53,280 bases of DNA from Betaproteobacteria bacterium. Lineage in GTDB: Bacteria; Pseudomonadota; Gammaproteobacteria; Burkholderiales; Rhodocyclaceae. Both the position numbers and the translations under genes were made by a program. Positions 1 through 53,280 of this stretch are shown in pieces. Location of the stretch: NCBI GenBank assembly GCA_016868295.1, contig VGHJ01000016.1, positions 1-53,280 on the forward strand, given 5' to 3'. The notes under the pieces were generated by a model that searched no databases, was not told the DNA's origin, and worked only from the letters and a program-made list of their open reading frames with translations. Numbering within the stretch: position 1 is the first letter of the stretch; each line of letters starts with the position of its first letter.

Positions 1-1
1 A

Positions 2-124
2 CGGGTGGCAACGCACAACCGCTTCTTCGCAACGCTCGACGCGTTGCTCGGCGCTGTCGAGACCTGCTTCGACCGCTGGCAAAAAGCCAATGCTGTATTG
101 CGAAGACTATGCGGCATTATTTAA
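2..124 (+). pseudogene. C-terminal end of a second IS630/Tc1-like transposase (5' end outside window)
   Basis: An open frame runs from the window edge to a TAA at 122-124. It encodes about 40 residues containing VATHNRFFATLDAL and ending RRLCGII. This resembles the extreme C-terminus of DDE-type IS630 family transposases, which often carry a THNRxFxxLDAL-like stretch after the catalytic glutamate. The catalytic core would lie to the left of the window, so completeness cannot be judged. It overlaps the 3' end of the minus-strand transposase, suggesting insertion of one element into another. The call rests on a short match. Confidence 0.45.
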
Positions 125-1207
125 GACGCTATGTTTAGAAATACGCAGACAGAAGCGTTCGATGCTGGCCATGATGTCATCGGCGGATTTGGACCAGGCG
201 AAGGGCTTGGGGTCTGCGTTGTAGGTATCGAGGTAAGAGCGAATGGCCTGTTCGAGTTGTCGAGTTGAACGGTGGGTTCCGCGGCGAATCTGTTTCTCCG
301 TCAGAGTGGCGAACCAGCGCTCGACCTGATTGATCCAGGAGGCCGAGGTTGGCGTGAAATGCACATGGAAGCGGGGATGACGGGCGAACCAGTTTTTCAC
401 CGAAGGGGTCTTGTGCGTACCGTAGTTGTCCAGCACCAGATGCACATCGAGATCGGTCGGCACGTTGGCATCGATAGTTCGCAGGAACTGGAGGAACTCG
501 GTGCTGCGATGCCGACGGTGAAGCTCGCCGATCACTTCCCCCGTGGCAATGTCGAGGGCGGCGAACAGCGTGGTTGTCCCGTGGCGCATGTAGTCGTGGG
601 TACGTCGCTCGGGAATGCCGGGGGCCAGCGGCAGGATGGGCTGGGTGCGGTCAAGCGCCTGAATCTGGCTCTTCTCATCGACGCACAGCACCAATGCCTT
701 GGTCGGCGGTTCAAGGTACAGGCCAACGATGTCGCGCACCTTCTCGACGAACAGCGGATCGGTCGAGCGCTTGAAGGTCTCCTGCCGGTGGGGCTGCAAT
801 CCGAAGGCACGCCAGATACGCGACACCGCTGTTTGCGACATGCCCATTTCGCGCGCCATGCTGCGGGTGCTCCAATGCGTGGCATTCTTCGGCACCGACT
901 CCAGCGTCCGGGCGATCACGGCATCGACCCTGGCATCGTCGATCGTCCGCGGTGCTCCCGAGCGTGGCGTATCCAGCAGACCATCCAGGCGTTGCTCGGC
1001 AAACCGGTTGCGCCACTTCGATACCGTTTGTTGTGTCACCCGAAGTTTGGCCGCCACCACTTTGTTGTCCGTGCCAGCGGCGCACGAGAGCACAACATGC
1101 GCACGCATGGCCAAGGCCTGCGCCGTGTTGCGACGACGCGCCCAGGCTTCCAGTTGCTTGCGTTCCGTTTCGTTCAGCACTATCTGCGCTTTTGGTCTGC
1201 CGCCCAT
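107..1207 (-). CDS. IS630 family transposase
   Basis: A 366-residue protein. An N-terminal helix-turn-helix of Tc1/IS630 type lies at about residues 30-95 ([16 protein letters not shown]), followed by a second winged-helix part and a DDE catalytic domain. The acidic triad is visible as D177 in LCVDEKSQ, D260 in [10 protein letters not shown] and E296 in NQVERWF. The second-to-third spacing is 35 residues, typical of IS630. I chose the ATG at 1207 because GGAGG lies five bases upstream (1213-1217); an in-frame TTG/ATG region up to 1234 is less likely. The C-terminus ([10 protein letters not shown]) runs into the convergent transposase remnant and may have been altered by that junction. The catalytic residues are intact, so the enzyme may be active. 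Confidence 0.9.
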
Positions 1208-1287
1208 CGCATCCTCCAAGGGTTGATCGTACAATCCCCTGGATATCCAGTCGGCATATTAGTTCAACAAACTTTCAACTCGGGATA

Positions 1288-2061
1288 CTAGCGCAGATCC
1301 TCCGGCAGCCTGAAGTCCGGATAGGCTTTCTGAAGGCCGCCAACGCCTCGGCGGCCTCCTTCTCCCTGCCTTGCCGCCTGATCTGGCGGATTTCCTCGAT
1401 CCAGGGCTCGGGCGCGCGCGGCGCGGGCATCGCGCCGGCGGCTTCCGAGCGCATCGGCGCGATCGCCTTGGCGCGCGGCGCGGCCGGCTCGACGCGCTCC
1501 TGTTCCCGCTGCACCGTCAAGGTCAGCGTCACCGTCAGCAGCAGCGTGGCGGCAAAGCTCAGCGGCACGGCCCAGGCGCGCCACCCGGTGCGACGGTGCG
1601 ACGGCGGCGGCGATCTCCTCCAGCGTCAGCTCGCCCTCCACGCTCAGAAGAAAGGTCTCGCGCTGGGCGGCGGGCAGCGCCTTGCGCTCGAGCAGGGTCT
1701 CGGGCTGTCCGCTCGCCGGTGCCGGCAGCGCGGCGACGCGCTCGGCATCCTCCGGATCGTCGTCGTAGCTGGCGAACTCCGCGGCGCGGCCCCGCGCGCG
1801 GTAATGGTCGACGAGGCGGTTGTGCGCGATGCGGAACAGCCAGGTGGAGAACCTCGCCGCCGCCTCGTAGCCGCGCCGCGCGTTCACCACCTTGAGCCAG
1901 ACGTCCTGGAACGGCTCCTCGGCCTGCGCGGCGGCGCCGCACTGGCGCAGCAGGTGGCGGTAGAGCCGTCCGCGCCAGCGCCGGTAGAGCGCCTCGAAGG
2001 CGGCCGCGTCGCCCTCGCGGTAGGCCAGCATCAGCGCCTCGTCGCTCATCCCCTCGTGCAT
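1288..2061 (-). pseudogene. Decayed ECF sigma factor fused to anti-sigma factor remnant
   Basis: The first about 145 residues are an ECF sigma factor. Region 2 is present (FEALYRRWRGRLYRHLLRQ, FSTWLFRIAHNRLVDHYR), as is the start of region 4 (LPAAQRETFLLSVEGELTLEE). The usual loop before LPAAQRE looks shortened, and the frame leaves the family right after EEIAAA, near 1600. In another frame (about 1340-1610) lies the body of a membrane anti-sigma factor: a transmembrane stretch PLSFAATLLLTVTLTLTV, then EPWIEEIRQIRRQGREKEAAEALAAFRK. Its natural end, AYPDFRLPEDLR, is back in the first frame, so a one-base frameshift sits at about 1326-1335. A deletion has therefore joined the two genes. The reading frame stays open to a TAG at 1288 next to the IS element, but the protein is unlikely to work. 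Confidence 0.75.
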
Positions 2062-2208
2062 GCCCGCAGTCTATGCGGGGTTAAACGCCGCCGGCAAGCC
2101 CGCGGGGTTATCATGCGCCCGTCGGCGGCGGCGGAAACATTGACCGGGCGCAATGTATTTGCAATACGCGCGGCATAGATTGAAACAATCATTTTCCCGG
2201 GAACCGTC

Positions 2209-3615
2209 ATGCAAGCCATGGAACACATCGAGAACCGCACCTTCGACGAGATCCAGGTCGGCGACTGCGCCACCCTGGTGCGCACGTTGAAGCCCGAGGA
2301 CATCCAGCTCTTCGCCATCATGTCGGGCGACGTGAACCCCGCCCACGTCGACCCCGAGTACGCCAAGAGCAGCATGTTCCGCGAGGTGATCGCCCACGGC
2401 ATGTGGGGCGGCGCCCTCATCTCCACCGTGCTCGGCACGCAGTTCCCCGGCCCGGGCACCATCTACATCGACCAGACGCTGCACTTCTCGCGGCCGGTCG
2501 GCCTCGGCGACACCATCACCGTCACGCTTACGGCGACACGCAAGTTCGACCACAACCACCACATCATCTTCGACTGCGTGTGCACCAACCAGGACGGCCA
2601 GACGGTGATCCGCGGCACGGCCGAGGTGCTGGCGCCGACCGAGAAGATCAAGCGCCCGCGCGTCGAGCTGCCGGAAGTCACCCTCCTCGACCGCGAGGCG
2701 CGCTACCAGCACCTGCTCGAGCGCACCAAGGGCCTCGCCCCGATTCCGATGGCCGTGGCGCATCCCTGCGACAAGGAGTCGCTCCTCGGCGTCGTCGAGG
2801 CGACCCAGGCCGGTCTCATCATCCCGACCCTGATCGGACCGGTGGCGAAGATGCGCGCCGTCGCCGAGCAGCAGGGCATCGACCTCTCCGGCCTGGCGCT
2901 GATCGACGTCGAGCACAGCCATGCCGCGGCGGCCGAGGCCGTCGCGCTGGCGCGCGCCGGCAAGGTCGAGGCGCTGATGAAGGGGTCGCTCCACACCGAC
3001 GAGCTGATGAGCGAGGTGGTCGCCGCCAACGGCCTGCGCACGGCGCGGCGCATCAGCCACGTCTTCCTCGCCGACGTGCCGACCTACCCGAAACCGCTGT
3101 TCATCACCGACGCCGCCATCAACATCGAGCCCGACCTCGAGTGCAAGGCCGACATCGTCAGGAACGCCATCGACCTCGCGCTGGTGCTCGGCATTCCAGA
3201 GCCCAAGGTGGCCATCCTCGCCGCGGTCGAGACGGTGACGCCGAAAATGCGCGCCACGCTGGACGCCGCCGCGCTGTGCAAGATGGCCGACCGCGGCCAG
3301 ATCGCGGGCGGCGTGCTCGACGGCCCGCTCGCCTTCGACAACGCCATCTCCATCGTCGCCGCCCGGACCAAGGGCATCCTCTCCGCCGTGGCCGGCCGCG
3401 CCGACATCCTCGTCGTCCCCGACCTCGAGTCGGGCAACATGCTGGCCAAGCAGCTCGAGTATCTCGCCGAGGCGCTGATGACCGGCGTCGTCGTCGGCGC
3501 TCGCGTTCCGATCGTGCTCACCAGCCGCGCCGACACGGCTGAGACGCGCGCCGCCTCCTGCGCCATCGCCCTGCTCATGGCGCACGCCAGGCGCAAGGCG
3601 GCGAAGAGCGCCTGA
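2209..3615 (+). CDS. Bifunctional MaoC-like enoyl-CoA hydratase / phosphate acetyl(butyryl)transferase
   Basis: A 468-residue fusion. Residues about 5-150 form a MaoC hot-dog hydratase, with the hydratase-2 type motif D41-N43-H46 in SGDVNPAHVDPEYA. From about 165 to the end is a phosphate acyltransferase domain (Pta/Ptb family; PMAVAHPCDKESL, ALMKGSLHTDEL, VLDGPLAFDNA). Such fusions occur in proteobacteria, usually next to acetate kinase and an enoyl-ACP reductase, implying interconversion of acyl-CoA and acyl phosphate. Those partners are not adjacent here; a cation transporter starts seven bases after the stop. A start at 2218 is also possible. A 13-base palindrome with arms GTATT/AATAC lies upstream at 2155-2167 and could be a regulator site. 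Confidence 0.88.
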   Translation: MQAMEHIENRTFDEIQVGDCATLVRTLKPEDIQLFAIMSGDVNPAHVDPEYAKSSMFREVIAHGMWGGALISTVLGTQFPGPGTIYIDQTLHFSRPVGLGDTITVTLTATRKFDHNHHIIFDCVCTNQDGQTVIRGTAEVLAPTEKIKRPRVELPEVTLLDREARYQHLLERTKGLAPIPMAVAHPCDKESLLGVVEATQAGLIIPTLIGPVAKMRAVAEQQGIDLSGLALIDVEHSHAAAAEAVALARAGKVEALMKGSLHTDELMSEVVAANGLRTARRISHVFLADVPTYPKPLFITDAAINIEPDLECKADIVRNAIDLALVLGIPEPKVAILAAVETVTPKMRATLDAAALCKMADRGQIAGGVLDGPLAFDNAISIVAARTKGILSAVAGRADILVVPDLESGNMLAKQLEYLAEALMTGVVVGARVPIVLTSRADTAETRAASCAIALLMAHARRKAAKSA

Positions 3616-3622
3616 GCGCCCG

Positions 3623-4537
3623 ATGGCGCACGACCCTCACGGCCATCACCATCACTATGGCCACGCCGCCTTCCTGCCGGCGGCGCTCGCCGTCACCCTG
3701 CTCTATGCGGGGGTGGAAGCCGGCGCCGGCTGGTGGGCCGGTTCGCTGGCGCTGCTCTCCGACGCCGGCCACATGCTCACCGACGCCCTGGCCCTGGCGC
3801 TCGCCGCCACCGCCGCCTGGGCGGCGCGGCGCCCGCCGACGGCGCGCCTCAGTTTCGGCCTGCAGCGCATCGAGATCCTCGCCACGCTGGGCAACGCCGG
3901 CTTCATGCTGGCGGTGATCCTCGCCATCGCCTGGAGCGCGATCGACCGCCTGCTGCATCCGGTGCCGGTGGCCGGCCTCACGGTGACGGTGGTGGCGATC
4001 GTCGGCCTCGTCGTCAACCTCGGCGTCGCCTGGCTGCTGGCGCACGGCGAATCGACGCTCAACACGCGCGCGGCGCTGCTGCACGTGCTGGGCGATCTCG
4101 CCGGCTCGGTGGCGGCGCTGGCCTCGGGCCTCGTCATCCACTTCACCGGCTGGACGCCGGCCGACCCGCTGCTCTCGCTGCTCATCTGCGGCCTCATCCT
4201 GCTGTCCACCCTGCGCCTGGCGCGCGAGGCGGTGCACGCCCTGCTCGAAGGCGTGCCGCCGAGACTGACTTTGCCGGACGTCGGCCGCCGCATGGCCGCG
4301 GTCGACGGCGTCGTCTCGGTGCACGACCTGCACATCTGGTCGCTCTCCTCGCAACGCAGCGCACTCTCGGCGCACGTCGTCGTGCGCGACCTCGAGGCCT
4401 GGCCGCGCATCCTCGATGCGCTGACGCACGCATTGCACGACGACTTTGAAATCTCGCACGCCACGCTCCAGCCCGAGCTTTTCCGTCCCGTCCTGTACGC
4501 CATCGACGAACCGGCCAGACCCCCGCAAAACGGCTGA
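3623..4537 (+). CDS. Cation diffusion facilitator family transporter (Zn/Cd/Co efflux type)
   Basis: A 304-residue inner-membrane metal/proton antiporter. It has a short histidine-rich N-terminus (HGHHHHYGH), six predicted membrane spans to about residue 210, and a C-terminal cytoplasmic domain (VVSVHDLHIWSLSS). The paired HxxxD metal sites are intact: H50/D54 in SDAGHMLTD and H154/D158 in HVLGDLAGS. The HD-HD arrangement is typical of zinc/cadmium exporters of the CzcD/ZitB group. It begins eight bases after the preceding fusion enzyme and may be co-transcribed with it. Residues 214-217 are encoded by a run of rare codons that forms a copy of the recurrent word GACTGACTTTG (4263-4273). Confidence 0.9.
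   Translation: MAHDPHGHHHHYGHAAFLPAALAVTLLYAGVEAGAGWWAGSLALLSDAGHMLTDALALALAATAAWAARRPPTARLSFGLQRIEILATLGNAGFMLAVILAIAWSAIDRLLHPVPVAGLTVTVVAIVGLVVNLGVAWLLAHGESTLNTRAALLHVLGDLAGSVAALASGLVIHFTGWTPADPLLSLLICGLILLSTLRLAREAVHALLEGVPPRLTLPDVGRRMAAVDGVVSVHDLHIWSLSSQRSALSAHVVVRDLEAWPRILDALTHALHDDFEISHATLQPELFRPVLYAIDEPARPPQNG
4263..4273 (+). repeat. Recurrent word GACTGACTTTG, copy 1 (coding)
   Basis: This copy lies inside the cation transporter gene and encodes R-L-T-L with the codons AGA CTG ACT TTG, which look unusual in a gene otherwise rich in G/C-ending codons. It is one of nine related copies in the window. Confidence 0.6.
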
Positions 4538-4579
4538 AACCGGCCGGAAACCCGCGCCAGTCCTAGTGTGCGGCGCGAC

Positions 4580-4595
4580 ATACTATATCTAGTGG
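4580..4595. promoter_or_regulatory. NrdR box upstream of nrdJ
   Basis: The 16-mer matches the NrdR consensus ACACTATATATAGTGT at 13 of 16 positions, counted by eye. NrdR is the ATP/dATP-sensing repressor of ribonucleotide reductase genes. A weaker half-match ending TAGTGT lies at 4554-4569, 26 bases upstream. That is not the usual 31-32 base spacing, so a canonical double box is not shown. Confidence 0.65.
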
Positions 4596-4669
4596 GCATT
4601 TCTTATTGATTACACAAGACATTTTGCCAACTCATTGTTATTGAAGAAATAAATATTTTTGAAAACCTG

Positions 4670-4698
4670 TTCACATGGCCGGATCGAAGCAGTATATT
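4670..4698 (+). promoter_or_regulatory. sigma70-type promoter of nrdJ
   Basis: A -35 element TTCACA (4670-4675) and a -10 element TATATT (4693-4698) are separated by 17 bases. Each matches the consensus at five of six positions. Transcription would start near 4705, giving a leader of about 37 bases, which is too short for a cobalamin riboswitch. The upstream 4596-4669 stretch is strikingly AT-rich for this genome. Confidence 0.65.
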
Positions 4699-4741
4699 GG
4701 TTGCCGGTCAGAATCAACCCGAACATCGGAGAAAAAAACAG

Positions 4742-7624
4742 ATGAGCACAACTCTGTCTTCACAAAACAACCAAGAGACAAAGCTCCGCGACGACAACAC
4801 ACTCCCTGCTGAACAAGAAATATCCGGCGAAGTCCTGCTCGAGAAGTACGCCAAGGGTAACGAGCAGGACGTGCACGATGTGCGCGCCCGCGTCGCGCGC
4901 GCGCTGGCCGCCGTCGAAGCGGAGGACAAGCGCGCCCACTGGGAAAAACTCTTCCTCGAGGCGCAGGAAAACGGCTTCGTGCCGGCCGGCCGCATCAACT
5001 CCGCCGCCGGCACCGACCTGCAGGCGACGCTGATCAACTGCTTCGTGCAGCCGGTCGGCGACTCCATCTCGGAGGTCGTCGACGGCCGTCCCGGCATCTA
5101 CACCGCGCTGTCGCAGGCGGCGGAGACGATGCGCCGCGGCGGCGGCGTCGGCTACGACTTCTCCTCGATCCGCCCGGTCGGCGCCTTCGTCAAGGGCACG
5201 CACTCGCGCGCCTCGGGCCCGGTGTCCTACATGCGCGTGTTCGACCGCTCCTGCGAGACGGTGGAATCCGCCGGCGCGCGCCGCGGCGCCCAGATGGGCG
5301 TGCTGCGCTGCGACCACCCGGACATCGAGATGTTCATCCACGCCAAGGACCAGGGCGACCTGACGAACTTCAACATCTCCATCGGCGTGACCGACGCCTT
5401 CATGCAGGCGGTCGAGCGTGACGGCGACGTCGAACTGGCGCACAAGGCCGAGCCCTCGGCCGACTTCAAGGCCGCCGGCGCCTACCAGCGCGACGACGGC
5501 AGCTGGGTGTACCGCAAGGTGCGCGCGCGCGAGCTGTGGGACCAGATCATGCGCTCGACCTACGACCACGCCGAGCCGGGCATCCTCTTCCTCGACCGCA
5601 TCAACCGCGACAACAACCTCAACTACTGCGAGACCATCGAGGCCACCAACCCCTGCGCCGAGCAGCCGCTGCCGCCCTACGGCTGCTGCTGCCTCGGCTC
5701 GATCAACCTGACGCGCTTCGTCAAGCACGCCTTCACCAAGAAGGCCGAGTTCGACTACGCCGGCTTCGGCCGCTGCGTCGAGATCTCCACACGCATGCTC
5801 GACAACGTGCTCGACGCCACGCACTGGCCGCTGCCGCAGCAGCAGGCGGAAGCCAACGCCAAGCGCCGCATCGGGCTCGGCTTCACCGGCCTGGGCGACG
5901 CCCTGATCATGCTCGGCCTTCGCTACGACACGCAGGAAGCCCGCGCCAAGGCCACCGAGATCTCGGCCTTCATGCGCGACCGCGCCTACCTCGCCTCGGT
6001 CGAGCTGGCCAAGGAGCGCGGCGCCTTCCCGCTCTTCAACGCCGACCTGTATCTCTCCGGCGGCAACTTCGCCTCGCGCCTGCCGGCCGAGATCAAGGAA
6101 CAGGTCCGCAAGCACGGCATCCGCAACTCGCACCTGCTGTCGATCGCGCCGACCGGCACCATCTCGCTGGCCTTCGCCGACAACGCCTCGAACGGCATCG
6201 AGCCGCCGTTCTCGTGGACCTACACGCGCAAGAAGCGCATGACCGACGGCACGCACAAGCAGTACTCGGTCGAGGACTACGCCTGGCGCCTGTACAAGTA
6301 CCTCGGCGGCGACATGGCCAGGCTGCCGCCCTACTTCGTCACCGCGCTGGAAATCTCGGCGCAGGCGCACGAGGAGATGGTCGCGGCGGTCGCCCCCTAC
6401 ATCGACACCAGCATCTCGAAGACGGTGAACGTGCCGGAGGACTACCCCTACGCCGATTTCGAGGACCTCTACCTGAAGGCCTGGAAGTCCGGCTTGAAGG
6501 GCCTCGCCACCTATCGCCCGAACAAGGTGCTCGGCGCCGTGCTCTCCGTCGACGGCGCCGCCAGCGAGAAGAAGCAGCCGCAGGACGTACAGATCAACGA
6601 CGCCAACCGGCGGCTGGTCATCAAGACCCTGCCGGCGCCGGTGCTCGCCAGCCTGCGCTGGCCCGGCCGCCCGCGCATGACCGACGGCAACTCGGCGTGG
6701 ACCTACATGATCGAGACGCCGCACGGCGAGTTCGCCCTCTTCGTCGGCCACATCGAGCAGAACGCCAAGCCGGTGCCCTTCGAGGTGTGGGTGAACGGCT
6801 CGGAGCAGCCGCGCGGCCTCGGCGCGGTGGCCAAGACGCTGTCGATGGACATGCGCGCGCAGGACCGCGCCTGGCTCAAGCTCAAGCTCGACACGCTGGC
6901 GCGCACCCGCGGCGAGGAGACCTTCGACATGCCCTTCCCGCCGCACGGCGAGAACAAGCGCATGCCCGGCGTGGTCGCCGCCGTAGCGCAGGTGGTGCGC
7001 TACCGCGTCGAGCAACTCTGCGGCAACCTCGACGAGAAGGTGCCGACCCCGGTGCTCGACTCGATGTTCAGCCTGCAGGAGCCGAAGACCGGCACCGACG
7101 GCACGCTGTCATGGACGGTGGACATCCAGAACCCCGCCTCGGGCGAGGACTTCGTGCTCGGCCTGAAGGAAATCACCCTGCCCGACGGCGTGACAAGGCC
7201 CTACTCGATGTGGCTCTCGGGCAACTACCCGCGCGCGCTCGACGGCCTCTCGCACGTCCTCTCGCTCGACATGCGTGTCATGGACCCGGCCTGGATCGGC
7301 ATGAAGCTGCGCAAGCTCTTGAACTATCCCGAGCCGCTCGGCGACTTCATGGCCTTCGTGCCCGGCACGCGCAAGCAGCAGAACTGGCCCTCGACGGTCG
7401 CCTACATGGCGCGCCTCATCATGCACCGCTACGCCATGCTCGGCATCCTCGACGAGAACGGCTACCCGACGCGCGAGATGGGCATCCTCGAAGCGCCGCG
7501 CGAAGCCAGCGCGCCGAAGATCATGCAGGGCGCCCTCTGCAAGGAGTGCGGCAACTACACCGTGATCAAGAAGGACGGCTGCGACTTCTGCAGCGCCTGC
7601 GGCGCCGTGGGAGCCTGCGGGTAA
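4742..7624 (+). CDS. nrdJ: Adenosylcobalamin-dependent (class II) ribonucleotide reductase
   Basis: A 960-residue enzyme that reduces ribonucleotides to deoxyribonucleotides with B12, working with or without oxygen. Visible features are C100 in TLINCFVQP, the GGGVGYDF loop at 133-140, the active-site N303-P-C305-A-E307 in [15 protein letters not shown], and [10 protein letters not shown]. Two TSCPD-like domains follow from about residue 620. The cysteine-rich C-terminal tail ([18 protein letters not shown]) is the swinging thiol/zinc tail. I chose the ATG at 4742 because GGAG stands ten bases upstream (4728-4731); an in-frame start at 4697 would lie on the promoter itself. Regulation by NrdR is suggested by the box at 4580. 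It is a single-gene unit ending at a strong hairpin. Confidence 0.95.
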
Positions 7625-7651
7625 CCAATCCCGCTGACTCGGTTGGAAATA

Positions 7652-7682
7652 TTCCCCTGGCTCACTTGCTGAGCCAGGGGAA
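7652..7682 (+). terminator. Strong hairpin after nrdJ
   Basis: A perfect 13-base-pair stem with arms 7652-7664 and 7670-7682 and the five-base loop CTTGC lies 27 bases after the nrdJ stop. No T-run follows, so termination may need Rho, or the hairpin may act on mRNA stability. It insulates nrdJ from the restriction-modification genes. Confidence 0.7.
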
Positions 7683-7725
7683 CTCTCACAATAGGTGTCA
7701 TTGTCACTGAAAGCACTCCTGACTC

Positions 7726-8595
7726 ATGACAACTCGGGTCGAAATCCTGGAGGGCGATTGCCTTCGCGTACTACAACAACTCCCTGACTGCAGCGTTGAC
7801 CTGATCGTCACCTCGCCCCCCTACGCAGATCAGCGCAAGCATACTTATGGAGGGGTGTCGCCGGACCACTACGTCGAGTGGTTTCTTCCTATAACACGGG
7901 AACTGCTTCGCGTACTTAGACCGACCGGCACGTTCGTCCTCAACATCAAGGAACGCGTCGTCGGCGGCGAACGCCATACCTACGTGCTGGAACTCATTCT
8001 TGAAATGCGGCACCAGGGCTGGTTGTGGACAGAAGAGTTCATCTGGCACAAGAAAAACTGCTATCCGGGAAAATGGCCGAACCGCTTCAGGGATTCCTGG
8101 GAACGCCTGCTCCAGTTCAACAAGGCGCGCCAGTTCAACATGTACCAGGAAGAAGTAATGGTGCCGATGGGAGACTGGGCCAAGACCCGCCTGAAGAACC
8201 TTTCGACTACCGACCGCGTCCGCGACGAATCCAGAGTCGGCAGCGGCTTTGGCAAAAAGATTGAGAACTGGCTTTCGCGCAGCATGGCCTTCCCAACCAA
8301 CGTGCTGAATCTCGCAACGGAATGCTCGAATCGCAAGCATAGCGCGGTATTTCCGGAAGCCTTGCCGGAATGGTTCATCAAGCTGTTCACCCAGGAAGGC
8401 GACACAGTGCTCGACCCCTTTATGGGTTCCGGCACCACTCTGCGCGTCGCCAAACGCATGGGACGCAACGCAGTCGGGATCGAGATTCAGCCGGAATACG
8501 TCGAGTTGGCTCGAAACGACCTGGCTACGCCGCAACTTGTGCTGCTGGAGGAACGACGCAAATACCGGGTCCGTGAAGGCAAGGAAACGGTATGA
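7726..8595 (+). CDS. DNA methyltransferase of a type II restriction-modification system (SPPY type)
   Basis: A 289-residue DNA amino-methyltransferase. The catalytic motif IV is TSPPY (S30-Y33) near the N-terminus, and the AdoMet-binding motif LDPFMGSGTTLRVAKRMG is near the C-terminus. This order is typical of the beta class (N4-cytosine or N6-adenine). The central region is the likely target-recognition part. The stop overlaps the start of the nuclease gene by four bases (ATGA), implying translational coupling so that protection keeps pace with cutting. Base composition is visibly lower in G+C than nrdJ and the genes to the right, which suggests acquisition by transfer. The recognition sequence cannot be read from the sequence. 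Confidence 0.9.
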   Translation: MTTRVEILEGDCLRVLQQLPDCSVDLIVTSPPYADQRKHTYGGVSPDHYVEWFLPITRELLRVLRPTGTFVLNIKERVVGGERHTYVLELILEMRHQGWLWTEEFIWHKKNCYPGKWPNRFRDSWERLLQFNKARQFNMYQEEVMVPMGDWAKTRLKNLSTTDRVRDESRVGSGFGKKIENWLSRSMAFPTNVLNLATECSNRKHSAVFPEALPEWFIKLFTQEGDTVLDPFMGSGTTLRVAKRMGRNAVGIEIQPEYVELARNDLATPQLVLLEERRKYRVREGKETV

Positions 8596-9344
8596 GCCGG
8601 AGCTCGCCCGCTCTCGCAGAAATTGCCCGTTACATCCAAGATCATATCGGCCCCGAGTTCCACGACAAGAAACTCGCCAAACTGAAAGCCCTGACGCTCG
8701 AAAACATCCTGCGCAGGAAGAACCCCTACCTTTTCAAGGCCAAGCGCACGCAAACGGCCAATGACTTCATCAAGTCCGTGCTCGATGCAACGGTTTCCTC
8801 GGGCGAAGAAACCGTATTCGGCAACTTCTTGGAAAAGGTTGCGATTCACGTTTGCCAACAAGTCTTCGGCGGCCGCAAGTCCGGCATTAAGGGCCTCGAC
8901 TTGGAATTCGAGGATGGCCGAGACAAATATTTGGTCAGTATCAAGTCCGGCCCAAACTGGGGTAACGACCAGCAGATCAAGGCCATGATCCGCAACTTTC
9001 ACGAGGCAAGAAAAACCCTGCACACTTCCGGCGGCAGCACGAGCCTGAACATTAGGTTCATCGAAGGCTGCTGCTACGGAAGAGACAATTCCTACGAAAA
9101 AGGCACTCACCAGAAACTCTGCGGGCAACGATTCTGGACGCTGATTTCGGGTGGCAGCGAAACGCTCTACACTGACATTATCGAGCCAATCGGACACAAA
9201 GCCAAGGAGCGGAACGAAGAGCTTGAAGAGATATATACCGCCAAGCTCAACGACTTTACCGCACAGTTCGTAACACGCTTCTGCCAGAACGGCTTGATCG
9301 ACTGGATGAAGCTTGTCGATTACAACTCAGGAAAACAGCAGTAA
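8592..9344 (+). CDS. Type II restriction endonuclease, PmeII-like family
   Basis: A 250-residue protein that I recognise as resembling the PmeII family of restriction endonucleases. Shared features are KNPYLFKAK near residue 45, the EETVFGNFLE segment, the PD-(D/E)xK-like core LDLEFEDGRDKYLVSIKSGPNWGN in two parts with the lysine in SIKSG, and the conserved GCCYGRDN and KLCGQRFW blocks. It would make double-strand breaks at sites not protected by the adjacent methyltransferase, whose stop codon it overlaps (ATGA). Family membership is recalled rather than searched. Low G+C relative to its neighbours supports horizontal origin. Confidence 0.82.
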   Translation: MSRSSPALAEIARYIQDHIGPEFHDKKLAKLKALTLENILRRKNPYLFKAKRTQTANDFIKSVLDATVSSGEETVFGNFLEKVAIHVCQQVFGGRKSGIKGLDLEFEDGRDKYLVSIKSGPNWGNDQQIKAMIRNFHEARKTLHTSGGSTSLNIRFIEGCCYGRDNSYEKGTHQKLCGQRFWTLISGGSETLYTDIIEPIGHKAKERNEELEEIYTAKLNDFTAQFVTRFCQNGLIDWMKLVDYNSGKQQ

Positions 9345-9452
9345 GCCGATCTAAGCGGCGTGACGGGTGGCAAGATCGTCTGCGATTGCGACTGATCGGT
9401 ATTTTTCTCCTGCTTCTAAGACTGTTACAGTGCCCTTTTGAGGGGAAATCCC

Positions 9453-9704
9453 ATGAAAAAACTGGTCGTCAAGATTCACGCCGAGCTCGAAGTGCCCGAC
9501 GACTGGGAGCTCGTCCGGCATCCCTCGGGCATTGCCGTCCTCAAGATCGGCGAGAACTTCGTCGATTTCGACTTGGCCCCCCTGGCGACGACCTCCGACG
9601 ACCCCGACGCCGAATGGTCGGACGCCGATGCCGAGATCGTCGGCGAGGTGCTGGATGCCGTCACCGGGCTGGACGTTGACCTGGACATGATCAGCCGCCA
9701 CTAG
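9453..9704 (+). CDS. Small acidic hypothetical protein (83 aa)
   Basis: A soluble, strongly acidic 83-residue protein rich in Asp and Glu in its second half (DDPDAEWSDADAEIVGEVLD), with no signal peptide or membrane span. The ATG at 9453 is preferred over an in-frame one at 9438 because the GAGGGG at 9438-9443 then serves as ribosome binding site. The Hsp15 gene starts 11 bases downstream, so the two probably share a transcript. I do not recognise the family. Confidence 0.7.
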   Translation: MKKLVVKIHAELEVPDDWELVRHPSGIAVLKIGENFVDFDLAPLATTSDDPDAEWSDADAEIVGEVLDAVTGLDVDLDMISRH

Positions 9705-9715
9705 GGCAGAACCTG

Positions 9716-10087
9716 ATGCGCCTGGACAAGTGGCTGTGGGCCGCGCGCTTCTTCAAGACCCGCAGCCAGGCGGCCGATGCGGTGGACGGCGGCAAGGTGA
9801 AGCTGAACGGCGCCGCCGCCAAGCCGGCGCGGGAACTGAAGCCGGGCGACCGGCTCCACATCCGCACCGAGGGCGAGGATTGGGAAGTGGAGGTGCTGGG
9901 CTTCAACGCGCAGCGCCGCCCGGCCGCCGAAGCCCGCCTGCTCTACCGGGAAACGCCGGAGAGCGTGAAGAAACGCGCCGAGGCGGCGGAACTGCGCCGG
10001 CTGGCGCCGCTGCCGCAGGCCGACACGAAGGGCCGCCCGACCAAGCGCGACCGCCGGCTGCTGGCCCGGTTTCGCGGCGGCGCCTGA
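9716..10087 (+). CDS. hslR: Hsp15, S4-domain RNA-binding heat shock protein
   Basis: A 123-residue S4-domain protein. The S4 RNA-binding fold is at the N-terminus (MRLDKWLWAARFFKTRSQA, then GGKVKLNGAAAKPARELKPGD). A charged C-terminal tail follows (GRPTKRDRRLLARFRGG), typical of Hsp15. In E. coli Hsp15 binds stalled 50S subunits carrying a nascent chain after heat shock and helps recycle them. The length matches the family. It lies between two small genes in the same direction. Confidence 0.9.
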   Translation: MRLDKWLWAARFFKTRSQAADAVDGGKVKLNGAAAKPARELKPGDRLHIRTEGEDWEVEVLGFNAQRRPAAEARLLYRETPESVKKRAEAAELRRLAPLPQADTKGRPTKRDRRLLARFRGGA

Positions 10088-10134
10088 GCGGATCCGCAAC
10101 GCAGGCGGTCCCGACAACACAGGGGGAACATCGC

Positions 10135-10398
10135 ATGAACATCGAGAAGATCAAGGTCCGCGTCACCCAGTCCGGCCAGACCATGGACGTCGTCGTCCTC
10201 AACAAGCGGGCGGGCGGCATCACGGTGGTGCTCGGCGAGGGCCAGCACAGCATGAAGTGCGAGCTGTCGCCGACGCGCAACGGGCTGGCCTACGCCGGCA
10301 GCGTGATGGGGCGGGAGATCGTCTACGAGCGCAGCCGCGAGCAGGTGCAGGCCGACATCGACCGCCTCAACCCGGCGGTGCGCGAGTACCGGCGCTGA
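10135..10398 (+). CDS. Hypothetical protein (87 aa)
   Basis: An 87-residue basic, beta-rich soluble protein beginning MNIEKIKVRVTQSGQ, with no signal peptide. The ATG at 10135 is preceded by AGGGGGAA at a suitable distance. The frame is open further upstream only because it runs through hslR. It follows hslR by 47 bases and ends at a hairpin at 10400-10452 facing the convergent hydrolase gene. I do not recognise the family. Confidence 0.7.
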   Translation: MNIEKIKVRVTQSGQTMDVVVLNKRAGGITVVLGEGQHSMKCELSPTRNGLAYAGSVMGREIVYERSREQVQADIDRLNPAVREYRR

Positions 10399-10399
10399 C

Positions 10400-10452
10400 G
10401 GCGCCGTCCCGCCCGGACTGACTTTTCCCCTATCGCGACGGCGGGTGGCGCC
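10400..10452. terminator. Hairpin between convergent genes, with the recurrent word in its loop
   Basis: GGCGCC (10400-10405) plus CCCGCC (10408-10413) pairs with GGCGGG (10440-10445) plus GGCGCC (10447-10452), giving two six-base stems with a small bulge. The 26-base loop carries GGACTGACTTTT. The right arm overlaps the end of the hydrolase gene. It could terminate transcription from both sides. Confidence 0.5.
10415..10426 (+). repeat. Recurrent word GGACTGACTTTT, copy 2 (intergenic)
   Basis: This is an intergenic copy of the word found nine times in the window, placed in the loop of the hairpin between two convergent genes. Confidence 0.65.
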
Positions 10453-11212
10453 GGATCCACTCGGCGATGGCCTGGGTCACCGGCTCCTCGATGCCGAGGA
10501 ACTGGTGATGGCCGCCGCCGCAGGGCGTGCCGCTGCCGCGCTCGCCGCCATCGACGGTGATCAGCTCGGCCTTGCGCGAGGCCTTCAGGGCGGCAAGCAG
10601 CGCCGGCATGGCATCGTAGGGCGTCACCGCGCAGCCGTCGCTGCGGTGATGGACCAGCAGCGCCGGCACGCGCACCTCTCCGAGCGGGGCATCGGTGACG
10701 AGGTGCGCCTGAGCGGAGAGCGGCCTGGTGACGGCCGCCGTCAGCACGATGCCGTCGGGGCCCCGCTCCTTCAGCGTCGCCGCCGCCGAGGCCGCCGAGA
10801 GCGAACCGTTGCTCGTGCCGACGGCCCAGACCGGGACGGTCGACTGCTGCCGGAGGTAGGCGATCAGTGCGGCGATATCCTCGGCGTGCTCCGGCGTGGC
10901 ACGGAAGTCGTGCAGGTTGCGCCGGTCCGAGGGTGTGTCAGGAACCACCACGCTGATGCCGTTGCTGGCGAAGCGCGCCGCACCGGTGGCGAGGAACCCG
11001 GTGCTGTTGGTGGAACCATTGGGATAGATGCCGATGGCGCCGGAGCCGCCCTGCAGCAGGACGGCGCTGGCGACGGGCTGCTCGGCACGGGTGTAGATGA
11101 AGCGCACCGTGACGCCCGGGCGCGTCGGGATTTCCCTGACCTCCTGCTGGGCGAGCGCCGCCAGCGGCCAGGCCAGGAGGACCACGAGCAGGCGCAAGGC
11201 TGGTTTATTCAT
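10430..11212 (-). CDS. Secreted alpha/beta hydrolase
   Basis: A 260-residue hydrolase with an N-terminal signal peptide (MNKPALRLLVVLLAWPLAALAQQ), so probably periplasmic. The nucleophile elbow is G-T-S134-N-G. A late Asp (VHHRSDGCAVTP) and the His pair in CGGGHHQF complete a plausible triad. The ATG at 11212 is chosen because it gives the signal peptide; the frame stays open upstream without any plausible sequence. It diverges from the HNH gene at 11297. The substrate is not evident. Confidence 0.8.
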   Translation of the reverse strand: MNKPALRLLVVLLAWPLAALAQQEVREIPTRPGVTVRFIYTRAEQPVASAVLLQGGSGAIGIYPNGSTNSTGFLATGAARFASNGISVVVPDTPSDRRNLHDFRATPEHAEDIAALIAYLRQQSTVPVWAVGTSNGSLSAASAAATLKERGPDGIVLTAAVTRPLSAQAHLVTDAPLGEVRVPALLVHHRSDGCAVTPYDAMPALLAALKASRKAELITVDGGERGSGTPCGGGHHQFLGIEEPVTQAIAEWIRRHPPSR

Positions 11213-11296
11213 GGCACCATCGGAACGCGGACCGCCGGATAATACGACGGAAACCCGCCCGGCGGACGGGTGCTGCATTGCAGAAGGCGATTCCTC

Positions 11297-11662
11297 ATGA
11301 AGCCAACCGACAAGCTCGACCGCATCGTCCTCGAAGCCCGCCGCGCAGCGGAAAAGCGCGAGCAGGGCTACCGCGAGCAGGCCTTGAAGATCTACCCGTG
11401 GGTCTGCGGCCGCTGCGCGCGCACCTTCACCCGCGCCAACCTGCGCGAGCTGACGGTGCACCACCGCGACCACGACCACGACAACAACCCGAGCGATGGC
11501 AGCAACTGGGAACTGCTTTGTCTCTACTGCCACGACAACGAGCACCAGCGCCAGCTGGAGGCGGCCGGCGGAAGCGGCGGCGGCACAGCCGCTGGCGGCA
11601 TCGCCACCCACTCGCCCTTCGCCGGCCTGAAGGCCCTGCTCGAGGCGAAGAAGGAGAAATAG
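11297..11662 (+). CDS. HNH endonuclease domain protein, YajD-like
   Basis: A 121-residue protein with a helical N-terminus followed by a zinc-bound HNH fold: CGRCARTF, then LTVHHRDHDHDNNPSDGSN and ELLCLYCHDNEH. Two CxxC pairs and the catalytic His block are present. It resembles the E. coli YajD group of small HNH proteins, whose role is not established. The ATG at 11297 is the natural start; upstream in-frame residues are poor. The C-terminus has a glycine-rich linker and then a short basic helix. Confidence 0.82.
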   Translation: MKPTDKLDRIVLEARRAAEKREQGYREQALKIYPWVCGRCARTFTRANLRELTVHHRDHDHDNNPSDGSNWELLCLYCHDNEHQRQLEAAGGSGGGTAAGGIATHSPFAGLKALLEAKKEK

Positions 11663-11665
11663 GCT

Positions 11666-12010
11666 TCAGTGCCGCTCCCAGCGGCCGGGGTGCTCGCGCC
11701 AGTGGCCCTTGTGCTGTTCCCAGCGGTGCGGCACCCAGCGATGGCCGTGACGCGGCGCTTCCCAGCGGCCGGGCACCCAGTGGTGCTGATGGCTGTGCCC
11801 GTGCCAGCTCCAGTAGCCGCCGATCCAGATATAGCCCGGATAGGGCGCGACGCGGACCACTTCGACACGCGGCGGCGGCGGCGCCACGATCACCCGGTCG
11901 TAGTAGGCATGGGGCGTCGGCGCGCTCGGCGCGACGACGCAGGCGGTGAGAGTAAGGGGGAACAGGGCCGCGGCCATCAGGGCGAGGCGCGGCCAGCGTT
12001 GCGTTTTCAT
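11666..12010 (-). CDS. YXWGXW-repeat-like lipoprotein (114 aa)
   Basis: A 114-residue outer-envelope protein. The signal peptide ends in a lipobox-like LTLTAC, with lipidation expected at the Cys near residue 24. The mature part has a proline-rich linker (VIVAPPPPRVEVV) and then Trp/His-rich repeats (WIGGYWSWHGH, HHWVPGRWE, HRWVPHRWEQ, HWREHPGRWE) like the YXWGXW repeat family. The start at 12010 is chosen because it creates the signal peptide. The function is unknown. It is convergent with the HNH gene, with a three-base gap. Confidence 0.75.
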   Translation of the reverse strand: MKTQRWPRLALMAAALFPLTLTACVVAPSAPTPHAYYDRVIVAPPPPRVEVVRVAPYPGYIWIGGYWSWHGHSHQHHWVPGRWEAPRHGHRWVPHRWEQHKGHWREHPGRWERH

Positions 12011-12172
12011 CACGGCTCTCCGTTTCGTCCGCGCCGCCATCGGCGCGGATCTGGGGTGGTCGACGATGAAAACAACGCGCGGCGCGGCCGCGGGTGACCA
12101 AGGCTTTGTAACGGGGTGTTGCCGGCAGCGCCCGGCTAACAATTGCTCACGAAACGGCGCGGGCGGGGGCGC

Positions 12173-13453
12173 TCAGGGATACAGCCCGCGCAGGGCGCGT
12201 GCCTCGAGCACCCGGCTGCAACCGACGACGAAGGCGGCGGTGCGCAGCGTCAGCGAGCGCGCCTGGGCCACCTCCCAGATGCCGTTGAAGGCCTCCGCCA
12301 TGATGCGGTCGAGGCGCTGGTTGATCTCGGCCTCGCTCCAGAAGAAGCTGGAGATGTCCTGCACCCATTCGAAGTAGCTCACCGTGACGCCGCCGGCGTT
12401 GGCGACGACATCGGGCACGACCATGACGCCGCGCTCCTGCAGGATGAGGTCGGCGGCCGGCGTGGTCGGCCCGTTGGCGCCCTCGACGACGATGCGCGCG
12501 CGGAGGGCGCCGGCGTTGGCCTCGGTGATCTGGTTCTCGACGGCGGCGGGGACGAGGAAGTCGCAGGGCACCCGCCAGAATGCCTCCGCCGGGATCGCCT
12601 CGGCGCCGGCAAAGCCGCCGAAGCCGCCCGCCTGTGCGCAGTGCGCGCGCAACCCGGCGAGGTCGATGCCGGAGTCGCACTGGAGGGAGCCGCTCTCGTC
12701 CTGCAGCGCAACGACCTTGGCGCCGTGCTCGGCGAAGATGCGCGCCGCCGCCTCGCCGACGTTGCCGAAGCCCTGCACGGCGATGCGCGCACCCTCGATC
12801 GGCAGGCCGATCCTGCGCGCCGCCTCGCGCGCGGTGACGAAGACGCCGCGGCCGGTGGCGTCGCGTCGGCCGAGGCTGCCGCCGAGCGAGAGCGGCTTGC
12901 CGGTGACGACGCCGGTGGCGGTGCGGCCCTGGTTCATGGAATACGTGTCCATGATCCAGGCCATCACCTGCTCGTTGGTGTTCACGTCGGGCGCCGGAAT
13001 GTCGCGGTCGGGGCCGAGCAGGATGTTGATCTCGCTGGTGTAGCGGCGCGTCAGGCGCTCGAGCTCGGCGAGCGAGAGCCGTTTCGGGTCGACGCGGATG
13101 CCGCCCTTGGCGCCGCCGTAGGGCACCTGCACGACGGCGTTCTTGATGGTCATCCATGCCGCCAGGGCCATCACTTCCGACAACGTCACCTCGGGATGGA
13201 AACGGATGCCGCCCTTGCCCGGTCCGCGCGACAGGTTGTGGTGCACGCGGTAGCCCTCGAAGTGCGCCACCTCGCCGGAATCGAGCTTGATCGGCACGTC
13301 GACGATGAGCGAGCGCTTCGGCCGGCGCAGCGTCTCGATCCAGGGCACGAGCGCCTTGTCGAGGTGGGGCGCGACGCGCTCGACCTGCTCGAGGTAGGTC
13401 TCCCAGGGGCCGACGTTCTCGCGCGAGAGATAGGAAGGCAGGGTGTAGGCCAT
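12173..13453 (-). CDS. gdhA: Glutamate dehydrogenase (Glu/Leu/Phe/Val family)
   Basis: A 426-residue hexameric-type dehydrogenase that interconverts glutamate with 2-oxoglutarate and ammonia. Conserved blocks are [13 protein letters not shown] (K80), the catalytic-loop lysine K116 in [10 protein letters not shown], and the dinucleotide fold with [16 protein letters not shown]. The length is typical. The gene starts 13 bases after the TRAP permease gene and shares its direction, so it is the last gene of dctPQM-gdhA. With the divergent 5-oxoprolinase operon this suggests a catabolic role: glutamate released from 5-oxoproline is deaminated. NAD versus NADP preference cannot be read here. Confidence 0.93.
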
Positions 13454-13466
13454 CGGCGTCTCCGCT

Positions 13467-14762
13467 TCAGTTCATCTGCTTCGGCAGCCAGGTGATAATG
13501 CCGGGGAAGAACCAGATCAGCAAGACGGCGGCGACCATCAGGACGAACATCGGCGCGGCCTGGCGCGCGATCCAGGTGATCTCCTTCTTCGTCATGCCCT
13601 GCAGAACGAACAGGTTGAAGCCGACCGGCGGCGTGATCTGCGCCATCTCGACCACCAGCACCAGGTAGATGCCGAACCAGACCAGGTCGATGCCGGCGCG
13701 CTCCACCGTCGGCAGGATGACGCCCATGGTCAGCACCACCATCGAGATGCCGTCGAGGAAGCAGCCGAGGATGATGTAGAACACCATCAGGGCGAGGATC
13801 AGCGCGAGCGGCGAAAGGCCGAGTCCGCCGATCCACTCGGCGAGGTGGCGCGGCAGGCCGATGTAGCCCATTGACAGCGTGAGGAAGGCGGCGCCGGCGA
13901 GGATCAGCGCGATCATGCAATACAGGCGCGTCGCGCCAAGCAGGCTGTCGCGGAAATTCTTCCAGCCGAGATCGCCCTGCACGGCTGCGATGACTAGCGC
14001 GCCGACGACACCGAGCGCGGCTGCTTCCGTCGCGGTAGCGATGCCGGTGTAAATGGAACCCAGCACGGCGGCAATCAGCGTCACCACCGGGATCAGATGG
14101 CGCGAGGCATAGACCTTCTGGAAGAACGTCAGGCGTGCATCCGGCGGCGGAATCGCGCCGGGATGCGCCAGCGCCCAGGCGATGGTGTAGGCCATGAAGA
14201 GGCCCGCCAGCACCAGCCCGGGAATCACGCCACCGATGAAGAGCTGGGCAATGGATACATTGGCGGTGACGCCGTAGACGATCATGATGATCGAGGGCGG
14301 AATGAGCAGGCCCAGCGTGCCGGCGCCGGCCAGCGTGCCGATGGTGATTGTTTCCGGGTAGCCGCGCTTCTTCAGCTCGGGCAGGGTCATCTTGCCGATG
14401 GTGGCGCAGGTCGCGGCGGACGAACCGGAGACGGCGGCGAAGATGGTGCAGCCGATGATGTTGGTGTGCAGCAGCCGCCCCGGCAGGCGATCCAGCCAGG
14501 GCGCGAGGCCCTTGAACATGTCCTCGGAAAGCTTGGTGCGGAAGAGGATCTCGCCCATCCAGACGAACAGCGGCAGCGCGGTCAGCGTCCACGACGAGGA
14601 GGCGCCCCAGATGGTCACCGCCATGCTGTCGCCGACGGGGCGCGAGGTGAACAGCTCCATGCCGATCCAGGCCACGCCGGTCAGCGCCAGGCCGATCCAC
14701 ACGCCCGAGCCGAGCAGGACGAAAAGCAGGACGATCAGGCCGAAGGTGATGACGAGTTCCAG
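13467..14762 (-). CDS. dctM: TRAP transporter large permease
   Basis: A membrane protein of about 431 residues with 12 or more spans, the channel subunit of a sodium-driven TRAP transporter. Typical DctM blocks are [49 protein letters not shown] and [15 protein letters not shown]. The first ATG/GTG-like start (GTG at 14702) would cut off the first helix, although homologous sequence ([18 protein letters not shown]) continues in frame up to the dctQ stop. The only start-like codon there is CTG at 14762, preceded by GGGGGCG, and I chose it. It is the third gene of dctPQM-gdhA. Confidence 0.88.
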
Positions 14763-14771
14763 GCGCGCCCC

Positions 14772-15287
14772 CTATTCGATATGCGCCGGCTCGCCGCCCT
14801 CGCGCTCGATGCGCAGGTCCTTGCCGCGCAGGAGATCAAAGAGGTCCTGGGCAAAGGCGAGGAAGAACAGCAGGGTGCCCGCCGCCATGCCGAGCTGCGG
14901 GATCCACAGCGGCGTGGCGTCGAGCCCGGTGGAAATGTCGTGGAATGTCCACGACTGCCACACCAGGCGCACGGAAAACCACGCCAGCGCGCCGGCTAGC
15001 AGCAAGGCCGCGCCGTGGCAGAAGATCTCCAGCGCGCGGTTCGCCCGCGGCCCAACATGGCTGAGGATGAGCGTGACGCGGATGTGCTCGCCGCGCCGCA
15101 GCGTGTGCGCCAGGGCAAGAAACGCCGCGGCCGCCATGCAATAGCCGGCATAGGCATCGACACCGGGCACACGGATGGCGAAGAGGCGGCCGAAGATCGA
15201 GGCCAGCACCGTCGCCAGCGTGGCGATCATGAACAGGCCGGCGAGCCAGCCAGCCCAGGTGAACAGGCGGTCGAGCTGCGCACGCAT
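14772..15287 (-). CDS. dctQ: TRAP transporter small permease
   Basis: A 171-residue membrane protein with four predicted spans. It has the DctQ pattern: an N-terminal helix (LAGLFMIATLATVLASIFGR), the loop RVPGVDAYAGYCMAAAAFLALAHTL, then RRGEHIRVTL, which is the typical conserved basic segment. It pairs with DctM. It lies between dctP (58-base gap) and dctM (immediately downstream), in the order P-Q-M. Confidence 0.88.
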   Translation of the reverse strand: MRAQLDRLFTWAGWLAGLFMIATLATVLASIFGRLFAIRVPGVDAYAGYCMAAAAFLALAHTLRRGEHIRVTLILSHVGPRANRALEIFCHGAALLLAGALAWFSVRLVWQSWTFHDISTGLDATPLWIPQLGMAAGTLLFFLAFAQDLFDLLRGKDLRIEREGGEPAHIE

Positions 15288-15345
15288 GAGTCCCCCTTTG
15301 CAAGACGGGACGCCGCCGCGCCGGCGGGCGTCCCGTCACGCCGCC

Positions 15346-16323
15346 TTACTTGCGGAAAGCGTCGAGCACGGCCTGGCCGTCGGCGCCGGCCTGCTTGGCC
15401 CAGTCGGCGATCATGGTGTCGCCGACCTTCTTCATGTCGGCCTTCAACTGGGCCGAGGGCGCCTCGACCTTCATGCCGTTCTTGGCCAGCTGCTCGAGAT
15501 AGAAGTTGGTCTTCTCCTCGCTCGTCTTCCAGCCGCGCGCCTCGGCCTCGGCGGCGGCCTTGAGCACCGCCTCCTGCGTCGGCTTGTCGAGGGCATCGAA
15601 GGCCTTCTGCGAGACGATGACGAGGTTCTTCGGCAGCCAGGCCTGGGTGTCGTAGAAGAACTTGACCTGCTCCCACACCTTGCTGTCGAAGCCGGTGGCG
15701 CCGGAGGTCATGAAGGCGGACACCGCCCCGGTGGCCAGCGCCTGGGAAAGTTCGGCGGCCTGGATGGTGACGGGCTGCGCCCCGACCAACTCGGCGATGC
15801 GGCTGGTGTTGGGGTTGTAGGCGCGCCACTTGGCGCCCTTCAGGTCGGCCGCCGCGGCAATCGGCTTCGCCGAGAAGATGCCCTGCGGCGGCCACGGCAC
15901 GGAATACAGCACCTTGATGCCCTGCTTGGCCAGGCGCGCCTCGGTGGCGGACTTCGAGGCGGTCCATAGTTTTTTCGCCTCGGCGTAGCTGGTGGCGAGG
16001 AAGGGGATGGTGTCGACGCCGTACATCGCGTCCTCGTTGGAGAAGTTGGAGATCAGCACCTCGCCGATCTGCGCCTGGCCGCCCTGCACGGCGCGCTTGA
16101 TCTCGTTGGCCTTGAAGAGCGAGCCGCCCGCATGCACGGTGATCTTCAGCTTGCCGCCGCTCGCCTTGTCCACGTCGGCGACGAACTGCTGGATGTTCTC
16201 GGTGTGGAAGTTGGCCGCCGGGTAGCCGGTCGGCATGTCCCACTTGGTCTGCGCCGCGGCACCGGCCGCACTCAGCGCCAGGGCGGCCCCGGCCAACAGC
16301 GACATCACGCTTCTCTGCTTCAT
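15346..16323 (-). CDS. dctP: TRAP transporter substrate-binding protein (predicted pyroglutamate-type)
   Basis: A 325-residue periplasmic binding protein with a Sec signal peptide (SLLAGAALALSAAGAAAQ) cleaved near residue 24. The body shows the DctP family layout (FHTENIQQFVADVDKAS, GQAQIGEVLISNFSN, KWRAYNPNTSRIAELVGAQP). Linkage to pxpBCA and gdhA suggests that the ligand is 5-oxoproline. TRAP binding proteins for pyroglutamate are known from Bordetella (DctP6/7). The ligand is therefore inference from context. It is first in its operon, transcribed away from marR across a 128-base region with a palindrome. Confidence 0.87.
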   Translation of the reverse strand: MKQRSVMSLLAGAALALSAAGAAAQTKWDMPTGYPAANFHTENIQQFVADVDKASGGKLKITVHAGGSLFKANEIKRAVQGGQAQIGEVLISNFSNEDAMYGVDTIPFLATSYAEAKKLWTASKSATEARLAKQGIKVLYSVPWPPQGIFSAKPIAAAADLKGAKWRAYNPNTSRIAELVGAQPVTIQAAELSQALATGAVSAFMTSGATGFDSKVWEQVKFFYDTQAWLPKNLVIVSQKAFDALDKPTQEAVLKAAAEAEARGWKTSEEKTNFYLEQLAKNGMKVEAPSAQLKADMKKVGDTMIADWAKQAGADGQAVLDAFRK

Positions 16324-16392
16324 AGATCCTCCTCGGGCTTTGCGGGTTGAAGGGGGTTTTTTGTAAAACGTGGGCGAAACGTTAATAATTTA

Positions 16393-16407
16393 TTGACACA
16401 TTGTCAA
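16393..16407. promoter_or_regulatory. Perfect palindromic operator between dctP and marR
   Basis: The arms TTGACA (16393-16398) and TGTCAA (16402-16407) flank the three-base centre CAT. The left arm is at the same time the -35 of the rightward marR promoter, and the right arm read on the other strand is a consensus -35 for the leftward dctP promoter. A regulator bound here would shut both. The adjacent MarR-family protein is the obvious candidate. Confidence 0.65.
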
Positions 16408-16422
16408 CATCATTTTTACAAT
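16393..16422 (+). promoter_or_regulatory. sigma70-type promoter of marR-pxpBCA
   Basis: TTGACA (16393-16398) and TACAAT (16417-16422) are separated by 18 bases. Transcription would start near 16430, about 20 bases before the marR ATG, with AAGGAG at 16441-16446 as ribosome binding site. The divergent dctP promoter shares the palindrome, but its -10 is weak (TAACGT at 17-base spacing). Confidence 0.6.
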
Positions 16423-16451
16423 GCTCCCTGTCCAGTATGGAAGGAGCCGCC

Positions 16452-17018
16452 ATGGCCCGCAAGCGCACCCCCTCCCGCGCCCCCACGCCCGCCGCGCCGA
16501 AATCCCTTGCCGAGGCGGCACAGCGCATCGTCTCGTCCTCCCACCTCGTCTCGGAGAAGTCGCCCGAACTGTCCGAGTTCGAGTTCGGCATGATCATCGC
16601 CGGCCACGCCTTCGACCGCTGGATGATCCGCTGCATGGCCGCCGCCGGTTACAAGGACATGACGCCGACCGACGTGCTGGTGCTGCACCACGTTAACCAC
16701 CGCGAGCGCGAGAAACGCCTGGCCGACGTCTGCTTCGTGCTCAACATCGAGGACACCCACGTCGTTTCCTATTCGCTGAAGAAGCTCGCCGCGGCCGGCC
16801 TCGTCTCCGGCAACAAGCGCGGCAAGGAGGTCTTCTTCTCCACCACGGCACAGGGCGCGGCGCTGTGCCGGCGCTATCGCGAGGTGCGCGAGGCCTGCCT
16901 GATGCCGGGCTTCTCCGGCGCCGAGGAGGAGAACCTGCGCCTGGCCGAGCTGGCGAGGGTGCTGCGCACCCTCTCCGGCCGCTACGACCAGGCCGCGCGC
17001 GCGGCGACTTCCTTCTGA
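16452..17018 (+). CDS. MarR-family winged-helix transcriptional regulator
   Basis: A 188-residue DNA-binding protein. A basic, proline-rich N-terminus is followed by a winged helix at about residues 60-145 (DMTPTDVLVLHHVNHREREKRL, DTHVVSYSLKKLAAAGLVSGNKRGKEVFFSTT). The ATG at 16452 is chosen because AAGGAG precedes it; in-frame ATGs at 16401 and 16437 lie in the promoter. It heads an operon with pxpBCA, starting five bases before pxpB. It probably represses itself and the divergent TRAP operon through the TTGACA/TGTCAA palindrome and may respond to 5-oxoproline or glutamate. The effector is inference. Confidence 0.85.
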   Translation: MARKRTPSRAPTPAAPKSLAEAAQRIVSSSHLVSEKSPELSEFEFGMIIAGHAFDRWMIRCMAAAGYKDMTPTDVLVLHHVNHREREKRLADVCFVLNIEDTHVVSYSLKKLAAAGLVSGNKRGKEVFFSTTAQGAALCRRYREVREACLMPGFSGAEEENLRLAELARVLRTLSGRYDQAARAATSF

Positions 17019-17022
17019 TCGC

Positions 17023-17760
17023 ATGCCCAAGCTCCTGCCCCTCGGCGACGCCGCATGGACCGTCGAGTTCGGCGAAGCCGTCGACCCCGCCCTGCACGCC
17101 CGCGTGATGGGCTTCGCGCAGGCCCTGGAGCGGGCGGCGCTGCCGGGCGTGATCGAATGGGTGCCAACCTTCCGCTCGTGCACGGTGCATTTCGATCCGC
17201 TTTCGCCGCTGGCCGACGGGCTCGGCGAACGCCTGCTGGAAATCGCCGCCGGCGCGCCCGCCGCCGCCGTCTTGGGGCGGCGCTGGCGTATCCCCGTCCT
17301 CTTCGGCGGCGAAGCCGGGCCGGACCTTGCCGAACTAGCGGCCCGTTGCGGCACGAGCGCAGAAGCCATCGTGGCGCGCATGACGGCCGCCGTGTTCCGC
17401 GTCTACATGCTCGGCTTCATGCCGGGCTTTCCCTACATGGGCGGCCTGCCCGAGGAACTCGCCATGCCGCGCCTGGCGACGCCGCGCAAGCAGGTGCCGG
17501 CGCGCAGCCTGGCGGTGACCGGCACGCTGTGCGCCATCTACCCTTTCGCCAGTCCGGGTGGCTGGCGCCTGCTCGGCCGCACGCCTCTTGCCCTGTTCGA
17601 CGTGCGCCGGCCGGCGCCGGCCCTTTTCGCGCCCGGCGACGAAGCGATGTGGCAAGCGATCGACGCAACCGAGTGCGCCCGGCTCGAGGCGGAGGAGGCG
17701 GCAGGCCGTCTCGATCGCGCGGCGTTTCTCGTCGCGCCGGAGGCGCCGTGGCCGCGCTGA
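17023..17760 (+). CDS. pxpB: 5-oxoprolinase subunit PxpB (KipI-like)
   Basis: A 245-residue protein of the KipI/AHS1 family. Typical blocks are LGDAAWTVEFGE at the N-terminus, FRVYMLGFMPGFPYMGGLPEEL and TPRKQVPARSLAVTG, then ASPGGWRLLGRTPLALFD. With PxpA and PxpC it forms the ATP-dependent prokaryotic 5-oxoprolinase, which opens 5-oxoproline to glutamate. It starts four bases after the marR stop, and pxpC starts inside its last codons. Confidence 0.92.
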   Translation: MPKLLPLGDAAWTVEFGEAVDPALHARVMGFAQALERAALPGVIEWVPTFRSCTVHFDPLSPLADGLGERLLEIAAGAPAAAVLGRRWRIPVLFGGEAGPDLAELAARCGTSAEAIVARMTAAVFRVYMLGFMPGFPYMGGLPEELAMPRLATPRKQVPARSLAVTGTLCAIYPFASPGGWRLLGRTPLALFDVRRPAPALFAPGDEAMWQAIDATECARLEAEEAAGRLDRAAFLVAPEAPWPR

Positions 17761-18794
17761 TCGAGGTGCTCGACGGCGGCCTCGCCACGACGGTGCAGGA
17801 CGCCGGCCGCCCGAGCCATCGCCGCTTCGGCGTCGCCCTGTCTGGCGCGCTCGATCCTGCCCTGTTCGCCTGCGCCAACGCGCTGGTCGGCAATGCGCCG
17901 AAAGCCGCCGCGCTGGAGTTGCGCCTGGCCGGGCCGCGCCTGCGCGTCGCCGGCGGCCGCGTGCGCGTGGCGCTGGCCGGCGCGGCCAAGGGTGAAGTAA
18001 TGTGCGCCGTGTCGCGCAGACTGACTATTGCGCCGTGGCAGAGCGTCACGCTGGAGGAAGGCGACGAGTTGAAGATCGGCGCCGTGCGCGGCGGCGTCGC
18101 CTACCTCGCCTTCTCCGGCGGTATCGCCACGCCGCCGCTGCTCGGCAGCCGCGCCACCCACCTGCGCGCCGGCATGGGCGGCCTCGCCGGGCGCGCGCTC
18201 GCGCCGTGCGACCGGCTGCCGGTCGGAGCGGCGGAAGTGCAAGGCCCCGAGCGCAGGCAGGCCGCCTTCCTGCACGAAAGCGGCCCGATCCGCCTGCTGC
18301 CCGGCCCTCAGGACGACAACTTCGTGCCTGAGGCGCTGCGCGCGCTGGTCGAAGAAGAATTCATCGTCAGCCGCGACGCCGACCGCATGGGCCTGCGCCT
18401 GCAGGGGCCACGGCTGGAACACGACCCGCGCTTCGGCGATGAAATAGTCTCGGACGGGGTCGCGCCCGGCGCCATCCAGGTGCCGCCGGACGGACAGCCG
18501 ATCCTGCTGCTCCCCGACTGCCAGACCGTCGGCGGCTACCCAAAGATCGCCACGGCGATCCGCGCCGACCTGCCGCGGCTGGCGCACCTGCTGCCGGGCG
18601 AGCGACTGCGCTTCGCCTTCGCCACGCGCGCGGAAGCGGTGGCGGCATTGCGCGCGCAGCAGGCGCGCCTCGCCGCCTGGATCGACGGCATCGCGCCGCA
18701 CGTGCCGGCCGGCGCCATCGACGAGGAAGCGCTGTATTCGGCCAATCTGATCAGCGGCACGCTGTACGATGGTGCGGAAGGAGACGAATCATGA
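17748..18794 (+). CDS. pxpC: 5-oxoprolinase subunit PxpC (KipA-like, biotin-dependent carboxyltransferase fold)
   Basis: A 348-residue protein of the KipA/AHS2 family, recognisable from GGLATTVQDAGRPSHRRFGV near the N-terminus, then FSGGI, LLGSRATHL, and the C-terminal LLLPDCQTVGGYPKIATAI. The GTG at 17748 is chosen: it places the conserved start of the domain within a few residues and overlaps pxpB by 13 bases. The frame open further upstream is a shadow of pxpB. A variant copy of the recurrent word (18018-18030) codes for R-L-T-I inside this gene. Confidence 0.9.
   Translation: MAALIEVLDGGLATTVQDAGRPSHRRFGVALSGALDPALFACANALVGNAPKAAALELRLAGPRLRVAGGRVRVALAGAAKGEVMCAVSRRLTIAPWQSVTLEEGDELKIGAVRGGVAYLAFSGGIATPPLLGSRATHLRAGMGGLAGRALAPCDRLPVGAAEVQGPERRQAAFLHESGPIRLLPGPQDDNFVPEALRALVEEEFIVSRDADRMGLRLQGPRLEHDPRFGDEIVSDGVAPGAIQVPPDGQPILLLPDCQTVGGYPKIATAIRADLPRLAHLLPGERLRFAFATRAEAVAALRAQQARLAAWIDGIAPHVPAGAIDEEALYSANLISGTLYDGAEGDES
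18018..18030 (+). repeat. Variant of the recurrent word (AGACTGACTATTG), copy 3 (coding)
   Basis: It differs from the main form by one base (TATT for TTTT). It encodes R-L-T-I with AGA CTG ACT ATT, the same codon pattern seen in copy 1. Confidence 0.4.
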
Positions 18795-19564
18795 AGAAGT
18801 GCATCAACCTGAACGCCGACCTCGGCGAGAGTTTCGGCGCCTGGACCATGGGTGCCGACGCCGAGCTGCTCGGCATCGTCGCCTCGGCCAATGTCGCCTG
18901 CGGCTTCCACGCCGGCGACCCGCTGGTGATGCTGCGCACGCTGCGCCTGGCGCGCGAGCGCAGCATCGAGGTCGGCGCGCACGTCGCCTACCCCGACCTG
19001 CAGGGCTTCGGCCGCCGCCGCATGGACATGGCGCCCGACGAACTGGAAGCCGCGATCATCTACCAGATCGGCGCACTGGCCGGCACGGCGAAGGCGGCGG
19101 GCATGGCGCTGGCCCACGTCAAGCCGCACGGCGCGCTCAACAACGCCGCCTGCGCCGATCTCGATCTCGCGCGCACCGTCTGCCACGCCGTTGCCGCCTG
19201 CGACACGTCGCTCGTCCTGCTGGCGCCGGCGCTGTCGCAGCTCGCCGCCGCCGGGCGCGAAGTCGGCCTGCCGGTGGTGGAGGAACTCTTCGCCGACCGC
19301 GCCTATCTCGACGACGGCCAACTCGTGCCGCGCAGCCGGCCCGACGCCATGGTCCACGGCGCGGAAGCGAGCCTCGCCCATGTGCTGCGCATGCTCGAGG
19401 AAGCTTCGATCGTCAGCGTGAATGGCATGCGACTTCCGGTGCGCGCCGGCAGCATCTGCGTGCACGGCGACAACGCGGAAGCCGTGGAAACAGCGCGGGC
19501 GTTGCGCGAAGGTCTGCAGGCGGCCGGCTACCGCATCGCGCCGCTGGCGGATTGTCTGGCCTGA
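18791..19564 (+). CDS. pxpA: 5-oxoprolinase subunit PxpA (LamB/YcsF family)
   Basis: A 257-residue protein of the LamB/YcsF family, with INLNADLGESFGAWTMG at the start, ASANVACGFHAGDP, AHVAYPDLQGFGRR and HVKPHGALNN, all hallmark segments. It is the third subunit of the ATP-dependent 5-oxoprolinase. Its ATG overlaps the pxpC stop (ATGA). It is the last gene of marR-pxpBCA and ends in a hairpin shared with the convergent gene. Confidence 0.93.
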   Translation: MKKCINLNADLGESFGAWTMGADAELLGIVASANVACGFHAGDPLVMLRTLRLARERSIEVGAHVAYPDLQGFGRRRMDMAPDELEAAIIYQIGALAGTAKAAGMALAHVKPHGALNNAACADLDLARTVCHAVAACDTSLVLLAPALSQLAAAGREVGLPVVEELFADRAYLDDGQLVPRSRPDAMVHGAEASLAHVLRMLEEASIVSVNGMRLPVRAGSICVHGDNAEAVETARALREGLQAAGYRIAPLADCLA

Positions 19565-19582
19565 GCTACTGCGCCGGCCAGA
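19555..19582. terminator. Hairpin between convergent pxpA and an unknown gene
   Basis: A seven-base stem, TCTGGCC (19555-19561) with GGCCAGA (19576-19582), and a 14-base loop span both stop codons. It may act in both directions. There is no T-run. Confidence 0.35.
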
Positions 19583-20729
19583 ACGGCGTTTCGATGCCCT
19601 CGCCGAGGTCGGCCGCGACGAAGCGCCGGCGCAGTTCGAACAACTGCTCCAGCAGCCCTGGCTCGGCGCGCGCATAGGCGTCGGCGTCCGGCACGCGCTT
19701 CACCACCACGCCGAGCAGCTCGGTAATGGCGTTGCCGATCGAGTTCTGGCTGATGGTGACGATCAGCTGGCCCGCATCATTGCGATAGATGAGCTGCTTG
19801 AAGGCGGGCTGCCAGCGGATGGCGTTGGCGTAGCGCGCGTCCCGGATGCAGCGGCTGCGCACCATCTTCGCGGTGGCGAGGAAGTCGTTGTCGAAGAGCA
19901 GCCGCTCCTCGACCAGCGCCGGGAAGTAAAGATCCGGCAGCATCGGCGCATTGCGCGTCGATACCTGGCTGAAGAAACTGCGGTAGAAGTCGAGGAATCC
20001 CTTCAGCAGCGTGTCGTACTCCTGCCAGAAGCGCACCTCGGCCAGCCCCGCCGCGCCGCCCTTCACCTCCCAGCTCGGCAGGCCCTGCGGGTAGCCGGTC
20101 AGAGCCAGGCGGCACTCGCCGCGCTCGCACGGCGCCAGCAGCTTGAGATCCAGTCCGGCGAAGAAGGCGCGGTAGCACTCGCGCATGTGCGCCTGGAACA
20201 GCGAATGCTGGCCGCCGTCGGTGAGGTTGGGGTTGTCGGGATCGGCATGGGCGGCGGCGGCGAGGTCATCCTTGTCGAAGACGATGAAGTGGTTGTGCAG
20301 CATGCGGATCGAGGGCACGCCGGGCGCGGTGAGCGGCCAGGTGGCGTCGAGGCTGGCCTCGCCGGCCAGGACGAGGTGGCGCGCCGGATCCGGGTAGCGC
20401 TCGAGCATGAACTCGATGGCGATGCGGTTCATGCGACTCCAGACGTGCCGCACCGGCTCCGGCACCTGGGTGCGGCGCACCGGGCGGCCGAGCGGGTCGA
20501 GGATCTTCTGCGAGGTGTTGTAGATGATCGAGCCGTCGAAGAGGTTGGAGTGCCCGATCGCCTTGCGGTAGAAGAGCAGCCCTTCCGGGTTCGCCAGCAG
20601 GCCGTTGTTGTGCACCAGGTCGGCGAGGTTCTCGGCGGAGTTGAAGAACTCGTTGGGCTTCATGCCCTCCGGCACCTCGAGCGGGATCGGCCGGTAAGGG
20701 GTGGCAATTTCGCGCGGGGCGGATTCCAT
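19566..20729 (-). CDS. Unknown protein (387 aa), last gene of the leftward sulfur-linked set
   Basis: A 387-residue soluble protein without signal peptide or membrane span. I do not recognise the family. Visible features are HNHFIVFDKDDL at about residue 145, which loosely recalls the HxH segments of HIT/GalT-like nucleotide transferases but is too weak to call, plus CERGECRLALTGYP and a long region rich in aromatic and Arg residues. The ATG at 20729 is used; a TTG just upstream is less likely. It follows the TauD-type gene by 125 bases in the same direction. A recurrent-word copy lies directly before the start, and there is no clear ribosome binding site. Confidence 0.7.
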   Translation of the reverse strand: MESAPREIATPYRPIPLEVPEGMKPNEFFNSAENLADLVHNNGLLANPEGLLFYRKAIGHSNLFDGSIIYNTSQKILDPLGRPVRRTQVPEPVRHVWSRMNRIAIEFMLERYPDPARHLVLAGEASLDATWPLTAPGVPSIRMLHNHFIVFDKDDLAAAAHADPDNPNLTDGGQHSLFQAHMRECYRAFFAGLDLKLLAPCERGECRLALTGYPQGLPSWEVKGGAAGLAEVRFWQEYDTLLKGFLDFYRSFFSQVSTRNAPMLPDLYFPALVEERLLFDNDFLATAKMVRSRCIRDARYANAIRWQPAFKQLIYRNDAGQLIVTISQNSIGNAITELLGVVVKRVPDADAYARAEPGLLEQLFELRRRFVAADLGEGIETPFWPAQ

Positions 20730-20730
20730 C

Positions 20731-20742
20731 AAAAGTCAGTCC
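20731..20742 (-). repeat. Recurrent word GGACTGACTTTT (minus strand), copy 4 (intergenic)
   Basis: Read on the minus strand this is GGGACTGACTTTT, ending two bases before the ATG of the 387-residue gene. It lies between that gene and the TauD-type gene. Confidence 0.65.
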
Positions 20743-20854
20743 CAGTCCAACGCCGGGCCGCCCCTAGTTGGGCTGAAGTCAACGACACGGAAGCCGCGCA
20801 GCGGCTGAACCGTCGTTACCCCCGTCCACGGGAACGGGGCCAGGGGGATGGTCA

Positions 20855-21745
20855 TCATTGGTACGGCGCGTCGGCGATGCGGTCGTAGTAGCGGGCGCGG
20901 TAGAGCAGGCGCTTGCGCGTTTCGGAATCGCTGAAGGCGGCGCGGTCGTGCAGGACGTTGTTGCAGACGAGGCCCATGCCCGGCTCGAGGCGGCCGCGGA
21001 AAACGTACGGGCTGTCCGCGTCGGCGAGCAGGCGTTCCAGCGCGGCGACGGCGCCCTTCGTCGCAGGATCGTCGTGCCACTCGATGCTCACCGTACGCGC
21101 CGTGTAGCGCATGTGGAGATGCCCATCCGGATATACGCTGAACACCGGCCCCGGCTGCGCCGCACGTGCCACCGCGCCGTCCTCCAGCCGCGGTGGAATG
21201 GTCATGGCGTCCGGCGCCATCAGGGCGCGGATGTAATCGGGGTTCTCGTCGCGCAGCAGGATGTAGGCGATCTCGTGGTCCATCAGCTGATTGCCGCCGC
21301 CGCCGGCGGCGCTCTGCACGCAGTGCAGCAGCAGGCCGCGCACCTGGCGCTCGAGCGTGTTGTAGTAGCCGTCGGTGTGCCACTTGATGCCGCGGTCGGT
21401 GTACGGAATGAACTCGGTGCGCGTGCCGGCCGGCGCCACCGCCAGCGGCGAGATGCCGTCGTCGTCGGCGAGCCGGTTGGCGTCGAGATTGACGAGGCCC
21501 AGCTGGCGGCCGAGCAGGCGCGGGATGTCCTTGTCGGGATCCGTGCCCGTGCGCGATGCATAGAGCGCCATGTTGGCCACCGCGCAGCGCGCCAGCAGCG
21601 CCTCGCGCTCGGCGCGCGAGAGGGTGCGCGGATCGTCCACTTCGACCAGCAATTCACCCAGTGTGCGCGGATGGCCGGCGAGCTTGCGATCGCGCCAGGC
21701 CGCGTAGGCGGCGGCGTTGTCGAGGTTGAAATGCGCCGGGATCAT
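20855..21745 (-). CDS. TauD/TfdA-type 2-oxoglutarate/Fe(II)-dependent dioxygenase
   Basis: A 296-residue oxygenase with the TauD fold. The iron ligands are visible as the HxD of KWHTDGYYN (about residue 130) and the late His of CNNVLHDRAAF. The 2-oxoglutarate-binding arginine is likely in the following RKRLLYRARYYDR. Family members oxidise taurine, sulfonates, carnitine precursors and many small acids, so the substrate is open. The ATG at 21745 overlaps the stop of the upstream 201-residue gene by four bases, so the two are probably made together. Its place beside dsr suggests organosulfur chemistry, which is inference only. Confidence 0.85.
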   Translation of the reverse strand: MIPAHFNLDNAAAYAAWRDRKLAGHPRTLGELLVEVDDPRTLSRAEREALLARCAVANMALYASRTGTDPDKDIPRLLGRQLGLVNLDANRLADDDGISPLAVAPAGTRTEFIPYTDRGIKWHTDGYYNTLERQVRGLLLHCVQSAAGGGGNQLMDHEIAYILLRDENPDYIRALMAPDAMTIPPRLEDGAVARAAQPGPVFSVYPDGHLHMRYTARTVSIEWHDDPATKGAVAALERLLADADSPYVFRGRLEPGMGLVCNNVLHDRAAFSDSETRKRLLYRARYYDRIADAPYQ

Positions 21746-22347
21746 TCTCCGGACATCCCCTCGCGCGCGCGCCGCGGTTTCTCCTCGCCGCCGAATAGGC
21801 CATCGAGGGTCCTTTTGATCGCCTGCACGCCTTCCGGCACCTCGATCTCCATGACCTGGTCGTACACCCAGGTCTTGTCCTTCTCCGGCATGCCCTCGCG
21901 CACGCGCCCGGCGTAGGCGCGGCGGAAGCCGAAGTCCGGGCCTTTGGCATCGAGGCCGTAGTCGGCGTAGTCGGCGCCGGCGGCGTTGAACACTTCGAGG
22001 AAATGCCGGCGGCAGGCGCCGGGCTCGGTCGTCGCGAGCAGCATGCCGGAGTTGTCCTCGATGAATTCGGCCATGCGCCTGGCCAGCGCCGTGGTGAACT
22101 CGGCGCGCTGCTCGGGCGACAGCTTCTCGAAGGCGACGCGGTCGGCGTAGTGGGCGTGGAAGGCCATGGTCTCGACGACGTAGTCGAAATAGGGCCGTCC
22201 GATGTCGATGTCGAACTGCGCCTCGCGCATGCGCTTGATCGAATCGACGGCCAGCTTCCACGACAGCGCGGCGATGGCGCTGGCCAGCTCCGCCATGGTG
22301 CGTTCGCGCCCGCCGGCGTGGAAGCGGCTGCGGATGCGGACCGCCAT
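21742..22347 (-). CDS. Unknown helical protein (201 aa) coupled to the dioxygenase
   Basis: A 201-residue, mostly helical soluble protein with no signal peptide. I do not recognise the family. It contains RPYFDYVVETMAFHAHYADRV near residue 48 and ends in a charged tail (EEKPRRAREGMSGE). The ATG at 22347 shares one base with the stop of the upstream DsrC-like frame, and its own stop overlaps the dioxygenase start, so it sits in a tightly coupled operon. A helical partner for an oxygenase or a relay protein is possible. Confidence 0.72.
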   Translation of the reverse strand: MAVRIRSRFHAGGRERTMAELASAIAALSWKLAVDSIKRMREAQFDIDIGRPYFDYVVETMAFHAHYADRVAFEKLSPEQRAEFTTALARRMAEFIEDNSGMLLATTEPGACRRHFLEVFNAAGADYADYGLDAKGPDFGFRRAYAGRVREGMPEKDKTWVYDQVMEIEVPEGVQAIKRTLDGLFGGEEKPRRAREGMSGE

Positions 22348-22643
22348 CAGTGCTCGCCCTTGGTGCGGCGGATGCCGGCGAGGCGGTTGCCCTGCTTCTG
22401 CGGGCCGCCGCGCGGGAAGATCTCGTGCAGGTAGTGGTTGCTGCCGCGCTGCGCCCCCCACGCTGCGGCGAAATGCCTGATCATGACGCCCACCTGCGGC
22501 TGCACCCGGTGCTCGACGTGGAAGTCGCGGATGAAGCGGATCACCTGCCAGTGCTCGTCGGTGAGCGCGACCCGTGACAACCGAGCGCAGCGAGCTTGTG
22601 GGCTCCCCCGCCCCGGGGCGGGGGCCGGGGGGTGGGGGATCAA
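22347..22643 (-). CDS. DsrC/TusE-family paralogue lacking cysteines, N-terminally eroded (RspA type)
   Basis: From about residue 25 the frame is clearly DsrC-like: RVALTDEHWQVIRFIRDF, HYLHEIFPRGGPQKQGNRLAGI. The two C-terminal redox cysteines of DsrC are absent (KQGNRLAGIRRTKGEH), so it would be an RspA-type (no-cysteine) member. The N-terminal about 45 residues of a normal DsrC are missing and replaced by a GC-rich repeat (22581-22640) read as PAPAPGRG. Only TTG starts are available: 22643, which overlaps the upstream stop as TTGA, or 22580 inside the repeat edge, giving 77 residues. It may be a gene damaged by repeat insertion. I kept the longer frame because of the overlap. Confidence 0.55.
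   Translation of the reverse strand: MIPHPPAPAPGRGSPQARCARLSRVALTDEHWQVIRFIRDFHVEHRVQPQVGVMIRHFAAAWGAQRGSNHYLHEIFPRGGPQKQGNRLAGIRRTKGEH
22581..22640. repeat. GC-rich inserted repeat between two DsrC-like genes
   Basis: The stretch begins with a GAGCGCAGCGAGC-like segment, then runs CCCCCGCCCC, GGGGCGGGGG, CCGGGG. It contains a short perfect inverted repeat (CCCCGCCCC / GGGGCGGGG). It looks like a dispersed intergenic repeat rather than coding sequence and separates the two DsrC paralogues. Confidence 0.5.
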
Positions 22644-22972
22644 TAGCCGCCTTTTCCGAACGGCTTGGGCAGGCCGGCGATCTTCACCGCCTGCTTGGCC
22701 GGGCCGTCCTTCGGGAAGAGGTCGTACATGACCTTCGAGTCGGCTTCCGGCATCAGCTCCGCCATGTCCTTCATGAAGTTGCGGAAGCTGGGCGTGTGGC
22801 CGTCCTCGCGGTACTTGTCGCGCATGTAGTTGATGATCTTCCAGTGGTCGTCGGTGAGGGCAACGCCCTCGGCCTCGGCGATGACGGCGACGGCCTCGTC
22901 GCTGAAGTCCGCCTCGACCAGGTAGCCGTCGGCGTCGGTTTCCTTCTCTTCGCCGTTGATGGTGTAGCTCAT
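22640..22972 (-). CDS. DsrC/TusE-family protein lacking both redox cysteines (RspA type)
   Basis: A 110-residue protein, the same length as the dsrC product in this window and similar throughout (INGEEKETDADGYLVEADFS, ALTDDHWKIINYMRDKY, AKQAVKIAGLPKPFGKGGY). The two C-terminal cysteines needed for sulfur carriage by DsrC (C98 and C109 there) are Val and Lys/Gly here. Cysteine-free relatives have been called RspA and proposed to be regulatory. It cannot carry persulfide or trisulfide in the known way. The ATG at 22972 matches the start of DsrC; the frame upstream is a shadow. Confidence 0.82.
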   Translation of the reverse strand: MSYTINGEEKETDADGYLVEADFSDEAVAVIAEAEGVALTDDHWKIINYMRDKYREDGHTPSFRNFMKDMAELMPEADSKVMYDLFPKDGPAKQAVKIAGLPKPFGKGGY

Positions 22973-22998
22973 GGTTGTCTCCGTTGTTACGTTGGGAA

Positions 22999-23478
22999 TT
23001 ATTTCTTGCGCAGGTAGAACTCGAACGAGCCGCGCGCGATCTCGAAGCGGTCGACCAGTTCCAGCGCCGTGGTCTTCACCCACGAATCGACGTCGGCCGG
23101 GGTGCCGGGGCAGTTGCTCACCAGCAGCAGGATTTCGCCGGACATCATGCCGTCGAGCATCTTCTTCGCTTCGAGGATGGGCCCCGGGCAGGACACGCCG
23201 CGCACGTCGAGTGTGACGTTGGCCTTGTGCGTCGACTCGGCGCTGCCGCGCGTGATCAGGTAGGCGGTCTTGTTGTCCCCGAGTTTCTCCTTCACGGCAA
23301 CCTCGTTGCCGGTGTGGCGCGCCCAGGCGAAGAGGTCGTCCGAGGTGCCGGGGCAGTCCGAGACCAGCAGCAGGGTCTGCCCGGCCTCCATGTCGTCGAC
23401 GATCTTCTTGGCGCCAATCAGCGGCGCCGGACAGGACAGACCGCTCATGTCCAGCGTGACGGTAGGTTTGGTGTTCAT
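22999..23478 (-). CDS. Tandem TusA-domain sulfurtransferase
   Basis: A 159-residue protein made of two TusA domains in tandem. The CPxP motifs are C16-P-A-P in MSGLSCPAPLIGAKK and C97-P-G-P in VRGVSCPGPILEAKK, each followed by the usual LLLVS(D/N)CPGT segment. Single-domain TusA delivers persulfide sulfur to DsrEFH or TusBCD in sulfur oxidisers. A two-domain form could relay sulfur between its own sites. The ATG at 23478 has AGGAG just upstream; an in-frame ATG at 23514 overlaps the preceding gene. It lies between the Cas6-like and RspA genes. Confidence 0.85.
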   Translation of the reverse strand: MNTKPTVTLDMSGLSCPAPLIGAKKIVDDMEAGQTLLLVSDCPGTSDDLFAWARHTGNEVAVKEKLGDNKTAYLITRGSAESTHKANVTLDVRGVSCPGPILEAKKMLDGMMSGEILLLVSNCPGTPADVDSWVKTTALELVDRFEIARGSFEFYLRKK

Positions 23479-23510
23479 ATCTCCTCGCTTTTCTCCAGAT
23501 TGTCCGTTAT

Positions 23511-24110
23511 TCATTCCGCGTCGCCGACGGCGACGATCGACTTGTGCGGCACGAAGATGCCGCAGCCGAGCTTGCGCCCCTCGCCCAGGCCACGCGCCTG
23601 CACGGCCAGCGACTGCGCCGGCGTCAGGCCGTGCAGCATCAGACTGAAGCCGTGCATCGTGCCACCCGGCGTATCCATCGCATGTGCCCGGCCGGAGATC
23701 ATGCGCTCCGGCAGGCCGGCCTGGCGCAACTCGGCCGCCGCCCGGCCGAGGAACTCCGTTTCGTCGCTGCTGCCGGTGCTGACGAAATGCGAATGCACCG
23801 TGGCATGCGGCATCAGCTCGCGCACGCGCCCCGGACCGATCTCCAGCCCGTTACCCACCTCCAGGCGGCGGCCGGATAGGGCCATCGCCTGCTCGGCCCG
23901 CGCCGAGGACATGCGGATCAGGAGGCGGGCGCGGCGCCCAAGCAACAGTGCGCCGCCGGTGCTGGTGGAACCGTGCAGCGGATGCACGCCGACCGAATCG
24001 TCCCCTTCCAGCCAGTCGATTGCGTCGGCCAGGGCGCGAAACAGCACATAGCCATGATCGCGTGGCAGCCGCTCGCAGCGGACCTCGAAGCTGATGTCAA
24101 CGACGCTCAT
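23511..24110 (-). CDS. Cas6/Cmx6-like RAMP-fold protein without a CRISPR locus
   Basis: A 199-residue protein resembling the Cas6/Cmx6 (type I-MYXAN) group. It has an N-terminal LPRDHGYVLFRALADAIDWLEGD, a central SGRRLEVGNGLEIGPG, and a C-terminal glycine-rich RAMP loop GLGEGRKLGCGIFVPHK at residues 174-190. Cas6 enzymes process CRISPR RNA, yet no repeat-spacer array and no other cas gene is present. The gene is embedded in a leftward set of sulfur-relay genes divergent from dsrA. It may be a repurposed RNA-binding or RNA-cleaving protein. Family assignment is from recalled motifs, and whether catalytic residues remain is not settled. Confidence 0.7.
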   Translation of the reverse strand: MSVVDISFEVRCERLPRDHGYVLFRALADAIDWLEGDDSVGVHPLHGSTSTGGALLLGRRARLLIRMSSARAEQAMALSGRRLEVGNGLEIGPGRVRELMPHATVHSHFVSTGSSDETEFLGRAAAELRQAGLPERMISGRAHAMDTPGGTMHGFSLMLHGLTPAQSLAVQARGLGEGRKLGCGIFVPHKSIVAVGDAE

Positions 24111-24119
24111 TTCTGCTTT

Positions 24120-24338
24120 TCATTTTTGCTTCTCGGCCCACTCCTTCATGGCCCCGCCCCAGCGCGCGGCGGTCTGGGTGTCTATGTCAAATATGGTAAA
24201 GCGCTTCTTCTCGCGGATGCGCAGGCGAAGCATGGGCGTGCCGCCGGCCAGATATTCGACCTGCTGCAACTCGATCTCCTGTCCCCAGATCGGGGCGGTG
24301 AACTTGTCCAGAAGGGTAAGTTTTTCCTTTTCGTCCAT
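24120..24338 (-). CDS. Small conserved-looking hypothetical protein (72 aa), first gene of the leftward set
   Basis: A 72-residue soluble protein, MDEKEKLTLLDKFTAPIWG then YLAGGTPMLRLRIREKKRFTIFDI, probably a small beta sheet with a C-terminal helix. It starts the leftward operon, nine bases before the Cas6-like gene and 292 bases from dsrA on the other strand. I cannot name the family with certainty. Its location suggests a role tied to dsr expression or sulfur relay. Confidence 0.68.
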   Translation of the reverse strand: MDEKEKLTLLDKFTAPIWGQEIELQQVEYLAGGTPMLRLRIREKKRFTIFDIDTQTAARWGGAMKEWAEKQK

Positions 24339-24343
24339 GCATT

Positions 24344-24440
24344 CGGTTGCCAGATGTCGGTTGCCAGTTGCCAGTCAAATCCAGTGTTTGCCTTCTCTGA
24401 CAACCGGCAACCGGTAACTGGGAACCGAACCGAAACCGAA
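24344..24440. repeat. CGGTTGCC-based degenerate inverted repeat in the dsr promoter region
   Basis: The left part (24344-24374) repeats CGGTTGCC and AGTTGCC several times. The right part (24401-24440) carries the complementary GGCAACCG and further AACCG repeats. The two halves could fold on each other imperfectly. Together with 24441-24630 this is the 292-base divergent promoter region between the leftward set and dsrA. Confidence 0.45.
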
Positions 24441-24502
24441 TATGCCCCCTGCCCCTGTCCCACGCCTATAACCGGCATGGCGTGTTGCGACATACCCCTT
24501 TC

Positions 24503-24521
24503 GGGTAGGTGCCTCCTACCC
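24503..24521. promoter_or_regulatory. Perfect inverted repeat upstream of dsrA
   Basis: GGGTAGG (24503-24509) and CCTACCC (24515-24521) flank the loop TGCCT, 110 bases before the dsrA ATG. It is a possible operator for a dsr regulator or a leader hairpin. No convincing -35/-10 pair was found for dsrA. Confidence 0.4.
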
Positions 24522-24630
24522 CCACGGGAGATAGTCCATCGCAGTGCACCATGCGTAACATCAGCGCCAACTTATAGACCTGAGCCGCCCAGCAGCAGCA
24601 CCGACAAACCTTAGCATCGGAGACAAAATC

Positions 24631-25926
24631 ATGGCTAAGAAACTGCACGATACGCCCAATCTCGACCAGCTGGAATCGGGCCCGTGGCCCAGCTTCGTCA
24701 CCGGCCTGAAGCGCCTGGCGAAGGACAAGGATTACGTCGTCGACCTGCTCGGCCACCTGGAGCACTCGTACAAGACCCGCAAGGGTTACTGGAAGGGCGG
24801 CACGGTCGGCGTCTTCGGCTACGGCGGCGGCATCATCCCCCGCTTCACGGAAATCAAGGACGAGAAGGACCAAGCCGTCTTCAAGGATGCCGCCGAGTTC
24901 CACACCATTCGCGTGATGCCGCCGGCGGGCTGGCACTACGACACGGACACCCTGCGCAAGTTCTGCGACATCTGGGAGAAATACGGCTCCGGCCTGATCG
25001 CCCTGCATGGCCAGACCGGCGACATCATGTTGCAGGGCTGCACCACCGAGAACGTGCAGGCGGCGTGGGAAGAGGTCAACGCCATGGGCTTCGACCTGGG
25101 CGGCGCCGGCCCCGCCGTGCGCACCGGCATGTCCTGCGTCGGCGCCGCGCGCTGCGAGCAGTCGTGCTACGACGAGGCGAAGGCCCACCACATGGTCATC
25201 AACCGCTTCCTCGACGACATCCATCGCCCGGCCCTGCCCTACAAGTTCAAGTTCAAGTTCTCCGGCTGCCCGAACGACTGCATGAACTCCATCCAGCGCT
25301 CGGACATGGCCATCATCGGCACCTGGCGCGACAACATGCGCACCGACGAGAAGCTGGCCAGGCAGTGGTTCGCCAAGCACGGCATGAACGAGCTGGTGAA
25401 CGACGTCGTCGGCATGTGCCCGACCCGCGCCATCCAGCTGAAGGAGATCAAGTCGGTCTCCAAGGACGCGCATGTTTCCAGCGTCGCCGTCAACGACACG
25501 CAGGCACTGGAGATCAACAACAAGGACTGCGTGCGCTGCATGCACTGCATCAACGTCATGACCGGCGCGCTGGCGGCGGGCAAGGACAAGGGCGCCACCA
25601 TCCTCGTCGGCGGCAAGAGCCACCTCAAGATCGGCGCGACGATGGGCACCGTCGTCGTTCCCTTCATGTCGCTCAAGAACGACGAGGACTACGAGCAGCT
25701 CGTCGAGCTGGCCCAGACCATCATCGACTTCTTCGCCGAGAACGCACTGGAGCACGAGCGCACCGGCGAGATGATCGAGCGCATCGGCCTGGTCAATTTC
25801 CTCGAGGGCATCGGCCTCGACGTCGACCCGGCCATGGTCAACAGCCCGCGCATGAATCCCTACGTGCGCATGGATGGCTGGGACGAGGAGGTCGCGAAGG
25901 TCAACGCCAAGAAGGCGGCGGCCTGA
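24631..25926 (+). CDS. dsrA: Dissimilatory sulfite reductase, alpha subunit (oxidative type)
   Basis: A 431-residue siroheme/iron-sulfur subunit of DsrAB. The cysteines binding the coupled siroheme-[4Fe-4S] centre are seen in SCVGAARCEQSCYDEAK (about residues 168-180) and FSGCPNDCMN (about 211-220). An inserted ferredoxin domain carries CVRCMHCINVM near residue 300. In sulfur oxidisers the enzyme runs towards sulfite, taking sulfur from DsrC trisulfide. The oxidative direction is inferred from dsrEFH and dsrL in the same operon. GGAG lies nine bases before the ATG. It is the first gene of a long rightward operon. Confidence 0.96.
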   Translation: MAKKLHDTPNLDQLESGPWPSFVTGLKRLAKDKDYVVDLLGHLEHSYKTRKGYWKGGTVGVFGYGGGIIPRFTEIKDEKDQAVFKDAAEFHTIRVMPPAGWHYDTDTLRKFCDIWEKYGSGLIALHGQTGDIMLQGCTTENVQAAWEEVNAMGFDLGGAGPAVRTGMSCVGAARCEQSCYDEAKAHHMVINRFLDDIHRPALPYKFKFKFSGCPNDCMNSIQRSDMAIIGTWRDNMRTDEKLARQWFAKHGMNELVNDVVGMCPTRAIQLKEIKSVSKDAHVSSVAVNDTQALEINNKDCVRCMHCINVMTGALAAGKDKGATILVGGKSHLKIGATMGTVVVPFMSLKNDEDYEQLVELAQTIIDFFAENALEHERTGEMIERIGLVNFLEGIGLDVDPAMVNSPRMNPYVRMDGWDEEVAKVNAKKAAA

Positions 25927-25977
25927 ACTGACGAGACGGACGCGAACCACGAACGAACAGACTGACGGAGACACACC

Positions 25978-27045
25978 ATGTCGCAACCTCGCAAGCCGGT
26001 CGAGCACTTCCTCGACAACAAGAAGTTCCTCCATCCCGCGCTCATCGCCAACTACGGCAACTGGAAATACCACGACCGGCCGCGCCCGGGCGTGCTGCAT
26101 CACGTCTCCCACAGCGGCGCCGAGGTCTGGTCGGTGCGTGCCGGCACGCAGCGCCAGATGGACGTCTACACCATCCGCAAGCTGTGCGACATCGCCGACC
26201 AGTTTGCCGAGGGCCGCGTGCGCTTCACCATCCGCTCCAACATCGAGTACATCGTCGCCGACGAGAAGAAGGTCGCCCCCCTGATCGCCGAACTGGAGAA
26301 GAACGGCTTCCCCGTCGGCGGCACCGGCAACTCGGTCTCGATGGTGGCGCACACCCAGGGCTGGCTGCACTGCGACATCCCCGGCACCGACGCCTCCGGC
26401 GTCGTCAAGGCCATGATGGACGCGCTCTACGACGAGTTCAAGAACGAGGAGATGCCCAACCGCGTGCGCCTGTCCACCTCCTGCTGCGAGATCAACTGCG
26501 GCGGCCAGGCCGACATCGCCGTCATCGTCCAGCACACCAAGCCGCCGAAGATCAATCACGACCTCGTCGCCAACGTCTGCGAGCGCCCGGCCGTCGTGGC
26601 GCGCTGCCCGGTGGCGGCCATCCGCCCGGCCCTGGTGAACGGCAAGCCTTCGCTGGAAGTCGACGAGAAGAAGTGCATCTGCTGCGGCGCCTGCTATCCC
26701 CCCTGCCCGCCCATGCAGATCAACGATCCGGAGCACTCCAAGCTCGCCATCTGGGTCGGCGGCAAGAACTCCAACGCGCGCAGCAAGCCGACCTTCCACA
26801 AGATGGTCGCCGCCGGCCTGCCCAACAACGCCCCGCGCTGGCCCGAGGTCAACGAGGTGGTTCGCAAGATCCTCATGGCCTACAAGGCGGACGGCCGCCC
26901 GTGGGAGCGCATGGCCGACTGGATCGATCGCATCGGCTGGCCGCGCTTCTTCGAGAAGACCGGTCTGCCCTTCACCAAGTACATGATCGACGACTGGCGC
27001 GGCTCACGTTCCAACCTGAACGCCTCGGCGCACATCCGCTTCTGA
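25978..27045 (+). CDS. dsrB: Dissimilatory sulfite reductase, beta subunit
   Basis: A 355-residue partner of DsrA. The cofactor cysteines lie in STSCCEINCGGQADIAV (about residues 165-173) and in CERPAVVARCPVAAIRP. A ferredoxin domain follows (KKCICCGACYPPCPPMQI). The length matches the family. It lies 51 bases downstream of dsrA with GACGGAGAC before its ATG. The alpha2beta2 complex binds DsrC. Confidence 0.96.
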   Translation: MSQPRKPVEHFLDNKKFLHPALIANYGNWKYHDRPRPGVLHHVSHSGAEVWSVRAGTQRQMDVYTIRKLCDIADQFAEGRVRFTIRSNIEYIVADEKKVAPLIAELEKNGFPVGGTGNSVSMVAHTQGWLHCDIPGTDASGVVKAMMDALYDEFKNEEMPNRVRLSTSCCEINCGGQADIAVIVQHTKPPKINHDLVANVCERPAVVARCPVAAIRPALVNGKPSLEVDEKKCICCGACYPPCPPMQINDPEHSKLAIWVGGKNSNARSKPTFHKMVAAGLPNNAPRWPEVNEVVRKILMAYKADGRPWERMADWIDRIGWPRFFEKTGLPFTKYMIDDWRGSRSNLNASAHIRF

Positions 27046-27068
27046 TCCGCATATAACCTGGAGAGGCC

Positions 27069-27428
27069 ATGAAGATCGGCATCCTCATCAACGAAGGCCC
27101 CTACACGCACCAGGCGACGGACAGCGCCTACCTGTTCGCTCGCGCCGCCATCGAGAAGGGACACCAGGTCAGCCGGGTGTTCTTCTACCACGACGGCGTG
27201 AACAACTCGACGCGCCTGACCGAGCCGCCGCAGGACGATCGCCACATCGTGAACCGCTGGACCAAGCTGGCCCAGGATCACGGCATCGACCTGGTGGTGT
27301 GCGTGGCGGCAGCCCTGCGCCGCGGCATCAAAGACGAGAACCTGGCGCCCGGCTTCCGCATCTCGGGGCTGGGACAGCTGATCGAGGCCGGCATCCAGGC
27401 CGACCGTCTGGTCACATTCGGCGATTGA
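27069..27428 (+). CDS. dsrE: DsrE, sulfur-relay subunit of DsrEFH
   Basis: A 119-residue cytoplasmic sulfurtransferase subunit. The active-site cysteine is C78 in DLVVCVAAALRRG, the same position as in Allochromatium DsrE. DsrEFH takes sulfur from TusA and passes it to DsrC, and its presence marks sulfur oxidisers. GGAGAGG precedes the ATG closely. The stop is followed by dsrF after ten bases. Confidence 0.94.
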   Translation: MKIGILINEGPYTHQATDSAYLFARAAIEKGHQVSRVFFYHDGVNNSTRLTEPPQDDRHIVNRWTKLAQDHGIDLVVCVAAALRRGIKDENLAPGFRISGLGQLIEAGIQADRLVTFGD

Positions 27429-27438
27429 GGAGCGCGCA

Positions 27439-27810
27439 ATGAGCGAAGGGCAAATCAAGAAATTCATGTACGTGAACCGCAAGGCGCCGCACGGCACCAT
27501 CTATGCGCTGGAATCGCTCGAAGTGGTGCTGATCGCCGCCGCCTTCGACCAGGACGTCAGCCTGGCCTTCCTCGACGACGGCGTGTACCAGTTGAAGAAG
27601 GGCTGGAACACCAAGGGCATCGAGGTGAAGAGCTTCCAGCCGACCTACCGCGCCCTGGACGACTATGACATCAACAAGCTCTACGTCGAGAAGGAGGCCC
27701 TGGAAGCGCGCGGCCTCACCGAAGACGACATGTGCGTGCCGGTCGAGGTGCTCAGCCGCACCGAGATCGGCAAGCTGATGGAAACCCAGGACATCGTCCT
27801 GAGCTTCTGA
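27439..27810 (+). CDS. dsrF: DsrF, subunit of the DsrEFH complex
   Basis: A 123-residue DsrE/F fold protein (FMYVNRKAPHGTIYALESLEVVLIAAAF), equivalent to TusC. It has no obvious catalytic cysteine near the site used in DsrE (one Cys, in DDMCVPVEV), consistent with a structural role. It lies between dsrE and dsrH, in the conserved order. Confidence 0.92.
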   Translation: MSEGQIKKFMYVNRKAPHGTIYALESLEVVLIAAAFDQDVSLAFLDDGVYQLKKGWNTKGIEVKSFQPTYRALDDYDINKLYVEKEALEARGLTEDDMCVPVEVLSRTEIGKLMETQDIVLSF

Positions 27811-27824
27811 AAAGGGAACGAGAC

Positions 27825-28121
27825 ATGCTGCACATCGTGAACAAGTCGCCGCTGGACCGCAACTCGCTGGACACCTGCCTCGCCACGGCGCAGGGCGGCT
27901 CCCTGCTCCTCATCGAGGACGGTGTCTACGCCGCCACGAACGACAACGCCGCCGCCGGCAAGCTGAAGCAGGCCATGGGCCAATTGAAGGTCTATGCGCT
28001 GAAGCCCGACTTGGAGGCGCGCGGCATGGCCGATCGCGTCCTGGACGGCGTCAATCTGGTCGATTACGGCGGTTTCGTCGATCTCGTGACGGAACACGCC
28101 ACCTGCCAATCCTGGCTATAA
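27825..28121 (+). CDS. dsrH: DsrH, subunit of the DsrEFH complex
   Basis: A 98-residue TusB/DsrH protein (MLHIVNKSPLDRNSLDTCLATAQGGSLLLIEDGVYAA, quoted in part of its length). C18 in SLDTCLA corresponds to the conserved DsrH cysteine, and another cysteine lies near the C-terminus (ATCQSWL). The ATG at 27825 follows an AAGGGAACGAGAC leader; the frame open upstream is a dsrF shadow. It completes the heterohexamer. Confidence 0.92.
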   Translation: MLHIVNKSPLDRNSLDTCLATAQGGSLLLIEDGVYAATNDNAAAGKLKQAMGQLKVYALKPDLEARGMADRVLDGVNLVDYGGFVDLVTEHATCQSWL

Positions 28122-28143
28122 CAGTTTTTTTAGGAGACCCACC

Positions 28144-28476
28144 ATGGCTATCGAAGTGAATGGCAAGAGCTACGAGACCGACGAGGAAGGCTACCTGGTC
28201 GACCTGAACGAGTGGAACGAGGACGTCGCCAAGATCCTTGCCGAGCAGGAGAACGTCAACATGACCGACCAGCACTGGGAGGTCATCAATTTCCTGCGCG
28301 AGTACTACAACGAGTTCCAGATCGCCCCGGCCGTGCGCGTGCTGACCAAGGCCATCGGCAAGAAGCTGGGCGCCGAGAAGGGCAACAGCCAGTACCTGTA
28401 CGAGCTGTTCCCCTACGGCCCGGCCAAGCAGGCGTGCAAGATCGCCGGCCTGCCCAAGCCGACCGGCTGCGTCTAA
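28144..28476 (+). CDS. dsrC: DsrC, sulfur carrier protein
   Basis: A 110-residue substrate carrier of DsrAB. Both redox cysteines are present, C98 and the penultimate C109, ten residues apart (ACKIAGLPKPTGCV), which form the trisulfide with sulfite-reductase sulfur. AGGAGA precedes the ATG. DsrC is usually far more abundant than the other Dsr proteins, and a palindromic repeat right after the gene could stabilise its mRNA or lower read-through. Compare the two cysteine-less paralogues at 22347-22972. Confidence 0.96.
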   Translation: MAIEVNGKSYETDEEGYLVDLNEWNEDVAKILAEQENVNMTDQHWEVINFLREYYNEFQIAPAVRVLTKAIGKKLGAEKGNSQYLYELFPYGPAKQACKIAGLPKPTGCV

Positions 28477-28498
28477 CTCCGGGAAGCGCGCCCTCGGT

Positions 28499-28562
28499 TC
28501 GTCATTCCCGCGCAAGCGGGAATCCAGTCCTCGCACTGGGTTCCCGCTTGCGCGGGGACGAC
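28499..28562. repeat. REP-like palindromic element between dsrC and dsrM
   Basis: The left arm CGTCATTCCCGCGCAAGCG (from 28499) and the right arm, ending CGCGGGGACGACC at 28562, are near-perfect reverse complements of about 27 bases around a short centre. CCCGC-AA-GCGGG also folds within each arm. It resembles the dispersed GTCATTCCCGC-type repeats common in many proteobacteria. Its position inside the dsr operon, directly after the most strongly expressed gene, suggests a role in transcript processing. Confidence 0.75.
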
Positions 28563-28600
28563 CGGAGTGGGCCACCCGACGCCAGGACCGAACTCCGCCC

Positions 28601-29332
28601 ATGAGCGCAGCCACGATCTTCTTCGCCGTCATCTTCTACGCCGCCACGGCGATCCTCGTCGCCGGCCTGGCGTACAAGATCGCGGACTACTACCGCACGC
28701 CGGCACCGCTGAAGATCCCCACCACGCCCGCCCCGACCGGCACCGGCGGCGTCGTGCTGCGCATGCTGCGCGAAGTGGCGCTGTTCGAGAGCCTGTTCAA
28801 GTCCAATCTGTGGATCTGGGCCTTCGGCATCCTCTTCCACGGCGCGCTGCTGCTGGTGCTCCTGCGCCACCTGCGCTACTTCACCGAGCCGGTCTGGTTC
28901 TGGGTCGGCTGGGTGCAGCCCTTCGGCCTCTACGCCGGTTTCGCCATGGTCGCGGGCCTCATCGGCCTGTGGGGCCGCCGCTTCCTCGTCGAGCGCATCC
29001 GCTACATCTCGACGCCGTCCGACCACCTGATGCTGGCCCTGCTGGCGGGCATCGGCCTCTCGGGGCTGGGCATGAAGTTCCTCATGCACACCGACATCGT
29101 CGGCGTGAAGGCCTTCTTCCTCGGCCTGATGCGCTTCGACATCCAGCCGCTGCCCGCCGACATCGGCCTCTACGTACACCTCACCCTGGTGGCAGCGCTG
29201 ATGATCGTCTTCCCCTTCAGCAAGCTGCTGCACGCGCCGGGCGTGTTCTTCTCGCCCAGCCGGAACCAGGCCGACGACCCGCGCGAGAAGCGCCATCTGG
29301 CGCCGTGGGCGGCCGAACTGGAGAAGAACTGA
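28601..29332 (+). CDS. dsrM: DsrM, membrane cytochrome b subunit of DsrMKJOP
   Basis: A 243-residue membrane protein with about five spans (FFAVIFYAATAILVAGLAYKI; WIWAFGILFHGALLLVLLRHL; and others) and His residues placed for b-type haem. It is the NarI-like quinone-side subunit of the DsrMKJOP complex, which reoxidises or reduces DsrC at the membrane. The leader before the ATG has no strong ribosome binding site. dsrK begins eight bases after the stop, so translation may be coupled to it. Confidence 0.93.
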   Translation: MSAATIFFAVIFYAATAILVAGLAYKIADYYRTPAPLKIPTTPAPTGTGGVVLRMLREVALFESLFKSNLWIWAFGILFHGALLLVLLRHLRYFTEPVWFWVGWVQPFGLYAGFAMVAGLIGLWGRRFLVERIRYISTPSDHLMLALLAGIGLSGLGMKFLMHTDIVGVKAFFLGLMRFDIQPLPADIGLYVHLTLVAALMIVFPFSKLLHAPGVFFSPSRNQADDPREKRHLAPWAAELEKN

Positions 29333-29339
29333 GGACGCC

Positions 29340-30872
29340 ATGGCCGCCGCCGAATTCACGACACCGGAACTGAAGGAATTCCCCGCCATCCCGGCATTGC
29401 GGCCGGACGCCATGGCGGAGAGCAAGCCCTACGTCGCCTCCGACAAGATCAATGCGGCCATCGGCTTCCCCGGCGAGCTGGTGCCGGACTGGGAGGCGAA
29501 GGCCATCGGCCGCCTCGGCGAGTTGCTGAAGAAGTACCGCTCGCTCAAGGTCTATCTCGATTCCTGCGTGCATTGCGGCGCGTGCACCGACAAGTGCCAC
29601 TACTTCCTCGGCACCAGCGACCCGAAGAACATGCCGGTGGCGCGCCAGGACCTGCTGCGCGGCGTCTACCGCCGCCACTTCACCCTGGCCGGCAAGCTGT
29701 TCCCGAAACTGGTCGGCGCCACCGAGCTGACGCGCGAAGTGCTCGACGACTGGTACAAGTACTACAACCAGTGCTCCGAGTGCCGCCGCTGCTCGGTCTT
29801 CTGCCCCTACGGCATCGATACCGCCGAGATCACCATGGCCGGCCGCGAAATCCTCGATTCGATCGGCTACGGCCAGAAGTACTCGAACGAGATCATCGGC
29901 AAGGTGCACAAGATCGGCAACAACCTCGGCCTGCCCGGCCCGGCGCTGGAAGACACCCTGCAGGGCCTCGAGGAGGACGTCAAGGAAGACACCGGGGTCG
30001 ACGTCAAATTCCCGATGGACGTGCAGGGCGCCGAGGTCCTGCTGGTGACCCCCTCGGCCGACTTCTTCGCCGAGCCGCACATCGACAGCCTGATCGGCTA
30101 CGCCAAGGTCTTCCACGCCGCCGGCGTCTCGTGGACGCTGTCCTCGAAGGCCTCGGAGGCCGGCAACTTCGGCATGTTCATCGGCAACTACGACCAGTTG
30201 CGCAGGATCGCCCTGCGCATCCGCGAGGCGGCGCTCGAGCTCGGCGTCAAGCGCATCGTCGTCGGCGAGTGCGGCCACGCCTGGCGCGTCGCCTACAGCT
30301 TCTGGAACACGCTGACCGGCGTCGGCGCCGGCGCGACCGACCCCTTCGCCATCGAACTGCAGAAGCAGCTCGACCACCGCTACAAGCAGCCGGCGCACAT
30401 CTGCGAGGTGACCTGGGACCTGATCCAGCAAGGTGCGCTGAAGTTCGACAAGGAAGCCAACGACCACCGCATCGTCACCTTCCACGACTCCTGCAACGTG
30501 GCGCGCGCCTCGCGCATGGGCGACGCGCCCGGCGGGCAATTCGAGATCCCGCGCTCGATCATCAAGGCGGTGGCCAATAAATACGTCGAGATGGCGCCCG
30601 GCACGACGCACGAGGCCACCTTCTGCTGCGGCGGCGGCGGCGGGCTCCTCACCGACGAACTGCTCGAGCTGCGCGTCAAGGGCGCGTTGCCGCGCATGGA
30701 GGCGCTCAAGCAAGTGGTGGATCGCGACGGCGTGAATTTCATGGCGACCATCTGCGCCATCTGCAAGGCGCAGTTCACCAAGGTCCTGCCCTACTACAAG
30801 TTCAACCGCGGCATGGTCGGCGGCGTGCACCAGCTCGTCAGCACGGCAATCAAGCTCGGCAGCAACGATTAA
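29340..30872 (+). CDS. dsrK: DsrK, HdrD-like iron-sulfur catalytic subunit of DsrMKJOP
   Basis: A 510-residue cytoplasmic-face subunit. Two [4Fe-4S] ferredoxin sites lie at about residues 77-90 (DSCVHCGACTDKC) and 144-157 (CSECRRCSVFCPYG). The CCG domains follow, with GECGHAW and the C-terminal TFCCGGGGGLLTDE that binds the special [4Fe-4S] centre acting on DsrC disulfide. The length fits the family. Confidence 0.95.
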   Translation: MAAAEFTTPELKEFPAIPALRPDAMAESKPYVASDKINAAIGFPGELVPDWEAKAIGRLGELLKKYRSLKVYLDSCVHCGACTDKCHYFLGTSDPKNMPVARQDLLRGVYRRHFTLAGKLFPKLVGATELTREVLDDWYKYYNQCSECRRCSVFCPYGIDTAEITMAGREILDSIGYGQKYSNEIIGKVHKIGNNLGLPGPALEDTLQGLEEDVKEDTGVDVKFPMDVQGAEVLLVTPSADFFAEPHIDSLIGYAKVFHAAGVSWTLSSKASEAGNFGMFIGNYDQLRRIALRIREAALELGVKRIVVGECGHAWRVAYSFWNTLTGVGAGATDPFAIELQKQLDHRYKQPAHICEVTWDLIQQGALKFDKEANDHRIVTFHDSCNVARASRMGDAPGGQFEIPRSIIKAVANKYVEMAPGTTHEATFCCGGGGGLLTDELLELRVKGALPRMEALKQVVDRDGVNFMATICAICKAQFTKVLPYYKFNRGMVGGVHQLVSTAIKLGSND

Positions 30873-30891
30873 GGATTACAAGGAGACAACG

Positions 30892-32868
30892 ATGTCGGCC
30901 ACCAACGAGAAATCCGATAGCCAGCAACTGAACTTCCGTCGCTACAAGGACGGCGACAGCAAGCACGTGCCCTGGAACAAGCACATCTTCCAGGCCAGCT
31001 ACTCCTACAAGTGCCCGACCTACATCCAGTCGACGCCGCCCTGCCAGGGCAGCTGCCCCTCCGGCGAGGACATCCGCGGCTACCTCAACATCGTGCGCGG
31101 CATCGAGAAGCCGCCGGTCGGTGCCGACGGCAAGCCGGTCATGCCGTGGCAGGAATACGCCTGGCGCCGCCTCACCGAGGCCAACCCCTTTCCGGCGGTG
31201 ATGGGCCGCGTCTGCCCGGCGCCCTGCGAGACCGGCTGCAACCGCAATGCCCTGGAAGACCACGTCGGCATCAACTCCGTCGAGCACTTCCTCGGCGACT
31301 ACGCCATCCAGAACAAGCTGCAGTTCAAGGCGCCCGAGACGAAGACCGGCAAGAAGGTGGCGGTCATCGGCGGCGGCCCGGCCGGCCTCTCCTGCGCCTA
31401 CCAGCTGGCGCGCATGGGCCATGAAGTGACGATCTTCGACGAGCACGAGTTCCTCGGCGGCATGATGCGCTACGGCATCCCCGGCTTCCGCACGCCGCGC
31501 GACCTGCTCGACGCCGAGATCCAGCGCATCCTCGAACTCGGCGTCAAGGCGCAGCTGAAGACGCGCATCGGCACAGACATCAGGATGGAGGACATCCGCA
31601 AGCAGTACGACGCGGTGTTCCTCGGCCTCGGCGCCCAGGGCGGCCGTGCGCTGCCCTGCGAGGGCAACGACGCCCCCAACGTGGTCACCGCGACCGCCTT
31701 CCTGCGCGCCTTCAACGACGGCCGCATGCGCCACGTCGGCAAGCGCGTGGTGGTGGTCGGCGGCGGCGACACCTCGATCGACGTCGCCACCGTGGCGCGC
31801 CGCCTCGGCGCCATCGACGACCCGAAGCCGACCGATCACGCCGAGGAGGTCATCGGCGGCCGCGCCGCCCATGACGTCGCCGAGATTTCCGCCCGCCAGG
31901 GCGCCGAAGTGACCCTGACCTCGGTGTTCGGCGTCGACAAGATGCAGGCCAACAAGCACGAGATCGAACAGGCCAGGGCCGAAGGCATCGATATCCGCGG
32001 CGGCTGGGCGCCGGTCGGCGTGGTGCGCGGCGCCGACGGTCGCGCCACCGCCTTGCGCATCGCCCAGTGCGAGGCCAAGTTCGTCGGCCCGAAGCTCGAG
32101 ATCAAGATGCTGCCCGGCACCGAGCAGGACGTCCCGGCCGACCTCATCGTCTCGGCCATCGGCCAGGCGGTCGATTTCACCGGCCTCGAGGAATTCGATT
32201 CCGGCAAGGGCGGCATCGTCGCCGACAAGAACTACCAGGTGGCCGGCAAGCCCGGCGTGTTCACCGGCGGCGACGTCGTCCGCCCGCATCTGCTCACCAC
32301 CGCCATCGGCCACGGCTGGATCGCTGCCGAGGGCATCGACCGCCACCTGCGCGGCGAGGAGCAGGACAAGCGCGCCAAGATCGACGTGCACTACTGGGAC
32401 ATGCAGAGGAAGCTCGTCGAGTCCGGCAAACCGGTCGAGCCGGTGAAGGAGCCGCTGCGCGGCACCGACGCCTCCAAGGGCGCGGTGCACAACTTCGACA
32501 ACCGCTCCGACCGCTACGTCATCACGCACAAGGAGCTGTTCCTCGGCCATTTCAGCTACACGCCGCGCAACATCCGCGGCGTCATCACCCTGAACAAGGA
32601 GCAGGCGCTGGGCAATTTCCAGGAGCGCCTCGGCGGGCTCGACGAGAAGCAGGCGGTGGCGGAAGCCAAGCGCTGCATGAGCTGCGGCCAGTGCTTCGAG
32701 TGCGACAACTGCGTGGTGTACTGCCCGCAGACGGCGGTCAAGCGCGTGCCGAAGAAGGAGGCCACCACCGGCCGCTACGTCTACACCGACTACAACAAGT
32801 GCATCGGCTGCCACATCTGCCACGACGTCTGCCCGACCGGCTACATCCAGATGGGCCTCGGGGAGTGA
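30892..32868 (+). CDS. dsrL: DsrL, NAD(P)H:acceptor iron-sulfur flavoprotein
   Basis: A 658-residue protein like the glutamate synthase small chain. It has N-terminal cysteines (CPTYIQSTPPCQGSCPSGED, VCPAPCETGCNR), an FAD-binding motif VAVIGGGPAGLSCAYQLARM at about residue 158, and a pyridine-nucleotide motif VVVVGGGDTSIDVATVARR at about 285. C-terminal ferredoxin sites follow (CMSCGQCFECDNCVVYC, CIGCHICHDVCP). In sulfur oxidisers it accepts electrons from DsrAB and reduces NAD. It is a strong marker of the oxidative pathway. The stop overlaps the region of the dsrJ start. Confidence 0.95.
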   Translation: MSATNEKSDSQQLNFRRYKDGDSKHVPWNKHIFQASYSYKCPTYIQSTPPCQGSCPSGEDIRGYLNIVRGIEKPPVGADGKPVMPWQEYAWRRLTEANPFPAVMGRVCPAPCETGCNRNALEDHVGINSVEHFLGDYAIQNKLQFKAPETKTGKKVAVIGGGPAGLSCAYQLARMGHEVTIFDEHEFLGGMMRYGIPGFRTPRDLLDAEIQRILELGVKAQLKTRIGTDIRMEDIRKQYDAVFLGLGAQGGRALPCEGNDAPNVVTATAFLRAFNDGRMRHVGKRVVVVGGGDTSIDVATVARRLGAIDDPKPTDHAEEVIGGRAAHDVAEISARQGAEVTLTSVFGVDKMQANKHEIEQARAEGIDIRGGWAPVGVVRGADGRATALRIAQCEAKFVGPKLEIKMLPGTEQDVPADLIVSAIGQAVDFTGLEEFDSGKGGIVADKNYQVAGKPGVFTGGDVVRPHLLTTAIGHGWIAAEGIDRHLRGEEQDKRAKIDVHYWDMQRKLVESGKPVEPVKEPLRGTDASKGAVHNFDNRSDRYVITHKELFLGHFSYTPRNIRGVITLNKEQALGNFQERLGGLDEKQAVAEAKRCMSCGQCFECDNCVVYCPQTAVKRVPKKEATTGRYVYTDYNKCIGCHICHDVCPTGYIQMGLGE

Positions 32869-32870
32869 CC

Positions 32871-33245
32871 GTGAAAGCGATCGTCATCGCCGTGCTGTGG
32901 GGACTGACTTTTGCCGCGGCGCACGCGGCGGAGCCCGGCCGCACGCCGCTGCCGGCGATCGCCATCGAGAAGCCCGGCCAGTGCGTCGAGCCGAAGGAGC
33001 TCATGCGGCGCGACCACATGAAGCTCCTTCAGCACCAGCGCGACAAGACCATGCATCAGGGCATACGCACGAAGAAGCACAGCCTGAACGAGTGCATCGC
33101 CTGCCACGCCGGCCAGAAGACCGGCACGGTGCTCGGCAAGGACGGCTTCTGCCAGAGCTGCCATGAGTACGCCGCGGTGAAGCTCGACTGCTGGGACTGC
33201 CACCAGCCCAAGCCCGGCCAGAAGACCGCGGGAGCCAAGCCATGA
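32871..33245 (+). CDS. dsrJ: DsrJ, periplasmic triheme cytochrome c of DsrMKJOP
   Basis: A 124-residue protein with an N-terminal signal/anchor helix. It has three CxxCH haem sites: C75-H79 (CIACH), C94-H98 (CQSCH) and C107-H111 (CWDCH). C38 is placed where the unusual Cys haem ligand of DsrJ is expected. The GTG at 32871 is chosen with GGGGAG upstream; another in-frame GTG is at 32865. The signal peptide contains GLTFA, coded by a copy of the recurrent word at 32901-32913. Confidence 0.9.
   Translation: MKAIVIAVLWGLTFAAAHAAEPGRTPLPAIAIEKPGQCVEPKELMRRDHMKLLQHQRDKTMHQGIRTKKHSLNECIACHAGQKTGTVLGKDGFCQSCHEYAAVKLDCWDCHQPKPGQKTAGAKP
32901..32913 (+). repeat. Recurrent word GGACTGACTTTTG, copy 5 (in dsrJ signal peptide)
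   Basis: The word codes for G-L-T-F with GGA CTG ACT TTT, codons that look unusual in this GC-rich operon. It lies in the signal peptide region of dsrJ, where sequence is least constrained. Confidence 0.65.
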
Positions 33246-33976
33246 GCGAGAACAAGAGCCGTCGCGGCTTCATCGCCGCCTCGACCGCCGCCCTGGCGGG
33301 ACTGACTTTGGCCCCCGGCATCCGCCTAGTCGAGATCGCCTCCGCCAAGCCGGACAACGAACCCGTCACGTCGAAGGTGCGCTGGGGCATGCTCATCGAC
33401 ACCTCGCGCTGCCAGAGCGGCTGCACCGATTGCGTCACCGCCTGCGGCAAGGAGAACGGCCTCGGCGAAGTGAAGAAGCCGCGCACCGACGCACAGTGGA
33501 TCCGCAAGATCGACCTGAAGGAACTCAAGAGCGGCCACGCCCTCTCGCTGCCGATGATGTGCCAGCACTGCGCCCACCCGCCTTGCGTGGACGTCTGCCC
33601 GACCGGCGCCTCGTTCAAGCGCGCCGACGGCATCGTGCTGGTCGACCGCCACATCTGCATCGGCTGCCGCTACTGCATGATGGCCTGCCCGTACAAGGTG
33701 CGCTCCTTCGTGCACGAGCCGCACACCGACCAGAACCCCGAGGTGCCGCGCGGCCAGGGCTGCGTCGAGGGCTGCACGCTGTGCGTGCATCGCGTCGACC
33801 GCGGCGGCACCCCGGCCTGCGTCGAGGCCTGCGCCGCGGCCGGACACAACGCCATGCTGTTCGGCGACCTGAACGACCCCGAGAGCGCCATCGCCAAGCG
33901 CATCCGCGAGGTGAAGACCACCCAGGTGCGCGCCGACCTCAAGCTCGACCTCGGCGTCCGCTACGAAGGGATTTGA
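33242..33976 (+). CDS. dsrO: DsrO, periplasmic iron-sulfur subunit of DsrMKJOP
   Basis: A 244-residue ferredoxin-like protein exported by Tat. The signal SRRGFIAAS (R7-R8) and hydrophobic stretch are at the N-terminus. Several four-cysteine sites follow (RCQSGCTDCVTACGKEN, MCQHCAHPPCVDVCPTG, HICIGCRYCMMACPYK, CVEGCTLCVHRV...CVEAC). The ATG overlaps the dsrJ stop by four bases. A copy of the recurrent word lies inside the Tat signal (33298-33310). Confidence 0.93.
   Translation: MSENKSRRGFIAASTAALAGLTLAPGIRLVEIASAKPDNEPVTSKVRWGMLIDTSRCQSGCTDCVTACGKENGLGEVKKPRTDAQWIRKIDLKELKSGHALSLPMMCQHCAHPPCVDVCPTGASFKRADGIVLVDRHICIGCRYCMMACPYKVRSFVHEPHTDQNPEVPRGQGCVEGCTLCVHRVDRGGTPACVEACAAAGHNAMLFGDLNDPESAIAKRIREVKTTQVRADLKLDLGVRYEGI
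33298..33310 (+). repeat. Recurrent word GGGACTGACTTTG, copy 6 (in dsrO signal peptide)
   Basis: It codes for G-L-T-L with GGA CTG ACT TTG in the Tat signal of DsrO. Two consecutive genes (dsrJ and dsrO) thus carry the word at equivalent signal-peptide positions, 397 bases apart. Confidence 0.65.
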
Positions 33977-33978
33977 AG

Positions 33979-35172
33979 ATGGCGTCTGCCTCCTACGTCG
34001 AAACGCAAAGCCGCCCCGCCGCCTTCTGGGGCCTGCTGGTCCTGGGCGGCCTGTTCATGCTGGCGGCCTTCGCCGCCTTCCTGCACTTCGAGCACAGCGG
34101 CCACGTCGTCACCGGCATGGACAACCAGATCGTCTGGGGCATGCCGCACGTCTTCGCCGTGTTCCTCATCGTGGCGGCTTCGGGCGTGCTCAACGTCGCC
34201 TCGATCGGCTCGGTGTTCGGCAAGCCGGCCTACAAGGCGCGCGCCCCGCTCTCCGGGCTGCTGGCGCTGGCCATGATGGCCGGCGGCCTTGCCGTGCTGG
34301 CGGCCGACCTCGGCCGCCCCGACCGCCTCATCGTGGCGATGACGCATTTCAACTTCAAGTCGATCTTCGCCCTCAACATGATGTTCTACTCGGGCTTCTT
34401 CGTCATCGTCGCCGCCTATCTGGTGACCATGATGGACCGCAGCCTGAATCCGTACTCGAAGGTGCTCGGCTTCCTCGCCTTCTTCTGGCGCCTGGCGCTG
34501 ACCACTGCCACCGGCTCGATCTTCGGCTTCCTCATCGCCCGCAACGCCTACGGCTCGGCCCTGCTGGCGCCGATGTTCATCATCTATTCCTTCGCCTACG
34601 GCCTGGCGGCCTTCCTCATCGTGCAGGGCAGCATGTACGCCTGGAACAATCTGAAGCTGGATGAGCGCATCCTCGCCCGCATGAAGAACCTGCTCGCCGT
34701 CTTCGTCGGCGCGGCGCTCTACTTCACCGTGGTGATGCACCTGACCGGCCTCTACTTCGCCAAGCAGGAGGCCTACGAGCGCTTCCTGCTGCTCGATGGC
34801 GGCATGTACACGGCGGCCTTCTGGCTCGGCCAGATCGTGCTCGGCGGCATCATTCCCCTCGTTCTGATCTTCGCACCCGGCGCGACCCAGGCGCGCGTCA
34901 TCGCCGCCTCGGTGCTGGTGGTGCTGGGGGGGTTGGCGCAGATGTTCGTCACCATCGTCGGCGGCCAGGCCTATCCGCTGGAACTCTTCCCCGGCTACGC
35001 CGTCAGCAGCACCTTCCAGGACGGCGTGGTGAACAGCTATGCGCCGGTGCTCGGCGAGTTTGCCCTCGGCTTCGGCGGCATCGCGCTCGCCTTCCTCGTC
35101 ACCGTCGTCGCGGTGCGCGTCCTGCATTTCCTGCCGCAGGACGACTTCGCCAAGCTGAACGCCGAAGACTGA
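33979..35172 (+). CDS. dsrP: DsrP, NrfD-family membrane subunit of DsrMKJOP
   Basis: A 397-residue membrane protein with about ten spans, of the NrfD family, exchanging electrons between the quinone pool and DsrO. The start ATG at 33979 comes two bases after the dsrO stop. The frame open upstream is a dsrO shadow. The length matches the family, and the gene completes the five-subunit complex. Confidence 0.92.
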   Translation: MASASYVETQSRPAAFWGLLVLGGLFMLAAFAAFLHFEHSGHVVTGMDNQIVWGMPHVFAVFLIVAASGVLNVASIGSVFGKPAYKARAPLSGLLALAMMAGGLAVLAADLGRPDRLIVAMTHFNFKSIFALNMMFYSGFFVIVAAYLVTMMDRSLNPYSKVLGFLAFFWRLALTTATGSIFGFLIARNAYGSALLAPMFIIYSFAYGLAAFLIVQGSMYAWNNLKLDERILARMKNLLAVFVGAALYFTVVMHLTGLYFAKQEAYERFLLLDGGMYTAAFWLGQIVLGGIIPLVLIFAPGATQARVIAASVLVVLGGLAQMFVTIVGGQAYPLELFPGYAVSSTFQDGVVNSYAPVLGEFALGFGGIALAFLVTVVAVRVLHFLPQDDFAKLNAED

Positions 35173-35207
35173 GCGCGGTTCGCCGCTCGGCGCGTTAAAC
35201 TGGCGGC

Positions 35208-36593
35208 ATGCACCGCTTTCTCGTTTCCGCCGCGCACAAGTCCTCCGGCAAGACCACGCTGAGCCTCGGCCTCGCCGCCGCCCTGCGCAGCCGCGGCCTC
35301 GCCGTGCAGACCTTCAAGAAGGGCCCGGACTATATCGACCCGATCTGGCTGGGACTGGCGGCGGGGCGCCCCTGCCGCAACCTGGATTTCTACCTGCAGC
35401 CCTACGCCGAGATCCTCGACGGCTTCGTCCGCCATGCTGCTGCCGCCGACGCCGCCCTTGTCGAGGGCAACAAGGGGCTCTACGACGGCCTCGACCTCGC
35501 CGGCAGCAACAGCAACGCCGCCCTGGCGGAACTGCTCGGCCTGCCGGTCGTGCTGGTGCTCGACGCGCGCGGCATGACGCGCGGCATCGCGCCGCTGATC
35601 CTCGGCTACCAGGCCTTCGACCGCAACATTCGCATCGCCGGCGTCATCCTCAACCGCCTCGGCGGCAAACGCCACGAGGCCAAGCTGCGCGCGGTGATCG
35701 AGCACTACACCGACGTGCCGGTGCTGGGCGCCGTGCTGGAGAACCCGTCGCTCGCCATCGTCGAGCGCCACCTCGGCCTGATGCCGGCCTTTGAAGCCGC
35801 CGCCGCCGAGGCGCGCATCGCCGTCATCGCCGGCATCGTCTCCGAGCAGGTCGACATCGACCGCCTGCTCGAGGCGACGGCCACCGACAAGCCGCTCAAG
35901 CCCGCCATCGTTGCCGCCGCGCCGTCGGCGCTGCCCCCCGTGCGCATCGGCATCGCCCGCGACCGGGCCTTCGGCTTCTACTATGCCGACGACCTCGACG
36001 CCCTCGCGCAGGCCGGCGCCAAGCTGGTGCCCTTCAGCCCCGTCGCCGATGCACGCCTGCCCGAGGTGGATGCCCTCTTCCTCGGCGGCGGCTTCCCCGA
36101 GTGCTTCATGCGCGAACTGGAGGCCAATACATCCATGCGCGAATCGGTGAAGAACGCCATCGAGGCGGGACTCCCCGCCTATGCCGAATGCGGCGGGCTG
36201 ATGTATCTCGCCCGCAGCCTGGCCTGGCGCAGCGAGCGCCGCGAGATGGCCGGCGTCCTCCCCGCCGACGTCGTCATGCACGAGAAGCCGGTCGGCCGCG
36301 GCTATGTGCGCCTGACGCCCACCGACGCGCACCCCTGGGTGCCCGCGGGGGCGCATCCGGATGAAATCCCGGCCCACGAATTCCACTACTCCAGCCTGGA
36401 GAACCTCGCGCCGGATACGCGTTTCGCCTACGAGGTAAAGCGCGGCCACGGCGCCGATGGCGCCCACGACGGCATCGTCCACAAGAACCTGCTGGCCTCC
36501 TACACGCACCTCAGGAGCGCCGGCAACTGCAACTGGGCCGCCCGCTTCGTCGGCTTTGCCCGCGACAAGATGGCTGCCCGCCCCAACCCCTGA
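35208..36593 (+). CDS. dsrN: DsrN, siroheme amidase (cobyrinate a,c-diamide synthase-like)
   Basis: A 461-residue CobB/CbiA-like protein. The ATP-binding P-loop is AHKSSGKTTLS near the N-terminus, and the class I glutamine amidotransferase domain carries the nucleophile in YAECGGLMYL. In Allochromatium DsrN makes the siroheme amide used by DsrAB. A CobB role in B12 synthesis is the alternative, but the dsr context decides. It lies 35 bases after dsrP. Confidence 0.9.
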   Translation: MHRFLVSAAHKSSGKTTLSLGLAAALRSRGLAVQTFKKGPDYIDPIWLGLAAGRPCRNLDFYLQPYAEILDGFVRHAAAADAALVEGNKGLYDGLDLAGSNSNAALAELLGLPVVLVLDARGMTRGIAPLILGYQAFDRNIRIAGVILNRLGGKRHEAKLRAVIEHYTDVPVLGAVLENPSLAIVERHLGLMPAFEAAAAEARIAVIAGIVSEQVDIDRLLEATATDKPLKPAIVAAAPSALPPVRIGIARDRAFGFYYADDLDALAQAGAKLVPFSPVADARLPEVDALFLGGGFPECFMRELEANTSMRESVKNAIEAGLPAYAECGGLMYLARSLAWRSERREMAGVLPADVVMHEKPVGRGYVRLTPTDAHPWVPAGAHPDEIPAHEFHYSSLENLAPDTRFAYEVKRGHGADGAHDGIVHKNLLASYTHLRSAGNCNWAARFVGFARDKMAARPNP

Positions 36594-36604
36594 AAGGACC
36601 CGAC

Positions 36605-36958
36605 ATGTTCACCCTGACCCCCGCCGCCGCCACCCGCATCCTCGATTCCGCCGCCCAGAGCGACGCCGTCGGCATGGCCCTGCGCGTCGCCGCCAAGTTC
36701 GACGAGGACGGCCAGCTCGCCTTCGGCCTCGGCTTCGACGACGAGCGCGAACACGATCTCTCCTTCGAATCCGAGGGCCTCACCGTACTCATCGCCCCGC
36801 CCAGCCGCGAGCTGCTCGACGGTTTCCTGCTCGATTTCGTCGAGGTCGAGCCGGGGGAGTGGCAGTTCGTCTTCATGCAGAACCCGGCGACCGGCGCCTG
36901 TCCGCCCTCGAGCTGCGGCGGCTGCGGCAGCCGCGGCGGCTGCGGCTCGGCCAACTAG
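36605..36958 (+). CDS. dsrR: DsrR, IscA-like protein of the dsr operon
   Basis: A 117-residue A-type scaffold fold (MFTLTPAAATRILDSAA, GFDDEREHDLSFESEG, LLDFVEVEPGEWQFVFMQNP). The usual IscA cysteine near residue 35 is absent, as in Allochromatium DsrR, which acts after transcription on dsr expression. Unlike that protein, this one ends in a cysteine-rich tail (CPPSSCGGCGSRGGCG) that could hold metal. It lies 11 bases after dsrN. Confidence 0.85.
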   Translation: MFTLTPAAATRILDSAAQSDAVGMALRVAAKFDEDGQLAFGLGFDDEREHDLSFESEGLTVLIAPPSRELLDGFLLDFVEVEPGEWQFVFMQNPATGACPPSSCGGCGSRGGCGSAN

Positions 36959-36968
36959 ACTTCGCAGG

Positions 36969-36974
36969 TATAAT
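36969..36974 (+). promoter_or_regulatory. Possible -10 element before cysG
   Basis: A perfect TATAAT stands 61 bases before the cysG ATG, in the only real gap after dsrR. The -35 position at 17 bases (CTCGGC) matches poorly, so an internal promoter for cysG is only possible. Confidence 0.3.
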
Positions 36975-37034
36975 GGCGCCCAACATGGAATGAAGGCGGC
37001 CGTGCACAGACCGGCCGCCGCCACCGCCTGATTC

Positions 37035-38465
37035 ATGGATTCCCTGCCGATCTTCCTCAACCTCAAGGGCACGCGCTGCCTCGTCGTCGGCGGCGGCGCC
37101 GTTGCCGCGCGCAAGGTGGGCCTCCTGCTCGGCTGCGGCGCGAAGGTCGCCGTCGTGGCGCCGGAACTGGGCGAGACCCTCGCCGCCGAAGCCGCCGCCG
37201 GCCGCATCGATCATGTCGCGGCGCGCTTCGCGGACGGCCATCTCGCCGGTGCGGCGCTGGTCATCGCCGCCACCGACGACCACGAGGCGAACGCGGCGGT
37301 CTCGCGCGCGGCAAAGGCGCGCGACATCCCGGTGAACGTCGTCGACGCGCCCGAGCTGTGCAGCTTCATCTTCCCCTCCATCGTCGACCGCTCGCCGATG
37401 ATCGTGGCGGTGTCGACCGGCGGCGCCTCGCCGGTGCTGGCGCGCCTGGTGCGGGCGAAGCTGGAGACGATGCTGCCGGCCGCCTACGGGCGCCTGGCGC
37501 AACTCGCCCACGATCTGCGCGATCGGGTGAAGAATCGCTTCGCCAATCCGCCGCAGCGGCGCATCTTCTGGGAAAGGATGCTCGGCGGCGCCTTCGCCGA
37601 CCTCGTGCTGGCCGGAAAGGCGGCGGAAGCGCAGAAGCACTTCGAGGAACAGCTCTCCGCAACGAAGGACGAGCCGCCGCGCGGCGAGGTCTATCTCGTC
37701 GGCGCCGGCCCCGGCAACCCGGATCTCCTCACCTTCCGCGCCCTCAAGCTGATGCAGCAGGCCGATGTCGTCGTGCACGACCACCTCGTGTCGCCGGCCA
37801 TCGTCGAGCTGTGCCGGCGCGACGCGAGCCGCATCTACGTCGGCAAGGAGCGCAACAACCACACCCTGCGCCAGGAGGACATCAACGCCCTGCTGGTGAA
37901 GCTGGCCGGGGAAGGCAAGCGCGTGCTGCGCCTGAAGGGCGGCGACCCCTTCATCTTCGGCCGCGGCGGCGAGGAGATCGAGACGCTGTCCGCCCACGGC
38001 ATTTCCTTCGAGGTGGTGCCAGGCATCACCGCGGCGGCGGGCGTCGCCTCGTACTCAGGCATTCCGCTCACCCACCGCGACTACGCCCAGGCCTGCGTCT
38101 TCGTCACCGGCCACCTCAAGGACGGCACGATGAACCTCGACTGGACCGGTCTGGCGCGGCCGCACCAGACCGTCGTCTTCTACATGGGGCTGCACGGCCT
38201 GCCGGTGCTGTGCCGGGAACTCGTCGCCCACGGCCTGCCCGACAGCACCCCCGCCGCCATCGTGCAGCAGGGAACGACGAACCGGCAGCGCATCCTGATC
38301 GGCACCTTGGCCAGCCTGCCGCATGAGGCCGAGTCGGCCCAGCTCAAGCCGCCCACCCTCATCATCGTCGGCGAGGTGGTCAGGCTCCACGACAAGCTGA
38401 AATGGTTCGATCCCGCCGGCGCGCCCGACGTCGGTTCCTGGAAAAAAGACAGCCGGAAGGAATAG
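37035..38465 (+). CDS. cysG: Siroheme synthase (precorrin-2 dehydrogenase/ferrochelatase and uroporphyrinogen III methyltransferase)
   Basis: A 476-residue fusion. Residues about 1-200 are the NAD-dependent dehydrogenase/ferrochelatase (CLVVGGGAVAARKVGLLL). From about 215 to the end is the AdoMet-dependent methyltransferase (VYLVGAGPGNPDLLTFRAL, RLKGGDPFIFGRGGEE, GVPGITAAAG-like block as VVPGITAAAGVASYSGIPLTHR). It makes siroheme, the cofactor of DsrAB, explaining its place at the end of the dsr operon. Confidence 0.95.
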   Translation: MDSLPIFLNLKGTRCLVVGGGAVAARKVGLLLGCGAKVAVVAPELGETLAAEAAAGRIDHVAARFADGHLAGAALVIAATDDHEANAAVSRAAKARDIPVNVVDAPELCSFIFPSIVDRSPMIVAVSTGGASPVLARLVRAKLETMLPAAYGRLAQLAHDLRDRVKNRFANPPQRRIFWERMLGGAFADLVLAGKAAEAQKHFEEQLSATKDEPPRGEVYLVGAGPGNPDLLTFRALKLMQQADVVVHDHLVSPAIVELCRRDASRIYVGKERNNHTLRQEDINALLVKLAGEGKRVLRLKGGDPFIFGRGGEEIETLSAHGISFEVVPGITAAAGVASYSGIPLTHRDYAQACVFVTGHLKDGTMNLDWTGLARPHQTVVFYMGLHGLPVLCRELVAHGLPDSTPAAIVQQGTTNRQRILIGTLASLPHEAESAQLKPPTLIIVGEVVRLHDKLKWFDPAGAPDVGSWKKDSRKE

Positions 38466-38488
38466 AGGCGGCGGCTGGCCGCCGCCTC
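38465..38488. terminator. Strong hairpin at the end of the dsr-cysG operon
   Basis: A ten-base GC stem, GAGGCGGCGG (38465-38474) with CCGCCGCCTC (38479-38488), and a four-base loop begin at the last base of the cysG stop codon. It lies between convergent cysG and the acyl-CoA dehydrogenase gene. No T-run follows on either strand. Confidence 0.65.
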
Positions 38489-38495
38489 GGCTTGC

Positions 38496-40289
38496 TCAAA
38501 GATTCTCTTCGGGGATGGACAGCGCACCGGCGCTGCCCCGAATAACCGTGGCGGCCAGGCCCGGCGCCTGGGTCAGCAGGTGATCGGCAAAGAAGCGCGC
38601 CGTGCCGATCTTCGTCCGGCAGAAGCCGGCATCGCCCTCGCCCGACGCAAGTTTCTTCTGCGCCACCAGCGCGGCGCGCGCCAGTTGCCAGCCGCCCGAC
38701 ACAATGCCCATCAGCCGCAGGAATGGCACGGCACCGACATGGACGCCCTTGACGTCCTGGCCGAAGTTCGTCGCGATGTAGGTCGCCGCATCGGCCAGCG
38801 CCTTGACGCCTTGGGCAAAGCTGGCGTGGATGGCCGCGAATTCCTCGCCCGGTTGCCTGGCAAGCTCGGCCTCCACCTGCTTCATGATGCCGACGACGGC
38901 CTTGATCGTCGCGCCGCCCTCGCGGGCGATCTTGCGCCCGATCAGGTCGTTCGCCTGGATGCCGGTGGTGCCCTCGTAGATGGTGGTGATGCGCGCGTCG
39001 CGCAGGTACTGCGCGGCGCCCGTTTCCTCGATGAAGCCCATGCCGCCGTGGATCTGCACGCCGAGCGAGGCGACCTCGATGCCGGTCTCGGTGCTCCAGC
39101 CCTTCACCACCGGGATCATCAGGTCGACGAAGGCCTGATTGCGCTTGCGCTCCTCCGCGTCCGGATGGCGCGCCGCCGCGTCGTGGGCCGCGGCGACGAC
39201 GTAGGCCAGCGCGCGCATGGCCTCGGTTTGCGATTTCATCAGCATCAGCATGCGGCGGATGTCGGGATGGCGGATGATCGGCACCGGCCCCGAGCCGTCG
39301 GCGAGGTCGCGCCCCTGGATGCGCTCCTTCGCGTATTCGAGCGCGCGCTGGTAGGCGCGATCGGCGATCGCCACGCCCTCGAGGCCGACGGCGAAGCGCG
39401 CCGCGTTCATCATGACGAACATGTACTTGAGGCCCTCGTTCTCCTTGCCGACGAGGTAGCCCACGGCGCCACCGTTGTCACCATAGGCCATGACGCAGGT
39501 CGGGCTGGCGTGGATGCCCAGCTTGTGCTCGATGGAGACGCAGCGCGCATCGTTGCGCGCGCCCGGCGTGCCGTCGGCGTTGAGGAGGAACTTCGGCACG
39601 ACGAAGAGCGAGATGCCCTTCACCCCCTCGGGCGCGTCCGGCGTGCGCGCCAGCACGAGGTGGATGATGTTCTCGCTCATGTCGTGCTCGCCGTAGGTGA
39701 TGAAGATCTTCTGGCCGAAGACCTTGTAGGTGCCGTCGCCCTGCGGCACGGCGCGCGAGCGCACCAGCGCCAGGTCGGAGCCGGCCTGCGGCTCGGTCAG
39801 GTTCATGGTGCCGGTCCAGCGGCCCTCGATCATCTTCGGCAGGTAGGCGGCCTTCAGCTCGGGCGAGCCGTTGAGGGTGATCGCCTCGATGGCGCCGGTG
39901 GTAAGCAGCGGGCACAGCGAGAAGGCCATGTTGGAAGCCTTCCACATCTCCTGCACGGCGGCGACCACCACCTTGGGCATGCCCTGCCCGCCGAACTCCT
40001 GCTCGGCGCCGATGCCGTTCCAGCCGTTCTCGACGAACTGCCCGTAGGCCTCCCTGAAGCCGGCCGGCATGGTGACGTTGCTGTCGTGCCACTTCGCGCC
40101 CTCGTGGTCGCCAGAGCCGTTGAGCGGGGAAAGCGCGCCGGTGGCGAACTTGGCGGCCTCCTCGAGGATGGCATCCACCGTATCGGGCGAGGCCTCCTCG
40201 TAGCCCGGCAGCTTGGCGACCTGCTCGATGCCGGCGAGCTCGCGCAGCACGAAATGCATGTCGTTCAGGGGAGCGGAATAGGTGCTCAT
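38496..40289 (-). CDS. Acyl-CoA dehydrogenase with extended C-terminal domain
   Basis: A 597-residue flavin dehydrogenase of the longer class (with an extra N-terminal helix segment and C-terminal domain), as in 3-methylmercaptopropionyl-CoA or medium/long-chain dehydrogenases. Conserved blocks are [34 protein letters not shown], and [31 protein letters not shown], the typical C-terminal signature. It transfers electrons to the adjacent electron-transfer flavoprotein (etfA starts 24 bases upstream on the same strand). The acyl substrate is not decided by sequence. Confidence 0.92.
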
Positions 40290-40312
40290 CTCATGTTCTC
40301 CATGTGTATGCG

Positions 40313-41257
40313 TCAGCCCAGTTCGGCGACCAGCTCCGGCACGGCCTGGAACAGATCGGCCACCAGGCCGTAGTCGGCGACCTGGAAGATCGGCGCCTCG
40401 GGATCCTTGTTGATGGCGACGATCACCTTGCTGTCCTTCATGCCGGCGAGGTGCTGGATGGCGCCCGAGATGCCGACGGCGATGTAGAGCTCGGGGGCCA
40501 CGATCTTGCCGGTCTGGCCGACCTGGTAGTCGTTCGGCACGAAGCCGGCGTCCACCGCCGCGCGCGAGGCGCCGAGCGCCGCGCCGAGCTTGTCGGCGAG
40601 CGGCTCGAGCACGCTGCGGTAGTTTTCGCCGCTGCCGAGGCCGCGGCCGCCGGAGACGATGATCTTCGCCGCGCCGAGTTCGGGCCGCGCGCTCTTGGTC
40701 AGCTCGCGGCCGACCAGCTTCGAGACGCCGAGGTCGGCGCCCGCGACGAGCGGCTCGACGGCGGCCGAGCCGCCTGCATTTGGGTTAACTCCGGCCGCCT
40801 CGAAGGCGGTGCCGCGCACGGTGATCACCTTCACGGCGTCGGCGCTCTTCACCGTCGCCAGGGCGTTGCCGGCGTAGATCGGCCGCACGAAGGTGTCGGC
40901 GGTTTCGACGGCGACGATGTCGGAGATCTGCGCCACGTCGAGCAGCGCCGCCACGCGCGGCAGCACATTCTTGCCGAAGGTGGAGGCCGGCGCCAGGATG
41001 TGGCTGTAGCCGGCGGCGTTGGCATGCACCAGCGCGGCCAGGTTCTCCGGCAGCTGGTCGGCGTAGTGCGCCGCGTCGGCGACGCGCACCTTGGCGACGC
41101 CGTCGAGCTGGGCCGCGGCCTGGGCGGCAGCGGCGCAGCCGCTGCCGGCGACCAGCACGTGGATCTCGCCGCCGAGCTGCTTCGCGGCGGAGAGGGTGTT
41201 CAGCGTCGCGCTCTTGAGCGTCGCGTTGTCGTGTTCGGCAATGACGAGAATGGCCAT
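40313..41257 (-). CDS. etfA: Electron transfer flavoprotein, alpha subunit
   Basis: A 314-residue FAD-binding subunit. The C-terminal FAD domain shows [23 protein letters not shown] and [20 protein letters not shown], and [13 protein letters not shown] precedes them. It accepts electrons from the acyl-CoA dehydrogenase encoded next to it and passes them to ETF:quinone oxidoreductase. The start overlaps the last base of etfB. Confidence 0.95.
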
Positions 41258-42006
41258 CAGATCACCTTCGCTTCGTTCTTGAGTTTATCGACCAGCTGCT
41301 TGACGTCGGCCACCTTGGCGCCGCCGGCGCGCTTGGGCGGCTCGGCGACCTTCAGCGTGGCGAGGCGCGGCGCGACGTCGACGCCGAGGTCGGCCGGCTT
41401 CAGGGTGTCGAGCGGCTTCTTCTTGGCCTTCATGATGTTGGGCAGCGTGGCGTAGCGCGGCTCGTTCAGGCGCAGGTCGGTAGTCACCACCGCCGGCAGC
41501 GCAAGCGTTACGGTCTCGAGGCCGCCGTCGATCTCGCGCATCACCGTCGCCTTGCCGTCGGCGATGACGACCTTGGAGGCGAAGGTCGCCTGCGGCCAGC
41601 CCATCAGGGCGGCGAACATCTGGCCGGTCTGGTTGGCGTCGTCGTCGATGGCCTGCTTGCCGAAGATGACCGCCTGCGGGCCCTCCTTGTCGGCGACGGC
41701 CTTGATCAGCTTGGCCACCGCCAGCGGCTGCAACTCGGCATCGGACTCGACCAGGATGGCGCGGTCGGCACCGATGGCCAGCGCCGTGCGCAGGGTCTCC
41801 TGGCAGGCGGCGACGCCGCAGGACACGGCGACCACCTCGGTGGCGATGCCGGCTTCCCTGAGGCGCACGGCCTCCTCGACGGCGATCTCGTCGAAGGGGT
41901 TCATCGACATCTTGACGTTGGCGAGGTCCACGCCGGAACCGTCGCCCTTGACGCGCACCTTGACGTTGTAGTCAACGACGCGCTTGACCGGTACGAGGAT
42001 CTTCAA
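41257..42006 (-). CDS. etfB: Electron transfer flavoprotein, beta subunit
   Basis: A 249-residue AMP-binding subunit beginning [19 protein letters not shown], with [31 protein letters not shown] and a C-terminal lysine-rich arm that contacts the dehydrogenase. It is first in the order etfB-etfA-acyl-CoA dehydrogenase. It diverges from the TetR gene across a region holding a palindromic operator. Confidence 0.95.
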
Positions 42007-42073
42007 TCCTGCTCTCCTTATGCGAAATCCGATTTCCTCTCCAGCGGCCGATTATGTCACCGCACCGCGGGAA

Positions 42074-42102
42074 TTGACACGGCCGGCGCCTGCCGGCAGA
42101 AT
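42074..42102 (+). promoter_or_regulatory. sigma70-like promoter of the tetR gene
   Basis: TTGACA (42074-42079) and CAGAAT (42097-42102) are separated by 17 bases. Transcription would begin near 42110, inside the palindrome at 42105-42126, so a bound repressor would block its own gene. Confidence 0.45.
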
Positions 42103-42104
42103 TA

Positions 42105-42126
42105 TTCCATACGCTACCGTATGGAA
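42105..42126. promoter_or_regulatory. TetR-type operator between etfB and the regulator gene
   Basis: A perfect nine-base inverted repeat, TTCCATACG (42105-42113) and CGTATGGAA (42118-42126), has the four-base centre CTAC. Length and symmetry fit a TetR-family dimer site. It sits 50 bases before the regulator ATG and 99 bases before etfB on the other strand. Confidence 0.75.
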
Positions 42127-42175
42127 GGCGCTATCCTAGCGCAAGCTTCCGGTCTTTTCAATACGTCCGACGACA

Positions 42176-42745
42176 ATGGCCAAAACCGAGCCGAACCGAC
42201 AGCAACTGGACCGATCCGCCTGGATCAAGGCGGCGCTCGACATCCTCGCCGAGCAGGGGCTCGAGGGCATCCGCGTCGAGGTGCTGGCCAAACGCCTGCG
42301 GGTCACCAAGGGCAGCTTCTACTGGCACTTCAAGGACCGCCGCGACCTGCTCGACGCCGTGCTGGAGACCTGGAAGGAAGGCCGCATCCGCGACATCCAG
42401 AAGCAGACGCGCGCCGTGCCGGGGGAAGAACTGCCGCGCGCCTATCACGTCATCGAGGTCTACAGCGCCAACCGCAACCGCAAGGGCATGCACATCGAGA
42501 TGGCGATGCGCGACTGGGCGCGGCGCGACGCGGCCGCCGCTGCCGTAGTCGAGGAAGTCGATGCCGCCCGCCTCGAGTTCGGCCGCATGGGCTTCATGGC
42601 GCGCGGCATGACGGAACTGGAAGCGTCCAGCCGCAGCCTGCTGCTCTACGCCTACGTGTTCGGATTGAGCCTGATGAGCTGCGGCAGGTTCGACGCCGAC
42701 ATGGACGAGATGAAGCACTGGATCGCCGACCGGATCGCCCGTTGA
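42176..42745 (+). CDS. TetR/AcrR family transcriptional regulator
   Basis: A 189-residue repressor-type protein. The N-terminal helix-turn-helix covers about residues 14-55 (ALDILAEQGLEGIRVEVLAKRL, VTKGSFYWHFKDRRDLLDAVL), and a helical ligand domain follows. It is expected to bind the palindrome at 42105-42126 and to control itself and the divergent etfBA-acyl-CoA dehydrogenase operon, probably in response to an acyl-CoA or fatty acid. The effector is inference. The ribosome binding site before 42176 is weak. Confidence 0.88.
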   Translation: MAKTEPNRQQLDRSAWIKAALDILAEQGLEGIRVEVLAKRLRVTKGSFYWHFKDRRDLLDAVLETWKEGRIRDIQKQTRAVPGEELPRAYHVIEVYSANRNRKGMHIEMAMRDWARRDAAAAAVVEEVDAARLEFGRMGFMARGMTELEASSRSLLLYAYVFGLSLMSCGRFDADMDEMKHWIADRIAR

Positions 42746-42752
42746 CGGGCGA
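42735..42752. terminator. Small hairpin between convergent tetR and enoyl-CoA hydratase genes
   Basis: TCGCCCGT (42735-42742) pairs with ACGGGCGA (42745-42752) around the tetR stop codon. The stem is short and tight, without a T-run. Confidence 0.35.
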
Positions 42753-42754
42753 AC

Positions 42755-43558
42755 TCAGCGTCCCCGCCACTCCGGCATCGGCTGCTTGGCGATGAAGGCG
42801 TCGATGCCGGCCTGGGCGTCCTCGGCCATCATGTTGCAGGCCATGGTCTCGGCGGCGAGCTGGTAGGCGCCGCCCAGCCCCATCTCGATCTGGCGATAGA
42901 AGGCCTGCTTGCCCATCGCCACCGCCGCCGGCGACTTGGCGCAGATGGAATCGGTCAGCTTCTTCACCTCGGCATCGACCTGGTCGGCCGGCACGACGCG
43001 ATTCACCAGGCCGCGCGCGATGGCCGTGGCGGCATCCATGAACTCGCCCGTGACCAGCATCTCGAAAGCCTGCTTGCGCGGCAGATTGCGCGACAGCGGC
43101 ACCGCCGGCGTGCTGCAGAAGAGGCCCAGATTCACGCCGGATACGGCGAATTTCACCGTATCCGCCGCCACCGCCAGGTCGCACATGGCCACCAGCTGGC
43201 AGCCGGCCGCCACCGCCATGCCGTGCACCCGCGCGATCACCGGCTGCGGCAGTTCGACCAGCTTCATCATCATCCTGCCGCACTTCCCGAACAGCGCCTG
43301 CTGGTATTCCTTGCTCGGACTGGCGCGCATCTCCTTCAGGTCGTGGCCGGCGCAGAAGGCCTTGCCGGCGCCGGCCAGCACGACGACGCGCACCGACTTG
43401 TCCGCCGCGACGGCGTCGAGCGCCGCGGACAGCTCGTCGATGAGGGCGTCGGAAAGGGAATTGAACTGGCCGGCGCGGTTCAGCGTGAGCGTGGTCACGC
43501 CGTTGTCGTCGCTGCGCAGCAGCAGGGGTTCGTTGGCGGATTGCATCACGGCGCTCAT
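42755..43558 (-). CDS. Enoyl-CoA hydratase/isomerase family protein
   Basis: A 267-residue crotonase-fold protein. The oxyanion-hole segments are VLAGAGKAFCAGHDLKEM (near residue 60) and VHGMAVAAGCQLVAMCDLAVAA (near 110). A glutamate equivalent to the second catalytic acid is not evident at FCSTPAVPL, as in several divergent hydratases. It probably hydrates enoyl-CoA intermediates of beta-oxidation. It lies ten bases after the acyl-CoA synthetase gene, same direction. Confidence 0.87.
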   Translation of the reverse strand: MSAVMQSANEPLLLRSDDNGVTTLTLNRAGQFNSLSDALIDELSAALDAVAADKSVRVVVLAGAGKAFCAGHDLKEMRASPSKEYQQALFGKCGRMMMKLVELPQPVIARVHGMAVAAGCQLVAMCDLAVAADTVKFAVSGVNLGLFCSTPAVPLSRNLPRKQAFEMLVTGEFMDAATAIARGLVNRVVPADQVDAEVKKLTDSICAKSPAAVAMGKQAFYRQIEMGLGGAYQLAAETMACNMMAEDAQAGIDAFIAKQPMPEWRGR

Positions 43559-43568
43559 GGACAGGCTC

Positions 43569-45209
43569 CTATTCGATGGCGGAAACGGACTTGGCCCGCT
43601 CCCGCAGGATGAACTTCTGGATCTTGCCGGTGGACGTCTTCGGCAGCGGGCCGAACACCACCTTCTTCGGCACCTTGAAGCGCGCCATCCGCTCGCGGCA
43701 GAAGTCGATGAACTCGGCCTCCGTCGCCTGGGCGCCCTCCTTCAGCTCGACGAAGGCGCAGGGCACCTCGCCCCACTTCGGATCGGGCGTGGCCACCACC
43801 GCCGCCGCCAGCACGGCGGCGTGGCGGTAGAGCACGTCCTCCACCTCGACCGAGGAGATGTTCTCGCCGCCGGAGATGATGACGTCCTTGGAGCGGTCCT
43901 TGATCTTGACGTAGCCGTCGGGCTGCATCACGGCGAGATCGCCGGAATGATACCAGCCGCCACGGAACGCCTCCTCGGTCGCCTTGGGATTCTTCAGGTA
44001 GCCCTTCATGGTGATGTTGCCGCGGAACATGATCTCGCCCATGGTCTCGCCGTCGCGCGGCACCGGCTGCATCGTTTCCGGGTCCATCACCGTGACGCCT
44101 TCCTGCAGGTGGTAGCGCACGCCCTGGCGGCCGTTCAGGCGCACCTGTTCCTCCAGCGGCAGCGCGCTCCACTCGGGGTGCCGGGCGCAGACCGAGGCCG
44201 GGCCATAGGTCTCGGTCAGGCCGTACACATGCGTGATGTCGAAGCCGATCCGGTTCATGCCCTCGATCATCGAGGCCGGCGGCGGCGCCGCCGCCACCAG
44301 CGCGCTGACTTTGTGATCGATGCCCTCGCGCCATTCCGCCGGCGCGTTGATCAGCATCGAATGCACGATGGGCGCGCCGCAGTAGTGCGTCACCTTGTGC
44401 TCACGGATGGCGTCGAGGATGGCCTTCGCTTCCACCCTGCGCAGGCAGACGTTGGTGCCGGCATTCGCGGCCATGGTCCACGGGAAGCACCAGCCGTTGC
44501 AGTGGAACATCGGCAGGGTCCACAAATACACCGCATGCGGCGGCATGCCCCAGGAGACGATGTTGGAGACGGCGTTGAGATAGGCGCCGCGATGATGGTA
44601 GACCACGCCCTTCGGGTTGCCGGTGGTGCCCGAGGTGTAGTTGAGCGAGATGGCGTCCCATTCGTCGGCCGGCCCCTGCCAGGCGAAGGCGGGATCGCCC
44701 GAGGCGAGGAAGGCCTCGTAGTCGACGCTGCCGAGGCGCTCGCCCGGGCCGCTGTATTCTGGATCGTCCACGTCGATCACCAGCAACTCGCGGCCGATCA
44801 AACCCAGCGCCCTGGAGACGGTCGGCGAGAACTCGCGGTCGGTGATCAGGACCTTGGCCTCGCCGTGGTCGAGCATGAAGGCGATGGCCTCGGCGTCGAG
44901 GCGGGTGTTCAGGGTATTCAGCACGGCGCCGGCCATGGGCACGCCGAAGTGGCATTCCGCCATTTCCGGCGTGTTGGCGAGCATCGCGGCGACGGTGTCG
45001 TTCCTGCCGATGCCGCGCGCGGCCAGGGCCGAGGCGAGGCGGCGGCAGCGGGCGTAGGTCTCCGCCCACGTGTAGCGGCGGGCGCCGTGGATGACGGAGG
45101 TGCGCTGCGGATAGACGGACGCCGTCCGCTCGAGGAAGGAGAGCGGCGACAGGGGTGTGTAGTTGGCGGCGGTTCGGTCGAGACCGCTCTGATAGGGGTT
45201 TTCCGGCAT
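43569..45209 (-). CDS. Acyl-CoA synthetase (AMP-forming)
   Basis: A 546-residue ANL-superfamily ligase. The phosphate loop is NYTSGTTGNPKGVVYHHRG near residue 190, then the VYGLTETYGPA block (about 330), the GWYHSGDLAVMQPDGYVKIKDR hinge, and the C-terminal lysine in KTSTGKIQKFILR. It activates a medium-chain or related acid to its CoA ester for the dehydrogenase/hydratase genes nearby. A role in methylmercaptopropionate activation (DmdB-like) cannot be excluded. CTGACTTTG on the opposite strand lies inside the gene (44305). Confidence 0.92.
   Translation of the reverse strand: MPENPYQSGLDRTAANYTPLSPLSFLERTASVYPQRTSVIHGARRYTWAETYARCRRLASALAARGIGRNDTVAAMLANTPEMAECHFGVPMAGAVLNTLNTRLDAEAIAFMLDHGEAKVLITDREFSPTVSRALGLIGRELLVIDVDDPEYSGPGERLGSVDYEAFLASGDPAFAWQGPADEWDAISLNYTSGTTGNPKGVVYHHRGAYLNAVSNIVSWGMPPHAVYLWTLPMFHCNGWCFPWTMAANAGTNVCLRRVEAKAILDAIREHKVTHYCGAPIVHSMLINAPAEWREGIDHKVSALVAAAPPPASMIEGMNRIGFDITHVYGLTETYGPASVCARHPEWSALPLEEQVRLNGRQGVRYHLQEGVTVMDPETMQPVPRDGETMGEIMFRGNITMKGYLKNPKATEEAFRGGWYHSGDLAVMQPDGYVKIKDRSKDVIISGGENISSVEVEDVLYRHAAVLAAAVVATPDPKWGEVPCAFVELKEGAQATEAEFIDFCRERMARFKVPKKVVFGPLPKTSTGKIQKFILRERAKSVSAIE
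44305..44313 (+). repeat. Recurrent word, shortened form CTGACTTTG, copy 7 (coding)
   Basis: Eight core bases (CTGACTTT) match the word, but the leading A is changed. It is antisense to the acyl-CoA synthetase gene. Confidence 0.35.
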
Positions 45210-45252
45210 GGATATTTCCTTTATTGGGGCGGCCGGTCAGCCCGCAAACGGC

Positions 45253-45870
45253 TCAGCGGCAGCGTTGGGCAATATTCAATCCGGCGGTGGCGGAACGGTC
45301 AAGGCCGCCCAGCCAGTCATGCATCTCGGCGGAGAAGGTTTCGACCGCGGCGGCCATCGCCGTCACCCCGCCGCGCGCGTCGGGCGTGGCGGAAGGTTTC
45401 GCCACGCTGAAGCTGCGCCGCGCCAGCACCTCCCCGCCCGCCGGCGCCAGCAGTTGCACGCGCGCCTCGAGAACGGCGCGGCTGTCCTTGGGCGTATCGA
45501 AAGCATGGACGAACTCGTCCAGGTCGACGCGCAGACGACAGGCGCCGCCCGCCTCGCCCGACAGCATGCGCTTGCGCAGGGCGTGGCCGAGCAAATCGGC
45601 CGGCGTCGCCGCCCAGCGGCTCTCGGCATAGCTTTGCCGGCGCTGGCTGGCGGCATAGAGCAGCCGGTACTGCATGGCCGTCGCATCCAGCCAGGACACG
45701 GCGAAGACGTCGATGCTGCGCAGGCTGGCGACGATGCGGTTGTTCGGCGCAGGCTGCACCGTACCGAGGTCGTAGTAGGCCAGGTTCGAATTCGCCTTGG
45801 GGCCGGCGCCGCAGGCGGCCAGCAACAGTGCGGAGATCAGCATGAACGCATTACGCATGGTGTGCCTCAT
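45253..45870 (-). CDS. ABC-type transport auxiliary lipoprotein of an Mla/MCE system
   Basis: A 205-residue outer-membrane-type lipoprotein with a signal peptide and lipobox (ISALLLAACGAG, Cys near residue 20). The domain is the PqiC-like ABC auxiliary family (YYDLGTV near the start of the mature part, WLDATAMQYRLLY, WAATPADLLGHALRKRM). Its ATG overlaps the stop of the MCE gene by four bases. It is thought to link the MCE protein to the outer membrane in lipid transport. Confidence 0.85.
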   Translation of the reverse strand: MRHTMRNAFMLISALLLAACGAGPKANSNLAYYDLGTVQPAPNNRIVASLRSIDVFAVSWLDATAMQYRLLYAASQRRQSYAESRWAATPADLLGHALRKRMLSGEAGGACRLRVDLDEFVHAFDTPKDSRAVLEARVQLLAPAGGEVLARRSFSVAKPSATPDARGGVTAMAAAVETFSAEMHDWLGGLDRSATAGLNIAQRCR

Positions 45871-46784
45871 TGCGCCGTGAATCCCGCCTCGCCCGGACCG
45901 GGCCGCGACGCGGGCCGGCCGAAGACGAGCATGTTGGGCGATTCCTCGATCTGATCGAGCAGGCGCGCCATCTGGCGGGAGTTGACCGCCAGCTCCTGCA
46001 GCAGCGCGTTCAGGCGCGGCAGCGTGGTCTGCGCGATCTCGCCGCCGGACTCGCCGAGCAGCGCGTCGATCTTCTTCGCCACGCCCTGCAGGCTGGCGAT
46101 CAGCGGCGGCGCCTCGCCACTGACTTTTTCCATGTTGGCCAGGGTGGCCGACAGGCGCTTCAGGTTCTCGTCGCTCAGCGCCTGCCGGAGCGAGGCCATC
46201 AATTGCGGCAGTTCCTTGGTGCTGTTCGACAGCCCGGCGGTGGCGCTCTCGACGTTGACCAGGGTCTGGCCGATGCGCTTGACGTTCTGGTCGGAGAGCA
46301 GCGCCGTGGTGCGCTCGGCCACCTGGCGCATCTGCGTCATCAACTCGGCGGCGTTCTCGCCCAGGGTGTCCATGAAGCCCGGCTGCAGTGCTATGCGCGG
46401 CAGATCGTCGTCGGTCCCCGTCAGCGGCTCCGCATTCTCGCCCTTGTCCTCGATCAGAATGGAGGCGAGGCCGGTGACGCCCTGGTAGTTGAGCCGCGCC
46501 GTCGTCCCCTTGGTGACCGGCAGGTCAGCGTCGATGCTGATGGTGATGAGGATGTTGCGCGGGTCTTTCGGATCGAGTTCGATGTCGGTCACCTTGCCGG
46601 CGCGAATGCCGCGAAAGCGCACCTGCGCCTGGGTATTGAGGCCCGACACGTTGCCCTTGGTCACGATCACGTACTCGCTCATCGCCTCGCGCCGGCCGGA
46701 GAACCAGAAGACGGAGGCGGCCACGGCCAGCCCGAGCAGGAGGGTGAAGATGCCAGCAGCAAGTGCGTGAGCCCGGCTTTCCAT
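45867..46784 (-). CDS. MlaD-family MCE protein
   Basis: A 305-residue periplasmic, inner-membrane-anchored protein. One N-terminal membrane helix (FTLLLGLAVAASVFWFSG) precedes a single MCE domain at about residues 38-115 (VTKGNVSGLNTQAQVRFRGIRAGKVTDIELDP). A long coiled-coil helical tail follows, as in PqiB/Mce-like proteins. It forms a ring that carries lipid between membranes. It is transcribed with the ATPase and permease genes upstream. Confidence 0.9.
   Translation of the reverse strand: MESRAHALAAGIFTLLLGLAVAASVFWFSGRREAMSEYVIVTKGNVSGLNTQAQVRFRGIRAGKVTDIELDPKDPRNILITISIDADLPVTKGTTARLNYQGVTGLASILIEDKGENAEPLTGTDDDLPRIALQPGFMDTLGENAAELMTQMRQVAERTTALLSDQNVKRIGQTLVNVESATAGLSNSTKELPQLMASLRQALSDENLKRLSATLANMEKVSGEAPPLIASLQGVAKKIDALLGESGGEIAQTTLPRLNALLQELAVNSRQMARLLDQIEESPNMLVFGRPASRPGPGEAGFTAQ
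46119..46129 (+). repeat. Recurrent word ACTGACTTTTT, copy 8 (coding, antisense)
   Basis: An exact ACTGACTTT core lies on the strand opposite the MCE gene, where it reads as E-K-V-S. It is one of seven exact cores in the window. Confidence 0.6.
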
Positions 46785-46790
46785 TTTTTG

Positions 46791-47561
46791 TTATCCGTTC
46801 ATGCGTTCCTGCAGCGCCCGATGCGCGCGGTCGCAGCAGAAGAAGTTGCGGATGAAGGGGTGGTCGACCCGGGTGATCTCGTCGATCGTCCCGAGCGCGA
46901 GTATACGCTGTTCGGCCAGCACCGCAACGCGGCTGGCCATGCCGGCCAGGGTGTCGAGGTCGTGCGTCACCAGCACCACGGTGAGCCCGAGCTGCCTGTG
47001 CAGGCTGTTGATCAGGCGCACGAAGGATTCGCTGCGGTCCGGGTCGAGGCCGGCGGTGGGCTCGTCGAGCAGCAGCAGCTCCGGCTCCATGGAGAGGGCG
47101 CGCGCCAGGGCGACGCGCTTGATCATGCCGCCGGAGAGCTCCGAGGGCATCAGCCAGGCATGGCGCGGCAGCAGCTCGACCATGGAGAGCTTGAGCATCA
47201 CCAGATCGTGGATCAGGTCCTCGTCGAGCACGCCCAGCTCGCGCAGCGGGAAGGCGATGTTCTGGAAGACGTTGAATGCGGAATACAGCGCGCCGTACTG
47301 GAACAGCATGCCGAAGCGGCGGCGCAGGTTGCGTTCCTGCACGATGCTGCCCGTGAACAGCGGCTCGCCGAAGAGGCGGATCTGCCCCTTGGTGGGGTGC
47401 AGCAGGCCGATCATCTGGCGCAGCAGCGTCGTCTTGCCGCTGCCCGAACCGCCCACCAGGGCCATCACCTTTCCCGCCTCGATGACGAGGTTGAGGTCGC
47501 GGTGCACCCAGTGTTCGCCGAAGCGGGTGGACAGGTTGTCGACCTCGATGACCGGCTTCAC
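46791..47561 (-). CDS. ABC transporter ATP-binding protein of the Mla-like system
   Basis: A 256-residue ATPase. Walker A is GGSGSGKTTLLRQM, the signature LSGGMIKRVALARAL, and Walker B LLLLDEPTAGLDP, with the switch His in VTHDLD. It is MlaF-like. The GTG at 47561 overlaps the permease stop (GTGA) and gives a normal length; the long upstream frame is a shadow of the permease. It powers lipid transport through the MlaE-type permease. Confidence 0.92.
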   Translation of the reverse strand: MKPVIEVDNLSTRFGEHWVHRDLNLVIEAGKVMALVGGSGSGKTTLLRQMIGLLHPTKGQIRLFGEPLFTGSIVQERNLRRRFGMLFQYGALYSAFNVFQNIAFPLRELGVLDEDLIHDLVMLKLSMVELLPRHAWLMPSELSGGMIKRVALARALSMEPELLLLDEPTAGLDPDRSESFVRLINSLHRQLGLTVVLVTHDLDTLAGMASRVAVLAEQRILALGTIDEITRVDHPFIRNFFCCDRAHRALQERMNG

Positions 47562-48682
47562 AGCGGCATCCCGATCTTGCGCGTGGCGATGGCGAAGACG
47601 GCGTCGACCAGGATGACGATGGTGATGGCGGAGACCACCGAGGCGGTGGTGTTCGAGGACAGGCTCTCCGTGTTCGGCCGCACGCGCAGGCCGAAGTGGC
47701 AGGCCACCAGCGCCACCAGGATGCCGAAGGTGACGCCCTTGGCCATGGCGATGGTGAGGTTGGCCACCGGCACCACCTTGGGCAGGGTGTCGATGAAGAA
47801 AGCGTAGGAGATGTCGAGCTGGAACTGCGCCGACACCGCGCCGCCCATGAGGGCGATGGCGCTGGTCCACAGCACGAGCAGGGGCATGGCCAGGGCCAGC
47901 GCCGCCACCTTGGGGAAGACCAGGCGCAGGCTGCGCGAGACGCCCATGGTCGCCAGCGCGTCGATCTCCTCGGTGACGCGCATGACGCCGAGCTGCGCCG
48001 TCATGGCCGAGCCGGAGCGCCCCGCCACCAGCACCGCCACCAGCACCGGCCCCAGTTCGCGGATGATGCCCATGCCGAGGATGTTCACGATGAAGATGTC
48101 GGCACCGAAGTTCTTCAGCTGCAGTGCGGAGAGATAGGAGAGCACGATGCCGATGAGAAAACCGACCAGGGCGGTCACCGGCATGGCGCGCACGCCGCTC
48201 TTGTACAGGTTGGCCGAGGTCTCGCGCCAGGGGCCCTCGCGCGGCGCGCGCAGGACGTGGCCGATGTCGATGATGAGCTGGCCGACCAGTGCGACGAAAT
48301 CGACCAGATGGCGCCACAGCCCGAGCGACAGCCGGCCCACGGTCACCACCCATTCCAGCCGCCCTTTCGGCTCCGGCCCCGTCTCCGGCTTCTTGGTGGA
48401 GGCATAGAGCCGCGCGAAAACCGGCTCCAGAGAGGGGGGAATCTGCACCCGTTCGGGGAAGGCGTGTCCCCAGGCCTGCCACAGCATCATGGCGCCGACC
48501 GAATCGAGGGACTCGATGCCGTCGAGGTTCCAGCCCAGATCGGCATCGCGCGCGCGGGCCTGGAGCTCGGTCCTGAGCGCCTCGTAGCGGGACGCCAGCG
48601 CCATCAGGCGCCATTCGCCTCCCAGGCGCAGCCAGCGCCGGCCCTCCGCATCCGTTTCCAAGGCGATGCTTGCGCTGCTCAC
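47558..48682 (-). CDS. MlaE-family permease with N-terminal STAS domain
   Basis: A 374-residue protein. Residues about 1-95 form a STAS-like domain (LRLGGEWRLMALASRYEAL, LDGIESLDSVGAMMLWQAW), equivalent to MlaB fused to the permease. From about 110 follow the MlaE spans, with MPVTALVGFLIGIVLSYLSALQL, LGPVLVAVLVAGRSGSAMTAQLG and the IDALATMGVS region. No MlaC-like gene is in the operon; the MCE protein and lipoprotein take its place. It is first in the order permease-ATPase-MCE-lipoprotein. Confidence 0.92.
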   Translation of the reverse strand: MSSASIALETDAEGRRWLRLGGEWRLMALASRYEALRTELQARARDADLGWNLDGIESLDSVGAMMLWQAWGHAFPERVQIPPSLEPVFARLYASTKKPETGPEPKGRLEWVVTVGRLSLGLWRHLVDFVALVGQLIIDIGHVLRAPREGPWRETSANLYKSGVRAMPVTALVGFLIGIVLSYLSALQLKNFGADIFIVNILGMGIIRELGPVLVAVLVAGRSGSAMTAQLGVMRVTEEIDALATMGVSRSLRLVFPKVAALALAMPLLVLWTSAIALMGGAVSAQFQLDISYAFFIDTLPKVVPVANLTIAMAKGVTFGILVALVACHFGLRVRPNTESLSSNTTASVVSAITIVILVDAVFAIATRKIGMPL

Positions 48683-48725
48683 CCGTTCCCCCTTGTTGTA
48701 CTGATCGAGCCCGCCCGCCGCAGCA

Positions 48726-50228
48726 TTATGCCGCAGCCTGGCTTTTGCCGCGTCCGGCCTTGAGCTTGAGCTCCATGCCGAGGCCGGCCCACTGCCGGCC
48801 TTCCTCGTCCAGCGCCGCCGCCGTCAGGGGCGAGGCCGCCAGCCAGTGGGGATCGACGCCGACGACGAAGCCGCGCCCGCTGCGGCGCAGGGCGATCTCG
48901 GGCAGAGGGGCATCGTCGCGCGCGCGGTGCAGGATCGCCGCCAGGCGCAGGCTGAAGATGATCGGCCAGTCGGCGCTGTCGGGCATGATGTCCCCCACCC
49001 GTTCCAGCTTGCCGCGGTGGGCCAGCACGATGCGCGACAGACGCGACTGGTCCATCTTCGAGAACCCCGGCATGTCGGCGTTGGCGAGAATGTAGGCGCT
49101 GTGCTTGTGGTAGCTGGAATGCGCCACCGAAATGCCGATCTCGTGCAGCAGCGCCGCCCAGTCGAGCACCTGCGCATCGGCCTGCTCCCCGGCCGCCGCC
49201 GGCAGCAGCTGCAGCAGGAAGCCGCGTGCCGTCGCCGTCACGCGGGCGGCCTGGCCGGTGTCGACCTGGTACCGCCGCATGAAATGCTGCACCGTGGCGT
49301 TGCGCAGATCCTGGTGGTGGTAGCGGCCGAGCAGATCGTAGAGCACGCCCAGGCGCAGCGCGCCCTCGGAGAAGGTCATGCGCTCGAGGCCGAACTCCTT
49401 GAACACCGCCAGCATGATGGCGAGCCCCCCCGGCAGCACCGGGATGCGGTCCGGCCGCAGGCCCTGCAAGGCCAGCCGCCCCGTATCGCCGGCATGCAGC
49501 AGGAGGGCGCGCAGGCGCTCCAGCCCGTCGCGCGTGATGCCGGCATCCGACAGGCCGTTCATCTCGAGGATGTCGGCCAGCGCCTTGGCCGTGCCGGAGG
49601 AGCCGACCGCCGCCTCCCAGCCGGTCTTCTTGTACTGGCGCACGATGGCCTGCAGTTCCTTGCGTGCCGCCAGTTCGGCCGCCTTCATGCCGGATTTCTC
49701 GATGCGGCCGCGCGGAAAGTACTGCAGGCTGAAGCCGACGCAGCCCATGTAGAGCGACTCCAGCTCGATCGGCTCGATGTTGCGCCCGATGATGAATTCC
49801 GTCGAACCGCCGCCGATGTCGACCACCAGTTGCTGGGTGCGCGGATTGGGCAGGGTGTGGGCGACGCCGAGGAAGATCAGGCGCGCTTCCTCGCGGCCGG
49901 CGATGATCTCGATGGGGAAGCCCAGCGCCGCCTCGGCCTGGGCGAGAAACTGCGGCGCGTTCTTGGCCACGCGCAGGGCGTTGGTGGCCACGGCGCGCAC
50001 GGCGCCGGCGTCGAAGCCGCGCAGGCGCTCGCCGAAGCGGGCCAGTGCCTCCAGCGCGCGCAGCTGCGAGGGGCCGTCGAGGGTCTTCTGGGCGGTGAGG
50101 CCGGCGGCCAGGCGCACCGGCTCCTTGAGCGAGTCGAGGGGGTAGATCTGGTCGTCCACCACGCGGCCGACCTGCAGGCGGAAACTGTTGGAGCCCAGAT
50201 CGACGGCGGCGACGAGTTCGTAAGCCAT
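48726..50228 (-). CDS. ppx: Exopolyphosphatase (Ppx/GppA family)
   Basis: A 500-residue phosphatase of the actin-like ASKHA fold. N-terminal VAAVDLGSNSFRLQVGRV is the first phosphate loop, GGGSTEFIIG the second. A C-terminal HD-like helical domain follows (DWAALLHEIGISVAHSSYHKHSAYI). It releases phosphate from polyphosphate or pppGpp. It is transcribed away from ppk1 with a PHO box between them. Ppx versus GppA identity is not settled by sequence, but the neighbour favours Ppx. Confidence 0.92.
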   Translation of the reverse strand: MAYELVAAVDLGSNSFRLQVGRVVDDQIYPLDSLKEPVRLAAGLTAQKTLDGPSQLRALEALARFGERLRGFDAGAVRAVATNALRVAKNAPQFLAQAEAALGFPIEIIAGREEARLIFLGVAHTLPNPRTQQLVVDIGGGSTEFIIGRNIEPIELESLYMGCVGFSLQYFPRGRIEKSGMKAAELAARKELQAIVRQYKKTGWEAAVGSSGTAKALADILEMNGLSDAGITRDGLERLRALLLHAGDTGRLALQGLRPDRIPVLPGGLAIMLAVFKEFGLERMTFSEGALRLGVLYDLLGRYHHQDLRNATVQHFMRRYQVDTGQAARVTATARGFLLQLLPAAAGEQADAQVLDWAALLHEIGISVAHSSYHKHSAYILANADMPGFSKMDQSRLSRIVLAHRGKLERVGDIMPDSADWPIIFSLRLAAILHRARDDAPLPEIALRRSGRGFVVGVDPHWLAASPLTAAALDEEGRQWAGLGMELKLKAGRGKSQAAA

Positions 50229-50252
50229 GCGGCGAATTCTACCCCGCGCACC

Positions 50253-50281
50253 CTGTCATCCGCCCGTCACATCCCAGTCAT
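50253..50281 (+). promoter_or_regulatory. PHO box with three repeats upstream of ppk1
   Basis: Three PhoB-type heptamers are spaced by exactly 11 bases: CTGTCAT (50253), CCGTCAC (50264) and CAGTCAT (50275), each followed by a four-base spacer. The consensus is CTGTCAT repeated with four-base gaps. The third heptamer occupies the -35 position of the promoter at 50299, the classical arrangement of a PhoB-activated gene. Phosphate starvation should induce ppk1, and possibly the divergent ppx. Confidence 0.8.
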
Positions 50282-50298
50282 ATCCTGCGGCTTGAACA

Positions 50299-50304
50299 TA
50301 TAAG
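50299..50304 (+). promoter_or_regulatory. -10 element of ppk1
   Basis: TATAAG matches the -10 consensus at five of six positions and lies 17 bases after the last PHO heptamer. Transcription would start near 50311, about 18 bases before the ppk1 ATG. Confidence 0.65.
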
Positions 50305-50328
50305 GGATTCCTGATTCAATTGGAATCG

Positions 50329-52431
50329 ATGAACAAAGGCTCCAGCGCCCGGCGCTTCCCCGCCGAGCATTTCCTCAACCGCGAACTCTCGCTGCTCGCC
50401 TTCAACCGCCGCGTGCTCGGTCAGGCGGCCGACGAGCGCGTGCCGCTGCTGGAGCGCCTGCGCTTCCTCTGCATCGTCTCCAGCAACCTCGACGAGTTCT
50501 TCGAGATCCGCGTCGCCGGCCTCAAGGAGCAGGTCAAGCTCGCGGTCGTCGCGCCCGGCACCGACGGCCTCACCCCGCACGAAGCCTTCCGCCTCGTGGC
50601 CGCCCAGGCCCACGACCTGGTCGAGGAGCAGTACGACCTGCTCAACGAGGTCATGCTGCCGGCACTGGAGAAGCAGGGCATCCGCTTCCTCAAGCGCAGC
50701 GCCTGGACCGAGGCGCAGGCGGCCTGGATCCGGGACTACTTCTTCCGCGAGGTGATGCCGGTGCTCACCCCGATCGGCCTCGACCCGGCGCACCCCTTCC
50801 CGCGCGTGCTCAACAAGAGCCTCAACTTCGCCATCGAGCTCGAGGGCAAGGACGCCTTCGGCCGCAGTTCGGGCGCGGCCATCGTGCAGGCGCCGCGCGT
50901 GCTGCCGCGCGTGATCCGGCTGCCGGAGGCCATCGCCGGCGCGCCGCACGGCTTCGTCTTCCTCTCCTCCGTGCTGCACGCCCATGTCGGCGAGCTGTTC
51001 TCCGGCATGAACGTGCTCGGCTGCTACCAGTTCCGCGTCACGCGCAACAGCGACCTGTGGGTGGACGAGGAGGAGATCAAGAACCTGCGCCTGGCGCTGC
51101 AGGGCGAGCTGCCGCAGCGCCATTTCGGCGACGCCGTGCGCCTCGAGGTCGCCGACAGCTGCTCGGAAGTCATGGCCGACTTCCTGCTGCAGCAGTTCGC
51201 CCTCGGCTACGACGACCTCTACCGCGTGCCCGGCATCGTGAACCTGGTGCGCCTGATGCAGGTGCCCGATCTCGTCGACCGCCCCGACCTGAAGTACCCG
51301 CCCTTCCAGCCGGGCCTGCCCAAGGTGCTCGCCAAGAACTACGACGTTTTCGCCAGCATCCGCAAGCAGGACGTGCTGCTGCACCACCCCTATCAGTCCT
51401 TCAGCCCGGTGGTCGAGTTCCTCGAGCAGGCGGTGGACGACCCCGCCGTGGTCGCCATCAAGATGACGGTGTACCGTACCGGCACCGACTCCGTGCTGAT
51501 GGATCTGCTCATGCGCGCCGCGCGCCAGGGCAAGGAGGTGACGGCGGTGGTGGAACTCATGGCGCGCTTCGACGAGGAGGCCAACATCAACTGGGCGGCG
51601 CGCCTGGAGGAAGTCGGCGCCCATGTCGTATACGGCGTGTTCGGCTACAAGACCCATGCCAAGATGCTGATGGTGGTGCGGCGCGAGGACGGCGACAAGG
51701 GAAGCGTGCTGCGCCGCTACGTGCACCTCGGCACCGGCAACTACCACCCGCGCACCGCCAAGCTGTACACCGACTTCGGTCTGCTCAGTTGCAACGAGGC
51801 GCTCTGCGCCGACGTGAACGAGGTCTTCAAGCAGCTCACCGGCCTGGGCAAGGCAAGCAAGCTCAATCACCTGCTGCTGGCGCCGTTCACCCTGCACCAG
51901 GCCATGCTCGCCGCCATCCGCGCCGAGGCGGACAACGCCCGCGCGGGAAAACGCGTGCGCATTCTCGCCAAGATGAACGCCCTGCTCGACCCGGAGATCA
52001 TCGAGGCGCTCTACGACGCCTCGCAGGCCGGCGTCACCATCGACCTCATCGTGCGCGGCGCCTGCGCCCTGCGGCCCGGCATCGAGGGGCTGTCCGACAA
52101 CATCAGCGTACGTTCCGTCGTCGGCCGCTTCCTCGAGCACACCCGCGTGTTCTACTTCTATGCCGACGGCGAGATGAAGATGTACCTCTCCAGCGCCGAC
52201 TGGATGGAGCGCAACTTCTTTCGCCGCATCGAAACCTGCTTCCCCGTGCTCGACGCCAAGCTCAAGCGCCGCATCCTCAAGGAAGGCCTCATGCCCTACC
52301 TCGCCGACAACAGCCAAGCCTGGGAGATGGACGAGGACGGCCGCTACCGCCGCAAGCGCTCGCGCAAGAAGGGCTTCTCGGCGCAGGAAGCCCTGCTCGC
52401 CGAACTCTCCCTCGCCCCACCGTCAGCCTGA
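50329..52431 (+). CDS. ppk1: Polyphosphate kinase 1
   Basis: A 700-residue enzyme that makes polyphosphate from ATP. The N-terminal domain begins FLNRELSLLAFNRRVLGQA, then SSNLDEFFEIRVAGLKEQ. The catalytic half shows KMTVYRTGTDS, FGYKTHAKM (candidate phosphohistidine about residue 443), HLGTGNYHPRTAKLYTDFGLL and the C-terminal SSADWMERNFFRRIE. The ATG at 50329 is used; an in-frame TTG at 50320 is possible. A PHO box precedes it. A hairpin with a recurrent-word copy follows. Confidence 0.95.
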   Translation: MNKGSSARRFPAEHFLNRELSLLAFNRRVLGQAADERVPLLERLRFLCIVSSNLDEFFEIRVAGLKEQVKLAVVAPGTDGLTPHEAFRLVAAQAHDLVEEQYDLLNEVMLPALEKQGIRFLKRSAWTEAQAAWIRDYFFREVMPVLTPIGLDPAHPFPRVLNKSLNFAIELEGKDAFGRSSGAAIVQAPRVLPRVIRLPEAIAGAPHGFVFLSSVLHAHVGELFSGMNVLGCYQFRVTRNSDLWVDEEEIKNLRLALQGELPQRHFGDAVRLEVADSCSEVMADFLLQQFALGYDDLYRVPGIVNLVRLMQVPDLVDRPDLKYPPFQPGLPKVLAKNYDVFASIRKQDVLLHHPYQSFSPVVEFLEQAVDDPAVVAIKMTVYRTGTDSVLMDLLMRAARQGKEVTAVVELMARFDEEANINWAARLEEVGAHVVYGVFGYKTHAKMLMVVRREDGDKGSVLRRYVHLGTGNYHPRTAKLYTDFGLLSCNEALCADVNEVFKQLTGLGKASKLNHLLLAPFTLHQAMLAAIRAEADNARAGKRVRILAKMNALLDPEIIEALYDASQAGVTIDLIVRGACALRPGIEGLSDNISVRSVVGRFLEHTRVFYFYADGEMKMYLSSADWMERNFFRRIETCFPVLDAKLKRRILKEGLMPYLADNSQAWEMDEDGRYRRKRSRKKGFSAQEALLAELSLAPPSA

Positions 52432-52471
52432 GCAGCCGCGCAAAAGTCAGTCTCCGCAGAGCGGCGGCTGC
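52432..52471 (+). terminator. Hairpin after ppk1 with the recurrent word in its loop
   Basis: GCAGCCGC (52432-52439) pairs with GCGGCTGC (52464-52471). The 24-base loop holds the recurrent word in minus orientation (52441-52455). It starts one base after the ppk1 stop. The layout parallels the hairpin at 10400-10452. Confidence 0.5.
52441..52455 (-). repeat. Recurrent word GGAGACTGACTTTTG (minus strand), copy 9 (intergenic)
   Basis: An exact ACTGACTTTT core on the minus strand lies in the loop of the hairpin after ppk1, before the toxin-antitoxin operon. Confidence 0.65.
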
Positions 52472-52493
52472 GGCTTGTCAAGGCGGGATAATG

Positions 52494-52511
52494 GTGTTAC
52501 TTTAGTGTCAC
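52494..52511. promoter_or_regulatory. Imperfect palindromic operator of the toxin-antitoxin pair
   Basis: GTGTTACT (52494-52501) and AGTGTCAC (52504-52511) are inverted repeats differing at two central positions. TTGTCA at 52475-52480 could be the -35 and the palindrome would cover the -10. Autorepression by the antitoxin is the usual mode for such pairs. Confidence 0.45.
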
Positions 52512-52533
52512 TCGTATCGCCTTTGGGGGCCCC

Positions 52534-52818
52534 ATGTCCACCACCTCACTGAAACTGCCCGAAGAACTCAAGCAACGCGCCGTTGCTGCCGCACAGAAGC
52601 AGGGCGTCTCGCCCCACGCCTTCATGGTCCAGGCGATCGAGCAGGCGGCCGCGTCAGCCGAGCGCCGGGCCAGCTTCGTGGCCGAGGCGCAAGCAGCGCG
52701 CGAGCAGATGCTGCGCACCGGCAAGGGTTACGATGCCGACGAGGTTCACGCCTACCTCAAGGCCCGCATCGCCGGCAGGAAAACCGCGAAGCCGAAAGCC
52801 AAGTCTTGGCGAGGCTGA
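52534..52818 (+). CDS. Ribbon-helix-helix antitoxin (ParD/CopG-like)
   Basis: A 94-residue protein with an N-terminal ribbon-helix-helix motif (TTSLKLPEELKQRAVAAAQKQGVSPHAFMVQAIEQAA) and an acidic-to-basic C-terminal tail (DADEVHAYLKARIAG) that would bind the toxin. The stop overlaps the toxin start by 13 bases. It probably represses its own operon at the palindrome 52494-52511. Confidence 0.82.
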   Translation: MSTTSLKLPEELKQRAVAAAQKQGVSPHAFMVQAIEQAAASAERRASFVAEAQAAREQMLRTGKGYDADEVHAYLKARIAGRKTAKPKAKSWRG

Positions 52819-53111
52819 TCTATTCGGGCCAGGCGCTCGCCGACCTCGAGCGGCTGACCGATTTCCTGGCCGAGAGCGATCCGCCTGCGGCGGCGGAAAC
52901 GGTCGGACTGATCGAGGAAGCCATCGCCGTACTGCAACGCCATCCCCTGATCGGGCGCCCCGTCGAACATGAATTGCGGAACTCCGTCATCTCTCGCGGA
53001 CGTACGGGTTACGTCGCACTCTACAGTTTCGAAGAAAAGCAGAAAGCCGTACTGATTCTGGCAATTCGCCATCAACGCGAAGCAGGCTATTGGGATCAGA
53101 ACGAAGGTTGA
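52806..53111 (+). CDS. RelE/ParE-family toxin
   Basis: A 101-residue RelE/ParE fold: LIYSGQALADLERLTDFLAESDPPAAAETVGLIEEAIAVLQRHPLIGRPVEH is the usual opening (shown in short form), then LRNSVISRGRTGYVALYSFEEKQKAVLILAIRHQREAGYW with the terminal IRHQRE. ParE toxins poison gyrase, whereas RelE toxins cut mRNA; the closeness to ParE-type sequences is a judgement. The start is a TTG at 52806 inside the antitoxin gene. After 53111, 169 bases to the window end hold no gene I can support. Confidence 0.82.
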   Translation: MARLIYSGQALADLERLTDFLAESDPPAAAETVGLIEEAIAVLQRHPLIGRPVEHELRNSVISRGRTGYVALYSFEEKQKAVLILAIRHQREAGYWDQNEG

Positions 53112-53280
53112 GTGGGCTCCTTCTTCCGGTTCTCGGCCGAAGCCGTGATTCAGCGGTCATGTAGCAACAGAAGCTATCGGCCATGACCTGCCTGTCATGC
53201 CTGCTCCAGAACGTACGTCTGAAGGGCTGGACGACTCGGTTGCCTGCCGGATGGATCGATTTCGGCTCCCCGGCCCGGGC

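Follow-up and report, generated by a model that had tools for sequence, protein, structure and literature searches.

Copies of the word in the window

The window, the whole 53,280-nt stretch of DNA that was analyzed, contains unrelated genes and intergenic DNA that alike hold copies of one nine-base word, ACTGACTTT, as the initial annotation had described. Our count on the two strands gave exactly the seven copies claimed there (4264+, 10417+, 20732-, 32903+, 33301+, 46119+ and 52443-); the sites were real, although the coordinates originally assigned to them were wrong by 0-3 bases. Well under one copy had been predicted by chance, and the expectation was indeed 0.07, with none of 100 dinucleotide shuffles reaching seven. 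By second-order Markov z-score, ACTGACTTT was the highest 9-mer in the window (7 versus 0.05).

The word is the right half of a 25-bp element with the consensus CGCCGTgYYGcnGrGACTGACTTTT, which is rigid and asymmetric. The conserved context proposed earlier, RGACTGACTTTTG, was misplaced: the real context extends 15 bases further upstream (CGCCGTgYYGcnGrG-), and downstream little is conserved past one T. Eight copies in the window scored at least 14 against the full 25-bp profile (PWM):

4249..4273, plus strand: AGGCGTGCCGCCGAGACTGACTTTG, within a CDF-family cation transporter gene (3623-4537); score 29.2
10402..10426, plus strand: CGCCGTCCCGCCCGGACTGACTTTT, filling the gap of a convergent gene pair (ends 10398 and 10430); score 37.4
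18005..18029, plus strand: CGCCGTGTCGCGCAGACTGACTATT, with the core variant ACTGACTAT, within a carboxyltransferase-region gene; score 32.9
20731..20755, minus strand: CGGCGTTGGACTGGGACTGACTTTT, with a poor left half, where two minus-strand genes meet (partial overlap, 20 bases); score 21.6
32888..32912, plus strand: CGCCGTGCTGTGGGGACTGACTTTT, where the small gene 32865-33245 encodes its hydrophobic N-terminal segment; score 41.5, the highest in the window
33286..33310, plus strand: CGCCGCCCTGGCGGGACTGACTTTG, close to the start of gene 33242-33976; score 29.3
46104..46128, plus strand: CGGCGGCGCCTCGCCACTGACTTTT, with a poor left half, antisense within gene 45867-46784; score 19.7
52442..52466, minus strand: CGCCGCTCTGCGGAGACTGACTTTT, just downstream of the polyphosphate kinase gene, whose stop is at 52431; score 32.9

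Gene 3623-4537 matched the NCBIfam CDF superfamily above the cut-off, and the frame 17055-18794, home of the 18005..18029 copy, gave a Pfam CT_A_B match. That copy was one of two variants reported before, at 18020, and is genuine; the other, at 44304 (GCTGACTTT), scored below 14. The two exact copies with a poor left half are those at 20732- and 46119+, and the latter (46104..46128) may be a chance match or a decayed copy.

Genome-wide excess and placement of the 25-bp element

The excess extends over the genome. In G000, the 2.67-Mb genome to which the window belongs, 329 copies of ACTGACTTT were found versus 6 of the reversed word, and an 853-kb sample held 107 versus 0.44 expected from a third-order Markov model, far from the Markov-like count that the initial annotation had regarded as fatal to its reading. 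The copies in G000 were divided between the strands (171 forward, 158 reverse); the plus-strand excess noted in the window is real there (five of seven) but only local. Full elements with a score of at least 14 numbered 172 in the 853-kb sample, the same sample on which the profile was trained, whereas a single simulated sequence of the same length had none, and the density was about one per 5 kb. Copies of intermediate score were few (184 at 8 or above, 166 at 20 or above, in this sample), a distribution sharper than gradual drive might leave. No palindrome was detected in the 25-bp element and no conserved flank around it. An RNA element or terminator was considered and rejected, as three 25-mers folded no better than shuffles (z 0.4 to 1.3).

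In the 853-kb sample, 119 of the 172 elements were located within genes, in both orientations, and 31% of copies lay outside genes or across gene ends, versus 7% of the DNA. The density was 2.2 per kb in convergent gaps and 1.1 per kb in co-directional gaps versus 0.15 in genes, while divergent gaps, with 3 copies in 18.5 kb, were not enriched. Gene 3' ends were enriched in copies. Of the 38 co-directional copies, 28 were at -20 to +12 bases from the upstream stop codon, although the median length of such gaps is just 40 bases, and the orientation of co-directional copies relative to the upstream gene was 24:14 (p=0.14). Within genes the ratio of sense to antisense copies was 74:45 (p=0.01), and 64 of the 74 sense copies were read as ..GGA CTG ACT TTT, which bears out the uncommon codons pointed out at the outset. 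The leading to lagging ratio in G002, determined over 30 stretches with a dnaA-like gene at base 101 and the terminus set at the midpoint, was 67:47 (a polarity of 59:41, p=0.07). This mild sense and leading bias may follow from the reading frame, since one frame of the core contains the stop TGA. Spacing between copies was near-random (CV 0.90 over 142 gaps), with the longest gaps up to 25 kb. A mobile island in the long word-free stretches was rejected because the genes in the 25-kb gap of contig C5, as judged by eye, are housekeeping genes and the lengths of gaps are close to random.

Distribution and conservation in Candidatus Desulfobacillus

The host genus is Candidatus Desulfobacillus, in which 12 of 15 congeners carried 161-499 copies; the word-poor congeners were G013 (50 copies) and G009 and G012 (both near background). 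None of 44 genomes of other genera exceeded 2.5-fold of the control, and a survey of the order found more than seven matches in one of 398 other genomes. That genome, G117, belongs to another family and had 15 matches; four true words were present in the 7 kb examined, and these may come from transfer or from contamination. For this word, the genus and the order survey show the pattern of one word per clade. G013 clustered with G002 in an unrooted two-gene tree; by identity of sampled DNA it was no closer to G002 (82.4%) than G000 was (82.8%). No replacement word related to the Desulfobacillus word was found in 191 kb and 200 kb of the word-poor G009 and G012, respectively. As a separate observation, CGGGAGAGAG was strongly over-represented in G009 (10 versus 0.07) and resembles the CCCTCTCCC words of G000.

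Copies were conserved in position between sister species, as seen for G000 in G002 (22/29) and G002 in G000 (22/28), for G001 in G002 (18/18) and G002 in G001 (18/20), and between G000 and G001 (6/9); the random loss between relatives that the initial annotation had named as a ground for doubt did not occur. Among 45 shared pairs, the ten informative columns had changed in 1 of 450 cells and seven loose columns in 56 of 315. The word at 32888..32912 was kept at its gene in 10 of 12 aligned genomes, G000 counted, two of which (G004 and G007) have it split by inserted sequence, and was absent in G013 and G009. The word at 33286..33310 was present in four of 12 genomes (G000, G001, G007 and G008); the other eight differed in sequence, seven of them at equal length, and this patchy distribution of alleles among congeners at site 33301 would fit between-species recombination. 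The site at 52442..52466, covered in 10 genomes, contained words in six (G000, G002, G004, G005, G010 and G011); G001, G003 and G014 had no word there, and the core of the G013 copy has a gap of 4 bases. Word-less orthologous places were of equal length in 10 of 11 cases (G002 versus G013) and in seven of 12 (G000 versus G013), whereas at the places where G002 lacked a G000 copy the length was equal in two of seven and different in five. Equal-length sites were therefore the majority in two of three comparisons, G000 versus G002 being the exception, and sequence comparison suggests that copies likely arose mostly by in-place substitution.

The word also occurs in phages. A loose-pattern scan of a viral collection matched at least 120 stretches, and 44 of 80 scored reached 20 or above, in part owing to the 15 bases that the pattern already sets; most of these stretches, with a single match each, may be chance. 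A stricter scan found seven contigs. L175 and L220, the richest read, each had three copies with scores of at least 20 in about 13 kb, approximately the host density, and a group of four related contigs, L175, L185, L198 and L374, has the word within the large-terminase gene. Carriers of the word included a few contigs of tailed phages.

Candidate functions of the element

The number of copies, hundreds per genome on both strands and far over expectation, fits a word of the DUS/USS type; DUS is the DNA uptake sequence of Neisseriaceae and USS the uptake signal sequence of Pasteurellaceae. The element resembles the USS in having a strong short core inside a longer consensus (29 bp in Haemophilus influenzae; PMC1939737), in being shared by a clade and carried by the clade's phages (PMC6776037), and in lying in both genes and intergenic DNA with an excess in non-coding DNA (65% of H. 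influenzae USS are within genes, against a gene share of about 86% of the genome; PMC2346458). The Desulfobacillus sequence differs in being unrelated by eye, in having two strong halves (CGCCGT and ACTGACTTT) where the USS has a core and AT-rich flanks, and in its hosts, GC-rich environmental betaproteobacteria in which ComEA was not found. With the DUS, which is read by the minor pilin ComP, it shares a genome-wide word restricted to a single clade. Two pieces of the element, GCCGT and CTGA, are found again in the DUS GCCGTCTGAA (PMC1939737), a likeness from which we draw no homology. However, the element has 25 bp and these pieces lie about 10 bases apart, whereas the DUS has 10-12; its copies are fewer than the approximately 1,900 DUS of Neisseria meningitidis and N. 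gonorrhoeae (PMC3630211), no ComP was identified, and the lineage is another one (NCBI taxonomy). By eye, no DUS dialect (10-12-mer) was recognized within the 25-bp consensus on comparison with GCCGTCTGAA and with the required core 5'-CTG-3' and the A at +10 that all dialects have, according to PMC3630211.

We consider that the 25-bp element is probably a DUS/USS-like self-DNA word for preferential transfer, most likely at uptake by a type IV pilus in natural transformation, because its copy dynamics, its placement and the word-carrying phages resemble those of DUS/USS; it is found in coding and non-coding DNA, is kept in relatives and appears to originate by point changes (with the exception of G000 versus G002, equal length at 2/7 places). 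In such a system, a 25-bp copy every 5 kb or so would mark conspecific DNA, and the word would be bound by a receptor for DNA at the cell surface or in the periplasm, probably one of the minor pilins. Word-carrying DNA would then be imported and recombined more often than word-less DNA, and through this bias, a molecular drive, copies would spread and be maintained in any protein-coding or regulatory sequence that can tolerate them.

Type IV pilins were present in all 16 Desulfobacillus genomes, a PilT-type ATPase above the cut-off and ComEC in 15 each, and DprA in 14; it was not found in G015 or in G001, a closed, word-rich genome. For ComEA, which usually serves as the periplasmic receptor for DNA in transformation, two family models detected no member in the 16 genomes, the sole match being a 793-aa frame of G001, of a size like that of Tex, while a short ComEA-family ORF occurred in seven of 20 other genera of Rhodocyclaceae examined. 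Minor-pilin operons, judged by eye, were of unlike types among species that share the word, and the word-poor G012 and G013 shared types with word-rich species; with operon types independent of the word, no obvious receptor tracks it, and the type IV minor-pilin operon was rejected as its determinant. The GRxR DNA-binding motif was absent from the FimT-like proteins of the eight species read. An MSHA-type pilus operon was found in 10 of 13 word carriers versus none of three word-poor congeners, a post hoc comparison. The initial annotation had suggested looking for ComP-like pilins; reading the pilin operons, rather than a ComP search, identified neither a ComP nor any other sequence-reading receptor. 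Of the readings it offered, an uptake or genome-signature word is the best supported, by the genome-wide excess, the presence on both strands and in genic and intergenic DNA, and the site conservation in sisters. No competence data for Desulfobacillus were found in the literature searched, and terms for competence, uptake or pili do not occur in the D. denitrificans paper (PMC8402940). Since ComEA was not found and no receptor was identified, the function of the word is one that we infer.

A tentative possibility, which we would not expect to hold, is a new DNA-exchange system in Candidatus Desulfobacillus in which a 25-bp bipartite word, longer than the DUS, labels self-DNA for transfer, with no part for ComEA and with a non-canonical pilus (current candidate, the MSHA-type operon) or some other vehicle in its place. 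It is unlikely that word DNA is preferred by another vehicle, such as vesicle export, a phage-like gene transfer agent particle or a conjugative nick site, with the drive acting at packaging or donor export instead of uptake. The lack of a ComEA match in the 16 genomes, the mosaic alleles, which suggest DNA exchange and leave its route unstated, and the word within four large-terminase genes are consistent with such a vehicle; however, the stricter word was in just seven viral contigs, L175 and L220 were not clearly above host density, and a 25-bp site every 5 kb or so is unusual for packaging. The remaining readings (segregation, Chi-like, regulatory and mobile-repeat) are less supported. A chromosome-organizing, segregation or replication site (KOPS-, matS- or nucleoid-protein-like) would account for a specific, asymmetric 25-bp word that is genome-wide and kept in place, and KOPS, Chi and matS are likewise over-represented oriented words. 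They are short or regional, and KOPS and Chi are strongly strand-biased, whereas the polarity here was weak (67:47 in G002), spacing was near-random with gaps up to 25 kb, three congeners were almost without the word and some phages carried it, making this role distinctly improbable.

A Chi-like recombination or self-protection marker, sparing word DNA from a nuclease and benefiting phages that carry it, could explain an oriented word with a mild bias (74:45 and 67:47) and its presence in phage contigs. Known Chi sites have 5-9 bases, far fewer than this 25-bp element with its two conserved halves, and the weak strand bias may stem from the reading frame. The segregation- and Chi-related alternatives of the initial annotation are weak, as the element is not a short Chi/KOPS word, and we regard the Chi-like version as very unlikely. 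The density in convergent and co-directional gaps and the clustering near upstream stops in short gaps are what a regulatory site or transcription terminator might produce. Most copies (119/172) are nevertheless within genes in both orientations, orientation in co-directional gaps was not significant, no hairpin was found, and the divergent, promoter-bearing gaps were not enriched, which speaks against the regulator site proposed at the outset and leaves this role highly improbable. One consensus in hundreds of copies, and the length differences at five of seven places where G002 is without the G000 copy, would also suit a mobile element or dispersed repeat, such as a REP, a MITE, an intron or an insertion-sequence end. 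The element is not palindromic and has neither a stable RNA fold nor a conserved flank, its loose columns vary freely, and word-less places were of equal length in 10/11, 7/12 and, at site 33301, 7/8 cases, so that we give this origin hardly any credence.

To our knowledge, uptake sequences are known only in Neisseriaceae and Pasteurellaceae, and the abstracts of PMC7811141 and PMC1939737 name these two families. No report of the 25-bp word was found among the matches listed in searches of the open-licence full-text literature, and the word may be a third, unreported uptake-type word. If so, one more long bipartite word, independent of the two known systems and used by free-living bacteria of high GC content, would indicate that sequence-specific DNA exchange evolves repeatedly, and word-rich and word-poor species within one genus would allow tests of drive versus selection. 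The word would also serve as a marker for phage-host links in metagenomes and offer a new way to study how such words are read by a receptor; according to the abstracts of PMC12061091 and PMC12616744, the complex of ComP with DNA has yet to be resolved and ComN is so far predicted. The word-bearing genus comprises bacteria of wastewater (anammox reactors) and groundwater.

Abundance and structure of the element

The seven copies of a nine-base word that the initial annotation counted in the window were correct, against 0.07 expected, and comparison with a Markov background confirmed a large excess. In an 853,280-base sample of the host genome G000 (40 stretches and the window), we found 107 copies versus 0.44 expected under a third-order and 1.27 under a first-order model. 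The whole genome (2,673,706 bases in 118 contigs; 99.45% complete) contained 171 forward and 158 reverse copies, and only 2 and 4, respectively, of the reversed word. One-base variants in the sample occurred at approximately background level, except for A1G (30), T9C (11) and five others with 5 copies each. The over-representation of the word is beyond doubt.

Alignment of the 107 copies revealed an element longer than nine bases, with the consensus CGCCGTgYYGcnGrGACTGACTTTT. Columns -12 (C) and -11 (G) were invariant in all copies, and -15 C (98), -14 G (104), -13 C (96), -10 T (94), -6 G (86), -3 G (88), -1 G (92) and +9 T (69) were strong. The spacing between the halves was fixed: CGCCGT began 16 bases 5' of CTGACTTT in 96 cases, with 2 for each runner-up spacing. 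When a profile was refined on this sample and then applied to it, 172 elements scored at least 14, and none did so in one equal-length Markov-simulated sequence; 168 scored at least 18 and 166 at least 20, so decayed copies are few. The element contained no inverted-repeat structure, and three 25-mers folded as RNA no better than their shuffles.

Distribution and conservation of the word

In a collection with one genome per species (84,980 species), 14 stretches matched an exact 25-mer, every one of them from a betaproteobacterial record; among these were Candidatus Desulfobacillus denitrificans AP021857.1, Sulfuritalea sp. PRO1, Rhodocyclaceae bacterium RHDC1, and HGW-Betaproteobacteria-12 and -14. 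On this basis, the genus is referred to here as Candidatus Desulfobacillus, which NCBI places in Betaproteobacteria incertae sedis. Twelve of the 15 congeners of G000 (G001-G015) carried 161-499 copies of ACTGACTTT (control, 3-15), and the remaining, word-poor congeners were G013 (50; control, 4), G012 (23; control, 7) and G009 (8; control, 11). Word densities per 10 kb were 1.96 in G000, 1.91 in G002 (a single contig of 3,145,360 bases) and 2.73 in G001, versus 0.13, 0.05 and 0.18 in G009, G012 and G013, respectively. None of 44 genomes from other genera exceeded 2.5-fold of its own control for ACTGACTTT, and CCGN10RCTGACTTT, with 388 matches in G000, had 0-7 matches in 398 other genomes of the order, with the sole exception of G117 (15).

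G117 belongs to a family (f38) other than that of the host. Six of its matches lay within approximately 10 kb of one 290-kb contig, C45 (L373), where the profile confirmed four words in 7 kb; its congener G433 had 7 matches (control, 0). The words in G117 may reflect transfer from Desulfobacillus or a binning error.

The initial annotation had left open whether copies persist in sister genomes; most were kept in place. Of the 29 G000 copies that could be mapped onto G002 (82.8% identity; 171.6 kb aligned), 22 were at the same place, as were 22 of 28 in the reverse direction; the corresponding values were 18/18 for G001-G002, 18/20 for G002-G001 and 6/9 for G000-G001. Across 45 shared pairs, which required a score of at least 20 in both genomes and came from three comparisons with genomes in common, ten columns (-14 to -11 and +1 to +6) were altered in 1 of 450 cells, whereas seven loose columns (-9, -8, -7, -5, -4, -2 and +9) were altered in 56 of 315, the classes having been set after the consensus was seen. 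Changes elsewhere numbered 2 (-15), 4 (-10), 5 (-6), 5 (-3), 3 (-1), 10 (0), 4 (+7) and 3 (+8). Since few partner copies scored 5-20 (1/29, 0/9 and 1/20), this contrast is not due to the score threshold alone.

None of 11 mapped G002 copies reached a score of 20 in G013, where one of 13 mapped G000 copies was present. Lengths were equal at 10 of the 11 and 7 of the 12 word-less places, but at only 2 of 7 places where G000 copies were missing from G002; these lengths point to change by substitution at most, but not all, of them. At the site 3' of the polyphosphate kinase gene, G013 retained a copy with a 4-base gap in its core, which suggests that the word was lost there. At site 33286-33310, the word was present in G000, G001, G007 and G008 and absent from eight other congeners, a pattern that disagrees with the two-gene tree and makes recombination between species likely. 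At site 32888-32912, the same 27-base insertion between ACT and TTT interrupted the word in G004 and G007 (L298, L296), which are non-sister in that tree.

Pilus and competence genes and phages

Type IV pilins were found in all 16 Desulfobacillus genomes, a PilT-family ATPase above the cut-off in 15, ComEC in 15 (missing from G012), and DprA in 14 (not found in G001, which is closed, or G015). ComEA (PF12836, TIGR00426) was not found in the 16 genomes, except for a match in a 793-aa frame of G001, similar in size to Tex; among 20 other genera of the family, 7 had it as a short ORF. Its absence from our searches of the genus counts against the standard transformation pathway.

In each of the ten congeners examined for it (G000, G001, G002, G004, G005 and G009-G013), the T4P minor-pilin operon was flanked by the same genes, at these loci:
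L129:8429-11092
L133:10217-13696
L308
L309
L313
L316
L318
L323
L325
L327
By eye, its minor pilins fell into about five unlike types that did not track the word, as if swapped like a cassette.

An MSHA-type pilus operon, with MshL above the cut-off and an ATPase with an MshE-related domain in G002, was seen in 10 of 13 word carriers and, judging from pilin and ATPase match lists, in none of the three word-poor congeners (Fisher p=0.036). It was identified by sequence in G000 (whose contig ends inside the operon), G002, G004, G005, G008, G010 and G011, whereas in G001, G003 and G007 it was recognized solely from its position and frame length; it was not seen in carriers G006, G014 and G015 (53-83% complete). 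Because its distribution follows phylogeny and was noticed after looking, this post hoc association is a lead only.

The strict word pattern matched seven contigs in a viral collection. Viral contigs with the word were:
L175, tailed phage; word in the large-terminase gene (PHROGs); three words scoring at least 20 in 13.4 kb
L374, related phage; same gene (PHROGs)
L185, related phage; same gene (by matching sequence)
L198, related phage; same gene (by matching sequence)
L220
L375
These are possibly Desulfobacillus phages, and the word could tie them to that host. As described in PMC6776037, USS accumulate in Pasteurellaceae phages in the same way.

Placement of copies and comparison with uptake sequences

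A simple purpose-made caller predicted 891 genes in the G000 sample (92.9% coding). Of 172 copies, 119 lay inside genes (74 sense, 45 antisense), 31 were intergenic and 22 straddled gene ends; thus 31% were outside genes or across their ends, versus a non-coding share of 7%. Sense copies were in the frame encoding A-V-x-x-G-L-T-F in 64 of 74 cases, which would suit hydrophobic segments. A stop (TGA) falls in one reading frame; the 20-base overlap with the upstream gene's end that this stop implies was seen for 4 of 38 co-directional copies.

As far as the consulted sources describe USS and DUS, they share with the word hundreds of copies, coding and intergenic sites, a non-genic excess, an in-gene orientation bias, clade restriction and carriage by phages. 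Unlike them, the Desulfobacillus word is 25 bp long and two-part, and neither ComEA nor a receptor was identified. By analogy, the word likely works like an uptake sequence, and we infer, with rather better than even confidence, that it serves sequence-biased DNA uptake. Finding a new DUS-like word in this genus would surprise a specialist.

Some other form of biased DNA exchange is an unlikely reading, though the foremost of the alternatives. A chromosome function is somewhat less probable: the strand bias raised by the initial annotation was weak in G002 (67 leading versus 47 lagging among 114 copies in 30 stretches totalling 598 kb; p=0.07), with the origin placed at base 1 (a dnaA-like gene at 101) and the terminus assumed at the midpoint. 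Copies in G000 were spaced near-randomly (mean, 4.9 kb; CV, 0.90; 142 gaps). A Chi-like site or self-marker is slightly less probable again. Regulation seems improbable. Genes held 0.15 copies per kb and divergent gaps 0.16 (3 copies in 18.5 kb), compared with 1.07 for co-directional and 2.21 for convergent gaps; among gap copies only, divergent gaps were depleted (p=9e-6) and convergent gaps enriched (p=0.0025). That the word is a repeat is very improbable.

Other words were also over-represented. A second family, CCCTCTCCC / CTCTCCCGCAA, was in excess in the G000 and G009 samples (CCCTCTCCC, 43 versus 2.5 expected in G000) and is perhaps a repeat element; CGGGAGAGAG occurred 10 times versus 0.07 expected in the G009 sample. 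In the window, AAATATTT, a palindrome counted on both strands, occurred 4 times versus 0.009 expected, and GTTGTAGTA 4 times versus 0.015.
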